Source of the DNA: Hericium rajendrae
Taxonomy: Eukaryota > Basidiomycota > Agaricomycetes > Russulales > Hericiaceae
Direction of reading: 5' to 3'
DNA: 64,000 nt
Assembly (NCBI GenBank): GCA_033439255.1
Contig: CM065884.1
Span: 2,232,001-2,296,000 of the forward strand
The notes below the pieces were generated by a model. The model saw only the letters and a list, made by a program, of their open reading frames with translations, did no database searches and was not told the origin of the DNA. The position numbers and the translations under genes were made by a program. The stretch's first letter is position 1. The number at the start of each line of letters is the position of its first letter. Of this stretch, positions 1 through 64,000 are shown piece after piece.

Positions 1-1342
1 CTCGTCTTTATCCTCCCCTGCCTCGTCCTCCTTGTCCTCATCCTCCTCGTCCTCATCTTCGTCTCCTCGCCACTTGTCTTCTTTGTCAATATCCATCTCG
101 TCCTCGTCCTCTTCCTCGGAATCCTCGCTCTCACGAGCACGACCCTCGCCACGCTTAGCCGTCAGACGAGTCACGTTCACCCCTACTTCCTGTGGGCTGA
201 CGTCGCTGTCCAGACCCTGACCAGTCGCCGAAGTTCCAGCCGAAGTCCCAGTCATTGACATGGCTTGAATTCTGTCGGGAGCTTCACACCGTGGTGAGCA
301 ATCGTCATAATAAATCCAAAACAACAGACGTACTGAAATAGCTATGTAGAAACTTGAGAAAAGGCTCCTCAACATTCTTCTTGTAATCCGGGTCACTCGC
401 GCTAAATGTGTGCCCGTCCTCCAGTTCGCTGTGCATCCTGAGGGCTCTGTAAGTGAGATCGGGTCCGCCACGGTACGAGTATGAAGACTTACGAAAATGC
501 CAGGATATCCCCATTGTGGCCGGGCTGGGGGCAGCCGAAAAGAATTGTACATAGCCCACCGGTCTGATGCATGACCTCTTGCACGATGGTTAACATTGTC
601 CGCGGCATGCAATCGATAGCCCTGGAAATCGGTAAGTGCCATGCAAATTAAAACAGTAAGTACAAACTCACTCCTGGCGCGCAAGCATCTGATGATCTCG
701 AGCCTCTTCGGACTCCAGCTCTCCGTTCGACGCGCTCTTCCTCTTGGCGATGTACGCCTTCACCTCCGCCTTCACCTTCGGCGTCTCCAGATCAAACTGG
801 GCCTTGACGAATTCATTGCGAAACGTCACCATCTCCTTCACTTCATCTCCCTCTTTGACGGCGGCAACATAGTTCTTGTACACCTCATCAACCATAACCT
901 TTAGCTTCGACTGATAGTAAAGCGTCATGTAGGCCTGGTGGTCCGCTGGGCAATGCATCTGACGGGTCAAATTCAAGACCTTCTTCCCATCTTTTGGTGC
1001 GTGCACGAGGCAGCCGCCCATCCCGGCGCTTTCAGTGACCCCGTTTGGCCCCGCAATAGGTTGGTTGGCGCGATTATTGAACCACTGCTTTAAACACTGT
1101 TTCCGGTAAGTAATTTTGGTCGCACAGAGCACATGACGACTTACTTTATGAATGACAGGCATGCCCTCCACGGTCACATCCGTCTCCGGCCACAACGCGA
1201 GCCACCGGGCATAGAGAACGGGCCAAAAATGGCAGACCTTGCCTTCGGCCTGCGCCTTGTGGTGAGCAGGTCTCATGGAATGAAGGAAGTCGCACTGGGG
1301 TTTGGAGGTCCAACCTCCCTTTCGGTTGGTCAGGCGGGCCAT
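1..1342 (-). CDS. Gene A, copy 1 (KDZ-cassette conserved hypothetical), 3' end off the window
   Basis: I do not recognise a named domain. The start at 1342 (MARLTNRKGGW) aligns with gene A copy 2 at 40837 (MARLSNRKGGW). The protein opens with a basic region, then W-PETDV-VEG, then an exon with K-WFNN and KKILNLTRQM-like text, then LYYQSKLK and a long charged helix. A 48-base in-frame intron lies near 1094-1141. A second conserved block (305-559) holds a DGHTF motif and FLKFLHSYF. Minus-strand codons from about 260 to 1 are an extended Asp/Glu-rich tract followed in copy 2 by a basic HMG/nuclear-like segment. The gene is divergent from gene B and continues past base 1. Nuclear location is an inference from charge only. 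Confidence 0.75.
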
Positions 1343-1791
1343 TATTGGAATGAATGTAATCGATATAGATGAAGAGCACCGCGAAAGGTATGGACCGATA
1401 GGAATAGAGGGTATGCGGATGCCGGTGGGGGTAGGCCGTCGCTCGAAGGAGTTTCATGGGCGCGCGAGGCTTAATATCTCCTCGCAGCTAACGTTCTACT
1501 CTGCAGGCAGATTTCCTGTAACTGAGTCCTCACCGAGTTAAGTGTCACCTTTACTGAAATTGGCCGTACTGATAACACCACCTGCTGCAGGCTGCATTCT
1601 TTCACCGATCCGCCCCGCTTCGCGAGGCATGTGTCCGTACTATATTGCCCCACAGCGTTATCAGAACGAAACCGACTACCAAAACAGCTCTCCTCTGCTG
1701 CTTCGGAGGGCCCTCGTCGTGCTTTTATAGCGGCGCTGCTGCAGCAGGTCCCTCCAACCCCGCTTCATACGCTCTCTGCTCTTGTCCTACA
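1343..1791. promoter_or_regulatory. Divergent promoter region between gene A1 and gene B1
   Basis: 449 bases separate the two divergent starts. The same head-to-head layout recurs at 29307-29663 and around 40120-40836. I see no coding content and no clear TATA box; a CT-rich stretch before 1792 resembles a basidiomycete core promoter. Confidence 0.5.
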
Positions 1792-2928
1792 ATGGCTCCC
1801 CCTCGCTCGAACCCAAGCTCCCCCTCCGCTGCTGCATCCAATGACGCAGGCGCGGCAGGTGCGCAGGGCTTGCACGAAGCTAATCTGGGGCATGGAGCTA
1901 CCAATGCGGGCTCCCCCGCTGGAAGCGACGTTGCGAGTGACACCGGTGAATCTCCGGCGTTCCTTCTGGGCCTGCGTTCCTCACTAAACTATGACATCCG
2001 TTGCAGCAGAGTCTGACGACCACGCGGGCAATGATGGCCAAGGCGATGAGGCCCCTCCCCAGCAGGAGGCCCCTCCCCAACAGCTGGCCCCTCCCCAGCA
2101 GCCGGCCTTCCCCCCGGCGCCGGCAGGCGATACTTCAGACTGCGTCTATGTCATTCGTCGTGGGTTGCAGACTGGTATATTCGAGGGCTGGTGAGTAGGG
2201 CACCACTTACTCATTATGTTTCTAACAACTGGCAGGACCAATGTCGCCCCCCATGTCATAGGATACCCTGGCGCCATCTTTGTACGTTATTATTCGAGGG
2301 CCGCCGCTGAGGTGGCTTGGGCTCAGATCCAGGCCGAGTTGCTGGAGGAGCAGCTTGCGGGAATGAATCTCGGGGGCTCGCCTCCTGGTTCGCAGACCCC
2401 TGCCAGTGGTGGCGGAGGCTCGGCTCCTGCTACTCCCTCTGCTCATTCCAAGAGCCCGCCGTCTCACTCATCGACTCAGTTCGGCGGAAGCCAAGATCGC
2501 TCGGGTAACTCGGCCGGCAATAAGCACGCTGCCGCCAGCGAGACGCCCCCCGTGGCCGTGGCCGTGGCTGTCGGTGGTGGCGGCAACGGTGGTGTTCCCA
2601 TCGTGACTGTTGTAAGTGGCTTTAGACGCATTGTCAGCCAGGTACTGAGCCCTGACTTCCAGTCTTATGGTGCCAATACCTTTACTCACGAACCTCCGGC
2701 TTCTCCGCCGTTGAGATACTATTACGGCGTTGCCCGTGGTGTTCGGACAGGGATATTCCGCACCTGGTGAGTATTCATCGAGCTCGTGATTTATATCCTC
2801 TCACGTTAGGCGACAGGCCTGAGACGGCGCCTCTGGTGCTCGGATTTCCGCACTCAAGGTATAGACGCTTTAGGACCCACCCGGAGGCCGTCGCTTGGCT
2901 CACGACATACGGGATCCACGTCGACTAG
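1792..2928 (+). CDS. Gene B, copy 1: protein with two RNase H1 N-terminal / viroplasmin-like domains
   Basis: The start is MAPPRSN at 1792. A low-complexity Ala/Pro/Gln region precedes two copies of a motif typical of the RNase H1 hybrid-binding (Caulimovirus VI, Pfam Cauli_VI-like) fold: YVIRRGLQTGIFEGW...HVIGYPGAIFVRY, and YYGVARGVRTGIFRTW...LVLGFPHSRYRRF. In each, an intron splits the codon after the conserved Trp (introns near 2191-2235 and 2769-2815). No RNase H catalytic domain follows; the gene stops at 2926-2928. In the known family this domain binds RNA:DNA hybrids or double-stranded RNA; that B does so is an inference. It lies between divergent gene A1 and co-directional gene C1. 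Confidence 0.75.
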
Positions 2929-3487
2929 ACAAGTTTCTCATCCGTGTTTTGCCTAAGCCTGCTAGTCGATTGTATGAGGAGTTGTACGGTTTGACGGTCT
3001 AGCAGGGGGCCCAATTTTTTGAATGTCTGCTGTATATCTGTCTGTTCGAAAGCATGTACAATACATTGATGATTCCTCGTGCCTCGTTCCCTGCACCTCG
3101 TCCCAGCGCCAAGACTCCTGAATGCATGCGATAACAAGACTAGAATAGTCAAAATAGTCGAGAATAAGTTTACGAATGAATTGGCTTTCTATTGTACTGG
3201 CAGAACGTGGGATGTACAGTGTGATAGCAGCGCTCCGGTGCGCCAGTCCTTGTCGTGATCGTATTGGGCTTGAGCAGGATGAATGGGTCATGTTAAAAAC
3301 ATCGTAAAATCAGAGTACATAGGGAATATGTGCCCGACATGATGTATCTAGTTTGATTCACGAACAAGAAGAGAGGACGTGCATATTTCACAATTTGCTG
3401 AAGCAGGTTGGACTTTCAACACATAACAGTGTGAGCGAATCAGCCGCGCGGACGCGTCAACCACAACTCACATCTTTGGTGCCTACC
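2929..3487. other. Intergenic, no gene recognised
   Basis: It holds the 3' flank of gene B1 and the 5' flank of gene C1. Open frames on the minus strand here are short, without a recognisable domain or intron pattern. Confidence 0.5.
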
Positions 3488-4191
3488 ATGTCTCCGAGGC
3501 ATAAGACAGCCAAGTGCCCTAGGTAAATTGCATATCCTCGCTCTATTCTATTAACTAACAACTCTTCACAGCCCTCGAACTAAGCAGAAAAGTGCTTTCA
3601 TCAAAAACACAGGACGTCACAAGGTCAGCAAGGTGGAGCGACAGAGTCGAGAAGCGGTTCGCCGAGCAGAGTGGGACGGAGTTCGCAGGTGAGTCAAACA
3701 CTGGGCTTCAGGTCACTTATTGAGGGGCAATGCTATCTCCAGGGTCTATACCAATGTCCTCGCTGCTCGTCGCGGACAGGTCGATGAAAATTGCACTAGT
3801 GAGATGGCAGCAAATGAAGCGGATCACTGGTCCAAAGTCAATGAGATCCGTGCCGATTTTCAGGCTCAAGGAGAAGCTGCATGGTCAGAAGACTATTGTA
3901 CTGTCATCAACCAATATCTCGCCGACGAACTTGCAGTGGCGCGTCGCTGCCTATCTACTGCACCGTCGGAACGAAATGGTCATATACATGGTCACCGGAG
4001 ACTGATCGCTGCCTACGCCCAGGAGATGGAGTTTGCTCGCCAAGGCTCACAAGTATTTCAGTGGTCTGCGGAAGATAATACGATCATCTGGGCTGGAGCA
4101 TGGTGAGTTCGGATATTATTATACTTCTGACATCGTCTGACACGACTGCAGCGTGAACCGCAGAGTATTCAAGACGAAGTATGGATTCTGA
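3488..4191 (+). CDS. Gene C, copy 1: small basic protein of KDZ cassette
   Basis: Four exons are proposed: 3488-3522, 3572-3688, 3743-about 4102, and about 4152-4191. Acceptors are CACAG, TCCAG and TGCAG; donors are GTAAAT, GTGAGT and GTGAGT. The N-terminus is short and basic (MSPRHKTAKCP, then KVERQSREAVRRAEW). The core has VYTNV, DENCT, and W-ED-YCTVINQYL-DEL, then YAQEMEFARQGS and IIWAGA, ending C-V-N-R-R-V-F-K-T-K-Y-G-F. Copy 2 (37584-38209) has the same exon layout and the same ending with conservative changes, which supports these splice choices. I do not recognise the family. It sits 225 bases upstream of the KDZ gene on the same strand. Confidence 0.7.
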
Positions 4192-4415
4192 TGGGACTTA
4201 GGATGAGTCGCGACAGGCTAGTGTAGTATAATAGGTATCCTGAACTATATGGTTGACCAGCCATTTCTTGTATCGAGTTTCTTGTATTAAATTACCGGCT
4301 GGCGACGCGATGCCCGACGCATCAATCGGAGACGATCACGTGATCCAGTGGGCACAGCGCCAGCTGTGATAGTATTAGGCACCTCATTACTAGAAACCCT
4401 TCCCTGATCTCTGCC

Positions 4416-7400
4416 ATGGCACCAAAACGCAAGAAAGCCAGTGCACAGCTCGTTGCGATGGCGTCGGCTTCGTCGTCGTCTCCGTCTCAGCTACCCGCTG
4501 ACACTGACGTCGTGACCAGAGTGACCACTGTTTCTGTGCGCCAGGACCCGCGCAAATGTGCTCGCAAGCGCGTGGACCATCATTGCACTGCCATCTCTGT
4601 TCCTCCTCTGCCGCCGCCAGAAGAGCTACTCCCTACTCCGGAGCCATACGAGGTTGTGCTCGATGATGAGCCCGTCAATCCACGCCCTGTTCCTCAAACC
4701 CGGGAAGAATGGATGTCGGAACATATGCCCCAGGCGGCGCGAGGTCGGCGACAAAATAATCAGTGCTCACGGGTGAGTATGCCTGTCATTCCTGCCTTTC
4801 ATTTCTCTGATTATTCTCCAGCCCGAGCCAATCGCAGAATGGTTCCCGCAACGCAGCCAGATGCTCGACGAGCTCTTGAGGCACGAAGGTTTGAGATCAC
4901 AGGCCAACCACGGCGATTCTTCTACCCTTCAATGTCCACGATGTGGAGAGCGACCCAGCACAATCAAGTGCACAGACTGTGTGTTCGGAAGACTATTATG
5001 CGCTAAGTGCCTCACTACCGAGCATGCGACCAATCCCCTGCATCGTGTGAAGGTAAAGTACATTAGTGATCCCTCTCTGACAGGCCCATCTCATGTGAAG
5101 CTCCGCTAGCTATGGAATGGCAAAAACTTTCAACGATATTCCTTGGTGCGTGCTGGTCTAGAAGTACATCTGGGTCACGACGGCGATACGTGCCCCAATC
5201 CTCGTGCGCGCGAGGGGTACCTCCACGTAATTGACCTCAGTGGTTTTCACCAAGTCCGCATTGTCTACTGCGGTTGCGACCATCTAGATACGTATGAACG
5301 TTGGGTACAGCTAGTACGTGCTGGCTGGCTTCCAGCTACACTCGACCGGCCCCGCACAGCCATCACCCTATCCACGTTGGCCGCGTTCCAAAAGCTTGAC
5401 TTCCAAGGCAAGTTGAATGCTTACGATTTCTATCATTCCATGGAGGCTGTCACCGATGCGACTGGCATCTTCATCAGCGGCGTAAGTCACGTCTAGCTTA
5501 TTTCCATCTTGAGTGCCATTCTGACTGAGAATTCCCAGGATCGATATGTAGAATTTCTTCGCACAGTTCAATGGTATCGAAATCTCCAGGCAGCAAAGCA
5601 TTGCGGCCGCGGTCAAGACCCTGCTGGCATGGATGCGACCGAAGCAGGAGCAATGGTCGTGGAGTGCCCTCTCTGTCCTCATCCGGGACGCAACCTCCCG
5701 GAGGGATGAGAAGATGCACCGTTGGAGACCAGGCACGTGCCAGCGAGTATGCTTCCACCCTGCTATTTTACTCACGCTGTCAGTCTGTAGATGGCTCTAC
5801 GCTCTCTTCCTCGCGATGGACGCAAATTTCAAATTGAAGCAGAAGAAGCACAAGGTGGAGAAGCAGGAAGAGCTTACCCCAGGTTGGGGATATTTCGTAA
5901 AGGAGGCTGATTACCAGGAATATCTGGCCGCGTACCAAGAACAACCCGAGGTGAGTTTTGCGGCAACGTAGGCGGACATGATGTAGCTGACTGCTCCTAT
6001 CGCAGCTCAAGCATTGTGATTCTAATCACTCTGCCATCGATCATGCAAACATTCCGGCTCTCAAGCGCTTCGCGGTAAACGGTGTCGGAGCAGTCATTTG
6101 CTCGTGACACTGTTTCTATCGGAAGCACAGAGTAGTCGACTTGCAGAAAGGGGAGCGGTAAGTGCTATTCTGTCATCACAGTCTGCACGAGGTCGATTCA
6201 CCATGCTGATCGCAGATATTGTAATATGGACTATGCACTTTTCGGCTCCCTCGTTTTGACAGCCATGGCGATTCAGATGATCCTGATCTCGTACGACATC
6301 GCATGTTCGTTCCATCAGAATTTCTTTCGCTGCCTTAAGGAAATGCCCCCGAACCTCCAGTTCGACTTCACAGATAAGTCCCTCGTTTGGGCTGTCCCCA
6401 AATTTCACCTCCAAGCGCACGGCGCGTCCTGTCAAACCACATTCTCCCTCAACTACATGCCTGGTGTCGGGCGTACTCATGGTGAGGGCGTGGAGAGCAA
6501 CTGGGCTCTTACCAATCCCGCCGCTCTCAGCAGTCGCGAGATGGGCGGTGCCAGTCGCCATGAGACTTTGAACGATATCTTCGGAGCTGTCAACTGGCAG
6601 AAGACGGTAAAGATTCGTACATCGGCCCTGCCCTTTGACCGTCGAGTTTCGCTAATACACATGTTCCGTCCGTGGCTTCGTTATACAGGCACGAGCATGG
6701 ATCGTCTATTGAATGAGGCCGTCGAAGAGCGGGATATTCAGCGAGAGATCTTCGCGGCATTCATCAACACCATTCCTTCCGAGTACCTCCCACGGTGGGA
6801 GGAAATGGTAGTCGCGTGGGAAGCAGACAAGTCGAAGGAGAATCCATACGAAGAAACTGAAAAAAGTATGTTTTTTTAAGATGTCTCGGTCACTTCTGAC
6901 TAAACGCGTTTACACAGGCACCTCTCTCGCAGATGTGCGTGCTGAAATACAAGAAGAAGAAGCAGACGAGGCCACACGGGGGACAATGTCATTGCATGAA
7001 ATGACTGCGAGCATGTTTCTGAGTGTCAGCCTTGATTTGGAGGAGCAACAGTAAGTTCGTATGCTGCAACTGCTATACTGAATAATAACTCGTTTAATTC
7101 TGGATCTAGGCGTGTGCTACGGGCCCAAGCCAACAAAGACAAGACCGTCAACGCTGCCGTCAAGCTGGGCGATAAATGGAGCACATTGCGCAATCGCATC
7201 GCAGCGTGGTGAGTGGTCCAGGCCATATACATGCCCGGTGTAGCACAGCTGCTAGAGAACAGCACCGGCTCGACATCCCATGGTGGTGACGACGACGACG
7301 ACGATAATGATGGTCCAGCCAGCGGCGATGGCGGTGCTGAGGGTCCCGGTGCAGGAGGCAAGCCAGAGTTTGCAAGTCTGTGGTTGCCGTCTGATCTACC

Positions 7401-8388
7401 TCGGAATCTCCGTCAGTCCGGGTGCATGCCCGGTCTGATAGAGAAGGAGGCCCGGCTGCACGTGGGCCAAGCGGACGATACTCTCCATCATATTTGCCGA
7501 CAACTCCGTGTCTGAATGGGTCTCCTACACTACAAGAATGTTCAAGTCGATGGTCCCGGGGGAGCTGCTCAGACGAGAGTGCAACTGCTACTGCGGGGGT
7601 TGAGCGCAAAACTTGACCGTTTGGTGGAACGCTACCAAGCTGCATATGCTGTTCTAGTCGAGCTGGAACATCGTGGAGACTGGTCTTACCGTCTGCAACC
7701 CCTCAGGCATGACGAACTCAAGGGTCCGACGACACAGGAGGAGGGGTTGGGTGCCGGGCAAAGACGGTTGATGTGGATATGGCAGGTGCAACGTCAAGAT
7801 AACTGCGACATGCCCCTGCCCGGCGAGGGAGAAGATGTAGCATCAGTTGATGATGTGCACGAAAGTACGTCTTTGCTTGTCGGAGTATGATACAAAGGCG
7901 CTAATGATTAAACAGGCATGCGAGCAGAGTGGGCCTCCGGTAGGGCGCGTGTCAAACGATGGGAGGAGGAGGTGATGCTCCTACAAGAGGAGATGCGCCG
8001 CGCGGTATGTTTCTTCGAGTGGCGCTCAGAGGACTGGCGGAAGAAGGTGGGCGGCCGTCCAAAAGCCTCTCCCGATATCCGAGGGGGAGTGGACGCACAT
8101 GCTGAGCGTCAGTCTGCAATCTATCATGCCCTTGCCCTTGCGTGCGCCGGTCGGTGGCGAGGTACTCTACTCAAGCTTGGTTTGCCTGACATGTGGCCTG
8201 AAGACGAATATCATTGGTCCATGCTGAAAGGCGATGTGGAAGACCCGAAGCTCCTGGATGATACTGACGAGGTTGCCACAGAGGTGGTTACCGAAGTGGA
8301 TGAAGAAGAAGACTTTCGGGCGGACTTTGTGGGATCGGGGAGTGGGCCTTCAGAGCCGGCTGCTAACGTCGAGACTGCCGCGCCTTGA
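4416..8388 (+). pseudogene. KDZ transposase, copy 1 (CxC2-like cluster plus RNase H-fold core), decayed
   Basis: KDZ (Kyakuja-Dileera-Zisupton) DNA-transposon transposase. Order: Ser/Pro-rich N-terminus (MAPKRKKASA); a CxC2-like zinc cluster at about 4930-5060 with spacing C-x2-C-x8-C-x2-C-x6-C-x2-C-x4-H; the GFHQVRIVYCGC and FQGKLNAYDFYHS blocks; LAMDANFKLK; YFVKE; DLQKGE; NMDYALF; the conserved SYDIAC (catalytic Asp); VPKFHLQAH; and VGRTHGEGVESNW with the conserved Glu. A long C-terminal region with MPGVAQLLE and CRQLR follows. Many short introns are visible. Aligned to copy 2, the frame meets four stops, all TGA, at 5707, 6105, 7210 and 7513; three replace Arg and one Trp. It is therefore probably non-functional. 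Copy 2 is the inverted homologue. Confidence 0.88.
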
Positions 8389-8760
8389 ACTGCATCACTT
8401 GTACTTGCTCACCTTGTTGTAGTCACCCACCTCGTTTTCTTGGTACATGTCATGTCCGTCGCTGCCGTATTCACATTTCGTTGATCATTATAAAATGAAA
8501 CACTCGGTCTGTCCTTTGAGTCAAAGAATATGAGTTCACGAGTGAACTTCGTCTTAGTGTGTTTCCGCAAACGAGTCACGTGCTAAAAGCCTTCTGCTCA
8601 GTGCTAAGTCGACTTTGCGGCGCGTCTCGATGGGTCACATGATATCAAGGGTTGAGAAATCTGCTAAGTCGTATTTACGAGGTCGCGTTAATGGTTTGGT
8701 TGCGTACTGCCTGGAACTTTCGCATAAATTGGATGTATTTAGGTTATAAGAGCACATAGA
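8389..8760. other. 3' flank of KDZ copy 1, no gene recognised
   Basis: This is mixed-composition DNA after the KDZ stop. I could not identify the terminal inverted repeat of the KDZ element. Confidence 0.4.
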
Positions 8761-9648
8761 AATACTAAAAAACAGTCCTAAGAAGTAATGAATAAAATGC
8801 GGCGCAGCCAGAAACGCAGTGAAAAGTAAGGGGTGATCGGCAGATCAGGAAACTGGAGGCCACATATGGGCACGATAACAACTACATGCAAAAGCACCAT
8901 GCAGCGAGTGAGGGCAGGATGCGGGAAGAGTAACGGCGGAATATGGCCAGAGCAACAGCGGGCTAGGGCGGGAGCAATCAGCGGGAGGAGTGATGGTACG
9001 GAAGTAGCGGGAGTACCGGTAGGAATGGAGCCCGCACATGGGAACTACGATTACTGAACGACCAAGCGCCACGAAACGAGCAATGGCCGGATGTGTGGGA
9101 GCGATGGGCGGGATATGGCGGGAGCATCGGCAGCGGGATGTGGCGAGGGCCATGGCAGGATGGAGATCAAAAGGGTGCAGGGTGGATACGACAGGGAACG
9201 AGGGCGGGAACGAGGGCGGGAATGAGGGCAGGAATGAGGGCGCGGCGAGGGTGGAATGCGACGGGGGAGAGCAGAATACGGCAGGGGAGAGAGGGCGCGG
9301 CGAGGGTGGAATGCAGCAGCTGCGCGAGGAAGAACGGGGCGGAGACGTCGGAGAATGGGGCGCATGAGGGCGCAGAAGAGCACCGCGTGCTACAGGGGCA
9401 TGGAGGAGCATCGCGAGGGCAGAATAGCGGCGGGAATGGGGGGGCAGGGCGGGGGCGGGGGTAAGGGCGGGGGGCGCAGTGGCATGGGAAGCGACAGCCA
9501 ACGCTTCCTGGACGGGTTATAACAACGATTATATAAGAAAGCTAGCTAGCTGCGAGAAAACATAATGGATTACCCTATACTGGCTTCCTGCAGCATTTAA
9601 CACAGCGTTCGGACAGGTGTTGCTGCAATATACTTATTCAACTAATCA
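8760..9648 (+). repeat. G-rich repeat, copy 1
   Basis: The plus strand is strongly G-rich, with a roughly 12-base tandem (cgggaacgaggg-like) around 9190-9240 and G runs near 9430-9475. The last about 130 bases (a TATATAAG, then ttgctgcaatatacttattc...cggccc) match the end of a second G-rich block at 43640-44778. The shared TATA-like box followed by a common tail could be an LTR-type end or a promoter, but I found no matching TG/CA ends or target duplication. Long open frames on both strands are low-complexity and are not called as genes. Confidence 0.5.
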
Positions 9649-9931
9649 ATACGGCCCGAGGAAGAGTACGAAGTTGAGTCTGTCCTCGATGCTCGTCTCA
9701 CCCGGAACAAACATGGCATTGAATATCTCGTCAAATGGGCAGGCTACCCTGATTCGGAAAATCAGTGGCTTTCACGTACCTCCCTTTCCAATGCCCATGG
9801 TGCAATCACCAACTTCTACACCCACCATCCGCATGCACTCAAGACTCCCAATCTTCGTGGACTCATCTACCTCGACCCTGTCCATGCTCATCATGCACTC
9901 CAGGTGAAAGTGCGTCTTAGAGAGGGGGTGA

Positions 9932-10354
9932 TGTCACGGATCGCTCCATTTCTCTTCGCCTTCTTCTCTGCCATCAAGGCATCGCATCGGTCATGTGCTC
10001 CAGCAGCCCCATCACATGTTCACTTCCTCACATGACCTGGGGCTATCCTTCACCCATGCCCTTGTTTCCCTTTGGGACATCCTATTGTTCTCCCTCCCAT
10101 TGTTCTCCTTTTGGCCACCATTGTTCTCACTCTATTGTTCAACCCGTTATGGTGTCCATTGTTCTTTTCCCATTGTCGTCCCAGTACTTATAGGCTCCCG
10201 GTCACTCGCCTATTTCCCTAGATTGTCCATTTCGTCTGTACCGTACTGTACCTCCAATACAGGTCACTGTGCTGCTAGTCACTCTCTGCTCTCTCGCTCT
10301 CATCATTGCTGGTGACTTGGGTGGTTCTCTGCTATCTACAATCGAGTCTTGACA
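9932..10354 (+). repeat. Single LTR of the gypsy relict
   Basis: It starts TGTCACGGA and ends TCTTGACA, giving the short TGTCA/TGACA inverted ends of an LTR. It sits downstream of a chromodomain and upstream of gag, as when two elements in tandem share one LTR. The end at 10354 is inferred from the inverted ends only, since there is no second LTR to align. Confidence 0.45.
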
Positions 10355-11890
10355 CCTGGACAATCTCTCATACACCCGCCTCACCTCCCTACTATCGCCC
10401 ATCATACCTCTCTTCTTTGAACCCTTCACTGCTGACATCTTCACCGTATCTCGACATCCATTCCATCAACCTCATCTCCCCTTCCCCATTGCCAACACCA
10501 TTGAGGGCAATGCACTCATTCCCCTCCTCTGCTATTGTGCTGTGAAGCGTTGGGAAGCCGAAGGAGTTTGGTTTTGATTGAGATTGTGGAAACCACGTGC
10601 AGGTGCTATCTCCATTGCCTTATATGTTCGAATTCGAGTTGCTTTTGACGTCGACTTGCAAGAATTCACGTTTGGTGCCTCGGACATTGCCTACCACTGT
10701 CGCCAACCCAACCGAGGATCCCCTGTGAGCATCCTGCCATCGACCTCATTCCCCTTTTGCACACTAGGTTTCTTCACCCCAGAACCCTCGCCTGAGCCTG
10801 TGTGGGCCAGAGAATGCCTCGGCCACCAATTCCTCAGAACCCCGTACTCCACCACCTTGTACCCTCATGCCCTTGGATGTCATCCAGTTGCGGCAGACTT
10901 CCTGTAGGTTGTCACCATTGATTCCACCAACCCCCGCTTCCAGACCACTGCACCCTTCCCACTCAGGATCTTCGAGTCCCTTGGGGACTACCACGTTTAC
11001 ACCCTTGCTGACATCGCCCGGATCCACTTTTCTCACCAAGACCCTGCCACCCACCAGTGGTACTTTGCTGAGTGTGAAGACTTCCCCTACCTCGAACTCA
11101 TTGACTTTGATGTCACCAGAGAGGAACACCACCACCTACACCCAGCCACTCCACCGCTCCCCACCGTTGCTCCTCCTAGTGTCGACTCCCCTCCCACATG
11201 CACTGAACCCCTCTTTGTACCAACAGGTATCATCTTCAACACCATTACCAGGAAGTACTATGCATACCGTTCCAACTCTCGATGCCTGGTCGTTGGCTGG
11301 AGACCAAACCTAGTAGAAGGAAGAGATCAGTAGTTTTGGCAGGCCAGTAGCGTCTTCATCACTGAACCTGAACTCGCGCTCTCTCATCAAGTCCTAGAAG
11401 CACGCGAGCAAGAGTGGGTTACCCAGCTTGCAGTCCTCCGTTCGCCGCTACCCCCTCATATCCCAACCCCAATACCAGTCCCCTCACCTGCTCCACTTGT
11501 CGCAGCTGTTACACCCACATCCACCATCAACGTCAAACCAATCATCACCCTAGCTCCCCCTGTCCAGCCAATCAACGACATGTCCAACCCTGAGATCGGC
11601 ATCAAACCTGCTCCCTTTGAGGGAGATCGTTCCAAGTCCAAGGAGTTCCAGTTGCGTATTCACTTATTCCTTCGTACCAACTCTGTCTGGTATAAAGATG
11701 CTACCGCCCAGATCTCCCTCTTTCTCGACCTCTGCCAGGGCCCTATTGCTGACCAGTGGGCCACCCAGCATGTCGAGGAGATCCTTGAGGATGACGACCT
11801 CATGGCTGCAAATTCGTCTCCAGCCCATGTCCCTCGCTACGCCGACCTCGCCGCTCTTCACACTCGCTTCAATTTGGACTTCTCCCCCAT

Positions 11891-12115
11891 CAGGAACCCT
11901 TACAACTTTCTGATGCATCTGATTCTGTCTGATTGAATCTGATTTCAATCTGATTGATCTGATTTTTCAAGAAATAGATATTTGAGAGTTAAAATATAAA
12001 CAGTTACAATATTTTATCTTTTATATATATAATACATAGCTCAGAAGTCCTTTAAAACATTTTTCAGATCAATCAGATTGAAATCAGATGCATCAGAAAG
12101 TTGTAAGGGTTCCTG
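11891..12115. mobile_element. MITE-1, non-autonomous DNA transposon in gypsy gag
   Basis: The ends are inverted: CAGGAACCCTTACAACTTTC on the left, and its reverse complement on the right. Flanks are AT at 11889-11890 and 12116-12117, a probable 2-bp target duplication. The arms are built from repeated TCTGATT/AATCAGA words. It has no coding capacity. Confidence 0.85.
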
Positions 12116-12221
12116 ATGCCCCTCGATGACTCCAAGGATGCCTCCCATGCCATCCAGACCCTCCAGATGGGCATGTGCCCGGTCGTCGACTACATCACCG
12201 AGTTTGAGTCCCTCACTCTAT

Positions 12222-12428
12222 CAGTAAACTTGACCATTTTTCTGAATGGCTGAAAGTGGTCTGAATGGGTCTGAATGGGTCTGAACTTCATCTGAAATCC
12301 AAAAAATAATCTGAATGGTCTGATTTTAAATTTGAATCCATCTAAATTCTTACAAATCAGACCATATTCAGATAGTCAGATCCATTCAGACCACTTTCAG
12401 CCATTCAGAAAAATGGTCAAGTTTACTG
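12222..12428. mobile_element. MITE-2, non-autonomous DNA transposon in gypsy gag
   Basis: Long inverted ends start CAGTAAACTTGACCATTTTT and finish with the reverse complement. AT flanks both sides (12220-12221, 12429-12430). The arms contain repeated TCTGAATGG words. It has the same target and CAG...CTG ends as MITE-1 but a different inner sequence. Confidence 0.85.
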
Positions 12429-14776
12429 ATGTCCTCGCACTGGCTACAACAACGTGGTCCTGATTGACTGGTTCCTGCATGGCCTAAACAGCGCCCTGCA
12501 GGATGATTGCCAGCGCAGCTACCCCATGCCCACCATGCTGGTCGAGTGGAAGGAAAGGGCCCATGACAGGAATGCTGCTTACCTCATGCATACCCAGTTC
12601 CAGAGTCCCCGCCCTGTGACTGGGCACACCTCAGTGAGCACTCACTCCCCTCAGTCCACATCTACTGGCTGATCCCGCACAGTTGCTGCCATGGGTGCCC
12701 AACTGCCCAAACTCTCAGAGTCTGACCGCGAGCACCTCAGACATGAGGGCGGTTGCTTCCGCTGCTGCCAGAAGGGCCATGGCTTTTGCGACTGCCCCCT
12801 CAATGCCGACTCCAACCCCCGTGCCCCAATCTAGAAACCAGCTCTGCCCCAGCAGTAGCTCTAGAAGATGCAGCTGCTGCCCTCACTGTCCCCGCTATCA
12901 ACAGGTCTATTGCTGACTTATCATCGCAGTTGAAGGACTTGAGCGAGGAAGAGAGGGAAGAGGTGAAGGCTGCATTGAAGGACATGGTTGAGGGTTTTTA
13001 AAGTGCCCCCCAGTCACGTCGTCCGTGGGTGGCAAGAAACATTTCTTTGATCTGTCGAATCGCTTCTTTGTACTATCTGACCCCTGTGAGCAATCATATC
13101 CATCATCTTTGTGCATGTCCGCTATCACGCCCAACCGTCAGACATCGTCCATTACACTCCAGGCCAAGATTATCACTGCCCCGATCAAGAAACAAATCGA
13201 CGCTGAGGCACTTCTCGATAGTGGTGCAGAAGGCATCATTATGCACCCTGACTTTGCCAAGAAACACCAGTTCCCCCTCAAGAAACTTCCTAAACCCTTT
13301 TCTGTTTGCAACGTGGACAACTCCAAAAACATCATGGGGTCTGCTATTCAGTCAACCAGAACATCTGCATTTACGCCAAGGACTTGACGTCCTTCCATGA
13401 GGAGACAGCTGAGTTCTATCTTGTTGACATTGGCAACTATGACATTATCCTTGGGACCGATTGGTTACAGGAGCACAACCCTGAAATTGATTGGGTCTCT
13501 CATCATGTTGACATGACTCGCTGCCCCCCCTCTTGCACTCTGAATAAACCCCCGGTCAAGAACCTGTCCACTCGCACTGAACGCCGCCAGTCAGCCCCTC
13601 GTCCATCAGTCCTCAGTGCTGCTGCTGTACTGCTCCCCCCACCTTGCCCTCCTCCATTTCTCCCACTGCCCCTGCCATTTGTCGCTGCTCCACTTCCCAA
13701 ATACATGATCCCCGCTCACCGAGTCCAAGGTGTCTGCCTTCGCCACATCCACCTGTCCAAAGTTCCTGCATGTCTATTCACTGAGGATGATGACCCACGA
13801 CCTAACGTCAATGACGACTGGGTCGAAGAGGGCCTTCGCCTAGCTGGTGTTCTTCCTGACTGGGACACACCACCCCCACCAGACAATAACTCTGACTACC
13901 AACACACTATCTGTATCCATCGCTCTTTCACCAATTCTCAGAAACTGGCTGAGCATGTGGCCACTCGTGTTGCCGAGAAGTCCTTTGCTGAGATGGTTTC
14001 CCCTCAGTATCAGGATTTCCAACCTGTCTTCGACAAGGAATCCTCCCATTGCCTCCCCGAATGTCACCCTTGGGATCATGCCATTGACCTGAAAGATGGT
14101 TTTGAACCCCACTCCTACAAGGTCTATCCCACGGCTCCTACTGAGCAGAAGGACCTCAATTCATTCCTTGATGACCAGGTCAAGAAAGGCTACATCCGTC
14201 CTTCTAAATCCCCTATGACAAGTCCCTTCTTCTTTATCAAGAAAAAAGATGGAAAACTACGCCCTGTCTAGGACTATCATATGCTCAACACATCTGAGAA
14301 ATTTACCACTGGTATATAAGGCTATGTAAGCTATATAGCTTTCCTAGGTCCATAGCTGTCCTCTTTTCTACATAGCAGTCTCATAGCAGTCAAGTAATCT
14401 ATGCATAGCTATCATAGCTTACCATAGCTATCATAGCATAGAGTCTAAGCTATATAGCTGCTATAGCATAGAGTATAAGATATTATAGCTGTCATAGCTA
14501 TTATAGTATAAAATAGCTATAGAAGCTATACCAACTCTATACTATATCATTATTGTTATATTATATCTAGCTAGTAAGATTTATATCTACTCTATATTAC
14601 TTATGTTAAATATATTGTTTTAGCATGTGAAAAAAATTAATAGCTCAATAATTTTATTTATCTTAATCACAAATATTAAAAGTTCAAAATCATTATATTT
14701 TTTCATATAATCACATTACAAAACATTACTAAAGCTACAACAATGACTATATAACTACAAAAGATAACAAACTTAC

Positions 14777-14884
14777 AGTAACAACAAAAAAACGAAAATA
14801 TAAATAAGCAAAAGAAGACATTAGTATTAGAAGATAGCCAAAATAAAGCATAAGAACTCACCAAACTAACAAAAAAGCGAAAAC
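14777..14884 (-). other. Reverse micro-exon pair of HE-1
   Basis: On the minus strand, 14884-14862 is GTTTTCGCTTTTTTGT plus 7 bases, preceded by AG and followed by GTGAGT. 14799-14777 is the related ATTTTCGTTTTTTTGT plus 7 bases, followed by GTAAGT, but its upstream acceptor is no longer AG. Both are 23 bases. They match micro-exons at 25861, 25947, 63545 and 63629. Confidence 0.6.
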
Positions 14885-15169
14885 CTATAAGACAACTTGA
14901 AGATATCAGTATAAGACATGATAAACCTTACCTAGTGCAACTACAATAATACTATAATCAGTATCAAGACATTAGTAGTTATAAGATAACTAAGAGTAGA
15001 GGCTTACCTTAGACAATAGAAAGAACAACAACGAAGAGTGAGCAAGTAACGATGATGAGCAATGAAAGGACGACAACGAGCGAGCAAACAACGATGAGCA
15101 AGCAAACAATGACGAGTGAGCGAGCAACGATGACAGGTGTCGACGTGGCAAGGGATGGTGGGGGTTAAA

Positions 15170-15590
15170 GAGCAAGAGGTAACGCGCATTGTGCAGGCCT
15201 TATATACGAATCCCAGGTGGAGCCGGGATTTGTGTGTGCCGAGTGTTTGCCGAGCGTCACCTCAGAGACTGGGCACCAGACTTTACTATGTTGATGCTGT
15301 TGCTCAGAGATTCACAGTCCCGTAGATACATATTATTCTCATGTATTCTAATCTAGTGTACAATTCATCACTGTGATCCTTTTCTCCGATTTTATATAAA
15401 TTTGTTTGATTTGCTGAGGCTCGAGCAATGGGACTTCGCTCGTTCGGTGGCTGAAGCACCGAAGCGCGTTGAAGTTCAACTCGTCCCATCACCACTCCCC
15501 TCCTTCCTCTCCTCTCCTCTTCCCTCATCTCTCTCTCTCGTCAAAATGAAGGCCGAAGGAGGGCAATAAGAAGTTGAGGACCCATTAGGT
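15170..15590. promoter_or_regulatory. Divergent leader module of HE-1
   Basis: Minus-side TATATAAGG (15198-15206) drives toward the micro-exons. On the plus side, GGTGGCTGAAGCACCGAA is followed by a long CT tract and a donor (TTAG|GTGAGT, 15589). Leaders at 25.4 kb and 63.0 kb (reverse) share the GTGGCTG word, the CT tract and a donor at similar spacing. Transcription is inferred. Confidence 0.5.
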
Positions 15591-15631
15591 GAGTAAAAAA
15601 AAGTTTTGTTGTATTCTATTCGTGCTAACGT

Positions 15632-15663
15632 GGAGAGTATCGCTTGAACGAGCGATACTCTCC
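15632..15663 (+). repeat. Hairpin H1 after a splice donor
   Basis: A near-perfect palindrome: ggagagtatcgct, 6 central bases, agcgatactctcc. It starts 43 bases after the GTGAGT donor at 15589 and 2 bases after a branch-like GTGCTAACG. Confidence 0.75.
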
Positions 15664-16317
15664 ACTTACTTCTTTTCCCCTCGCGTCCTCTCCCTCCCCC
15701 TCACCTCCTGCCGCCATCTCCTGCTCATCGACCCACCCCTCCAACATCGCCGTCAAGCTCCAGGGGCTGGCCTGCTGTCTCTAATGACTGCATGTGCTGG
15801 TGCACGCACACCACCGACAACATGTATGTGTGGCCACCGCCCCACGCACGGGCTTCACCCCTCCTGCACGGCCCCGCTGTCCCGCGAACGGCACTGGTGC
15901 CTGGCACACAGGCCAGACACGCAGTGTGCAGCCACCTCGTCTTGCGCAGGGGCCGATGTGTTGCACGCGACCCCGCCGAGGTCTGTACGCACGGCCAGCA
16001 GATGGCCACAGCCGTGCGTGGATGCCCGCCTGCACGATATGCATGCGATCGGGGGTGGGAACATGAGCAGCATGACGTGGGACGGGCGTGCATGCGTGCA
16101 CGTCGCGCGTGGCCGTGTGCAGGCGTGCCTCAGCCCGACCTACGCACCTCGCGTCCCACGCTGCCCTCCCGCATGTGGCCAGTGCACCTCATGCGGAGGC
16201 TTGCCGTGTCATGCATGGGCTTGCAGCGGTGCAACGACTCACACATGCCCTCCATGCCTCGTATGCCCCCCCTCGCATCTTGTGTGCCCCCCCTTCGCGT
16301 GCTCCCCCACCACTAAA
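15664..16317. other. GC-rich body of HE-1
   Basis: GC-rich, Cys/Pro/His-coding in every frame on both strands, with no start, domain or intron pattern favouring one frame. I treat it as non-coding. Confidence 0.5.
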
Positions 16318-16442
16318 TGTAGACCTTTAACTAAATGTACAGTACCTGTCACCCAACACAATCACAAATCATCGGCCACCTACCAACAGCCACTTACTGT
16401 GAATTTAGCTAAATGCTGCCTTTGTGCATTTAGCTAAATGCA
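16318..16442 (+). repeat. CATTTAGCTAAATG-type repeat block
   Basis: It contains AACTAAATGTACAGTACC and two ATTTAGCTAAATGC words. It matches blocks at 54490-54612 (same orientation) and 61945-62068 (inverted) in HE-4. Confidence 0.65.
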
Positions 16443-16616
16443 CTTCTTATCTGAGGCCTGCATCATATCTAATCTCTCAAATCGCAGAACCCACAAATCC
16501 ATCATTGATGTGGGAAAAACATACCTGTTATGTCATGTTGACTTCATCACAGCTGAGCATTATGAATCGGGCAAAGACTGACTGACATTATAGTGATTCA
16601 AGATCTCTGCATAAAA

Positions 16617-17079
16617 TGAAGAAACACGACTTAGAGAGACGTTAGTCTATGCTCAGTCTGTGATGTGAAAGACTATATTGCAGTACCTTAGAGAGACGTT
16701 AGTCTATACTACAAGTAGAGTCAGTAAAGATGAAACTCATAAGTAATGCAAGATATGCTCACCTCAGTCTGTGATGTGAAAGACTGAGGTATCTGAGCGA
16801 ACGAGGGAGCCCTTATATAGTACTGAGGGCTCTGCATATCTACCAATCAGAAATTGTACAGTAATCGTACAGCATAGCATAATGGATTGCTCATCGCATG
16901 GGAACAGCATCAGTCAGCTCACTAAGGTATCAGTAAGCATATGTCAGAGCGTATTACTAACCTGTACAGTAAGGCTATGTAAATGTTCCATGTGATTCTG
17001 CAATCACCAAAGTCCAGATCGTTCCAGATCTTTCCATAATTGTTGTCATCGAGACTAGCGTCATCAACCGATTTCAACA
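16617..17079 (-). repeat. Copia LTR (3' LTR of the minus-strand element)
   Basis: 463 bp, TG...CA on the plus strand (tgaagaaacacg...tttcaaca). Nearly identical to 21971-22433. Confidence 0.93.
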
Positions 17080-17115
17080 CTCCCACTTGATGGGGTAGTC
17101 GAACCATGACTCCCA

Positions 17116-20100
17116 CTAATCCCTACGACGGATCAGACCCATACTCCCACTGAACCGAGTAAGCAAATCATGCAGCAAAGACTTAGTCAATGCGTCAGAG
17201 ATGTTCTCAGCCGATGGGGTTGGTACTATGTGAACAAGCCCCTTCTCTACAGCTTCCCGGATGAAGTGGTATTTGACCTCCACATGTTTCATGTTTCTCC
17301 CGACCATTGGATTGCCTGCAGTAAGAATTGCGGCATGGTTATCACAACGCATGTCAATGGGAGTGGGGTCCGGTAGTCCGAGCTCTAAGTGCAAGTTATA
17401 GTACCACTGCAACTGCTTGGCGGCCTCCGCCATTGCTATGTACTCTGCCTCTGCTGTGGATTATGCAGAGCTAGTCTGCTTCCTAGACATCCAGGAGATA
17501 GCGCCACCACTCAGGTTGAAAACAAACGCTGAGATAGAGTGACGGTCATCCCGATTCTCAGCAAAGTCAGAGTCTGTGTAGCATAACAGTTGAGCTTCCT
17601 CTGCAAAGCCATCATAAACTATGGAGTAGTCGAGGGTTCCCCTAATGTACCTCAAGACGTACTTGCCCATATTCAGATGCTTCTCAGTGGGATTTGCACT
17701 GTACTGTGCCAAGCGAGCGACAGCGTATGCAACATCCGGACGAGTGCCAATGGCGAAGTACATCATACTGCCAATGAGCGACTGGTAATAAGTCCGGAGT
17801 GCATTATCCACTTCCTCAGTGGACGCTATCAACATGCAGCCAGCGGGCAAAGGGGTGCGGGCAGAGTTCGCCTCATCCATTCCAAACCGTTCAAGGACCT
17901 CTTCCAGATATGTCTTCTGGTCGATTGATAATGTCCTCTTGCGCCTATCTCTCGTGATACGCATGCCAAGGAAGTCTTTCAACTCTCCCAAATCTGACAT
18001 CTCGTACCGAGTCTTGAGCAAGGTCTTAATACGGTTGATTTCTGGAAGCGAATTGCCCATGATCGCCATGTCGTCGACATACAAGACCAAAATGGTCACT
18101 ATATTCCCCTCCTGTCGACGATAGACGTATATACCGGTGTCCGAATAGGTCCTGGTAAATCCAATTTCCTTCAAGAGAGCATCGATTTGAACGTTCCAAA
18201 CTCTGGACGCCTGCTTTAAGCCATAGATAGCTTTTAGCAATCGAGCCACCTTGTCCTCCATTCCTGGGGTCACGAAACCTTCTGGTTGCTCCATGAAGAT
18301 CTCTTCATCCAGTTCGCCATGTAAGAATGCCGACTTGACATCCATGCCATGTATTTCCCAATCTTCCTGCGCAGCTAACGCAAGAAGGAAACGTATAGTT
18401 TCGAAGCGGACGACTGGACTGAAAGTTTCTGTGTAATCTACCCCATGAACCTGTGTAAACCCTTTGGCTACTAGACGTGCACGATTAACGCCATTGGTCT
18501 TAGCCTTGAAAACCCAACGATTCTTTACGATCTTCCTATCTCGAGGTCGATCTACTAACTCCCATGTACCGAGCTTATGAAGCTGGTCCATTTCACACTG
18601 ACACGCTTCACGCCATTTCGCCGAGTCTGACGAAGCCATTGCCTCTGAATAATCATGGGGATCTCGAGTAACACCCATTTCTAGCAGCACATTGAGATTA
18701 GGAGGGTTAAAGTCCAACTGTCGCGCCATGCCCTGGGTCGGGGGCACGGGACTGGCTGGACGATTCTCTGTCTCTGGTATGTGCCTACGAAGGTCCAACT
18801 GCTGGATCTGAGTGGCAGTTAGGCCACTATACTGATCTCCGAGCCTGGGGGCCCGTTGACCAGCATTCACCTGCCGTGGACGAGCTGGCGGTGTGACAGG
18901 ATCAGCTACAGGAGGAGACTGTTCAATCGTAGGTGGTATATGTGCTAGGGCATTTTCATCAACCCGTTGAGTAGTAGGTCGAGGCGGTGGTGTCTGAGGT
19001 GGCTGTGGCTTGCGCGGTGTAGTAGGTGGAGTAGTATTAGGTGTAACCTTAGAATCATCTTCCTTCTTAAGGACTGGGGGCTGAGGATCATCATCCTCAT
19101 CATCTTCAGCTGCATCAGCTGAAGCGGGTACAGGCCTCCGTGGTGGAGTTAAGTCCTCATCATTGAATAAATCAGAGAGACTCAGGTTGGATAAAGGAGG
19201 AGTAGGAGCGCTGGGGGGCGCTTTCTGGGTTGGTCGCGAAGGGAAGGAAGTCTCATCGAATCTTGCTTCGCCAGACAAGACAATGGACCGGGTTGTAGAG
19301 TTCCAGAAACGGTAACCTTTAGAACCGTCCCCATAACCCACAAACATCATTTCCTTGGAGTTAGGCTCCAACTTGTGACGATGCTCCTTCTGAATGTGTA
19401 CGTAGGCTTTACAGCCAAAAACGCGGAAGTACGAGACGTCAGGAATGTGACCAGCATCCCAAATCTCCATCGGCGTCTTCCATTTTAGTACGCGAGTGGG
19501 AGTGCAGTTGTATATGTGAACTGCTGTATCAACCGCTAGCTGCCAGAAACCGAGAGACAAGCCTGCATGGTGTAACATAGACAGGGCTTTCTCCATAAAG
19601 GTACGGTTCCAGCACTCCGCACGTCCGTTCTGCTGAGGCGTATACGGCATAGTTTTATGGTGCATGATACCCAATTCTTTGAAGCGCTTATCCAGGATTG
19701 TGTTCATATATTCCCCCCCTCGGTCAGAGTGAAAAATCAACAGCTTTTGGCTAGTCTCCTTCTCAGCTCTGGCCAAATATGACTCGAAAGCCTGAGTGAA
19801 GTCAGACTTCCGTTTGAGGAACATGACGACTCCTCTACTGCTGAAGTCGTCGAGGAACGTAGCAACGTATGAAAATCCTTGGATAGATTGAATGCGCATC
19901 GGTCCAACTAGGTCTGAATGAACTTTGCCTAGCAACCGTGTAGCACGCTTCTCCGAAGTAGGGTATGTCTGGCGAGTGCTCTTGCCAAGCTCACATCTGT
20001 GACAGGGCATAGTAGCCACTGTGGATTGGTCAATCACAATGCCTTTCACGACTCCAGGAATGAGTCGCTTCAGAGCACCATATGACATATGAGCGAAGCG

Positions 20101-21867
20101 TGCATGAGCAGTGTCCACCGAGACTGCATCCTTAACTGCCGCGTTAACCGTAGGAGTAGGCTCAAGTAGCAGCCAGTGAAAACTGTCTAACTTTTTGCCA
20201 ATCCCATAGGTAATGCCATCGCGTTCTATTGTACACACTCCTGAAGAACCCCGTAGAAGTACATCAAACTTCTGGTTCAACAGTGTAGGCACCAATATGT
20301 ATCGGTGTGCGGCTTTAGGTGCATAAAGCACATTGCTAAGCGTAACTGCAACACGCTTCCCCTCCACATCCGTCCATCCCTTGACCATGCCAGTACCAAA
20401 GTAAGGCATCTTTCTAGCAGTGCTGTCGCCGACCGAGATATGGCCAGGACTTTGCATAGGTTCATAATGGTCGAAGTCCAAACGGGTATGTGTGATATGA
20501 TGGGAACAACCACTGTCCAACATCCAGCGGCTCTTATCTGACTCCAGGTACCAGGAAACAGCGATAGCATTGGTAGGTGCTGCGACATCTGAGACCATTG
20601 CATTTACAGAGGGTTTACTACTAGTCCCTCCACCATCACCTTTCTTTTTCTGGTCCGCCTGCTTCTTCCTACAGTCTGACTCAAAGTGCCCCAACTTTTG
20701 ACAGTAGTGACACTTGCCTTTCTTCTTCGTCTGTGGTTTCTTAGACGAAGAGGCAGTCTGGTAATTAACCTGAGCAACAACTGCATCTGCCTTCTTTCCA
20801 GCCTCCTGAGCAAGGATTCTGGTGATGAAGTCCTGGGATGTAGCTTTGGAGAGGTCGGCATAGGAATTAAGGGTGACCTCAAAGAAGTTCTTGTAGGAAG
20901 GAGGGAGTGCTTTAAGGAGGAAGTAGCCATGCTGAAGATCGTCAATCTTCCAACCGGCATTCTTGAGGACGTCATACTCCTGGTTAAAGGAGTTGATCTG
21001 GTCCTGCATCTTCTCTGATTCAGTAAAGCGATGAGAGAGGTAGAGGTCGAAGAGAGTGAAGGCCTGGCGGTTGTCCGTTTTATTGTAGAGCTTTTTAAGG
21101 TCATTCCAAGCTGTCTCAGCATATAGCTTCTCCTTTATCAGGTCACGGATGGCAGGGACACAAGCCATCTTCAAATAACCGAGCGCTTGCTCGTTATCCT
21201 CATTGAAGTTGTCTATAGCGGTCGTCTCCTCAGCAGTTGGAGCTTTGGGATCCTTGGGTGAAGGACAAGTAACAGTCTTGCCAACGTACTTCCACAGACG
21301 CTTGGTCTGGAAGAAGTCAGTCATAGCCGGAGCCCAGGACTGGTAGTTGGAGCCATTCAAATGAACGAATCCACGGGGGAGTATGTCGGTCATAGTGTGT
21401 GTAGGCGAATATCTGGGTTGAGGAGCGGTCAGACCCAGGTTCTTTAAGAAGTTCAAGGCGACGCCAACCCCATGTGCTGTATCTCTAGCCAGGATCATAT
21501 TATCCTGTCCCATCTGTGTCCATGTGCGCTTATAGTACTTGTAAGGTATGAGATGCGCAGTTGTACAGGTGCTCCTGGGTGGATTGACTACCTCCCTCAG
21601 GATTGGGACACCAAAACTATTCCCACTTAAGGGCAATAGCCAACCGTTCACATCCCTTATAGCATCACGCCGGCTTCCCGACGCTTGCCTACTACAGTAG
21701 AGGGTGAAGCAAGGACACGAGCCTTGACAGAGCCTCATGTATCGTACGTATAGTAAGCGCACAGAGGGAGCACAGACAGGTGGACTCACACCGACTTCTA
21801 GCATCGCCATGCTTCCGTCGTCGACGCTCGTGTAACCCCGAAGGGCGAGAGCACGATGGCAGTTCAT
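17116..21867 (-). CDS. Copia gag-pol coding region
   Basis: Domains in order on the minus strand: a UBN2-type gag (LNGSNYQSW near its start), a CCHC zinc knuckle (C-x2-C-x4-H-x4-C), a protease with LDSGCSHHIT, an integrase with an HHCC zinc finger and catalytic core starting HSDLVGPM, a Pro/Asp-rich linker, a reverse transcriptase with YVDDM, and a copia RNase H with YTDSDFAE. This PR-IN-RT-RH order defines Ty1/copia. It is treated as a fossil, near whole. Confidence 0.9.
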
Positions 21868-21970
21868 TGAAGAACTCCAAGTGGGGCGCGAGTTGGGAAA
21901 GGTGACTCGCCTTGGTAAAACAGCAAAGGTATCTTCTTGTGTAGCAGGTGTTCAGGCAGGGCCCATAACC

Positions 21971-22433
21971 TGAAGAAACACGACTTAGAGAGACGTTAGT
22001 CTATACTCAGTCTGTGATGTGAAAGACTATATTGCAGTACCTTAGAGAGACGTTAGTCTATACTACAAGTAGAGTCAGTAAAGATGAAACTCATAAGTAA
22101 TGCAAGATATGCTCACCTCAGTCTGTGATGTGAAAGACTGAGGTATCTGAGCGAACGAGGGAGCCCTTATATAGTACTGAGGGCTCTGCATATCTACCAA
22201 TCAGAAATTGTACAGTAATCGTACAGCATAGCATAATGGATTGCTCATCGCATGGGAACAGCATCAGTCAGCTCACTAAGGTATCAGTAAGCATATGTCA
22301 GAGCGTATTACTAACCTGTACAGTAAGGCTATGTAAATGTTCCATGTGATTCTGCAATCACCAAAGTCCAGATCGTTCCAGATCTTTCCATAATTGTTGT
22401 CATCGAGACTAGCGTCATCAACCAATTTCAACA
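21971..22433 (-). repeat. Copia LTR (5' LTR of the minus-strand element)
   Basis: 463 bp, same ends as 16617-17079. A TATATAG-like box lies inside. Confidence 0.93.
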
Positions 22434-23083
22434 TAAAATACAATGTAAGTATGTTCAGAAAGCAAGGAATAGTTGCATGGTAAAAGGCAAATCACACAAG
22501 GGGAATAAAGTACGATGGCCAGCTGACTTTCAAATTAAGCAGTACGAGTTGAATCGTATGAAGGAGGATATTCGCAGGACAAGAGGCATAGTTGTGGGGG
22601 GGATGATGTTGTTGTGATGAGTCGTTATGCATGATCTAAAGCATAAAAGTCAGTATACTCCAGAGCAGGGATATGAAACAAGGTGGTATGGACGAGACGG
22701 GAAGAGAGATGCTACAGTATTGATGATGTAATAAAAATATGTTGATGTGAAGACGACTGTGGAAAGCTTTGAGAACAATGCAAAAGAACCTATTTGCAAT
22801 GAGAGAGAAAGGAAAACAAAAAATGTGCAGGGAAAAATGAAGAGTATGTCCATGGCAAAGATGACAGCAGTATGCATGCCTTCGTGAGAGATAAAATACA
22901 GTGGATGCAGGGGTTCTTGATGCGTGAGGAGAGGGCGATGAAGATGCTGGCATAGCGAGATGTGATTAGGAGGAAATATAAAAAGCAGAGCATAACGGCG
23001 GAGGCATAAAGCAATGGCGAGGAAGTGGGTGGTGGTATAAATGGAATGGCGTTGAAGGGACAGAATGCGTGCTAAGCCTTTCA
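22434..23083. other. 3' flank of gene A3, no gene recognised
   Basis: AT-richer DNA between the copia target duplication and the gene A3 stop. Several minus-strand frames are open but share nothing with the cassette genes. Confidence 0.4.
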
Positions 23084-24199
23084 TCATTTAGTCAACCTTG
23101 AGGAGCCAGAGGGCTGCGTAGCACTGACAACATTTATTGCAGTTAGCAGAGGAAGATAGATAGTAAAGGCAACATACCTTTTTTGCTTTCCAGACTCTCC
23201 TGCCGTGGCAGCCTTCCACCCCCGGAGGGCCGCCAAAGCTTCCGTCACCTGAGACACTGCATCCTGCCAGTCCTTCATTTGTCGTGAAGATGAACCTCCC
23301 GGTTTGAAAATTTGAGCACCCCAGAATGACAAGCTGACCATAATCAGCACGAGTCCACAGCTTGAGGTCACATCCATACAGGCCCAGTCCAGACCTGCCA
23401 CCAACAGGCCTGGCCTGCCATTCGCATCCATACTACGCTCTTCAGGCTGACAAAGCCCCCACCAAGCCCACCATTTGACTGAATAGGCGACAAGGTCTGT
23501 GACCTCCCGATCTTTAGGGAGCCTCTTGTATTGGATCCAGGTCGTTACCAGCTCCGGCCGCTCAGTTGACGAGAACTCGCCGACTTTGCGTCTCGTCTTT
23601 GTGTCCACCTTCAGCAACCGTAAGCGATGCAAAATCATCATTAAACAACATAAACTCACCTGGAACTGATCCATATGCTGCACCTCGACCCACTCGTGAA
23701 CACATGTGGTCCATCCCGCACCCCACTCCTTGCCGCCAGTCAATAGGCCGTACAGCTCCTGCATTTTCTCTGGCCAGCATCAGGGAAATGGGATTTCTAC
23801 ATAGCTCAGTGTCAGGTTATGTGGTCTATCATAGGGCTATATGGTCTACATAATCCCCTCCTCACCTATATAGAGCTATGATGACTATCATAGTTTCCAT
23901 AGCAGTGCTCACAAGATATATAGCACTATATAATCATGGGAGATAGCTATGGTTACTACATAACCTCATAGGCATGCTATGGGAGGTATATGTCCTATGG
24001 CCACTCAGGTAGACACTAGAAGCATTAAGGTCAAATATTCTATATTGCAGATCGGAAGCTACATGCAGTACTAGCTACAGGGCACAGGCATGGGATATGC
24101 CTCTATTGTGGTGCCAAACGTGCAGTCCTAGGCATGCGCGTTGTCGGGGCGGCACATGGGACGTCATGGGCGAGGCATGGGGTCGTTGGAGCTGTTGCA

Positions 24200-24610
24200 C
24201 AGGGCGTGCAGGTCGTACGCGAGGCGTGCAGGTCGTACGCGAGGCGCGCAGGTCGTACGCGAGGCACGCAGGTCGTGCGCGAGGTGCGGGGACTGCGCGG
24301 GAGGCACTGGGGCCATGCGCAGGTGTCGTGCGCAGGCTTCTCAGGCCGTGCGCGGGCTGCGGGTGCCGTTCGCGAGCTGCGGGTGTTGTGTCCGGGCTGC
24401 GGGCATTCTGCTGGGCTGCAGACGTTGCGCGCGGCTGCAGGGGGCCGTTCGCGGGCTGCAGGCCTCGTGTCCGAGCTGCGACGTCGTGCACGGGCTGCAG
24501 ACGTCGTGCGCGGGCTGGAGACGTCGTGCACGGGCTGCAGACATGGCGCGCGGGCTGCAGACGTGGCGCGCGGGCTGCAGACGTGGCGCGCGGGCTGGTG
24601 GGCTTGTTTG
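24200..24610 (+). repeat. GC-rich tandem repeats of HE-2 body
   Basis: A 20-base unit (gcaggtcgtacgcgaggcgt-like) repeats about five times near 24204-24290. A roughly 21-base unit (cgggctgcagacgtsgcgcg-like) repeats near 24470-24600. The long open frames here on both strands are products of the repeat. Confidence 0.7.
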
Positions 24611-24910
24611 CGGGCGACGGGCATCATGTCCGGGCTGCAGGTGCTGCTCGCGGGCTGCCGGTGTCGTTCACGCACCTCGCTCGTGTGCTGGATGTTGCAG
24701 GCACGCGCGCGTGCGTGGGCTGGCTCGGCAGCCCGCGGGATACGGCCGCGCGGGGTCGTCGACGAACCGGTGCTCAACGTGCACGGGCGCGCCGTGGTAC
24801 GGAGCGCGGAGTGGCGTTGAGCGGGCGCGGGGCGTTCTACGCACGAGCGGGGGCGACGCAGGGTGGGCGAGATGCGAGCGCGGGCAGCTGAACCGCTGCC
24901 TGTTGGTGCC

Positions 24911-24924
24911 ATTGCCACGGCAAC
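24911..24924. promoter_or_regulatory. RFX X-box-like palindrome in HE-2
   Basis: ATTGCCACGGCAAC, one base from the GTTGCCAYGGCAAC pattern at 50839 and 62713. It lies between the GC body and the hairpin, as in HE-3 and HE-4. Confidence 0.5.
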
Positions 24925-25203
24925 GGGTCCACCGCGGCGCCGTATGCTGGCACGCCCGTGCGCAGATGGACCCGTGCGTGCGTGCGTGCGTGCGTGCGCT
25001 GGCGCAGCCATGCTGGCCCCGCGCGCGGGCAGTCGGGAGGCGTGCGCGTGCGTAGTCGGGGGCCGCGCGCACGGGCAAGCACGGTGCATCAGAGGCGGTG
25101 GTTCGTCGGCGGCGCGGGTAGTGCAAGCGGATGGGCGCGGAGGGTGCGCGAGAGTGGGGCGGCGGAGTGTCGGATAGGGAAGGGTGCGAGCAAACGAGAA
25201 AAC

Positions 25204-25235
25204 GAGAGTGCCACTCGTCGATGAGTGGCACTCTC
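25204..25235 (-). repeat. Hairpin H2 after a reverse splice donor
   Basis: gagagtgccactcgt / cgatgagtggcactctc palindrome. On the minus strand it begins about 37 bases after a CAG|GTGAGT donor (25277-25272), with GTACTGAT upstream of it as a branch-like site. Confidence 0.75.
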
Positions 25236-25269
25236 GATATCAGTACATTACACACGAGATATATATATA

Positions 25270-25800
25270 TTACTCACCTGTTCCCCTGGACCCTCGAGCC
25301 CCCATCGGATACTAGAATCCTTCAAGTTGATGAGAAACGACAGAAGACGAGATGGGGGAGGAGACAGCAAAGAAAGGGAGTGGGCAAGGAGAGACGAGAG
25401 ACGAACGACGTGACTTCAAGTTCGTTGCTCCAGCCACCAAACGCGCGAAGTTAAGATCGACACGGCACAACAAACCAAATAAAATCGTATAATTTACGGG
25501 AAAAAACAATCAGCTGTAGATTAGCGAGAAGAATATATTCTATGAGCATTACTTCTAGCTACTCTACTGTAAACTACCGGGCTGCACAGACAGTGTATTG
25601 AAGTCTGCCGCCTAGCCCTCTGTCGCGGCGCCCGGCAGTGCCCGGCCCGGACATATTTGTGGCTCCGCTGGCAATCTTATTTAAGGCTCGCGCGCGCGCG
25701 CGCGTCGTCTCTCTCTCTCTTACCACCACCATCTTCTCCTTCTTCGAACTCTCGACTCTAACTTTACCTCGGGCTCTTGATCCTATTACTTGTGGTAAGT
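25270..25800. promoter_or_regulatory. Divergent leader module of HE-2
   Basis: Minus side: TTTGGTGGCTGGAGCAACGAA, a CT-rich tract, then donor at 25277. Centre: GCGCCCGGCAGTGCCCGGCC near 25630. Plus side: TTATTTAAGG at about 25677, an alternating CG run, a TC repeat, then a donor GTG|GTAAGT near 25796. Promoter function is inferred from the TATA-like box and donors on both sides. Confidence 0.5.
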
Positions 25801-25860
25801 GTTCTTGTTTATTGGTCTTATATTCTTATACTGACTTGTATTCTCTTACTAGGTTATTAG

Positions 25861-25969
25861 ATTTTCGCTTTTTTGTCTTATTGGTAAGTACATATTGTAG
25901 ACTTGTAGACTTTTTATATCAGCTTTGTTGACAATCTATAGTTTAGATTTTCGCTTTTTTGTAATGTTG
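25861..25969 (+). other. Micro-exon pair of HE-2
   Basis: 25861-25883 (ATTTTCGCTTTTTTGT + CTTATTG) and 25947-25969 (same start + AATGTTG). Each is 23 bases, preceded by AG and followed by GTAAGT. 23 is not a multiple of three, so inclusion changes frame; a non-coding RNA is more likely. Confidence 0.6.
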
Positions 25970-28900
25970 GTAAGTCTTCTTGCTCATATAATCTTGTGAT
26001 ATTATAATTGACTGTTATCTTGCTAGATGTACACTTAGTTTAATTGTGTAGTAGATTACAAATATTTGTTAGATTTTGAATATAATCTTTTGATATGATC
26101 TTATATTGTTTGATGTCTGATTCTTATATAATGAAAGTGAATATAATATTGTAGACTTTTATGCAGTCTACTATAGCTATGTAATGAAGTTTATAGATGT
26201 AGCTGTGATAGAGTTTATAAATGTATCTACTAAGCATAACTTAGATCAGTAAGATATCTTTCATACATTCTATAGCTAGATCTGCTATGATAGATATCAT
26301 AGCTGGCTAAGAAGCTATCATAGCTATCATAGAGCTACATAGCAACTCACTCAAGCTACATAGCACTACATAGCATCTCACTACAGCTATATGAGCTATG
26401 TAGAACTTGACGTTGCTATGGCCCTAGGAAATCTATGTAGGACTTATAGAGCTATATAGGACCTGTTCATTTCCCTGATGAGGATCCGACGTTGTCTTGA
26501 CGGCCAGAAGCTCGGGGAGCACTGGGTAGGCTTGTACTCACAGGCTGCGATGCTGCATGTGTGGGCCGAACACGACGTCCTGCCTCAAGCATCATTTGGT
26601 GAGCATTGGGAGGGGGTTGCAATGGAGGCCAGGAATCCGATGGAGGTGGCTGAATGGACCATTGCTTCTGTGCTGGGGAAGATGCTGGGGAAGAAGACGC
26701 ATCTTGAAAGTGTTGGGTAAAGAGAGAGGCAAGAGGCGACCTAGGATGCGGCAGCATCACTGGGCCGCTTGAATGAGACGGAGTCTTCGGAGCGAGTGGC
26801 ATCATTGCAAAAGGGTTGTCTGAGTCGGGGCTGGTGAGCCTGCGATTACGTTGGCTCTGGCCTGCACTTCTTGCCCACCATGACAGCGAGTCCTCCACAC
26901 CATCCCATTCCCTCTGCCGTTTATCCTCTACCATGTTCCACGCCAGCTCCTCAAGTTCCCCCACTGCATCATTCCCATTCGAAGGGTATGGTCTCCTGAT
27001 GTATGGCGGCCGCAGGGACTGCATTTCGCCATTCGGCCCCAGAGCGAAGCCAGGTGGCGAAAACCACTGAGCAACCAAAGGCTCATCCCCAGGTATCAGT
27101 GGTGACAGCGGTGGAGTGCGAGGGGCCTGGAGTGACTCGCGCTGGCGATAATGCAAAGATGAGCTGGCCTGTATGAGCACAGGATCAATGGGCACAGGAC
27201 GATTTGATTGGTGGCGGCTTTGCTCTGTGAGGGACCCAGCAGCAGGAGTCGAAACTACACGCTTCGAACCCACCGGATGAGAAGGCGCGCCCTGTGCGGA
27301 GGGCTGTGAAACAGCACGTGAAGGCTGCGTAGCGAGCTGCGAGCCCGAAGGCAATGGGCCAGTAGGCGTCGTACGCGTCGTCAAAATTCAGCGACATTCA
27401 TTATTCGTCGCACCGCTCGCCAAGTGCATTGAGGCTGAACTTGAACCTGGAAGAAACAAGAGGGTCCGACGGACAGGACCTTGAGGCTGCATGGGTGCAG
27501 CAGTGCATTCAAGAGGGGGGGATAAGTTTGGGCGTTGTGGCGTATGAACCGTAGCCGGGGTACAGAGCTGGCGCAAAGGGGGTGAATTCGACGGTCGAGG
27601 GTACGGGCTAGAAGGCCCCAACGTCTGATGGAGAGGGGGCGATGAGGGCGATGAGGCCGGGGCCTGCCGTGTTGCGCCCAAACGCCTCGCAGACGACACA
27701 GTGCGATTCAATCGCATGGACCCTTCAGGCGAACCCGGAGGCGGAGCGTCTATCCTTGCCAAGCCTGGTGAAAGCAATTGCTGTTCGCTCGCCACATCAA
27801 GCTTCAGCATAGTGACCGCGGTCTGGATAATGCATGCTGCATGCTGCTCCTGAGCTGCGTGTAGAAACACGGTCAGTTAGGGAAGCTCTAGAATGACAAC
27901 GTAATACGCACTGTAGCACTGGCCTCCGAATCGACAAAACGATGCCTCCATGGCCTTGAAGCCATCCCAATCGGCATCATTCCACTTCAAACTTCTCACA
28001 TCGCTCGTGGTGCCAGCGTGAATGCTAGATGCAGCATAAGCATGCTGTTTGTGACAAAAGCTTGGCAGGTGCACCTTTTCATTCCTATCGCTCCACAGTT
28101 CGCCCCGACCAGCGCGGTCAGGAGGATGGACACGCATGCCCCCAGCTTCTTTTGCAGGTGTTCTGCAAAAGGATAAAGGAAATATGCAGCCTGGGACCAC
28201 ATCCTATGAACACGCATTAAAAGGCACCATTTGGGCAAGATAAAGATGCATGCTTACTGGTCGTAGTACTCGGGCGTTTTCTCTTCATCGGCTGCCTCCA
28301 CCAGCTTGCAATACTGCTCCATGTCCTTGTCGTATGCATCGTCTACCTCCTCCTTCAGCCTGCGCTGGAACTCGGCAGGCTGAGCGCGATACACAGAGCA
28401 CGTGTATACAGCATGCAGCTTCACTTCGCACAGTCGGACTCCTCGCGTGCAATAATCTTGCAGCCAATCTTCGTAGATCTTCACGAAAAGGGGATCATCT
28501 TCGAATATGATGGACGTGAGAGCATGGATGTCATCTTCTGACGGCAGGGCTGTCGAATCTGGGGGATCGGAATTGCATTGTGAAGCTTGCCATGTGGACG
28601 AGATGACCTCGAAATGGGAGTCGAACAGGGCCTTGACCATGGGTTCATAATATTTCGTCGAGAAGTACTGATCCTCGTGCTGACGGCAAGGCTTCACTGG
28701 GACCATGTCGACGATGGAGTCGAATTGCTTGCTGAGAGCGCTCGCAGTCTTCACTCTGCCAGTGCCGGCACTGGCACTATTCCCATTGTTTCGAAACCAC
28801 GTCGATAATTTCTATGAATCGATCAGCCCTGACCCAAAAAAGACAGCAAGAAACAGGCGCACATCACGGACAAAGACGCAGTGCTTACTCTTCCACGCAG

Positions 28901-29306
28901 CATCGAGTTCCTCCTCCATGTCAGCAGGATGGTGCCGCGATGGTCTAGTCGACGGTCCCGCTTCCTGAGCATCGTCTTTATCCAGCCTGTTATCCTCCCC
29001 GTCATCCTCGTCCGATCCACTCACGTCATCTTCATCCCGACCATCAGGCTTCCAGTCCATCGGCCTTGAGGGATAACCAAATTGGAGGAGGAAGTCATTG
29101 GTGGATTTGTCGTCAAAGGACCCCACTGTCTCATCCTTGACAGTGTCTTGCCACGTAGACCGGAGTTCCACGCAGAAGTTGATTTTGTCGTCAAGGAGGA
29201 AAGGAATGTGGCCGCGAGGTTTGCCTTTACTTGCACGTCGAGCTGCATGAGCCTTGCCTGCTTTGGTCGCCTTAGGTTTAAGCTTCGTCGCCTTGACCTT
29301 GGGCAT

Positions 29307-29663
29307 CAAATCTGGCTGAACGTGGAAAGGAGATCGCTGAATAGGGTAGCGACGATTCGATCTGGAATGTTTGATGTTGAACTTCAGCTTATTCCGGCCG
29401 GTCAGCAGAAGCGCAAGCAGATGCACGTGATTGTTCGAAATGAACCGCGTTCTACTTTCCCTCTCGCGTAGGGCTAAGTAGCATGCAAAAGAATCATTTT
29501 CGTGTTCAAGCAGGTTCGAACAGAGTTCGTGGTTGAAGTTTATCACTTCATGCGATGTGGCTGAAGCATGTGCGAGAGGGTATATAAACCCCCTCGACTT
29601 GGAGCTGAAAAGGGCATCTTGCTTTCCCTTTTCTCCCTGCTCCTCTTAACTTCCCAGTCCAAC
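29307..29663. promoter_or_regulatory. Divergent promoter region between gene A3 and gene B3
   Basis: 357 bases between head-to-head starts. TATATAAACC at about 29581-29590 is a good TATA box for gene B3, about 75 bases upstream of its ATG. Confidence 0.6.
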
Positions 29664-30870
29664 ATGTCCTCCTCGTTCGTCTCACCCGAGTCCACGTCGG
29701 TCGATAGCCATAGCGATTACACTACACCCCTGTCTGCCGTCCCCATGTCGTTGTTGTACGGCATGGATGCAGATTTGAATAGGATTATCGGGAAGGTTCA
29801 GATTTTGCCGTCAGGCTGCGCTTGTGAGTATTGTTATAGTTGTGTGATATGCGGTGGTTCACTAACTTTGTCGGCAGACATTCCTCTTCACCAGCCGCCG
29901 TTGGGGGGTCCCGATGCACCATCTCCTGCGGGGCCCTCAAGCAACGATGGTCGCGATGGGTCAGCCATCAGTAGCGACAGAAACGAAAGTGAGTTATCAT
30001 CTTATTGTGTGTCGTCCATGTGCTGCAGCAACCGAGTCACAGGTGCACAGGCGATGAACAAACACAGCTACGACGTCGTATCCAGGCAACATACGGGGGT
30101 CTTTCGGCACTGGTGAGTCTTATAAGCTTGTGCCCCGGGCTTGTCGTCACGTTACTGCCGCGCAGGTGGCAGGCTGGTCCACTAACCCAAGGTGTGCCGT
30201 GCGGGCTGGTTTATGCATTTTGTGGTCGGGGGTGGGTCGTCGCACTGCCCCAGCTAGCTGGTATACATCGCACGAGCTACCCACTGCGCCGACCGGTGAT
30301 GCGGCTAGTGAAAGCTCGTCTGACTCGGATGATGATGATGCATGGCTGACGGCTTGGGTGGTCTTGCGGGGATATTGCCCTGGCGTATATTATCAATGGT
30401 ATGCTGCATGTGTTGAATTATCCAATCTAACACTAATTACGGTGGGAGAGGGCCCGCGCAGAGGAGCAAGTGGATGGCTGCGTGCACAAGTTATGCACTG
30501 GATTCCATACACGTGACAATGCGTGGGCAGCATTTCGTGCTTGTTTGAAGAAGGGCCTCGTACATTTTTGCGAGGACGATTCACCGGACTGTCACCCACA
30601 TATTGCGCCTTGGTATTCTGGTCCACATGACGATGATGTGGACTGCAATCCGGCTGGCCCTACGCTTTCCCCACAATACCATGACGTGCCTGACGAGCAC
30701 TCTGGGCCCATATGGGTTGTCTTCCAGGGCAGAACCCCTGGCATATATTCATCATTGGATGCAGCAATGCGACAGGTATCCGGGGTGTCACTGAATAACT
30801 ACTCCAAGTACGCGAATTTACATGAGGGGCACGGTGCATTTGCAGATGCCCTTCGCCATGGCGTGGTGGT
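29664..30870 (+). pseudogene. Gene B, copy 3: three viroplasmin/RNase H1 N-terminal-like domains, end cut by a solo LTR
   Basis: The start is MSSSFVSPEST at 29664 under a TATA box. A Ser/Pro-rich N-terminus precedes three copies of the domain seen in B1 and B2: VVSRQHTGVFRHW, WVVLRGYCPGVYYQW followed by VHKLCTGFHTRDNAWAAF, and IWVVFQGRTPGIYSSL. Introns interrupt at or near the conserved Trp of the first two, as in B1 and B2. No RNase H catalytic domain is present. The solo LTR (30870) falls in the last few codons and supplies the stop, so the change to the protein is slight. Function may be retained. Confidence 0.7.
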
Positions 30871-31356
30871 GTAACGGACGATAGAGGTCGAGCCGCTACT
30901 GCCCAGGAAGTCCAAGGTAGGCGAGCGAGTGAGGAGGGTATAAAGGTGTCGTAGACCTCCTAGAGAGAGTCCACGAGCTAGAGCTAACAGAACCGAGGAT
31001 GCCTCAGTCCTGCAGCCAAGCAGATGAGTGATGAGCTGGCACCTCCTCTGAGGGCCAGCAGTAGATATAGACCTCCTAATGAGGGTTTTGGGGGCCACAC
31101 ACCTTCCTTTGAGGGTTGGATCCCAAGAGAACCTTTCAGATATGAGGAGAACAAGCAGAGACTGAGACAAAAGCAGACAGATGGTGGTGAGTTGGCAAGA
31201 TAGATGCTTATTCCCAATAAGGAAATCCGCTCTAAGTACATGATTCAAACTCAGCTATCCTAATAAGGAAACTCTGCAAAACTCGAAAAGTAAGCCAGGT
31301 AGAAAAGAGTAAGAAAGTAGAAGACTATAGTAGTAACTTATAAACCATCCGTTACA
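30870..31356 (+). mobile_element. Solo LTR, 487 bp
   Basis: It begins TGTAACGGA and ends TCCGTTACA, flanked by the 5-bp direct repeat GGTGG (30865-30869 and 31357-31361). No internal retroelement sequence is present. It is the product of LTR-LTR recombination and sits at the 3' end of gene B3. Confidence 0.88.
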
Positions 31357-31639
31357 GGTGGTTGTACATGAGTAGTTTTGTGCTTAACCTGTGCCTGCGC
31401 ATCACATCGTTCTCCAAGTACCAGTCCTGCATGCTATCATTTTATATCTTGCATATTTGTACCATAGCCTGTTTTGTCATTGCTCTACGTTTGCTGTCGC
31501 CGCCTATGCTATAACATGTTTTCTTCTGAGGACTATATTGCGTGCCTTTCGAACCTTAATCCGTGCCCGGCGTCGGCTTGCCCGCACTTCTGTCGCAATG
31601 GCCCTGGTGACTCAGCGCAAGTGATTGAAACTCAGAGCT
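31357..31639 (+). other. Displaced 3' flank of gene B3
   Basis: Following the LTR, the sequence looks like the untranslated tail of gene B3. I see no gene. Confidence 0.35.
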
Positions 31640-32000
31640 GGCGGAGCTTGAATTGAAAGTGCTTACCAGGTCGGTTAAGAATGCGGCCTCTTCATTCTGT
31701 CCTTCCAGTGCAACTACCCTGTCCTCCTCTCCCTGCCTCCTGTTTCAACCTGTACCCCCTTTCTTCGTCGTGGTGAGTGTCACTCTTGCCACATTCCTCG
31801 TGTTCACACGACTCCTTCCAGTTGGGTCTCGCCCAGGCCCAGCAGCTGGACGAGCATGACTGCGAGGACTTTTCTTCCCTTCTCTTTCTATATTCACACG
31901 TTCTGACATGTTTCTCATACGAGTTCATCCCGGACTTGGTTTGATTGAAGAGATTGAGGGTCGAAAGTGCATTTTCGCTAGCCAATGTGAGTTCATCTGA
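31640..32000 (+). pseudogene. TET/JBP-gene 5' region relict
   Basis: About 200 bases (near 31720-31880) match 44800-44910 in front of the TET/JBP gene: a GTGAGTGT donor, then TTGGGTCTCGC and the AAGCAGCTGGAC-like text giving LGLAQAQQLDEHD in one frame (LGLAKAQQLDKHD at 44.87 kb). No dioxygenase core follows, so only the 5' part remains. It suggests that cassette 3 once had a TET gene too. Confidence 0.35.
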
Positions 32001-32608
32001 CCATTTTGCTGGCGCGACTCTTTCTGACGGGCCCCCGGCAGTACGCATCTCCTCGCTCTTACCTCCTCTTCCACCTGCATTTACTACTAATATAATAGTA
32101 ATCCCTACAGTACCAGTACCATCAGTATAAGACTGCCTGCACAGAGTATAACACAGCATAATACCTTGTGCAGCAACCATAATGCAGCATTATAATGCTC
32201 GGATTGCTGTACCAGACCAATTCCTGCCCTCTGATTGGCTGTTGAGGACTATGTGGCGTGATTTCCGGCATTCCGGGCACTTGTTGGGTATGTTTTGCCT
32301 TTCCCCGGCTTGTCGCCGGCTCGGGGTTCCCGGCCTGGCCCGATTCGGCGATTCCCATCAAACGTCCTACATCGAGATGGCTTCCTGCCTTTCTTGTCTT
32401 GCTCGTCTTTGCTCCCTTGCTGCCCCCCGCACTTTGATGTTATTCCTTGTTTGTTTGCGCGCTGGGTGGGGAGGGAGCGGGGACGTGCGCATCCCTGTTG
32501 ACTCTTGTTTGTCCCCACCCCTCGACCCCTATATCCCCTTCGCTGTAACCTCCCCTCACTGCGGCCGCGAGCATCCCCGTTCTGCACGCCTGTGCTCATT
32601 CGAAACCA

Positions 32609-32881
32609 TGTGTATCACTCTGAGGCCCTGGCTCAAGCGCAAGCGCAATCAAGCTACCCCGCATTGTGTGTGCAATCAGTGTAGCACTACCCTGGACTTT
32701 GGAGCATGGCCGTGAGTATCCCCGTACGGCTCTAATTCCGTATGGCTGATCTGTCATGTAGGTGGCCTCTCATTGTCGCTTATGATACTCCGTGCCTGTA
32801 CCGGCCCCTGCGCCTGCCTCTGTCCCCATCGCTCGCACCAACTGCTGTATTTGATGAGCATCGTATGATCACGCAGGGTTG
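32609..32881 (+). CDS. Small two-exon hypothetical protein
   Basis: The ATG at 32609 (MCITLRPWLKRKRN) is followed by HCVCNQCSTTLDFGAWP, an intron of about 50 bases (GTGAGT...TGTAG, 32712-32761) and a second exon reading WPLIVAYDTPCLYRPLRLP to a TGA at about 32879. A TATA-like CTATATCC lies about 80 bases upstream. The short Cys pair and Pro-rich tail match nothing I know. Support is the splice pattern alone. Confidence 0.35.
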
Positions 32882-33470
32882 ATCGAGGGTAATCTGGGGT
32901 AATGTAAGTCTTTCGTTCCTTCTTTTCGGCTACAAAAACTGATCAAGTCAACATGTAGTTCCGCGTCCCTGGCATGGTGCACTGTTGTTGAAGTGGGGGT
33001 CCATCTCGCGAGACTATCTAATAGCGATGACAATTCGATATTCATGTCTGTAATATTTGTTATCTGATGTCTGCCCTGTTCGTGTACAAAATATATTGAA
33101 TTTTCTTGATTTTACGACTCGGGCGACTTGGACTAGCTTCGACTTCAATTTGGTTGAACACATACCGGCAGTTTGGCAACCAGAACTCGGCTTACCGGTA
33201 TAGCGGCGCGGCCAACCCGAAGCTGGTCCTCCTGGCTAAGTCACGTTGCTAAGTCATGCTGAATCGCATTCATTCATTCTTGAGTTAACCAACTACACCA
33301 AACCACCAAAAAACATAGATTCATGACGAGGCTTCAATAGCTATCAACTAAGTACGACAATGAGCAAAACAGTAACACATAATGCAGAACTACAAGAGAC
33401 AGAACAGTTAGACATGCACAAGACACAAAAGTCTATCCAGCGAGGCAGAAGTCAGCACGGGATGCTGCAG
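32882..33470. other. Intergenic, no gene recognised
   Basis: 3' flank of the small gene and of KDZ copy 2. No clear feature. Confidence 0.4.
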
Positions 33471-36400
33471 CTATAGCTGGGGTGTGTTTGAGACCGGAGC
33501 CTCGTCGCCAGCCTCGTCGCCCGCTTCGGTGGCGACCTCGGTGGATAGCCCATCGTTGTCGTCAAACACAGCAGGCTCTTCAACACGCTCGAGTGTGGAC
33601 CAGTCATACTGATCCTCGGGCCACATGTCTTCCAGACCCAGCTTGAGCAGAGTGCGTCGCCAACGACCGGCACACGCAAGGGCTAGAGCCATATAGATCG
33701 CCGCCTGACGTTCCGCGTGTGCGTCTGCACTGACCGCGACATCTCGAGCTGCACCTGAATGCTTGCCAACTTTGCTGGCCCAATCACCTGCCTTCCACTC
33801 AAAGAAACACACAGTGCGGCGCATTTCCTCCTGGAGGAGTAACACCTCTTCATCCCATCGTTTGACCCGCGTGTGCACAACAGCCCATTCCGCTCGTGCG
33901 CCTGTAGATTCGTGAGCAGGAGATGAATATAGAGCATTCATGATGTACTTTCATGAAGTTCCTCCTCCGATGCAGGCTCGTCCCCATCGCCACGCATGTC
34001 CCATGCGTCCGGCCATTGGACTCGCCAAATCCACATCAGCATCTTGCGACCTTGCCTGATGCCCTCATCCTGTGTTGTTGGCCCACGAAGTTCGTTGTGC
34101 TGCAGAGGTCGGAGACGGCTGGACCAGTCGCCATCTGGATCTACTGCAACGAGTACAGCATGTGCGGCTTGATACTGCTCAACGAGGCAGTCGAGCTTCC
34201 TGTTTAGACCTTCGAGCAAGGTCATGGCACGCGTTTGTGTGCCTTGACTAGGGCCGCTGATTTGGACATGCTTGTAATGCAGAAAACTCGATCGCATGCG
34301 CAGCTGGCGACAAATGTGGTGTAAGGTGTCATCAGCTTGACCGATGCAGAGACGACGCTCCTTGTCGAGGAGGCCTGGGACACATCCTGACTGCCGCAGC
34401 TCGGAAGGCAGATCGGACGGCATCCATAGCGTGGAAGCCTCTGGCTTCTTGTCAGTGCCAAATGAGTCCCCGGTGATGTCGTCGTCCAGACCAACGTCGC
34501 CGTCACCGTCGCCATCGTCATCATCATGAGAGCCATGCTCTAGGAGTTGTGCAACCCCAGGCATATAGATAGCCTGGATCTTCCTCCATAAGGCAATGTG
34601 AGAGCGAAGGATGCTGCGCTTGTCGTTGAGCTTGACCATGGAATCCAATGTCTGGTCGTTCCTCTTCGCTTGAGCGTGCAGCACTCGTCTTGAGAGACGA
34701 ACACGCCCCAGTTAGTAAACATATCGTAGTTGTTGATGAGACACTCACTGTTGCTCTTCCAGTTCCAAGCCTGTATTCAAGAAAGCACTTGCTGTTGTCT
34801 CGTGCAGGGCCATCACTCCGCGAGTGACCTCATCGGCTTCCTCCATCTGGATCTCTGCCCGAACCTCAGCAAACGAAGTGCCTGCGGGAATATGTCAGTG
34901 TCGAGGGAATGAGAGGAGGTAGATGCGACGAATGTACATTTAATCGACTCCTCGTACGGGTCGGGCTGCGATTTATCCACCTCCCATGCGATCACCATCT
35001 GCTCCCACCTCTCGCGATATTCTGGTGGGATCGTGTCCTCAAGCTCGTCAAACACGATCCTCTGGACGTCGCATTCCTTGACGGCCTCGACTAACAGCTT
35101 ATCCATACTAGTACCTATTTAAAATCATATCAGTAATTATCTCACAGTTATGCTGGGAGTTGCTCATGAAGGTTGGTCGTCTTTTGCCAGTTCACGGCTC
35201 CGAAGATGTCATTCAACATCTCATGACGACTAGCACCTCCCATCTCGTGACTGCTAAGAGCGGCGGGGTTTGTCAAGGCCCAATTGCTCTCGACACCCTC
35301 TCCGTGAGTCCTGCCGACGCCGGGCATGTAGTTGAGTGAGAATTTGGTCTGGCAGGAAGGGCCGTGGGCTTGGAGGTGAAATTTAGGGACCGCCCAACCG
35401 ATCGTCTTGGTGTCCTTGCCAAATTGAAGCTCAGTCGGCATCTCGCCGTATCGTCGGGAAAAGTTCTTGTGATAGGAGCATGCGATGTCGTAGGAGATAA
35501 GGACAATTTGGATCTGCAGGGCTGTCAACACAAGCATGGAGAAAAGCACGTAATCCATGTTGCAATATCTACCGAATAAGTGCGTTAGACCTTGGATGGT
35601 AATCCGCAGAACGCAACGCTCACCTTTCGCCTTTCTGTAAATCCATGATGCCGTGCTTGCAGAAGAAACAGTGTCACGAGCAGATGACCGCCCCGACTCT
35701 GTTTACGGCAAAACGCTTGAGCGCAGGGATGTTGGCATGGTCTATGGCTGAGTGATTCGAGTTGCAATGCTTGAGCTAAGACGCTATGTCAGTGTCGACT
35801 CGTGATAGCCAAGCTGATGCACGTCACCTCGGGCTGCTCAATGTAGTCCTTCAGGAAGGTTTGGTAGTCATCTTCCTTGACGAAGTAGCCCGAACCGGGT
35901 GTGAGCTCTTCCTGTTTGTCTATCTTACGTTTCTTCTGCTTCAGCTTGAAATTCGTGTCCATGGCGAGAAGCAAGGCATATAGCCATCTATGGTATGACA
36001 GCGTGAGTAAGGGGTCGTCAGAAAACACAACACCTTGCCTTGTCTCTGGTGGCGTGTTTTCCCATCCCTCGGGCAAGTTGCGACCAGGCTGAGGACATAG
36101 AGGACATTCCACGACGTTTTCTCCAGGCTGAGTGCCTCCAATCCCCACGGGACTCTGTCCTTGACCGCTATGTTTCGCGCTTCGGAGGCTTCGGAACCAT
36201 CGCACAGTATGTAAGAATTCGACGTATCGGTCCTAAAATGAAATACGGTTAGCATTAGCTGACGCGTGGAGCAAGAGAAGGGCCGTGGATGCACCCCATC
36301 GAGGAAGATTCTTGTCGCATCTGTCACCGACTCGAGTGAATGATAGAAATCATAGGCATTTAACTTGCCCTGGAAATTGAGCTTCTGGAATGTCGACAAC

Positions 36401-37325
36401 GTGCTCAGAGTGATGACAGTGCGAGGACGGCCGAGAGTCGCCGGCATCCATCCGGCCCGTAGAAGTTGTTGCCATGGTCGGTACGAGTCGAGTGCACCGC
36501 AGTCGCAGTACGCAATGCGGACAGAATGGAAGCCGGTGACGTCAATAACATGCAGTAAACCTGCGCGTGGCTTCGGGTTGGGACATGAGCCTCCGTCGTG
36601 ACCAAGCTGGATACAGAGGCCGGCTTCTTGCAAGGAATATCTCTGGAAATGCTTGCCATTCCAGAGCTTATGAAGTCAGACTACGATTTGCGAATGTCAC
36701 AATGTAGTCTTACCTGGACTCTGTGCAATGGTATCTGAGCATGCGCCCCAAGAAGACAGTTGATGCAGATAAGACCGCTCGCAACGCAGTCGGTGCATCG
36801 AGCGATGCCTGGCTCGTCGCCGCAGATTCGGCAGGTCACAGGTTCGTCGTCTACTGAAGAGCGGCCTGGGCCTTCTCTCCTCATGAATTCATCAAGAATG
36901 GTGTCGCGACGTGGCAGCCATTCTGCCATGGGATCCACCTGGGATATGTCCAGAACATGTGAGTGTAAAATGTTCAGCCCAGATTCTGGACTTACACAAG
37001 AGCTATTTCTGCCACGCTTTTGCGCCTGAACAAATTGGGGCATATGCTCCTGCATCCACTCGTCCTGGGTCATAATGGGCTCAATAGGCTCCGGCGGCGG
37101 CGTGGCTAGTCTGATCAGTGGAGAGAGATCAGTTTCTTCAACACCATGGACGTGCCAGACTTGTTGGCATGTGTGCTTTCGAGGATCGGAAGGGACAGAA
37201 ACTGACTCTACTCGAGTCACAGTCTCTATAACGTCGGAAGTTGTCACATCTCCTACAGTGGGCGTACTTGACGGAGCGGAGGTCATGAAAACTAGCTTAG
37301 CTGCATTCCGTTTGCATTTTCCCAT
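33471..37325 (-). pseudogene. KDZ transposase, copy 2, most intact copy
   Basis: The start is MGKCKRNAAK at 37325. It has a CxC2-like cluster with the same C-x2-C-x8-C-x2-C-x6-C-x2-C-x4-H spacing (about 36720-36850), then GFHSVRIAYCDCG, FQGKLNAYDFYHS, LAMDTNFKLK, YFVKE, DLQKGE, MDYVLF, SYDIAC, VPKFHLQAH and HGEGVESNW. The long C-terminal region includes MPGVAQLLE, CRQLR and FFEW. The frame is open except for a TGA at 35674-35676 in the VICS-[TGA]-HCF segment, at the same codon as the 6105 TGA in copy 1 (copy 3 has Arg in the matching C-G-R-H), and an unclear junction after NWQKTT near 35160, where no donor is visible. Few other defects are seen. It lies in the opposite orientation to copy 1. 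Confidence 0.88.
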
Positions 37326-37583
37326 CTTTTACAGAACCAGAAGGAACGGGAAGCAGGACGACAAGAGAGTGATATGACTGAGTGTGTGAGGAGTTGCGAA
37401 TACTGTAGATATCTCGATGAACGAGCCCACTCATGGCGCCTCTGCAAGCTGCCTCTGCAGGCCGCCTGCCATGTGGTCATGTGACGAGCAATATCGACAC
37501 GTCCAAAGGTGCCCAACCGTGATCTCGTAAAGCGGTCGTACTGGTAGTATAGTTACTACGGTAATAACATACAAAGCTATAAT

Positions 37584-38209
37584 TCAAAATCCATAGATAG
37601 ACTTGAATAGTTTACGATTAACACTTCATTGACCAGGTCAGTGTTTGGGAAGGATTGAAGGCCGAAAAATTGCTCACCATGCACCCGCCCAAATAATCGC
37701 CCGGTCTTCCGCTGCCCAAGTGAATGCATCAGATCCCTGACGAGCAAGCTCCATCTCTTGCATATATCCAGCGATTATCCTTCGCGAACCATGTACATCA
37801 ATCTCAATCTCAGAGGCGCGTACAGCCTTGAGTTCATCGTGCAGGAATTGGTTCACAATGGTGCAGTAATCTTGACACCAATGCTCTCCACCACGGCTTT
37901 GAATCTCAGCGCGCAACTCGGAAACCTTGGCCCAGTGGGCCTCTTCCTCAGTAGCCATGTTGATCGTACAGTTCTCGTCGAGCTGGCCTTTTCGGGTGAC
38001 CAAGGCATTGGTATACGGCCTACCAGGACAGAGAACATCAACGATGGTTACGATTTACGATTTGTATATAGTTTAGAATGCGTGAACTCACCTATGAATG
38101 CCATCCCATTCTGCACGTCAAACTGCTTCTCGAACGGCTCGCTCTCACTTGCCGACCTTGCGACGGCCTGTTTTTTTAATGAAGGCGTTCCGTTTCTTCG
38201 CTTCTCCAT
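37584..38209 (-). CDS. Gene C, copy 2: small protein of KDZ cassette
   Basis: Exons: 38209-38092, 38019-37678 and 37623-37584, with a GTGAGT donor after the first and GTGAGC after the second. The start is MEKRRNGTPSLKK. The core matches copy 1 with VYTNA, LDENCT, W-QDYCTIVNQFL-DEL, YMQEMELARQGSD and IIWAGA, and the last exon gives C-V-N-R-K-L-F-K-S-I-Y-G-F. It lies 259 bases upstream of KDZ copy 2. Family not recognised. The first exon differs more between copies than the rest. Confidence 0.7.
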
Positions 38210-38743
38210 GGGGAGTAACACTAAACGGTTATAGTTAAATGGCACTGACAGAGAATTTAGCTAAGTAGAGTCACCGTTTCATGTTGGTGTTGGCTCTTGT
38301 GCGTGGTATGAGCATGGGGAAGGGGCACCAGACTCACGTGCGCGGAATCCTCAAGTCCGTAATGCGACTAGCACACCTGCCATGTAATCAACTTCATGCT
38401 TTTGAGCCACAAAAAGTCGCTCGTTTCCGCCATAATTTCATAGGGTACATGGGGCAAGCATTTTGAAAATTACCAGGTCCTTTCTGTTGTAAACTTATCG
38501 ACTGAATACCCCATGGTTTATTGAACACTGAGAGGTCATCTACGAGATATGCCTCGCCGGGTATTTCTGAGGGTGCCATTACTTCCCTAAGTCCATTCAC
38601 TCTGTCGGATTATTCATACAGTTGGAGTCACAAACAATGTTCACATTTCGTATGCGACACAATGACATTTCGACATGCTAATTGTACATAGGGACCTACA
38701 AAAAACATAGGCCCACCCAGGAATGCAGGCGGCAGCAGGAGAC
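38210..38743. other. Intergenic between gene C2 and gene B2, no gene recognised
   Basis: The matching interval in cassette 1 (2929-3487) is of similar length. I see no shared motif by eye. Confidence 0.4.
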
Positions 38744-40124
38744 CTACTCCTCATTCTCACGCAGCCAGGCAAGTGCGCCAGTGTACGAGCGGAAGCTCTT
38801 GTACTTGGCGCCGCGATAATTGATTACCTGCGCGGAGGCTTTGGCCCTGGAGAGCGATCATAAGGGAATGCAAGCCGCAATGGGCAAACGACGTACCAGG
38901 TTGCGAAGAGCCCAGTCCTTAGGCCACGAGCCACGGCATACCACTTAGACGGGGAACCGGGGTCCGTGATGTTAGGGACGTGACTCCCATCAGAGGAGGA
39001 CTGGGCATCGTGGAATGCGTCAGTCACCGTGAGGGGAGCAAAATGTTGCGAACATACCGCGGTAGCTGTGGGTGCATGGTCAGCAGCTCCAGCGTGGTCT
39101 CCGCCGACAGCAGTGGCCGTAGCGAGGGGCACACCCGCAGCTTGCTCGCCGCTGACAGCAGTGGCCGTAGTGGGGGGCACACCTGCAGCTTGCTCTCCGC
39201 CGGCAGTAGTGGCCGTAGCGGGGGGCACATCTGGGCTGTTTCCTTGGCTGGCCTCAGCCGAGCCGCCTTGGGAAGACGTATTGCTGTCCGTGGCAGGTGC
39301 CGGCTCACCTGGGGCCTGCACGTCTGCTGTGGCATTGGCACCAATATTCATGCCCGCAAGTTGTTCGGCGAGCTGCTGCTGCAGATGGGCCGTCCACACA
39401 GCTTGGGCTTCAGCCATCGTAGGATACCTTTGGAAGATGGCCCTAGGGTATCCAATAACATGGGGGGTGGTGGCGTTCCTACAACGCACAACATTAGTTT
39501 CGATCTCATAGAAAGATCTGTGACTCACCAGCCTTCCATGATCCCTGTCCGGCTACCATGCGTCACCACATAGATGCGATTCTGGGCGGGCGGTGGAGCA
39601 GGAAAGGGCTCTTGCTGACCCGCGGCGGATTCCGTACCGGCGGCAGACTCCGCACCAGCGGTAGCATGTGTGCTGTCACCGGGGGTGCTATCTGCAGGCC
39701 ATCAGGGCATGGACGATCTCGTAAGGCAGGCGATGATCACATACCGACGTTGCTAGAGCCAGGGGGAGACGTGGGAGCGGAGGCCTGGCCTTGATCACCC
39801 TGACCGGCTCCCTCAGCACCAGGGCTCTGCACGCCCGCAGCACCTGCGCCCTGTGCGGACGCGGTGGCAGCGGGAGTGGTAGCAGCAGGCTGGGGGATCT
39901 GAGTCACATCAGGAAGGTTGACAGCTTTCTGCTAGACCTGCAAGCAATCTGAGAGCATCTGAGAGCATCTGATTGACCTGCAGATTTTCTGATCTTATCT
40001 GAAAGTGTCTGATTTATTTGTCAGACAAGATCAGAAAATCTGCAGGTCAATCAGATGCTCTCAGATGCTCTCAGATTGCTCGCAGGTCTAGCAGAAAGTT
40101 GTCAACCTTCCTGATGCATGAAGT
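38744..40124 (-). pseudogene. Gene B, copy 2: two viroplasmin/RNase H1 N-terminal-like domains; MITE at its start
   Basis: From the N-terminus: a Thr/Pro/Ala-rich segment (VTQIPQPAATTPA), then IYVVTHGSRTGIMEGW with HVIGYPRAIFQRY, a low-complexity region with repeated GEQAAGVPPTTATA units, and WYAVARGLRTGLFATW with VINYRGAKYKSFRSY. Introns follow the Trp of each domain, as in B1. Stop TAG at 38744-38746. The probable start is ATG near 40119-40121 (ATGCATGTGACTCAG before insertion). MITE-3 (39910-40113) inserts within the second codon. The downstream coding part is otherwise well preserved. Confidence 0.7.
39910..40113. mobile_element. MITE-3 at the start of gene B2
   Basis: Ends CAGGAAGGTTGACAGCTTTC and reverse complement, AT flanks (39908-39909, 40114-40115), TCTGAGAGCA words repeated in both arms. 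Same design as MITE-1 and MITE-2. Confidence 0.85.
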
Positions 40125-40836
40125 GCTGTTCGAGAGGGAGTGAGGTTGGGGAAAAGCCCCAGTTCCTCTCTCTTAAATCAATCCAGCACCTTCCTGGACG
40201 AAATGAAAGCCCCCGCTTCATCTAGGCTCAATCCGAATTCCAGCACCGATAACGAACGGAGCTCGCTGATAAGAGCTCCTGCACATACGGGAATGCCTTG
40301 GACAAAAGATCTTGGCTTCGGTACATGTGCTGTACATGTCAGCACAAAAGCGGACTGTCGATGTTCGACATCGGATGGACCACGAGTATGTTGTGTCTGA
40401 AGACGATTCCAGAATGAATGGAAGCCGTGGCGCAAGGCGGACGATATCCGCGAACATTGCGCTGTGTGAGAAAGGTCCTTATTCGAAGATGGAAATGCCT
40501 ACCTGAGGCGTGGTGCTGCTCGATGTGCGACCGCCATCGGCCCACCTCCATGCAGTCTGTAACACTCAAGCAAATCGAGGAAACTTGCGGCCGAAAGAGG
40601 CAATGTGAGCTGCACGAGAAGCTGGCGCAAATCAGAAAGACACCGGAGAGGATCCTAGCTGGAACAGCATACCTCAACAGACGGTTGCAGCCAGGAAATT
40701 GCCCTGGCGTGCGCGTACCTGCGCTACTGGAGGAGTGATATTATATTATACTTGGATTGCAGGGAGGGGGACATAACGATTTTCTCCCTGTTTATTGCCC
40801 GTGCATTGCCCGTACTCCCCACTGCTGTTAATCCTC
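40125..40836. promoter_or_regulatory. Divergent promoter region between gene B2 and gene A2
   Basis: 712 bases, longer than in copies 1 and 3. An open frame of 106 codons on the plus strand (40418-40738) has no recognisable domain. ATATTATATTATAC before 40760 may serve gene A2. Confidence 0.4.
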
Positions 40837-43409
40837 ATGGCTCGTCTTTCTAACCGCAAGGGCGGATGGACTACTCCCCCTCAGCGGCAGTTCTTGCACT
40901 CTAAGATCCCGGCGCACCGCAAGGCCCAGGCCAAGGGGAAGGTGTCGGAACATTGGCCCATTCTCTATGCCCAGTGGTTTATGGAGTGGCCAGAGACCGA
41001 TGTGGTAGTGGAGGGTATCCCTCCTATTCGCAAGGTAAGCTATTGTCTTTCAAGGATGACAGCAGTCACTTACGCGTTCCCAGCGCTTGAAGCACTGGTT
41101 TAACAACCATTCTCCTCGTGGTACCGCTAAGCCCCTGACGGTCATGGCTGGCGCGAGCGCTGGCGCCACATCCGTCCTGAAGGGGGGCAAGAAGATCTTG
41201 AATCTTACACGCCAGATGTGTCGGCTCGCAGACTATCAGGCTTACATGGCTATCTATTATCAGTCTAAGCTCAAGTCCGAGGTCGAGGATGCTTACCGGG
41301 CACACAAGGCGAGCCTCGCTCCGGGAGAGACCCCGAAGGAGGTCGTAGCATTCCGTAACAGCTACGTTCGCCAGAAGCTCAGCATTGAGACCGACGAGGT
41401 GAAGGCGGAGGTAGCGGAGTTTATCGAGAAGTCACACAAGAAGGCTGACAGCGCCGCGGATGACGACAGGACGAACAAACTCATGGGTTACCAAGAGTAA
41501 GTAATATTCCTATTGAGATTTAATACCGGGACTTACCTCCATCGTAGAGCTATCGAATGCATGCCGAGGACGATGACCACCATGATCCAGCAGGTGATGG
41601 CCCAGACCGGTGGCATCTGCACTGTCCTATTCAGCATGCCTGAACCGTGCCGCGGAGGGGAGCTGATTGCATTTTCGTAAGCTCTTATGTTTTGACAGAT
41701 GGGATCATACTGATTGTATCCTAGGCTGCATAGCTCGCTGCCTGATGGGAGGACATTCGAGGCCAGCATGCCAAATTATGCGGAGGCAGTCGAGAAGCTG
41801 TTCTTGAAGTTCCTGCGCAGCTACTTTTGTCAGTCGTTTCCTTTTTCGAGCGATAAGATACTGATGGGATTGAACAGCGCCTACCATGCGCAAGTCCCAT
41901 GCATTGGAAGGGACCGTGCCGGGGAGCTCATCTGCTATGGACCATGACCCTTCGACCCCCGAGACCACTACCTCGTCCAACGACCCGGCATCTACGATCG
42001 ACCAAGGCCCTTCGACCCCCGAAACCACTACCTCGTCCAACGACCCTGTCGAGAAGGACAAGGTTGTGGAGGACACCACGGCTGTCGGGCCAGACACATC
42101 CATTGAAGTCGAAGGCACGGGTGCACAGAAAGATAAAGTTGTTGGGGATGAGGACAAGCGCAACGAGGATGAGCGCGATGAGGACAAGCGCGATGATGAG
42201 GAGGGCGATGATGAGGAGGACGAGGACGAGGAGGACGAGGACGTCATACCCCATACCAGAAAGTCCCCCGACAAGATCAGGCGCGAAGCCAACATCGCTC
42301 GGAACCATGCGCTGATGGACCAGTTGGGGATCCTGAATATCAGCAAGCACCTCGGTCCCGCCGAACGTAAGAAGCGCAAGCCCGGTTGCAAGAACCCCAA
42401 GGCCCAGCTTTCACAGCCAGTTCGCAGGAGCAATCGAAACAATGGGTGAGTATAGCCATCACTCTGATGAGAACTCATGGGCGTAACTGATGAGTTGAAC
42501 TCCAGCGCCGATCAGCTTGACACGAACGACCGTACTGCTGGTGGCGGCGGCGGCATCAGCTCCACGGACCAGCAACAGGCAGAGACTGGCACCGGTGTTG
42601 AGCAGGGTGCTGAAACGCAGACGGCGCTTGTCGAAAAGCCGACGACCGTTGGTGACGTCGAGATGGAAAACTTGACGACTCCCACCAGCGATGAAGGAGG
42701 CGAGGTCGGGTCGAAAGACGATGAGACCATGTCGAACGACAATGGAGAAGAGTCCAACGTGGACGAGATGGAGGTGAGCTGACTACTTGCTTGTTATGAT
42801 CGAACCGAACTGATGCACCGTCAGATTGATGGCCCCACGAGCGTTGCGTTAGATGACCGCGCGCCTGAGTGGGTGCACGTTACGATGGAGTACTTCGCTC
42901 AGGTATCTGAGCAGAGAGAATGGAAGCGTGCTATGGAGCTCTGGGCCGACATCGAGAAGGAACTAGGGTACTCGCAGGGTAGAGTGAGTTGTCTTATTAT
43001 CAGACAGGTGTCGTTACTCACCTATTATCAGGGAAAACAGTACCAATTATCCTCTAACAACCATCCGAACACAGTTCCTGATTGGTTCAAAGACCACCGC
43101 CGCGTCGAAAAGCCACCCGTCATCAAGGGTATGAAGAAATATGGCGCGACATGGCACTTGTGGTGGCAGGGCATGCAGGCTGATTGGAGGGGAAGATCTT
43201 CATGGCCGATGCATCGTCGTCAGACATCCGTCGCGGACTGGGAGGAGTTGCGCAAGAGCAGGAAGAACGGATTAGTGGTCATCTTAATGTCTCTGTCTTG
43301 GTGGATTACTGGCGTGAGTGATGCACAAGAGCAGCACGAGGCCGCATCCGTGCTGGAGGACGTGGTTTGGGCCCTGGAAGAGATGAAAAAGAGCGTCAAC
43401 CGCGCTTAG
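40837..43409 (+). CDS. Gene A, copy 2: conserved KDZ-cassette protein, apparently whole
   Basis: The start is MARLSNRKGGW at 40837. Exon 1 ends at 41034 (GTAAGC donor), and exon 2 starts at 41084 (RLKHWFNN). Then come KKILNLTRQM, YYQSKLK, RNSYVRQKL and a helix-rich segment; a block with LFSMPEPCRGGELIAF and DGRTF; LFLKFLRSYF; an Asp/Glu-rich tract followed by basic KKRKPGCKN; a second acidic segment; and a C-terminal block WFKDHRR, WHLWWQGM, GLVVILMSLSWW ending near a coiled region, VVWALEEMKKSVNRA, with stop TAG at 43409. Several short introns are seen. I do not know its function. Copies 1 and 3 confirm that it is a real protein family. The charge pattern suggests a nuclear, nucleic-acid- or chromatin-associated protein, an inference only. 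Confidence 0.8.
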
Positions 43410-43639
43410 ATGGTGAAGGGAGTCGTTATTTCTTGAAGAGCGCAGTTGAAAGGTGCAGGGAGTACCAGTATTTTCTTGATGGTGTGGTTGTGACTTGCAT
43501 GTCTGGCTTCATTGACTCTGATGCGGTTCTGGTTTCCTCACGTGACTCATGTTTCATTTCTCCTCGTATTACTATTTGCCTCGCAGTCGTAACATTTACT
43601 TGCTGTCTCGCATGTATATGTTCGAAAGGATGTTAGTTA
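43410..43639. other. 3' flank of gene A2
   Basis: No coding features. The stretch ends at the left limit of the G-rich repeat. Confidence 0.4.
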
Positions 43640-44778
43640 CATTGTCTCTGAAATATATAAGTACATCTGTGGTGCCATTATATACTGAGACAATAAGAAG
43701 ATTGCGCGATAACTCTCCACACGAAAACATGAAGTTGTAAGCGCGCATAATAGGTGCGCGAAATAACAGCAAGCGCGTGAAGAGTAAACGTGCAAAGGCA
43801 CGATATATAGGGAGTGGCGCATGGACGAAGGTAGCAAGAGCATGAAGAAACTAGCACAAAAGCACTTACTCATTGTTGCGAGAGCAGTGGCAGGGAGGCG
43901 CGGCGCTGGAGGGCGGCGCGAGCGCGGGAATGCAAAATGTGCTCGCAGGCCTCGTCTAAAGCCCCCATACATCCCAGCGAGGCTGGACAGCGGCAGGTGC
44001 AGAAGAGGGTGCAGGGGCGAGCGCAGATGCGTAGGGGCGGGGTGGGGCGGGGCGGGATGGGGCGGGGCGGGGCGGGGCGTGCATATGGGGCGGGGCGGGG
44101 CGGGGATACGTGTGAGCTGGGTGCGGGGTAGCGTGAGCGCTGGAACTAGGCAGGCGCAAGTGCAGGAGCGGAGCGGTTGCAAGCACGGGCACGGGCGGGC
44201 AGGCAGGGCGGGTGGGAGCAGGGCGCCGAGCACCAGAATCGAGAATCGAAAACCGATTGCAACATACCTGAAGCAAGATACCCAACGCACGGTGAGCGGG
44301 CACACACGAGCGAAGCAGCAGCTGCGGGGCAGGGCGGGGCAGGGCGGGAGGCGGGGCAACGACCACCAGAACCCAATTCATGCAGGCGATAGATGCCAGC
44401 GCTAGTGAGTGCCGGTGAGGGTAAAAGCAGGGCAACGGGCGGGAGCGGCGGCAGGCGGTGGGCGGCAGGTGGGAGCAGCAGCGGGCGGTGGGCGGGAGCA
44501 GCAGTGGCGGGTGGTGGGCAGCGGGTGGCGGGAATACGGTGGCGTGAGAAATAACGAAGAAGCCGAAAAAAAACAATAAACAAGCCCCGGCGCGGCCTGC
44601 GGCGCCAAAAGGAGTGTGGAAAGTCATTATATAAGGTGCTGACAGCCTGCTGTGCCGGTAATATAACATCCTGCAGCAATATCATTACAAACTTCATAGA
44701 GTAGCTTGCTGCAGGGAGTATCATATTGATCGGACACCAGTTGCTGTACCATACTTATTCAGTTAACCAGCACGGCCC
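43640..44778 (+). repeat. G-rich repeat, copy 2
   Basis: Plus strand with GGGGCGGGGCGGGGC runs (44037-44106) and further G-rich units to 44540, then a TATATAAG-like box and about 130 bases matching the end of copy 1 (ttgctgtaccatacttattc...cggcccc). Potential to form G-quadruplexes. It lies just upstream of the TET/JBP gene. Confidence 0.5.
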
Positions 44779-44869
44779 CCTCTTCCAGGCCTCTTGGATA
44801 GAGTCATACTAAGTGAGTGTTGCCCTTGCCGCACCCCTCGCAGTTGCGTTAGTCCTTCTAGTTGGGTCT

Positions 44870-46861
44870 CGCTAAGGCCCAGCAGCTGGACAAGCATGAT
44901 GGCGAGGGCACACGGCTCTGCTCTCACATTGTTCTTGCTTTCTGACGTGTTTTTTTTTCATGGCTTCACGCAGGGCGTGCTTTGTTGACGGGCATTGGGA
45001 GGGGTATCGTGTTTATCGCATCACAAGGTGAGGTTTACAAACAAGTCCCTCACTGCCACTGATGACAGCTCACTTGCAGCAACACGCGCCAACCTCTATG
45101 CAAAATCCTTGCGTCGTCGGGCGCACGAGGTCAGGGTGCGACTACACACCTTTCTACCAACAGCTACGCACCGTCCCCATCAGTGTCATCAATGAAACAT
45201 TCGATGTAGGCCCTGGGCTGCTGAGGGCATTTCAGGCTGAGGATGGAGGACAGCACATGGTCCCTGGGGGCAAGGAGGGAGGGCTGAGGGCTGGAGGGGA
45301 GCGAATAGTACCTCATGTGTTCTCCTCTCCTTTGAACGGACTGACGTGGCCTTCTGGCATTTTGCACACCCCTTCACCCCTCTCAGACGTCAGCCATTCC
45401 TCTTCTCCCCCACCATCACCTACCTCCATTGCCGGGCCCTCGCGTTCTCCATCCTCTCCCACTCCGGACCAGCTTGACGATGCCCCCAGCCACCGGTGCC
45501 GGTCCTTCTCCTGCAATGAGGGCAGACCTGGCCAGACCTCCTGCACTCCCGTGCAGCTGCACAAGATCAAAGCAAAGTCGAAGAGAAGGAATCACAAAAG
45601 GGCCAGGGGTCAAGCGGCAAACAGCGTGGCTGCCAAACTGCCTAAGATTTGCTCATCACTATCAAGGCATCTGCTGAAGCCTATCTTAGTCCAAACGAAG
45701 TTTGATTCGGCCCGGCTATGAAGGGCCCAGTGGGCGTTCGTCGACGTCTGCATGCCTCCCCTTCGCATGAAGCCGTGGACTGTGCCGGAGCTCCTGAGGG
45801 CTGGGTTCCGGGTCTTGGAATGGGACGACAGGTACGCGACATTGTGGCTGTCTTCTCAGCCTCCAATGCTGATCGCCTTTGGGCTGCAGCATGCCCCACA
45901 TGCTCTGCAATGGGAAAGGCCGCATCATTGGCGTCCTTCTGGGAAGACCGCAAGACCCGGAGTGGGAGTCCGTTACAGAGGAGGTCACCGTCGCGCTGGA
46001 GGGAGCAGAGAAGGAGAGTCAGAGGTGGTCCACAACAGGTCTGGTTGATGGTCGGCGGGGTGCTTTCTTGGCTTTGAACATAGGGGTGTGGTATGGCGGT
46101 GGGCCCAAGGTGAGTCGTGCTTTTTTAAGACTGTGACCCCGACCGCTGAGACTTGTCCTTTCAAAGGCTCTAGGAAATCTTTGTCATAGTGGCCCCATGC
46201 AACGCATTCTAGACAAACTCTTAGTGAATCCTGTGCTCAAGCGAGTGGCTGGCTTCGGGAGCAGTACGTGATTTTTGAAGATGTTAGGAAGTGTCTGACT
46301 GGAGTTTGCAGGTGTTTTTGCTCTGTATGCACCTAAAATATACCACTACTACCAGTCCACCCTCGACGTTCTCGTGGAGCATTTCCCCTCTCTCAAGTGG
46401 CCCTTTGCCAACAGCATATTCCCCACCTGTACTTTCAACCTTGGCCCGGCCACGGTATGCAATGACCACTTGGATTGCACCAACGTGCCCCATGGCTGGT
46501 GCGTCATCACGCCTTTCGGGCGTTTTGACCACACCAAGGGAGGACAGCTTATCTTATGGGAGTTTGGTGTCATCATCAATATCCGCTCCGGCTCGACGGC
46601 CGCCATCCTATCTGCCTCCGTTCGCCATGGAAACACGCAAATCCAGAAGGGAGAAACGAGTTCTCTTTTACCCAATACTGTCCAGGAGAGCTGCTTTCCT
46701 ATACGCACCATGGCTTCCGTCCTGTGGGGACACTCTCTCACAAGGAGCACGTCACAATGGATGGGACACCGGAAGAGCACTGGCGTTGGGCCTTATCTTT
46801 GTTTTCAACACTATCCTCTTTGCTTGCTGATCGTCTGTCCGTATTTGGAGAGCGGCCTTAA
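44870..46861 (+). pseudogene. TET/JBP-family 2-oxoglutarate/Fe(II) dioxygenase, decayed
   Basis: This family oxidises 5-methylcytosine or thymine in DNA and is expanded beside KDZ elements in agarics. The C-terminal core fits: a conserved H-x-D in CNDHLDCTNVPHGWC, then GGQLILWEFGV, an SASVRHGN segment with the distal His, and a GET...FSFTQY segment where the family has the 2-oxoglutarate-binding Arg. Upstream are KFDSARL, WAFVDV, GFRVLEWDD and GKGRIIGVLLG. Introns: 45830-45889, about 46110-46165, and about 46265-46311. Decay: a TGA in frame at 45719-45721, and a one-base frame change at about 46654 right at the Arg position, after which the other frame reads to 46861. The start is uncertain; 5' exons near 44870-45010 are tentative. 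Confidence 0.75.
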
Positions 46862-48905
46862 GTTTTCTCTGCTAGTCAACAAGATCTTGAATGCCCTCGA
46901 AGGCTCTAATGTACTTATCGTAGTAATAGTAACATCGTCCTACTGAGCATTTTTCTCATACCAGGGCCCAGAATGCTATACGGTGCAAATCATCACGTGA
47001 TGACATAATTATGTCACAGGCACGTGCATTGTTTGCTGGCTCTGGCTAACTTGTACTTTCTCCCAGCTGTTATTCTTCCTTGCCCCCAGCCATTCAGTCA
47101 CCCACGTCTTCCTGTCCTCCTCTGCTCATGCTCGAGCTGTGCTGAAATGACAAAGGTGAAGAAATGTACCTACGAGGCCTACGACCATCAGGCGCCTCAA
47201 GTTGTTTTGGAGGTGGTCACGGTCACGAGTCATCGTGTCCACGCTCGGTCCACCGTGGTTCAGCCTGCCCTTCTCAAAATCAACTCGAACTCCAACGATT
47301 TAACGCCTCTCAAGGAGCAAGGCTCGACGACGCTGAGCCTGTAGTGGCTGCTCAAGAGCCGGGCTTGCAGGGCATACAGGTGGTGGTGGCGAAGCGATAC
47401 AGCAACTCGGTGAGTCATGGTCTTCCCCTTCGTTTCAATGGCTCTGATATGTGTTTGCGCAGGACCGTCCACTCTTTACGTGGAGAGAGCATGCATCAGA
47501 ATATCTCGACAAACATCAGGAAGAGCCATATTTACTGACTAGCCTGACAATCTGATTTGTCTGAAATTTTTCAAATGTCTGGACCAAAATATGCATAAAA
47601 TGATAAGTAGATACTTTTTACCTTCAGATATGCTTCAGATGTCATCAGAGCTATCAGATCTTCAAAAATATCCAGACATTGATAATTTTGTTAGAGATTC
47701 AAGATTTTTTCAGATAAATCAACAATCTTCAGATGAAAATCCTACAGGTGTCTATCATTAGATATTCTCAGACCTTTCAGAGTTTCAAATTCTGTCAGAC
47801 ACAACAAATATTATCAGACTTTGTATCAAACATCAGGGATATTACAAATGTCAGACATAGATCCTGCAGGTGTCTATTGTCAGATATAATCAGACATTTC
47901 AGATTTTTATGTTGAGTCAGATATAAAAAATATAATCAGACACATCACAAAGTTCAGATAAAATTTCTACAGGTGTCTATTGTTAGACATTCTCAGACCT
48001 TTCAGAGTTCCAAATTCTGTCAGGCACAACAAATATTATCAGACTTTGTATTAAACATCAGACATATTACAAAGTTCAGGCAAAATTCCTGCAGGTGTCT
48101 ATCATCAGACACAATTAGATTTTCAGATTTACAAACTCTGTCAGATATACTAAATATTATCAGACTTTGTATAAAAAGTCAGATCATCAGACATAATTAG
48201 ACATTTTATAAAAAGTTAGAAACATTATTTTTGTCAAATCAAGTCAGACTACTTTCTATTGTTCAGATATAATCAGACATGCCAGAATTTTGATGTCCAT
48301 CAAGCATTTATATTTTTCTCACATGCTGTCTAAAAATCCTTGAGACTCAATACTTTAAAAACAACAAATGAATCTATTGCTCAGATATAATCAGACGAAC
48401 TCAGAGTCAGAAGCAGACTTGAACTCAGAAGTACATCAGACTGGCACTCCATTTTTAATCATTTGAATCATTGATTGAATAGTAATGAAATCACATTAAA
48501 CTGGGTACTATACATGATTGGTAAATGTGGTCCTCAAACTCGAATCGGGCCTGCTGGCACAGCACGATGCATGCACAGGCACGGGGGCCGTGCAGATCCG
48601 TGCAGATCCATGCTAGATCGGAGAGACCATGCACGACACAGCACCATGCGTGGGGAGTGGACGTCGTGAATGACACCATGCGGCCGTGCGAGCAGCAGCA
48701 AGGCCACACATATGACGGCCTGAGCCACGCATGAGCATGGATGCCACAGATGGCCGGGGCGTGCTAGGCATACTTGGACTGCACAGGAGATGGGGTATGG
48801 AAGACGCTGGGTGTGGGGCGTGGGGTGCGGCAGAGGCGAATGAAGGGGAGTGGGGTGCAGAAAGGCAGTATGCGGAGGTGTGCTTGTTGAGGCGAACGAG
48901 AAAAT

Positions 48906-48937
48906 GGGAGTACCGCTCGAAAACGAACAGTACTCCC
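48906..48937 (-). repeat. Hairpin H3
   Basis: gggagtac...gtactccc palindrome with CTCG/CGA centre. Minus-strand intron-like start lies near 48985 (AAGATGAGT, donor possibly altered) with GCTAATTC just before the hairpin. Confidence 0.65.
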
Positions 48938-49341
48938 CGAATTAGCAAAGAAACAGTATAGTACAGTATAAATTTTACTCATCTTGACCTCCGCAGAGCC
49001 CCTCAGACTTCCACCAAAACCCTTCGGCCTTCAAACCATCAGAGAAGGAGGACGAAAAGCATGGCCAGGCCACACTCGAGGCCTGGGGTCGTGCGCATTC
49101 GCCCGGGCTCATGTGCAAATGTCGGGGGCTATGCACGTCCGTGCGGGCTCGTATGCATCGGGGCATCCACGCGGGGTCGTGCACATCCGTGCTGGTCTTG
49201 CACGAGATAAGGTATGCAGGGCATGTGCTGGACATGGTGTGGACAGCGCGGGGGAAATGGGGCACGGGCAGGGATGGGATGCGGGGCGCGGGGCATGGGA
49301 GAGGCGAGGGTCTGGGTGTGGTTGTTGAGGTGGAAGAGAAC

Positions 49342-49374
49342 GGGGAGTACTGTCGATAACGAGCAGTACTCCCC
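49342..49374 (-). repeat. Hairpin H4
   Basis: ggggagtact...agtactcccc palindrome. TTAACTG precedes it on the minus strand, but no donor is evident, so it is a partial unit. Confidence 0.6.
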
Positions 49375-49459
49375 CAGTTAATTCCGTGCGTGGGACGTGA
49401 GGCACGGCGAAGGCGACGTGCGGGGCGTGGGACACGAATGAGGGGCAGTGAAGACTTAT

Positions 49460-49493
49460 GGGGAATACTGCTCGATAACGAGCAATATTCCCC
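49460..49493 (-). repeat. Hairpin H5 after a reverse donor
   Basis: ggggaatactgctcg / cgagcaatattcccc palindrome. Minus-strand donor AAG|GTAAGT at 49537, branch-like GTGCTAACG, hairpin about 38 bases after the donor hexamer. Confidence 0.75.
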
Positions 49494-49661
49494 ACGTTAG
49501 CACGGTAGATACAAATATAAGACTGATTTCTACTTACCTTATCGTGCCCGACAGAAGGCGCGGGAGCACAGGAGATCGAGCACGGCAGAAACCGTGCAGG
49601 ATACAGGGTGAGAGGTGTGGGAGAGGCACGGCGAAAAGATGGATCTAGTACACAAAACGAT

Positions 49662-49690
49662 GAGTATTGCTCGATAACCGAGCAGTATTC
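49662..49690 (-). repeat. Hairpin H6 after a reverse donor
   Basis: gagtattgctcg...cgagcagtattc palindrome. Minus-strand donor CAG|GTAAGT at 49735. Confidence 0.7.
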
Positions 49691-49790
49691 CCCAGTTCAT
49701 GGTATGAACCAAAATAAAACAATATATTTACTTACCTGGAACTCTCCAGCGTTCAAAATCATGTGGAATCAAGGAGATTGAAGGAAACGG

Positions 49791-49822
49791 GGAGTACGGC
49801 TCGATAACGAGCAGTACTCCCT
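49791..49822 (-). repeat. Hairpin H7 after a reverse donor
   Basis: gggagtacggctcg / cgagcagtactccc palindrome. Minus-strand donor TAG|GTGAGT at 49865 and branch-like GTGCTAATC. Confidence 0.75.
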
Positions 49823-49899
49823 AGATTAGCACGATAAACAACTAAAAAGCAGACTTTTCACTCACCTATGGCTTCCGTATCCTCCATCATGCTCTCTCA

Positions 49900-50170
49900 T
49901 TCTTCAAACAGTCCCTCCAGCCTTCAAAATTTTCAGAAAACGAGCGGAGGAGAGCTGGCAGGAGATAGCAACGGACTGACTTAGAGTGCAACGCGCGTTG
50001 TGTGTCCGGCAGCCACCGGCCCGGTCGGCAATTCCCGAACGGCAATCCCCGGCAACGTGCGTCGTCGTCAACGTGTCGTGTCGTTCGACTTGTCCGTTCT
50101 TGCCTCCTCTTTTAATTTCGCATCTCAAGGCCTCAAGACTCGCTAGGGGACTTAACAAAGGTATCAAAGT
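49900..50170. promoter_or_regulatory. Divergent centre of HE-3
   Basis: It contains GGCAGCCACCGGCCCGGTCGGCAATTCCCGAACGGCAA-type words. Hairpin units left of it face left and those right of it face right, so transcription would diverge here. No clear TATA box. Confidence 0.45.
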
Positions 50171-50208
50171 GAGTATTTACTAGTTTTTGACATTCATGTA
50201 CTAACTAT

Positions 50209-50238
50209 GAGGGTATCGTTCGATAACTCGATACCCTC
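50209..50238 (+). repeat. Hairpin H8 after a splice donor
   Basis: gagggtatcg...cgataccctc palindrome. Donor AAA|GTGAGT at 50169, branch-like GTACTAAC 50198-50205, hairpin 40 bases after the donor. Confidence 0.75.
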
Positions 50239-50351
50239 TTGTCCCCTCGTTCTGGCAGTTCGACTTGGAGACTAGGCGGTTCGGAAATGGCGAAGAGGGC
50301 TTCAAGGTAAGTAAAACAAAACTTCTATCTGCTTTGTTTTCGTACTAATGT

Positions 50352-50383
50352 GGGGTGTCGCTCGTTATCGAGCGAGACTCCCC
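50352..50383 (+). repeat. Hairpin H9 after a splice donor
   Basis: ggggtgtcgctcg / cgagcgagactcccc palindrome. Donor AAG|GTAAGT at 50307, branch-like GTACTAAT, hairpin 45 bases after the donor. Confidence 0.75.
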
Positions 50384-50833
50384 TCTGTTGGTCACAACCC
50401 CACGACCTCCGCGTCACCTCTGTGCCCCCGACATCGCCCTCGCCTCGCCCTCTTCCTGCCTTCGGAGCTCCACGGTGCCATCTGCAAGCCCGACACCTCC
50501 CGCGGCTCGCACACCCACCCCATTCACTTCCCCGCGCGCCTCCCCCGATCCCCACGCGGACCCACCACTTCATGCGAGGGTGCCGGGTGCTAACACCTAC
50601 GACAACCCCCTGTGATACTCTCAAGAGCCTGCACGAGCCCCAACAGCTCGCGCAGATCTGCGATGTCATCTCCGTCTCCGCCACGCAGCCCCCAGCCATC
50701 GCGCACCTATCTCGACCCGGTGCAGATCTCGCCACGTCATACGAGCTCAACAGATGGTGTGAGGACGGACGAGTGCCCGGCAAGTACGACAACGCCCGCG
50801 CGAGCCCCCAACATCTCGCGTGGGACAGGTCAA

Positions 50834-50857
50834 GTCTCGTTGCCACGGCAACGAGAC
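50834..50857. promoter_or_regulatory. RFX X-box-like palindrome in HE-3
   Basis: gtctcGTTGCCACGGCAACgagac, with a 14-base core matching the RFX-type X-box pattern apart from the central Y. It follows the GC-rich stretch after the last hairpin. Confidence 0.5.
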
Positions 50858-53800
50858 TCGACTAAGTGTCGTACAATGTGTGCTCTCACCTCGCCTCACC
50901 TCGCACCTCTACCTTACACTCGTGCATGTCTATGACAACAGGTATGTAATGAGTGCACTTTATCATTTCTATAAATTGACTGATCGTCTCTTTTTCTATA
51001 ATAAACATGCTACGGGGCCTCCACAATGGCCACGTCATGCACATGATAGCAGTAAGTGCCCTGTCATAGTGTGTACGACTTTGTGAGGAGCTCACGCGTG
51101 TCTGCAAAGCTACGCACACCTTGTGTCTGTGTGCTTGTAGGTTTGTGGTATATTTCTACTTGATAAGATGTACTCTAATCTGCATCCCTTGGTCTCTCTT
51201 TTAATGACGTGGACTCATTTTCGGGGGCAGGCTTATCTTGGCTCATTCATGCTAACACATCTGTGTCCTGCAGCTTTGTGCCATACCCTATAGCACTATG
51301 TATGTATTCAGCTACCTGACTGTGTGCAGGAAGCTCTTGCATTTCTGGTGTGCCTGTATTAGTTTATTTGTATTTGAAACCTTGCTAGCTTTCCTCATTT
51401 TGAGGTTGATCTAGTCTGATATATTTGGACTACGATCTGATCTGATATTTGTGGTCTGATTTATGCCTGATTAAGATCTGACTTCAGAATGTAAACTGAT
51501 GTTCCAATGTTGACTGAATAATAAGCTTGTCTGAGTGTCTGACTAAACTGATTTCAGATACTGTATCTGAAAGCAGTGAAATCAGACTAAAATTAGGACT
51601 GTTCTGATGCTTCAGATAAAGTTCTGACATCAGACCAAGTCTGACTCTCAGACCAGAAGTCTGATATTAGACTTTGATATCTGATGTTAGACATGCTCTG
51701 ATTTCAGACATTGTCTGATATTAGACTTCTGATCTGAGAGTCAGACTTTATCCTGATGTCAGACTTTTAGTCTGAGAGTCAGATACTTGTCTGAAGTCAG
51801 ATAATTTTTTCTGATATGGTCTGATGATGTCTGGACAATAGACACCCGTAGGAATGTCTGACTATTTGACAACTCAAATTTAGGCAAAATCAGGCAAAAT
51901 CAGATACATTTCAGGCAAATTTCAGACAAGTCAGACAATTTGAGGTTTACTGATGAACTTATGCAGCTGGAAGGAAGAGGCTTGGCAGGAGACGGCGATG
52001 CCTTGGGCATGTCACAAAGTGACAGCGCGTGTCATTCATGCGAGGTCGAGGCTGCTGAGTTTCGTTGCCGGGAGTGCCATGGGGCAGCTCTGGTCTGCAA
52101 ACGCTGTCTGAAAGTGGCGCATGGTGCAGTCCCGCTCCACATGGTCGAGGTACGCCTGTTGTTTCCCTTCTGCTGCATCATTATCACTAATATGCCGTAG
52201 AAATGGATCGGCAATCGGTTTGAGCCCATCTCACTGCGCGAAATTGGCCTCAGGGTGCAAATCGGTCATGCCGCTGGTGGCCTCTGCCCGTCCCGTGTTC
52301 TAGGCCGCATCGACTTTGTCATTCTTCATACCAATGGAATACACTGCATCGCAGTAGACTTCTGTGGTTGCTCGTCAAGCTTGTCGCACTGTGCTCAACT
52401 CCTTCGTGCCTCATGGTGGCCAGCCACGCTGCTTCAACCCCAAACCTGCACCACAATGTCCCTCCTTCGACAATTCCACGCCTTGAATCTTCAAGGCAAG
52501 CTATCAGCATATGATTGCTACAAGGTGTTAGAGCTGCAAACCAATGGAGCAGGCCTTCAGAAGCTACCGGTGAGAATACATTCTGGTTGCACTGCTAGCT
52601 TCCTGGTGCTGACAGTCTCTCCTTCTGTAGGATCGACTGCCAATGTTTATGTTGATGATTCATGAGTGGTGTTTTACCAAGCTGCTGAAGCGTGCTGGTA
52701 GGGGTTTGGATCCCACTGGGATTCAGGGCACGAAGCCGGGTGAGCTGGCTGTGAAATGTCCTGCTTGCCTGCAGCCTGGGGTGAACCTGCCGTCAAACTG
52801 GATGGATGCGCCTGCTGAAAAGCGTATGTCTGCCATCAAGGTGCTTCTGACTCTGGCTGATACTTCTTAGGTTTCTCTACTGGTTAGTGCTAGCTATGGA
52901 CACCAATTTTTGCTTGAAGAGTCGCCTTTGCACCAGCGAGGACTTGGACCCACCGCTGGGCAGTGGCTTCACATACTTTGTAGAGAGCAAGGCCTATGGG
53001 AAGTACGTCATAGAGCATACAAGCGAAGAGGAGGTACATCCGCGAGGCATCGTTCTTATTCCATTCTTACACATTGCCTCTATATAGATCAGTACTTGCA
53101 TCTCTTTCACTGCACTGGCTACAGCAAGCCTGAAACAAACAAAGGGCCTGGCATCAACTGGCATTGGTGCAGTAACCTGTGGCCGCCACCAGTTCTGGAG
53201 GGCAAATGGCCTCGGCGACCTACAGAAAGGGGAATGGTTCGTCGTACCAGCAGCCTTCTCCTGTCTGCTGTCTGACTCCTATATAGTTATCTTAACATGG
53301 ACTACATTTTTCTGTCCACATTGGCAGGCAAGATCGTCAAGACCCTCGTGTCTTCTTATGACCTCGCGTGCCAGTGGGAGAAGAAATTCTGGCTGCGCGT
53401 TGACGATTTCCCCAGCGATATGCAGGAGTCACTCACTGATGCAGAAGTCATCTTCCTTGTCCCCGAGTTCCATCTTCAAGCCCACAAGGAAAAGTGTCAC
53501 AGTCTGTATTCCTCTCGTCGGACTGTTGGGATGGGGCGCTCAGAACTGGAGGGCCCTGAGAGAAATTGGGCTTGGCTCAATGGTGCAGCAGCTAGTACTA
53601 AGGAGATGGGTCCTGGGTCACGCCGAGATACCCTGGATGATTTCTGTGGCTTCGCAAACTGGAGGTGAGTAGTTGACATGGGTGCGTGGCCATTACAGCT
53701 CTGTAATGGCTGTTTGCTAACCTCCATTGTTAGGCTCTGCTCTTCTTCGAAAGATGCTCCTTGCCATCCCCAATGCGATCAGTTTTTACCATGCATTTGA

Positions 53801-54489
53801 TGACATGGAGGATGGCCTCCGCGAAAAGCGCCCGGAACAGGTTGAGGCCTGGGAGATCATGTTCGCTGCCTGGAACGAGGATAAGAAGCACAACCCCAGC
53901 CCATTCACTGTGCCTCGTGCAAGTCAGTACCTGTCCTGTGCATTGAGGAGTACATTGCTGATCTGTTTGATGCAGAAAAGACACTGACAGAGATAAGGCA
54001 GGAGCTGAAGGAGGAGGAGCATGCTGCACTCATCAGGGAAATTGGAATTCTACATAGCCCAGTGTTGGGTTATGTGTCCTATCAGAGTGCTATGAGGTCT
54101 ACGTAGCTACCCTTCTTAGCTATGTAGGGCTATGAGACCTATCATAGCTTCCATAGCAGTAAGTGGAAGCTATATAGTGCTATATACTTTTGAGGGGCAG
54201 ATATGATTGCTATATAAACTTGTCAGCTTGCTATGGTCCCTATAGCTCCTATGGCCCTTACATTTAGTGAGCTAGACTCCATAATCATCCAGTCAAAATT
54301 TTCATATTGCACACTCGAAAGCATGGCAAAAATTATATACTTATTAACTCCTACTAAATGACATTGTAGCTACAACACAGAAGTAAATACACTAGTGAAT
54401 GCTATATGTGCATGAGGCCCATGGACTCTGCACAGCACGGCACAGCCATGCGCAAGGCGAGGCGGCTGTGCACACGCGCGCAGTCAACC

Positions 54490-54612
54490 CTGTAGTCATT
54501 TACCTAAATGTACAGTACTAGCCACCTGACATAAACCTAAATGCCCAGTAAGGCATCACTGACAGCTTATCGGACATAAAGCTAAATGCACACATTTATA
54601 TAAATGTACGGT
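54490..54612 (+). repeat. CATTTAGCTAAATG-type block, left arm
   Basis: CATTTACCTAAATGTACAGT and CATAAACCTAAATGCCCAGT words. The reverse complement is found at 61945-62068. Also like 16318-16442. Confidence 0.7.
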
Positions 54613-55859
54613 AAGTTACAGACATGCTAGCGAGACATGTACTGTGCTACTCCCTGGCCCACCTGCTGCACCTGCCATTTCACATGCCCGCCACGCACGA
54701 CGCCTCCGCTGTGTGCACCCTCCCTGGCCCGTGCGTACCGTACCTGCTGCACCTGTACTGCACTGCCCGCCCACTACTCACGCTATGCTCAGCGCCGGTC
54801 GCGTGCCCATGGTGAGCCTGTGCTCCCGCTGCGCGCCACGCGCCGGGGGCGCGTCAGCACTACCACTCCTCCCGCCCTCGCAGCACCTACCGCGCCAACA
54901 GTGACACCCAGTGCCCTGCCCTCGCTACTTCTGCCGTTCACACTGTGGTCACTCTCTGATGCTATGAGCCCGCCGCGCACATGCGCCCCGCATTCTACGT
55001 GCCTGGCACCCCCGCGACGTGCCATCATCCCGTCGATTCGGGCATACCTATGCTCTGCCTGACCCAACCTATTGCGGGCATGCTTCCTTGCACACACACC
55101 TCCGCTGTTACCCTGCACATGCGTCTGTGGGACGCAAGCTCCCCGCCGCCTTAGAACAACTAACGGTCTTACGCGCTGTTCAGTTGCTGCCGCACGCTAC
55201 TAATCCGTCACGCCCGCCGCTCAACAAGCGCACCGTCAACGTACCTGGCCTTGCCATGCGGCACACACGACCCGACCCCGAGCCCACCGGTGCACCCTCG
55301 CCGCCGCTAGGACAGGCCTCTGACCGCGCGCTCCACAGCACCCTCCCCACCCCGTCGCGCACTCCTCTCCACCACTGCTGCAGCTCCCCGCCAACCACAT
55401 GCTGCGCATGCTACGCATTGACACAGCAGGAAACTGACACTGCCACGCTCAGTCAACTGCTGGGCCTTGGTGAGGCCCAACCGGAAGACTTCACACGACA
55501 TATGCAGCCCTGCCCGACGTGCCCGCCCACCTCTCTGCCTCGTGATGCCATGTACCTCATGCGCGCGCCATTCAAGCACGCGTCATCCCTCCCATCCCCC
55601 ACGCCCTTCGTCCCCATCGTTGGCACCCTATTCGTCGTTGGCCACACCTACGGCGCGCGTATCGTGCATGACTGTGCGCTGGCACGACGCGGCATGGACG
55701 CGGATGCAGGGTGGGGTGTGCTGTCAGGCACACAGCTGTGTTGCACGGCTTGTATGCACTGCCGACGTACCATACTCCATGCAGCGAAGGTGTTGGTGTG
55801 CTGGTATTGTGCGTTGGATCACTGGTGATGCACTGGCACTTGACACCAGTCCCAGCTAT
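54613..55859. other. GC-rich body, first block of HE-4
   Basis: A plus-strand frame of 269 codons (55019-55828) is open and has some Cys pairs near its end (CTACMHCRR), but its composition follows the GC bias, all frames are open, and I recognise no family. I do not call it a gene. Confidence 0.4.
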
Positions 55860-55980
55860 GAAATTATATTATGTACCAGCAAATTGCCTGAAGTGTATTA
55901 CAAAAAACCCGGCAGTTGCTGCCCGGGGCCTTTCCATGCACATTATAATTCTCCCACATTATAATCTAGCTCGGGGCCGC
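55860..55980 (+). repeat. Inverted repeat arm with CATTATAAT, left
   Basis: TGTATTACAAAAAACCCGGC and GCCCGGGGCCTTTCCATGCA, then two CATTATAAT words. The reverse complement lies at 59590-59712. Confidence 0.75.
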
Positions 55981-57180
55981 TTACCGGGCCGTACGCTACT
56001 CACTGCCGCGCGCTTAGCGCGCCTACTCGATCGGCCTCGCTCGGCACCGTGCCCGCCCTGCGCGCTCCCTGCCTCGGCTATGCGCGCGCCGCCTCCCGCC
56101 CCGCCCGCCCTCGGCTACGTGCCCGCTGTCGCTCCCCCCGCCGCCGCCGCCGTCGCTCCCCGCCGCCGCCGCCGCCACCGTCGCTCCCCCCGCCGCCGCC
56201 GCCGCTGGCTCCCCGCTGCCGCCGCCGGCTCCCCGCCGCTGCCGCTGGCTCCCCGCCGCCGCCGCTGGCTCCCGCCGCCACCGCTGGCTCCCCGCCGCCG
56301 CCGCTGGCTCCCCGCTGCCACCGCTGGCTCCCCGCCCCCGCTGCTCACTCCCCGCCCCCGCCGCCGCCGCTCAGCTCCCGCCCCCGCCGCCGCCGCTCAG
56401 CTCCCCCCCGCCGCCGCCGCTCAGCTCCCGCCCCCGCCGCTCGTTCCCAGCCGCCGCCGCCGCTTGCTCCACGGCACCGTTGCCGCGACGCACGCCATCA
56501 ACGCCGCAGGCGTTGCTGCCGTCGTCGTTGCTGCGTTGCTGGCGTGGTGCTATGCCCACGCACGGCCGTCCGGACCCGTGCGCCGTTGCTGCGCACCCAC
56601 ACCGTCATTGGGGGACTCCGCGCGGGCGTGGAGATCTCGCGCGGGCACTGGCGTTCGGCACGGGTGCTCGGGGCCACGAGTGGGGGAGCGGAAGTGGGCA
56701 GCGCGCCGTTGCTGCGCTGTGCGTGCCGGTGCCGGGGCTGCGCGTCGCGTCGGAACCCGTCGCGAATATCGAGCGACGGTCGCGGGTGTTGAAGGCCGCG
56801 GGAGCGCGATGCGCGACGCCTATGGACCGCGCGCACGCGGGCCGGGTGCCGTTGTGTGGTGGGTGCTGGCGCCGCGCACGGGCAAGCGCGGGTGCTGGGC
56901 ACGTGTCCGCGTCGTTGTACGTGGCTGCGTACGCGTCTGGGTGCGTGTTGTGCGCGTTTCTGCGCGTGTCCGACGTGTATGGAGGTGGGCGAACGGCTGC
57001 AGTGGGCCGTGGAGGGCGTGGTCGAGAGGCGCGGAGCGCGGCCAGCGCGCGGTTGGCGTGCGAGATGAGGAGGGCGAGTGGAAGCGAGGCGAGGCGCACG
57101 AAAGGCGGGGAGATGCGCGTGAGCGCGAAGAGGGAGGAGGGCGAGCGGGACAGGGAGATGTTACTGCAGAGAGGGAGAGG
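55981..57180. other. GC-rich body, CCG-tandem block
   Basis: Tandem CCGCCGCCGCTGGCTCCCCG-type units at 56120-56470 translate to Pro/Ala/Arg in all frames. The 504-codon open frame across this block is a product of composition and is not called. Confidence 0.5.
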
Positions 57181-57189
57181 ACGAGCCGT

Positions 57190-58155
57190 GACGCGGTTCG
57201 GCAATCGCCGAACGTCGGTGGCTGAAGGCCGAGATGACCGATGTTCGAGGGCAGGTGTGTGTGCGCGCACGAGTTTGGGGCCATTATGGCCAGATCTTGA
57301 GGTGTGGATGCATAGCTACTGTAGTAGATAACGTATGTACGAAATCTCGCACAAATATGAACACGTTTCGAGCCAGAACGACAGAATTATACTAACCCTA
57401 CTGTAACCCTACATGGTATCTCTTGAGGTGCAGGCTTTATCACCGAGAACGATACTCATTTCGCTCAGCGAAACATTTATATACTTAGCATACAATGTAT
57501 TCACAAAGTCTTAATTTTTTTGGACTCGAAATTCGAGCTTGAGATCCGAAATACGTCTAAAAACACAGTGCATGGAGCGAAAAATCATGTATTAGACTAG
57601 ATCCTAGAGATACAGCCACCCAGAAATTACAATAAAGTCGTAGTATGTTCCTAATATATACTAAAATGTATTGAAAAGAACCGATACGATGTGCGAGGGG
57701 TACATGCTGCACAATTGCAGCTCAAATCTGGTGCCCGGCGTGCCCGAGACGTCGAATCGAGCTCGACGCGTCCGGCATCATTGACAAGCGCCGTCCATTT
57801 TAGACGTGCTTATCTGTCCTTCCCACACAGTACGTCTTCAGTCGATCTGATTCCTCTGAAACTTCGCATTTCTACCATTATACTAGAGATACAGATACTG
57901 TATTATTTATATATTTTAATAGAATTGTTTGGCCTTGAAAATTATCTTCGAAGTCGGCCAGCCTCGTTCGGTACCCTGTTCGGCAATGGCCGAACCGTGC
58001 CACAAGGCTCGTGGTTGAGCCTCTCCTCTTCCTCCTCCTCCTCCCATCAAGCGGGGACAATGTAGGGCTCAATAGCCCACAAACTCGTAAGTGTTTCAAT
58101 TCTTTCTCGTATTCGCTCGGTTTGCTAACGAAATCTTCCTATTCTAGCCCGCCAA
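57190..58155. promoter_or_regulatory. Divergent leader module in HE-4 (first)
   Basis: Left-facing GTTCGGCGATTGCCGAAC (reverse, near 57200) with a CT tract; centre GGTGCCCGGCGTGCCCGAG near 57735; right-facing GTTCGGCAATGGCCGAACC (57980), a CT tract (58022-58050), then a normal-looking intron GTAAGTG...GCTAACG...TTCTAG (58090-58147) with no hairpin. The ordinary intron here shows what the hairpin units may derive from. Confidence 0.45.
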
Positions 58156-59589
58156 CGCGCTGACGTGGCACCGCACGCAGCCAGAACCACACCCGCCCCC
58201 GTCCGCACATCCCCCTCCCCCGCGCTCGTAAACGCGCGTCCGGCGTCGCCTGCACATTCGCGCACTCGCACGATGCGACGTACCACCACCCGACAACGCC
58301 GCACGCGCCCTAGCAACCGTGCGTTCGCGCCAGGGCCTCCATCTCGACCACCATCTCCCTCGCGCTTGCAAATGCGTGCCTGACACCTCCCAGCTGTGTA
58401 AAAGGCAACTCACCGGTACGCAAGGCCCCGCGCTCGCAAATGCGCATCATCAAGGCCTCTCGGAGTCGTGCGGAACGACTCCCGCGGACACCCCCACCCC
58501 CACTCCCCCTGCCCCACGCGCATGCGCACACGCGTTTGCGTTCGCGCCAGGCCACTCCCACTCCCATGCGCACAGGCCCGGAATCGACACGCACGGACCA
58601 GCAGCAACGACACGCGGGCGCAAACACCGCGTACACCATCAAGACATCCTCCCCGCATGCGCCCCACTCCCTCCCGCACGTACACCATGGTGTTGCGTGC
58701 TGGGGGCATCAGCACCGTGGCCGCGCGCTCCAGCATCTCGCCCGCGCTCCAGCACCCCTCCCGCGCACCCGTACCCCGCCCGCGTGCGTCTCAAGCCGTC
58801 CCTGCGCGTCCCAATTCCATGCCCCATGCGTCCCAGCGCCGTCCCGGCTCCAGCACCTTGCCCGTGAGCACCCACGCTCTAGTGGCGAGCCCGCGCGGGC
58901 CAGTGCCGTGCGCGCGTCCCAATTCCGCGCCCGCGCTCTGCAGTGTCCGCACCTGCGCCCTCCAGGCCCGCGCTTAGCCCCGAGCCCGCGCATCCAGCCC
59001 CATACCCGCGCATCCAGTGCCGCGCCCGCCGTCCCAGACCCGCGCCCGCCGTCGCAGGCCCGCGCCGGCACCTAGCACCCCACCCCGATCCTCCCGCGTA
59101 TACCTCGCTCGCCCAGCCGCGCGTACGGGAGCCATCGGCGGTGCGCGGCTGATATGCGGCCAGTGTGGTGATTGGTGCGTGCGGAGCGGAACGAGCGCCT
59201 GCGCCGACCGGACCGCGGCGCATACGCTCTACAGCGGGCGTGCGGCGAACAGCGCGTGCAATGCGCGTGCAGTGCGTGCGTGGCGGCGGGGCGGGAGCGG
59301 GCGAGGGTGCAGGGCGGGGCGGTAGGCGGCGGCGAGCGGGAAGGGAAGCGCCGGCGAGCGGGGGAGGAAGCGCTGGCGAGCGCGCAGGTAAGCGCCAGCG
59401 AGCGAGAGGGAAGCGCCGGCGAGCGCGCGCAGAGGCCGGTGCGCAGGAGCGTCGGCAAGCCATAGCCGAGCGATGAGCGCATCCCGAGTGGTAGTGTCGG
59501 CAGCCGAGATCCTTACGATCTCGGCTGATATGTTTTTTTATGCAATATCATATATTTTTCGTGGCCCCTGGGCTATCCCAGGTGCCGCT
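58156..59589. other. GC-rich body, third block of HE-4
   Basis: C-rich on the plus strand to about 59100, then G-rich to 59470 (AGCGCCGGCGAGCG-type tandem). Open frames on both strands are low-complexity. No gene recognised. Confidence 0.45.
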
Positions 59590-59712
59590 GCGCCGCATTA
59601 TAATGTGGCTTAAGTGGATTGGATTATAATGTGCACGGTAAGGCCCCGGGCAGCAACTGCCGGGGTTTTTGTAATACAGTTTCGGCAAGTTGCCGAATAT
59701 AATGTATTTCAG
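59590..59712 (-). repeat. Inverted repeat arm with CATTATAAT, right
   Basis: Reverse complement of 55860-55980 with few differences: GCCCCGGGCAGCAACTGCCG and TTTTTGTAATACA in order. Here TTCGGCAAGTTGCCGAA stands where the left arm has a decayed AAATTGCCTGAA. Confidence 0.75.
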
Positions 59713-60079
59713 TGACTGGGACACCTCCGCTTGAGCGATCCCGTGGCAACCGTGGTGCTGACGTATGTCGGTGTCGACGTGGTATCTTGGCACGCAGGAG
59801 GTGGTGGGGACATGCTGGCACACGACGGGGTGGTGCATACACATGGCACATGCTGTTGGAGCTCGCCTGGTGTTGGCGCAAGCACGTCGTGTGTGACGTG
59901 TCAGTCGGGTGGGAGCTTTCGAGCTCGGGAGACTTGAGGCCGCAAGAGGAAGTCCGAAGGGGTGGAGGGATTGGTGAACGGAGACAAGAAGGCGCCCCGG
60001 GAGGCGAGACGGTGGATGGGGAGGACATGGGAGGAGGATGGGGGAAGCAGGAGGCAGGAGGCAGGACGAAGAAAGTGAT

Positions 60080-60900
60080 TCGAACGGGCTTGTGGCGTTG
60101 TTCGGCAATTGCCGAACGACGCCTCGGGCTCGTCGAACGAAGCCCGTTTGAGGACAAGTAAATCGAACTAAATTTCATAAATAATCTATGACACTACGAT
60201 GGAAGATATAAAGTAGTTATGAAAGTTTTGTAGATATCGAATGTGGTGGAGGCAAGCTATGAGCGAAGCAATAACAAGCACGTACAGAATGTACGGCGCT
60301 TGTCCTTAGTGCTGAACGCACGAGCTCGAACAGTGCACCTCGGGCGTGCCGGGCACCACTTTCGAGCTGCGAATCTGCAACAGATCATCCCCTCTATATA
60401 TATCGGACGACATAAACACTTGCAGAAATGTTTTCTTAGTGTAATACTATTTTATTGGATTTCTTTGCACTCACGAATAATGGAGATCTCGGCCATCTTT
60501 GTGTTTTTGTGCACAGAAGGGCATACTTTTGGGCTTATCCCGGCTCTCAGGGACTTGATTCATGCCAGAAAATTCTTAAACTTAGCAAATGCATGTATCA
60601 TAGTCATAAGAATAAGTTTATCTTACTATATTCAAGACATGTGGGTGGTTGAGGACTCTATTGTGCAAAAATCGAGTGGGATCCTCTGCTTCGATAGTAT
60701 ATTTGTCATTCTGGCTCTAATGTTTCATTTGAGCATCCGAGATTTGGTATATACATTGTAGACTACTAATGTACGCATTGCCTATGAAATTACATCTCAA
60801 AGCTCTTCGTAACCCTCCCCCGGTCCTCCTTCTCCTCGAGTTTCGGGCTGCTCGGGCTCAGCCACCGCGCCTCGGCAATTGCCAAGATGCCTTTCTGGGC
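60080..60900. promoter_or_regulatory. Divergent leader module in HE-4 (second)
   Basis: Left-facing GTTCGGCAATTGCCGAAC at 60097-60114; centre CGGGCGTGCCGGGCACCA near 60340, which is the reverse complement of the centre at 57735; right-facing CCTCGGCAATTGCC at about 60869. The two centres also share a GACAAGCGCCGT block (inverted). Confidence 0.45.
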
Positions 60901-61944
60901 ATGTTCAACCAGAGATCCCATCCTCGTTCCTCTTTCCAGCATGTTGCGCTCACTCCCGATGGCACGACCAGTAGCCCTCACCCGCATCCATCACGTGCAC
61001 GCAGGGCCTCCAGCGCACATCTCAGGCCTCTCGCGTGCTACCTCAGCACGCCACGCGTGTCGCCAAGACCTCGCCGCCCGCCCACTATACGCGAGCGAGC
61101 AAGCAAGCAGGCCACGGCAGTCGCCCAGCGATGACGACGTGACAATTCCAGCTGCGGAGATGACGAGCGTGCTGCGAGGTCCAGTTTGAGGAGGGTGGAG
61201 GAGTGGCGACGGCGGCGAGGGATGTGCTCCCTTGCAGGTACGTCCCACAGAGCTAGCACAGGCATGGTGAGCGGGGGTACGACGCGAGCACGGCGAGGGG
61301 CAGGCACGGGTCTGCACCTCTTTTAGGTACGGTTTATGTTTGTCACTCCGCGCCCCCACCCGCATCATGCGCATGCCCCACCCCACCTTGCTCGCGCTCC
61401 CGTGTGACCACCCATCGCATTAGCGGTCCACGAGCTGGCACAGCGAGCGGGCGGACACAGCGAGAGACATGCGCGGACGAGCAACGAACGTGCGCACACG
61501 GACGTGCAATGAGCGCGCATGCACAAGTCCGTAGTGAGCAGGTGCATGGACGGGCAGCGGGCGGTGGTGCTGCGAGGGACGCACACCAACGCGAACGAGC
61601 AGGCACACGGGGGTGCAGTGAAGGGGGGCATGCCCGCGTGGGTGGGTAGCGAGCGGTGGCGCACCAAGGGACGCACCGATGCAAACGAGCAGGCGTGCAT
61701 GGGGGCGCAGTGAGCGGGCAGGCACGGGCGTGCCAGCAGATGTAGCACGTCGGCCGGCAGCGAGCATGGGCGTGCAGTGGGCAGGTGGGTGCGGGGGCGC
61801 AGCGAGCAGGCACACGTGGGCACGCACGGGCGCTCAGCAAGCGGGGGCGGGCGGCGGGCGGGCAGTGGCGGCGGTGGCGGCGGCAAAATGCGCACACCTC
61901 CGAACCCAGAGGCAGCACTGAGAGGTGCCATAGATAAGATCAAT
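60901..61944. other. GC-rich body, fourth block of HE-4
   Basis: GC-rich with GCGAGCGGGC/GCACGGGCG words. Open frames are without a conserved pattern. No gene recognised. Confidence 0.4.
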
Positions 61945-62068
61945 CGAGTGCAGTATTTAGCTAAATGTACATATAGCTAAATGTCCAGTGACTTGCCTTT
62001 GGTGAGTTAATGGGCATTTAGGTTTATGTCGGGTGGCTACTACTGTACATTTAGTTAAATGGTTACAT
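61945..62068 (-). repeat. CATTTAGCTAAATG-type block, right arm
   Basis: Inverted copy of 54490-54612. The best run, read on the minus strand, is CTAAATGTACAGTAGTAGCC followed by ACCCGACATAAACC. Confidence 0.7.
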
Positions 62069-62704
62069 CTAGTGGTGACGCGCGAAATGCGAGGGCCGTG
62101 AGCGGCACAGCAAAGCTCCGCACGCGTCGCGAGGGCTATGTCAGGACAGCAGGATCACGCGGAGTCGGTGGGGGTACGTGCGAGGTGCGCAGTCAGCCGG
62201 GCCACGCACGAGTTGTGCGTGACGTGCGTGCGACAGCGGGACCATGCATGCGATGGTGGGGTCGCGCGCGCGATGATAGGGGCATGTACGCGGTGATGGG
62301 GTCACAAGCGTGGCCATGGGTGTGTACATGGGTGCCTTTGGGCACTCGAGGGTGTGCGTGCGCACGGGCATGCCTGTCGGGGGTCATCCGAGGCCGTATG
62401 CGCGCAGCCGGAGGCAGGCGCGGGCATGCACACGCGCAGGCGCAGGCGGAGTGCCGGAACCCATGGGCAGGCAGGTGGAGGCGGAGAGGTGGGCAGGCAG
62501 GCAGAGGTGGAGGCGGAGAGGTGGGCAGGCAGGCAGAGGCGGAGGCATGAGCAGGCAGGCGGAGGCACAGTCGCGGGCTTGCCTGTGCTGTCAACGCTGT
62601 GCGCTGAAGCATTGTTGGCAGCCCAGGGCTATGCATGCGCTGTGGGGCCATGCGCAGGCATGCACGGACTGCTGGGGCCATCACGCATGTCGCGTTGCAC
62701 TTGC
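62069..62704. other. GC-rich body, fifth block of HE-4
   Basis: A GCAGGCAGGCAGAGGYGGAG-type tandem near 62460-62570. No gene recognised. Confidence 0.45.
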
Positions 62705-62736
62705 TCGAGCCTCGTTGCCATGGCAACGAGGCTCGA
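62705..62736. promoter_or_regulatory. RFX X-box palindrome in HE-4
   Basis: A perfect 32-base palindrome with the core GTTGCCATGGCAAC (62713 on), the classic inverted X-box. Same relative place as in HE-2 and HE-3. Confidence 0.55.
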
Positions 62737-62850
62737 TGAGGTGGGCGGCATTGAGTCGGTGGCGTTGTCGGGGAGATGTGATAGCGGGCGTGGCGGGGTC
62801 GTAGTCGAGGGGAGTGGGGCGGTGTGGGGTACGAAGATACAAATGCGCAA

Positions 62851-62878
62851 GTATCGCTCGTGTAAACGAGCGATACTC
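62851..62878 (-). repeat. Hairpin H10 after a reverse donor
   Basis: agtatcgctcg...cgagcgatact palindrome. Minus-strand donor TAG|GTAAGT at 62921, branch-like GTACTAAC just before the hairpin. Confidence 0.75.
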
Positions 62879-62919
62879 GCTTTGTTAGTACGAAAAGACA
62901 AAGAATATTGTAATTACTT

Positions 62920-63480
62920 ACCTAACATGACCCTCCCCGCATCTACTAGCCCACCGGAGTGTCGAACGACGCCTTGCGTCGTGTGTTGACTCTTGAGCGA
63001 GGTTGAGTGAAGGAAGGCGAGAGTGGAGAGAGGAAAGTGAGGAAGTCGTGCCGAAGTCCCTCAGCCACAGAGCACTTGACGCGAGCCCAGCTTTCTTCGA
63101 CATCAGAAAGTCAAATAAAATCGTGATAAATCCAGAAAAAAGGGAGCTTCTACATATTATTCGTAAGACCAGAATCAATGAGCTAACTAGATATCTAATG
63201 GACAGTACGCTCGCGACCCGAGAAGTCAACTTAACCAAGTCTAATTCCTAGCCTTTCTCGCGGCTGTCGGCAGCGCCCGGCAGCCACATTTGCGGCTCCG
63301 ACTGGGCACGTCTGGGCTTAGCCTTATAAGGCACGCGCGACGCGTCGTCTCTTTCCTCTCAACCATAACAATCTCTTCTGCCACGTCGTCATCTCTGCTC
63401 GTCGTTGTCTGCTCGTCATTGTCTGCTCGTCGTTGTTTGCTCGTCGTCATCTGCTTGTTGTTATCTCTGCTCGTCATTCT
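62920..63480. promoter_or_regulatory. Divergent leader module in HE-4 (third)
   Basis: Minus side: CTGTGGCTGAGGGACTTCGG, a CT tract, and a donor at 62921. Centre: GGCAGCGCCCGGCAGCC near 63270. Plus side: CCTTATAAGG (63322-63331), then a TCGTCGTTGTCTGC-type tandem (63380-63475). It parallels 25270-25800. Confidence 0.5.
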
Positions 63481-63544
63481 TAAGGTACAGTTGCTATTGT
63501 TTTCTTTCTTATTCTTATACTAATATTAAGTATTATCTTAATAG

Positions 63545-63652
63545 ATTTTCGCTTTTCTAATGCTTTGGTAAGTTCACCTTGTAGTCTTCGGTTGTTGTGT
63601 CACTCACTAGTATGTGTATACTTATTAGATTTTCGCTTTTTTGTTATTTAGG
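63545..63652 (+). other. Micro-exon pair of HE-4
   Basis: 63545-63567 (ATTTTCGCTTTTCTAATGCTTTG, 23 bases) and 63629-63652 (ATTTTCGCTTTTTTGT + 8, 24 bases). Both are preceded by AG and followed by GTAAGT. Confidence 0.6.
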
Positions 63653-63899
63653 GTAAGTTTGTTTGTGATCTTTTGTATTGATTTTAGCTAATGCTTATCT
63701 TTTTGTAGTGTTTGTATATAAAATTTCATAGCTTTATGTAATGTTTATTAGTTCTATTATGTTGTAGTTAAATAGAGTAAATAAATGAAATTATGTTTTG
63801 ATCAATAATGTGATTGACTTTAGGCTATTGATGTGATCTTTTATTAAATATATAGAATTCTGTTTGTTATATAATTGTAGATTGAATAGTATAAATAGA

Positions 63900-64000
63900 G
63901 TCTATTGCTTGTATAGATGTGTCAAGTCTACCTTGTAAATATAGCTTACATCAATGATATAGCTTTCATAGCTTCTATAGCTATGTATCTTATTATAGCT
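63900..64000. repeat. TAGCTAT subterminal repeats of HE-4
   Basis: atagctttcatagcttctatagctatg-type words like those at 26160-26460 in HE-2. The right terminus lies beyond the window. Confidence 0.55.

Follow-up and report, generated by a model that had tools for sequence, protein, structure and literature searches.

Probable non-coding PlavakaB-type transposons of Hericium rajendrae carry a recurrent cassette of splice signals and a hairpin

MITEs and other non-autonomous DNA transposons have inverted ends and target-site duplications (TSDs), encode no protein and occur in many copies, and non-autonomous transposons are usually seen as little more than a pair of ends around an empty interior. 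PlavakaB elements, which belong to the CMCT clade, have CATCA..TGATG ends and a 2- or 3-bp TSD (Kojima 2025, PMC12730594, section 3.2), while Kyakuja (KDZ) elements are given a 7-bp TSD and CA..TG ends without terminal inverted repeats (TIRs) in the same paper. On the side of splicing, PMC12350175 reports that 21 of 88 introns of S. cerevisiae have downstream stems, placed past the branch site and ahead of the 3' splice site; it is proposed that they reduce the effective distance, and they were observed to occlude cryptic 3' splice sites.

We analysed a window of 64,000 nucleotides of Hericium rajendrae (contig CM065884.1, positions 2,232,001 to 2,296,000, forward strand). The window holds four related copies, A to D, of the elements that we call HE, which measure 2.6–4.4 kb, and a fifth copy lies just beyond it (L038:~252-3036). 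The initial annotation had described four related elements with a common layout, and we find a divergent centre with a leader on one side in each of them, and a splice donor, a branch-like site and a hairpin on the hairpin side of all four. The micro-exons reported in three copies are likewise present, two of about 23 nt each in A, B and D. Other details of that description stood in part: the RFX-like palindrome was found in B, C and D, and the GCCCGG words lie at the centre of B, C and D, but A and the fifth copy have related GCCGAG or CCCGGCA words (by reading); the CTAAY branch site reads CTGAT in B; and A starts at 14291, not 14312. Two small MITE-like elements with related ends (11888-12118 and 12219-12431) lie in the same window.

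Element A (its right end was looked for and not found):
14291..16307, right limit approximate, unstranded: left part of element A, left end CATCTGAGAAATTTACC at 14291
14777..14799, minus: micro-exon 2, 23 nt
14862..14884, minus: micro-exon 1, 23 nt, between a TAG acceptor and a GTGAGT donor
15198..15209, minus: TATA-like box, micro-exon side
15589..15594, plus: splice donor GTGAGT, 46 nt ahead of the hairpin
15625..15629, plus: branch site CTAAC
15635..15660, plus: hairpin

Element B:
23778..26480, unstranded: complete element, 2703 bp, TSD AG, ends CATCAGGGAAAT...ATTTCCCTGATG
24912..24923, unstranded: RFX-like palindrome TTGCCACGGCAA
25206..25233, minus: hairpin
25239..25243, minus: branch site, CTGAT variant
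25272..25277, minus: splice donor GTGAGT
25628..25687, unstranded: divergent centre, GCCCGG words at 25628-25650, TATA-like TTATTTAAGGC at 25677-25687
25861..25883, plus: micro-exon 1, 23 nt
25947..25969, plus: micro-exon 2, 23 nt

Element C:
47514..51955, unstranded: complete element, 4442 bp, TSD AA, subterminal arrays of TCAGA words
48908..49819, minus: overall span of the left-side hairpins
48908-48935, 49345-49371, 49463-49490, 49662-49690, 49792-49819, minus: left-side hairpins
48977, 49532, 49730, 49860, minus: left-side donor-like words
50016..50036, unstranded: divergent centre, word cluster
50169..50380, plus: right side, span of donors, branch sites and hairpins
50169, 50307, plus: right-side donors
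50201, 50345, plus: right-side branch sites
50211-50236, 50353-50380, plus: right-side hairpins
50838..50853, unstranded: RFX-like palindrome

Element D:
54031..64000 plus 176 bases past the window (to L038:176), unstranded: element D, TSD CT
54491..62067, ends approximate, unstranded: nested inverted-repeat element, not D proper
55849..59722, unstranded: second nested inverted-repeat element, inside the former
62713..62728, unstranded: RFX-like palindrome
62850..62877, minus: hairpin
62916..62923, minus: splice donor AGGTAAGT
63273..63332, unstranded: divergent centre, GCGCCCGGCAGCC at 63273-63285, TATA-like CCTTATAAGGC at 63322-63332
63545..63567, plus: micro-exon 1, partly by reading
63629..63652, plus: micro-exon 2, 24 nt as split

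Element A has 74.5% identity with a complete copy at L071:3905-5022. Its surroundings are, by reading, a degraded, gypsy-like stretch with a weak RVP_2 match below cut-off. Element B has a near-identical copy, L010, at C12:1948122-1950841 (98.6%, TSD GA). Seven hairpins lie in element C, five to one side of the centre and two to the other, and a search for the micro-exon word found none in it. By reading, C is inserted in a KDZ transposase gene (KDZ match at 52884-53659) and D sits in the same gene. D does not hold up as the single large element of the initial annotation, since its great length is mainly due to other elements that appear to be nested inside it. One inverted repeat (54491-54605 / 61955-62067, 78%) bounds the outer and another (55849-55949 / 59623-59722, 84%) the inner of these, which we read as insertions; the inner one has a GC-rich left part with many genome matches, and D without them comes to about 2.6 kb.

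The layout had been thought to fit no transposon class. This view has to be given up, because the ends and the 2-bp duplications match PlavakaB and the ends of C match those of a Plavaka-bearing element. B, C, D and their relatives terminate CATCAG...CTGATG, with the CATCA..TGATG termini present on B, C, D, L010-L019 and L037. The A-type left end reads CATCTG, and the CATCT.. ends of A (left end) and of the L071 copy agree with PlavakaB in part. A 2-bp TSD was found in 17 of the 17 elements tested, a set made up of 15 HE-type elements (B, C, D, L037, the L071 copy and L010-L019) and the two MITE-like elements of the window, and leaving out A, whose right end was not found, and the fifth copy in L038, which showed no clear duplication. 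The terminal sequence CATCAGGGAAAT occurs at 34+37 genome places (control, 0). With the TSD obligatory and flanks of 1.5 kb, TIR and TSD were found together at 9 of 30 hairpin-selected loci against 0 of 30 in the control, a fraction that counts against the assignment. Element C shares its ends with the transposase-bearing element E11 (C11:1982301-1993400), over 664 aligned columns at the left (86%) and 355 at the right (81%), and a Plavaka transposase match lies inside E11.

Plavaka transposases have many matches in this genome, and none of those listed falls within A–D. An autonomous PlavakaB element was rejected on this ground and on the lack of a coding signal in the B-type body: the HE elements are non-autonomous. 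Among the Plavaka loci read, a minority of all, none proved to be a transposase-bearing copy with ends of the A/B/D type (none at L069 and L070). Outside that set, such an end and a Plavaka match stand 3-7 kb apart at three candidate places, C12:1497992, C12:1962669 and C7:2348282. L071 / C12:1935797 was rejected as an A/B/D-type transposase partner, the insertions there being nested. Element C was also considered as a deletion derivative of a Plavaka-bearing element on C9 and rejected, as the Plavaka element is there nested inside a C-type copy; the idea had come from a search table, and the sequence then told otherwise. Kyakuja membership was rejected, since the elements have short TIRs and no 7 bases are common to the two flanks. 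MITEs are under about 0.8 kb, a size that HE elements exceed, and membership was rejected here too. Some HE elements moved recently: L012-L016 show 0-2 differences over 1483-1490 aligned bases (gaps uncounted) at five sites, each with its own TSD.

The absence of a recognisable protein, noted from the start, is supported for the B-type body. Gap lengths in the B-type body are spread over the three phases (44/35/32 for 1, 0 and 2 modulo 3), B-type copies show no consistent codon-phase substitution bias, and the long open reading frames 24103-25089 and 55019-55828 have no Pfam match at E up to 0.01. A protein-coding body was therefore rejected. No Rfam family reached the gathering threshold in the window.

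The hairpin pattern occurs at 361 genome places and, just 3' of a CTAAY branch site, at 316, against 0 in either control, and the layout is genome-wide. The 100 hairpins listed represent 70 distinct sequences, of which 56 are fully Watson-Crick at the four unconstrained positions, against a mean of 21.9 and a maximum of 33 over 2000 shuffles. Among these 70, the gap from CTAAY to the stem is 5 nt in 57, 3 nt in 11 and 4 nt in 2. The stem has 12 bp or more and starts 3-5 nt past the branch site and 43-50 nt past the donor. At sites picked by hairpin and CTAAY, a splice donor lies 30-60 nt upstream in 27 of 28, compared with none of the 28 in any of nine control windows. The first 100 nt of the tract that follows hold 32 AG vs 114 GA (41 modules, some closely related), while at 300-400 nt the same modules have 117 AG vs 138 GA; the first AG comes at a median of 108 nt, as opposed to 26 in mononucleotide shuffles. 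The order of donor, branch site, stem and AG-depleted tract is that of an intron with a downstream stem, and AG depletion and compensated stems are kept among modules less than 80% similar. Ahead of the first AG stands C in 19 modules, G in 9, T in 7 and A in 6; this spread does not fix the 3' splice site and counts against the reading. The idea that the end of exon 1 pairs specifically with the downstream tract was rejected (own vs cross, p=0.13).

These hairpins could instead be DNA palindromes, which together with the RFX-like word and the centre would bind a transcription factor or a transposase or form a cruciform, the splice signals being incidental. We regard this as unlikely. Compensated changes with 8 G.U against 7 A.C among the imperfect pairs suit a DNA palindrome, as do the RFX-like palindromes (up to 2 mismatches), present downstream at 7 of the 28 sites vs 2 upstream, with 0 for four control palindromes. 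However, the arms are separated by spacers of 2 to 9 nt, where a dimer site would keep one spacing, and the position of the stem, 3-5 nt behind CTAAY, 43-50 nt behind GTRAGT and ahead of the AG-depleted tract, is a strand-specific splicing grammar. The suggestion of selection on RNA or structure is supported insofar as conservation resembles that grammar; the imperfect pairs, in which G.U does not exceed A.C and no RNA strand bias is seen, do not separate RNA-level from DNA-level selection.

A further alternative is that the hairpin stalls splicing on purpose, feeding RNA interference that limits copy number, or yields small RNAs from the intron. A stem beginning so close to the branch site would suit such a role, and PMC6643885 provides a precedent in Cryptococcus, where stalled spliceosomes can trigger siRNA production. 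Yet the consensus donor, the TACTAAC-like branch site and the pyrimidine tract with its scarcity of AG seem designed for efficient splicing. Short stems of such size are also poor Dicer substrates, and we consider stalling very improbable.

On the other side of the centre, the micro-exon word with its donor occurs at 274 genome places (control, 0); the micro-exons are mostly 22-28 nt long and share the core AUUUUCGCUUUUU. A back-to-back hairpin partner was found for 26 of 75 micro-exons, with 0 convergent and 2 same-strand pairs, where 0.79 pairs of any kind (maximum 5) are expected at random. Starting from the hairpins, the exact word lies upstream on the opposite strand at 7 of 28 sites (0, 0 and 0 in the other quadrants). 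Both counts support the fixed bidirectional layout. Counting against it, 49 of the 75 micro-exons have no listed back-to-back partner, and 18 of the 28 hairpin-selected sites have no micro-exon word with one mismatch allowed.

The signals had also been expected to decay more slowly than their surroundings. In 20-base windows among close B-type copies, the hairpin (0.91, 0.89) and the micro-exons (0.84-0.96) bear this out, but the branch site (0.81) and the donor (0.72) do no better than adjoining non-coding DNA, which mostly scores 0.7-0.9. In the GC-rich body, the part closest to the hairpin lies for the most part at 0.4-0.6 and climbs to 0.6-0.8 within 80 bases of it. Over short range, the test gives mild support and no more.

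Taken together, HE elements are probably non-autonomous transposons of the PlavakaB type, with CATC..GATG ends, a 2-bp TSD and short-word arrays in subterminal position; two spliced non-coding RNAs would be transcribed from their centre, one of them with a stem adjoining the branch point. Movement would presumably occur in trans, by Plavaka transposases. Judging from the signals in the DNA, the central divergent promoter would yield two non-coding transcripts. On the hairpin side, exon 1 would end AG|GTRAGT and be followed by the branch site CTAAY, the stem, some 100 nt rich in pyrimidines and depleted of AG, and then a likely 3' splice site; the stem may act as a downstream stem that masks its own AGs and shortens the path from branch to acceptor. 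On the other side, the micro-exons with the AUUUUCGCUUUUU core would be spliced between normal-looking introns. More speculatively, efficient splicing and an active mid-element promoter might allow escape from transcript-based silencing, or keep the ends accessible.

Could the cassette be merely what decay has left of the promoter and 5' part of a Plavaka element that once coded for protein, without present function and with a similarity that is only inherited? An autonomous ancestor is the usual origin of a non-autonomous element, and the C-type ends match a transposase-bearing element. But a strict search of E11, the E9-nested element, L069 and L070, a minority of the Plavaka loci, found no hairpin intron or micro-exon word in a Plavaka element, and AG depletion and compensated stems outlast the divergence of the modules, making a remnant rather improbable.

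Spliced non-coding transcripts remain our preferred reading. C-type elements, with their TCAGA arrays, have hairpin introns too, as does a further type (L044, L051, L060, L067 and L068) built around another palindromic centre. This raises the possibility, which we hold tentatively and at low weight, that selection acts on the cassette itself, as a pair of selfish non-coding RNA genes riding on transposons with different ends and acting by shaping how its transcripts meet the spliceosome and spliceosome-coupled silencing.

The transposon class is known; for the cassette of splice signals and hairpin, which recurs hundreds of times, a literature search of open-licence papers found no earlier description. 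More than 300 hairpin introns and more than 270 micro-exon words in one genome combine exact splicing geometry with no coding signal seen. This suggests that the way in which the RNA of a non-coding transposon is processed has been under selection, and it bears on how fungal silencing reads the splicing of transposon transcripts. HE elements share the CATCA..TGATG ends and 2-bp TSD with PlavakaB as described in PMC12730594, but no transposase was found in them, their interior is non-coding with a divergent splice cassette, and A-type ends read CATCTG. Like MITEs and other non-autonomous DNA transposons they have inverted ends, TSDs, no protein and a high copy number, whereas their 2.6–4.4 kb and their elaborate conserved interior set them apart from MITEs. 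The introner-like elements and repeated stwintrons of fungi (PMC8469720, PMC12403724) are also repeated introns spread genome-wide; there the intron is the spreading unit, while in HE it is part of a larger transposon. Finally, the downstream stems of S. cerevisiae occupy the same intron interval (PMC12350175), but in HE one stem design recurs more than 300 times, at near-fixed spacing, in mobile non-coding elements.

The window (C7:2232001-2296000) belongs to a genome of 46.8 Mb in 19 contigs. With exon pieces as the unit of counting, this genome has 172 KDZ matches from 150 scored candidates out of 223, and 132 Plavaka matches from 123 scored out of 166, a content that points to a basidiomycete. 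The window is itself a nest of transposons.

Features of the window
about 6.2-6.6, 35.2-35.6 and 52.9-53.7 kb: KDZ matches
about 10.3-14.3 kb: gypsy-like remnant, by reading (a weak protease match, nothing else)
16610-17079 and 21964-22433: 99% identical repeats of a copia element
23778-26480: element B, CATCAG start, CTGATG end, 2-bp duplication AG
47514-51955: element C, CATCAG start, CTGATG end, 2-bp duplication AA
from 54031, running 176 bases beyond the window's end: element D, CATCAG start, CTGATG end, 2-bp duplication CT

By reading, the gypsy-like remnant hosts element A, and the third KDZ gene hosts both C and D. The remnant also carries two MITE-like elements with 2-bp target-site duplications (TSDs), at 11888-12118 and 12219-12431; the second of these has an altered first letter. 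Within D are two inverted-repeat elements (54491-62067 and 55849-59722), the second nested in the first; a high GC content and CCG repeats mark the inner one, whose left part recurs across the genome in many 70–86% matches. A stretch after element A, just before the copia element (16308-16439), resembles the nested-element end in D (61955-62077).

We read these HE elements as non-autonomous transposons of the PlavakaB type that carry a conserved, non-coding splice cassette facing both ways. Section 3.2 of Kojima (PMC12730594) gives CATCA..TGATG ends and 2- or 3-bp duplications as marks of PlavakaB. Inverted ends with 2-bp duplications were present in all 17 elements tested: B, C, D, ten B-type loci (L010-L019), L037, the two small gypsy-remnant elements and the copy in L071, which has CATCTG ends and behaves like the B-type loci for ends and duplication. 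Outside this count stand element A, whose right end was searched for and not found, L020, which lacks the exact right end, and the fifth copy, just past the window (L038:~252-3036), with no exact match at its right end. A separate scan of 30 hairpin-selected loci, in which a duplication was obligatory and flanks spanned just 1.5 kb, recovered inverted ends plus duplication in 9, versus 0/30 for control ends. The word CATCAGGGAAAT occurs 71 times in the genome, compared with 0 for its reversed control, and forms 21 opposed pairs 2.58–2.96 kb apart among the matches listed.

Because, among the loci read, a transposase-bearing partner was found for C-type ends only, the assignment of C to PlavakaB is well supported, while A, B and D would belong there by their ends and duplications. 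The stretch E11 (C11:1982301-1993400), with Plavaka matches inside and a TA duplication, shares C-type ends (left, 664 columns at 86%; right, 355 at 81%). In E9, the copy on contig C9, a C-type HE element encloses a Plavaka-bearing element, and this nested element has the ends of the small window element at 11888-12118. Eleven hairpins, mostly ACGAGAACGAGCC..GGCTCGTTCTCGT, are listed inside that nested element (9042-10512 of E9, the reverse complement of L033+L034), possibly a repetitive coding region. No transposase-bearing partner for A/B/D-type ends was found among loci L069, L070 and L071; L071 was set aside, its A-type copy (3906-6806, TSD AA) being nested in a Plavaka gene. By reading, the hairpin of this copy is decayed in the inner part of one arm. 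At three further genome places an A/E-type left end lies 3–7 kb from a Plavaka match.

Movement has been recent in places. Five B-type copies (L012-L016) differ at 0–2 of 1483–1490 aligned bases, and each has separate flanks and a separate duplication; a copy 98.6% identical to element B lies elsewhere in the genome. All five near-identical copies share contig C12, which suggests either hopping over short distances or a burst in the very recent past.

The hairpin pattern GAGTNNNNCTCG-N(2-10)-CGAGNNNNACTC, which constrains the arms except for four free positions per arm, matches 361 genome places versus 0 for the control; with CTAAY 2–14 nt upstream, the counts are 316 (160+156) versus 0. The 100 hairpins listed of these 316 give 70 distinct sequences, and in 56 of them every free stem position forms a Watson-Crick pair; 2000 re-dealings gave 21.9 on average and never more than 33. 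Among the arm types are ATCG/CGAT, GTCG/CGAC, CTCG/CGAG, ACTG/CAGT, ACCA/TGGT and CTTG/CAAG, spacers between arms measure 2–9 nt, and CTAAY lies 5 nt from the stem in 57 of the 70, 3 nt in 11 and 4 nt in 2. Imperfect pairs are of G.U type in 8 cases and A.C type in 7, which counts against an RNA-only reading. Across 31 modules (hairpin-intron units) less than 80% similar, none of the 12 stem positions is paired, by Watson-Crick or wobble, in fewer than 30, the search having left just four of the 12 free.

The transposon ends, the spacing and two-way arrangement of the signals and the lack of coding signal in the body are all observed; from the surrounding signals we infer that the cassette is transcribed and spliced. 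GTRAGT lies 30–60 nt upstream of the hairpin in 27 of 28 unique sites (from 30 loci, picked by hairpin plus CTAAY), and nine windows of equal size placed elsewhere each give 0/28. The donor-to-stem distance is 43–50 nt in 38 modules picked for having a donor, and the exon before the donor ends in AG in 22/22 dissimilar modules. The ~100 nt past the stem are AG-poor (32 AG vs 114 GA over 41 modules, of which some are close relatives), compared with 117 AG and 138 GA at 300–400 nt, and the median position of the first AG is 108 nt versus 26 in mononucleotide shuffles. This scarcity looks like the AG exclusion zone of an intron whose 3' splice site lies far downstream; the base preceding the first AG varies (C 19, G 9, T 7, A 6).

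On the other side, the micro-exon word TTTTCGCTTTTT followed by GTRAG within 2–18 nt occurs 274 times in the genome versus 0 for the control, mostly as a 22–28-nt exon between AG and GTRAG in the cases inspected. A length of 23 nt is common, so a reading frame would not be kept. The two-way layout described in the initial annotation is real and extends beyond the window, as strand placement indicates: the word lies upstream on the opposite strand at 7/28 hairpin-selected sites and in the other three quadrants at 0, 0 and 0 (10/28 against 1, 0 and 0 with one mismatch). On C1-C4, from coordinates alone, 26 of 75 listed micro-exons have a back-to-back hairpin at 639–1010 bp among 96 of the 100 hairpins listed, with 0 convergent and 2 same-strand; random placement, with contig extents approximated, yields 0.79 pairs whatever their orientation, and 5 at most. 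The RFX-like palindrome lies downstream of 7/28 hairpins and upstream of 2/28 (four control palindromes, 0), TATA-like words occur on the micro-exon strand at 13/28 sites and on the other at 7/28, and CGGCA/CCCGG words peak 430–520 nt upstream of the stem in 26/38 modules.

Among seven B-type copies (21 non-independent pairs), differences in the GC-rich body do not favour any codon phase consistently, and gap lengths modulo 3 number 44, 35 and 32 for remainders 1, 0 and 2 (seven pairs 60–97% identical). We aligned B with seven relatives in 20-base windows. The hairpin (0.91 and 0.89), micro-exons (0.84–0.96) and right end (0.88–1.0) score high; the branch (0.81) and donor (0.72) are not above other non-coding stretches (mostly 0.7–0.9). 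The body adjoining the hairpin stays mostly at 0.4–0.6, climbing to 0.6–0.8 within 80 bases of it. At this short range, the decay comparison first proposed speaks only slightly in favour of persistence. Conservation is better supported at long range, by modules picked as dissimilar.

It seems rather unlikely that selection acts on the cassette as a unit of its own, and we keep this in play because the hairpin intron is also carried by a second type of element, built on a different palindromic centre. In L044, L051, L060, L067 and L068, at ~1150-1560, this different type has TTTGGCTGCAGCCAAA or nearly so at its centre and the same hairpin intron; L051 has an additional hairpin at 972.

Stems between branch site and acceptor are known in yeast, and PMC12350175 proposes that they shorten the path and reports downstream stems hiding false acceptors. 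Speculatively, the splice cassette may perhaps benefit its carrier by escape from silencing that senses poor splicing, of the kind described for Cryptococcus in PMC6643885.
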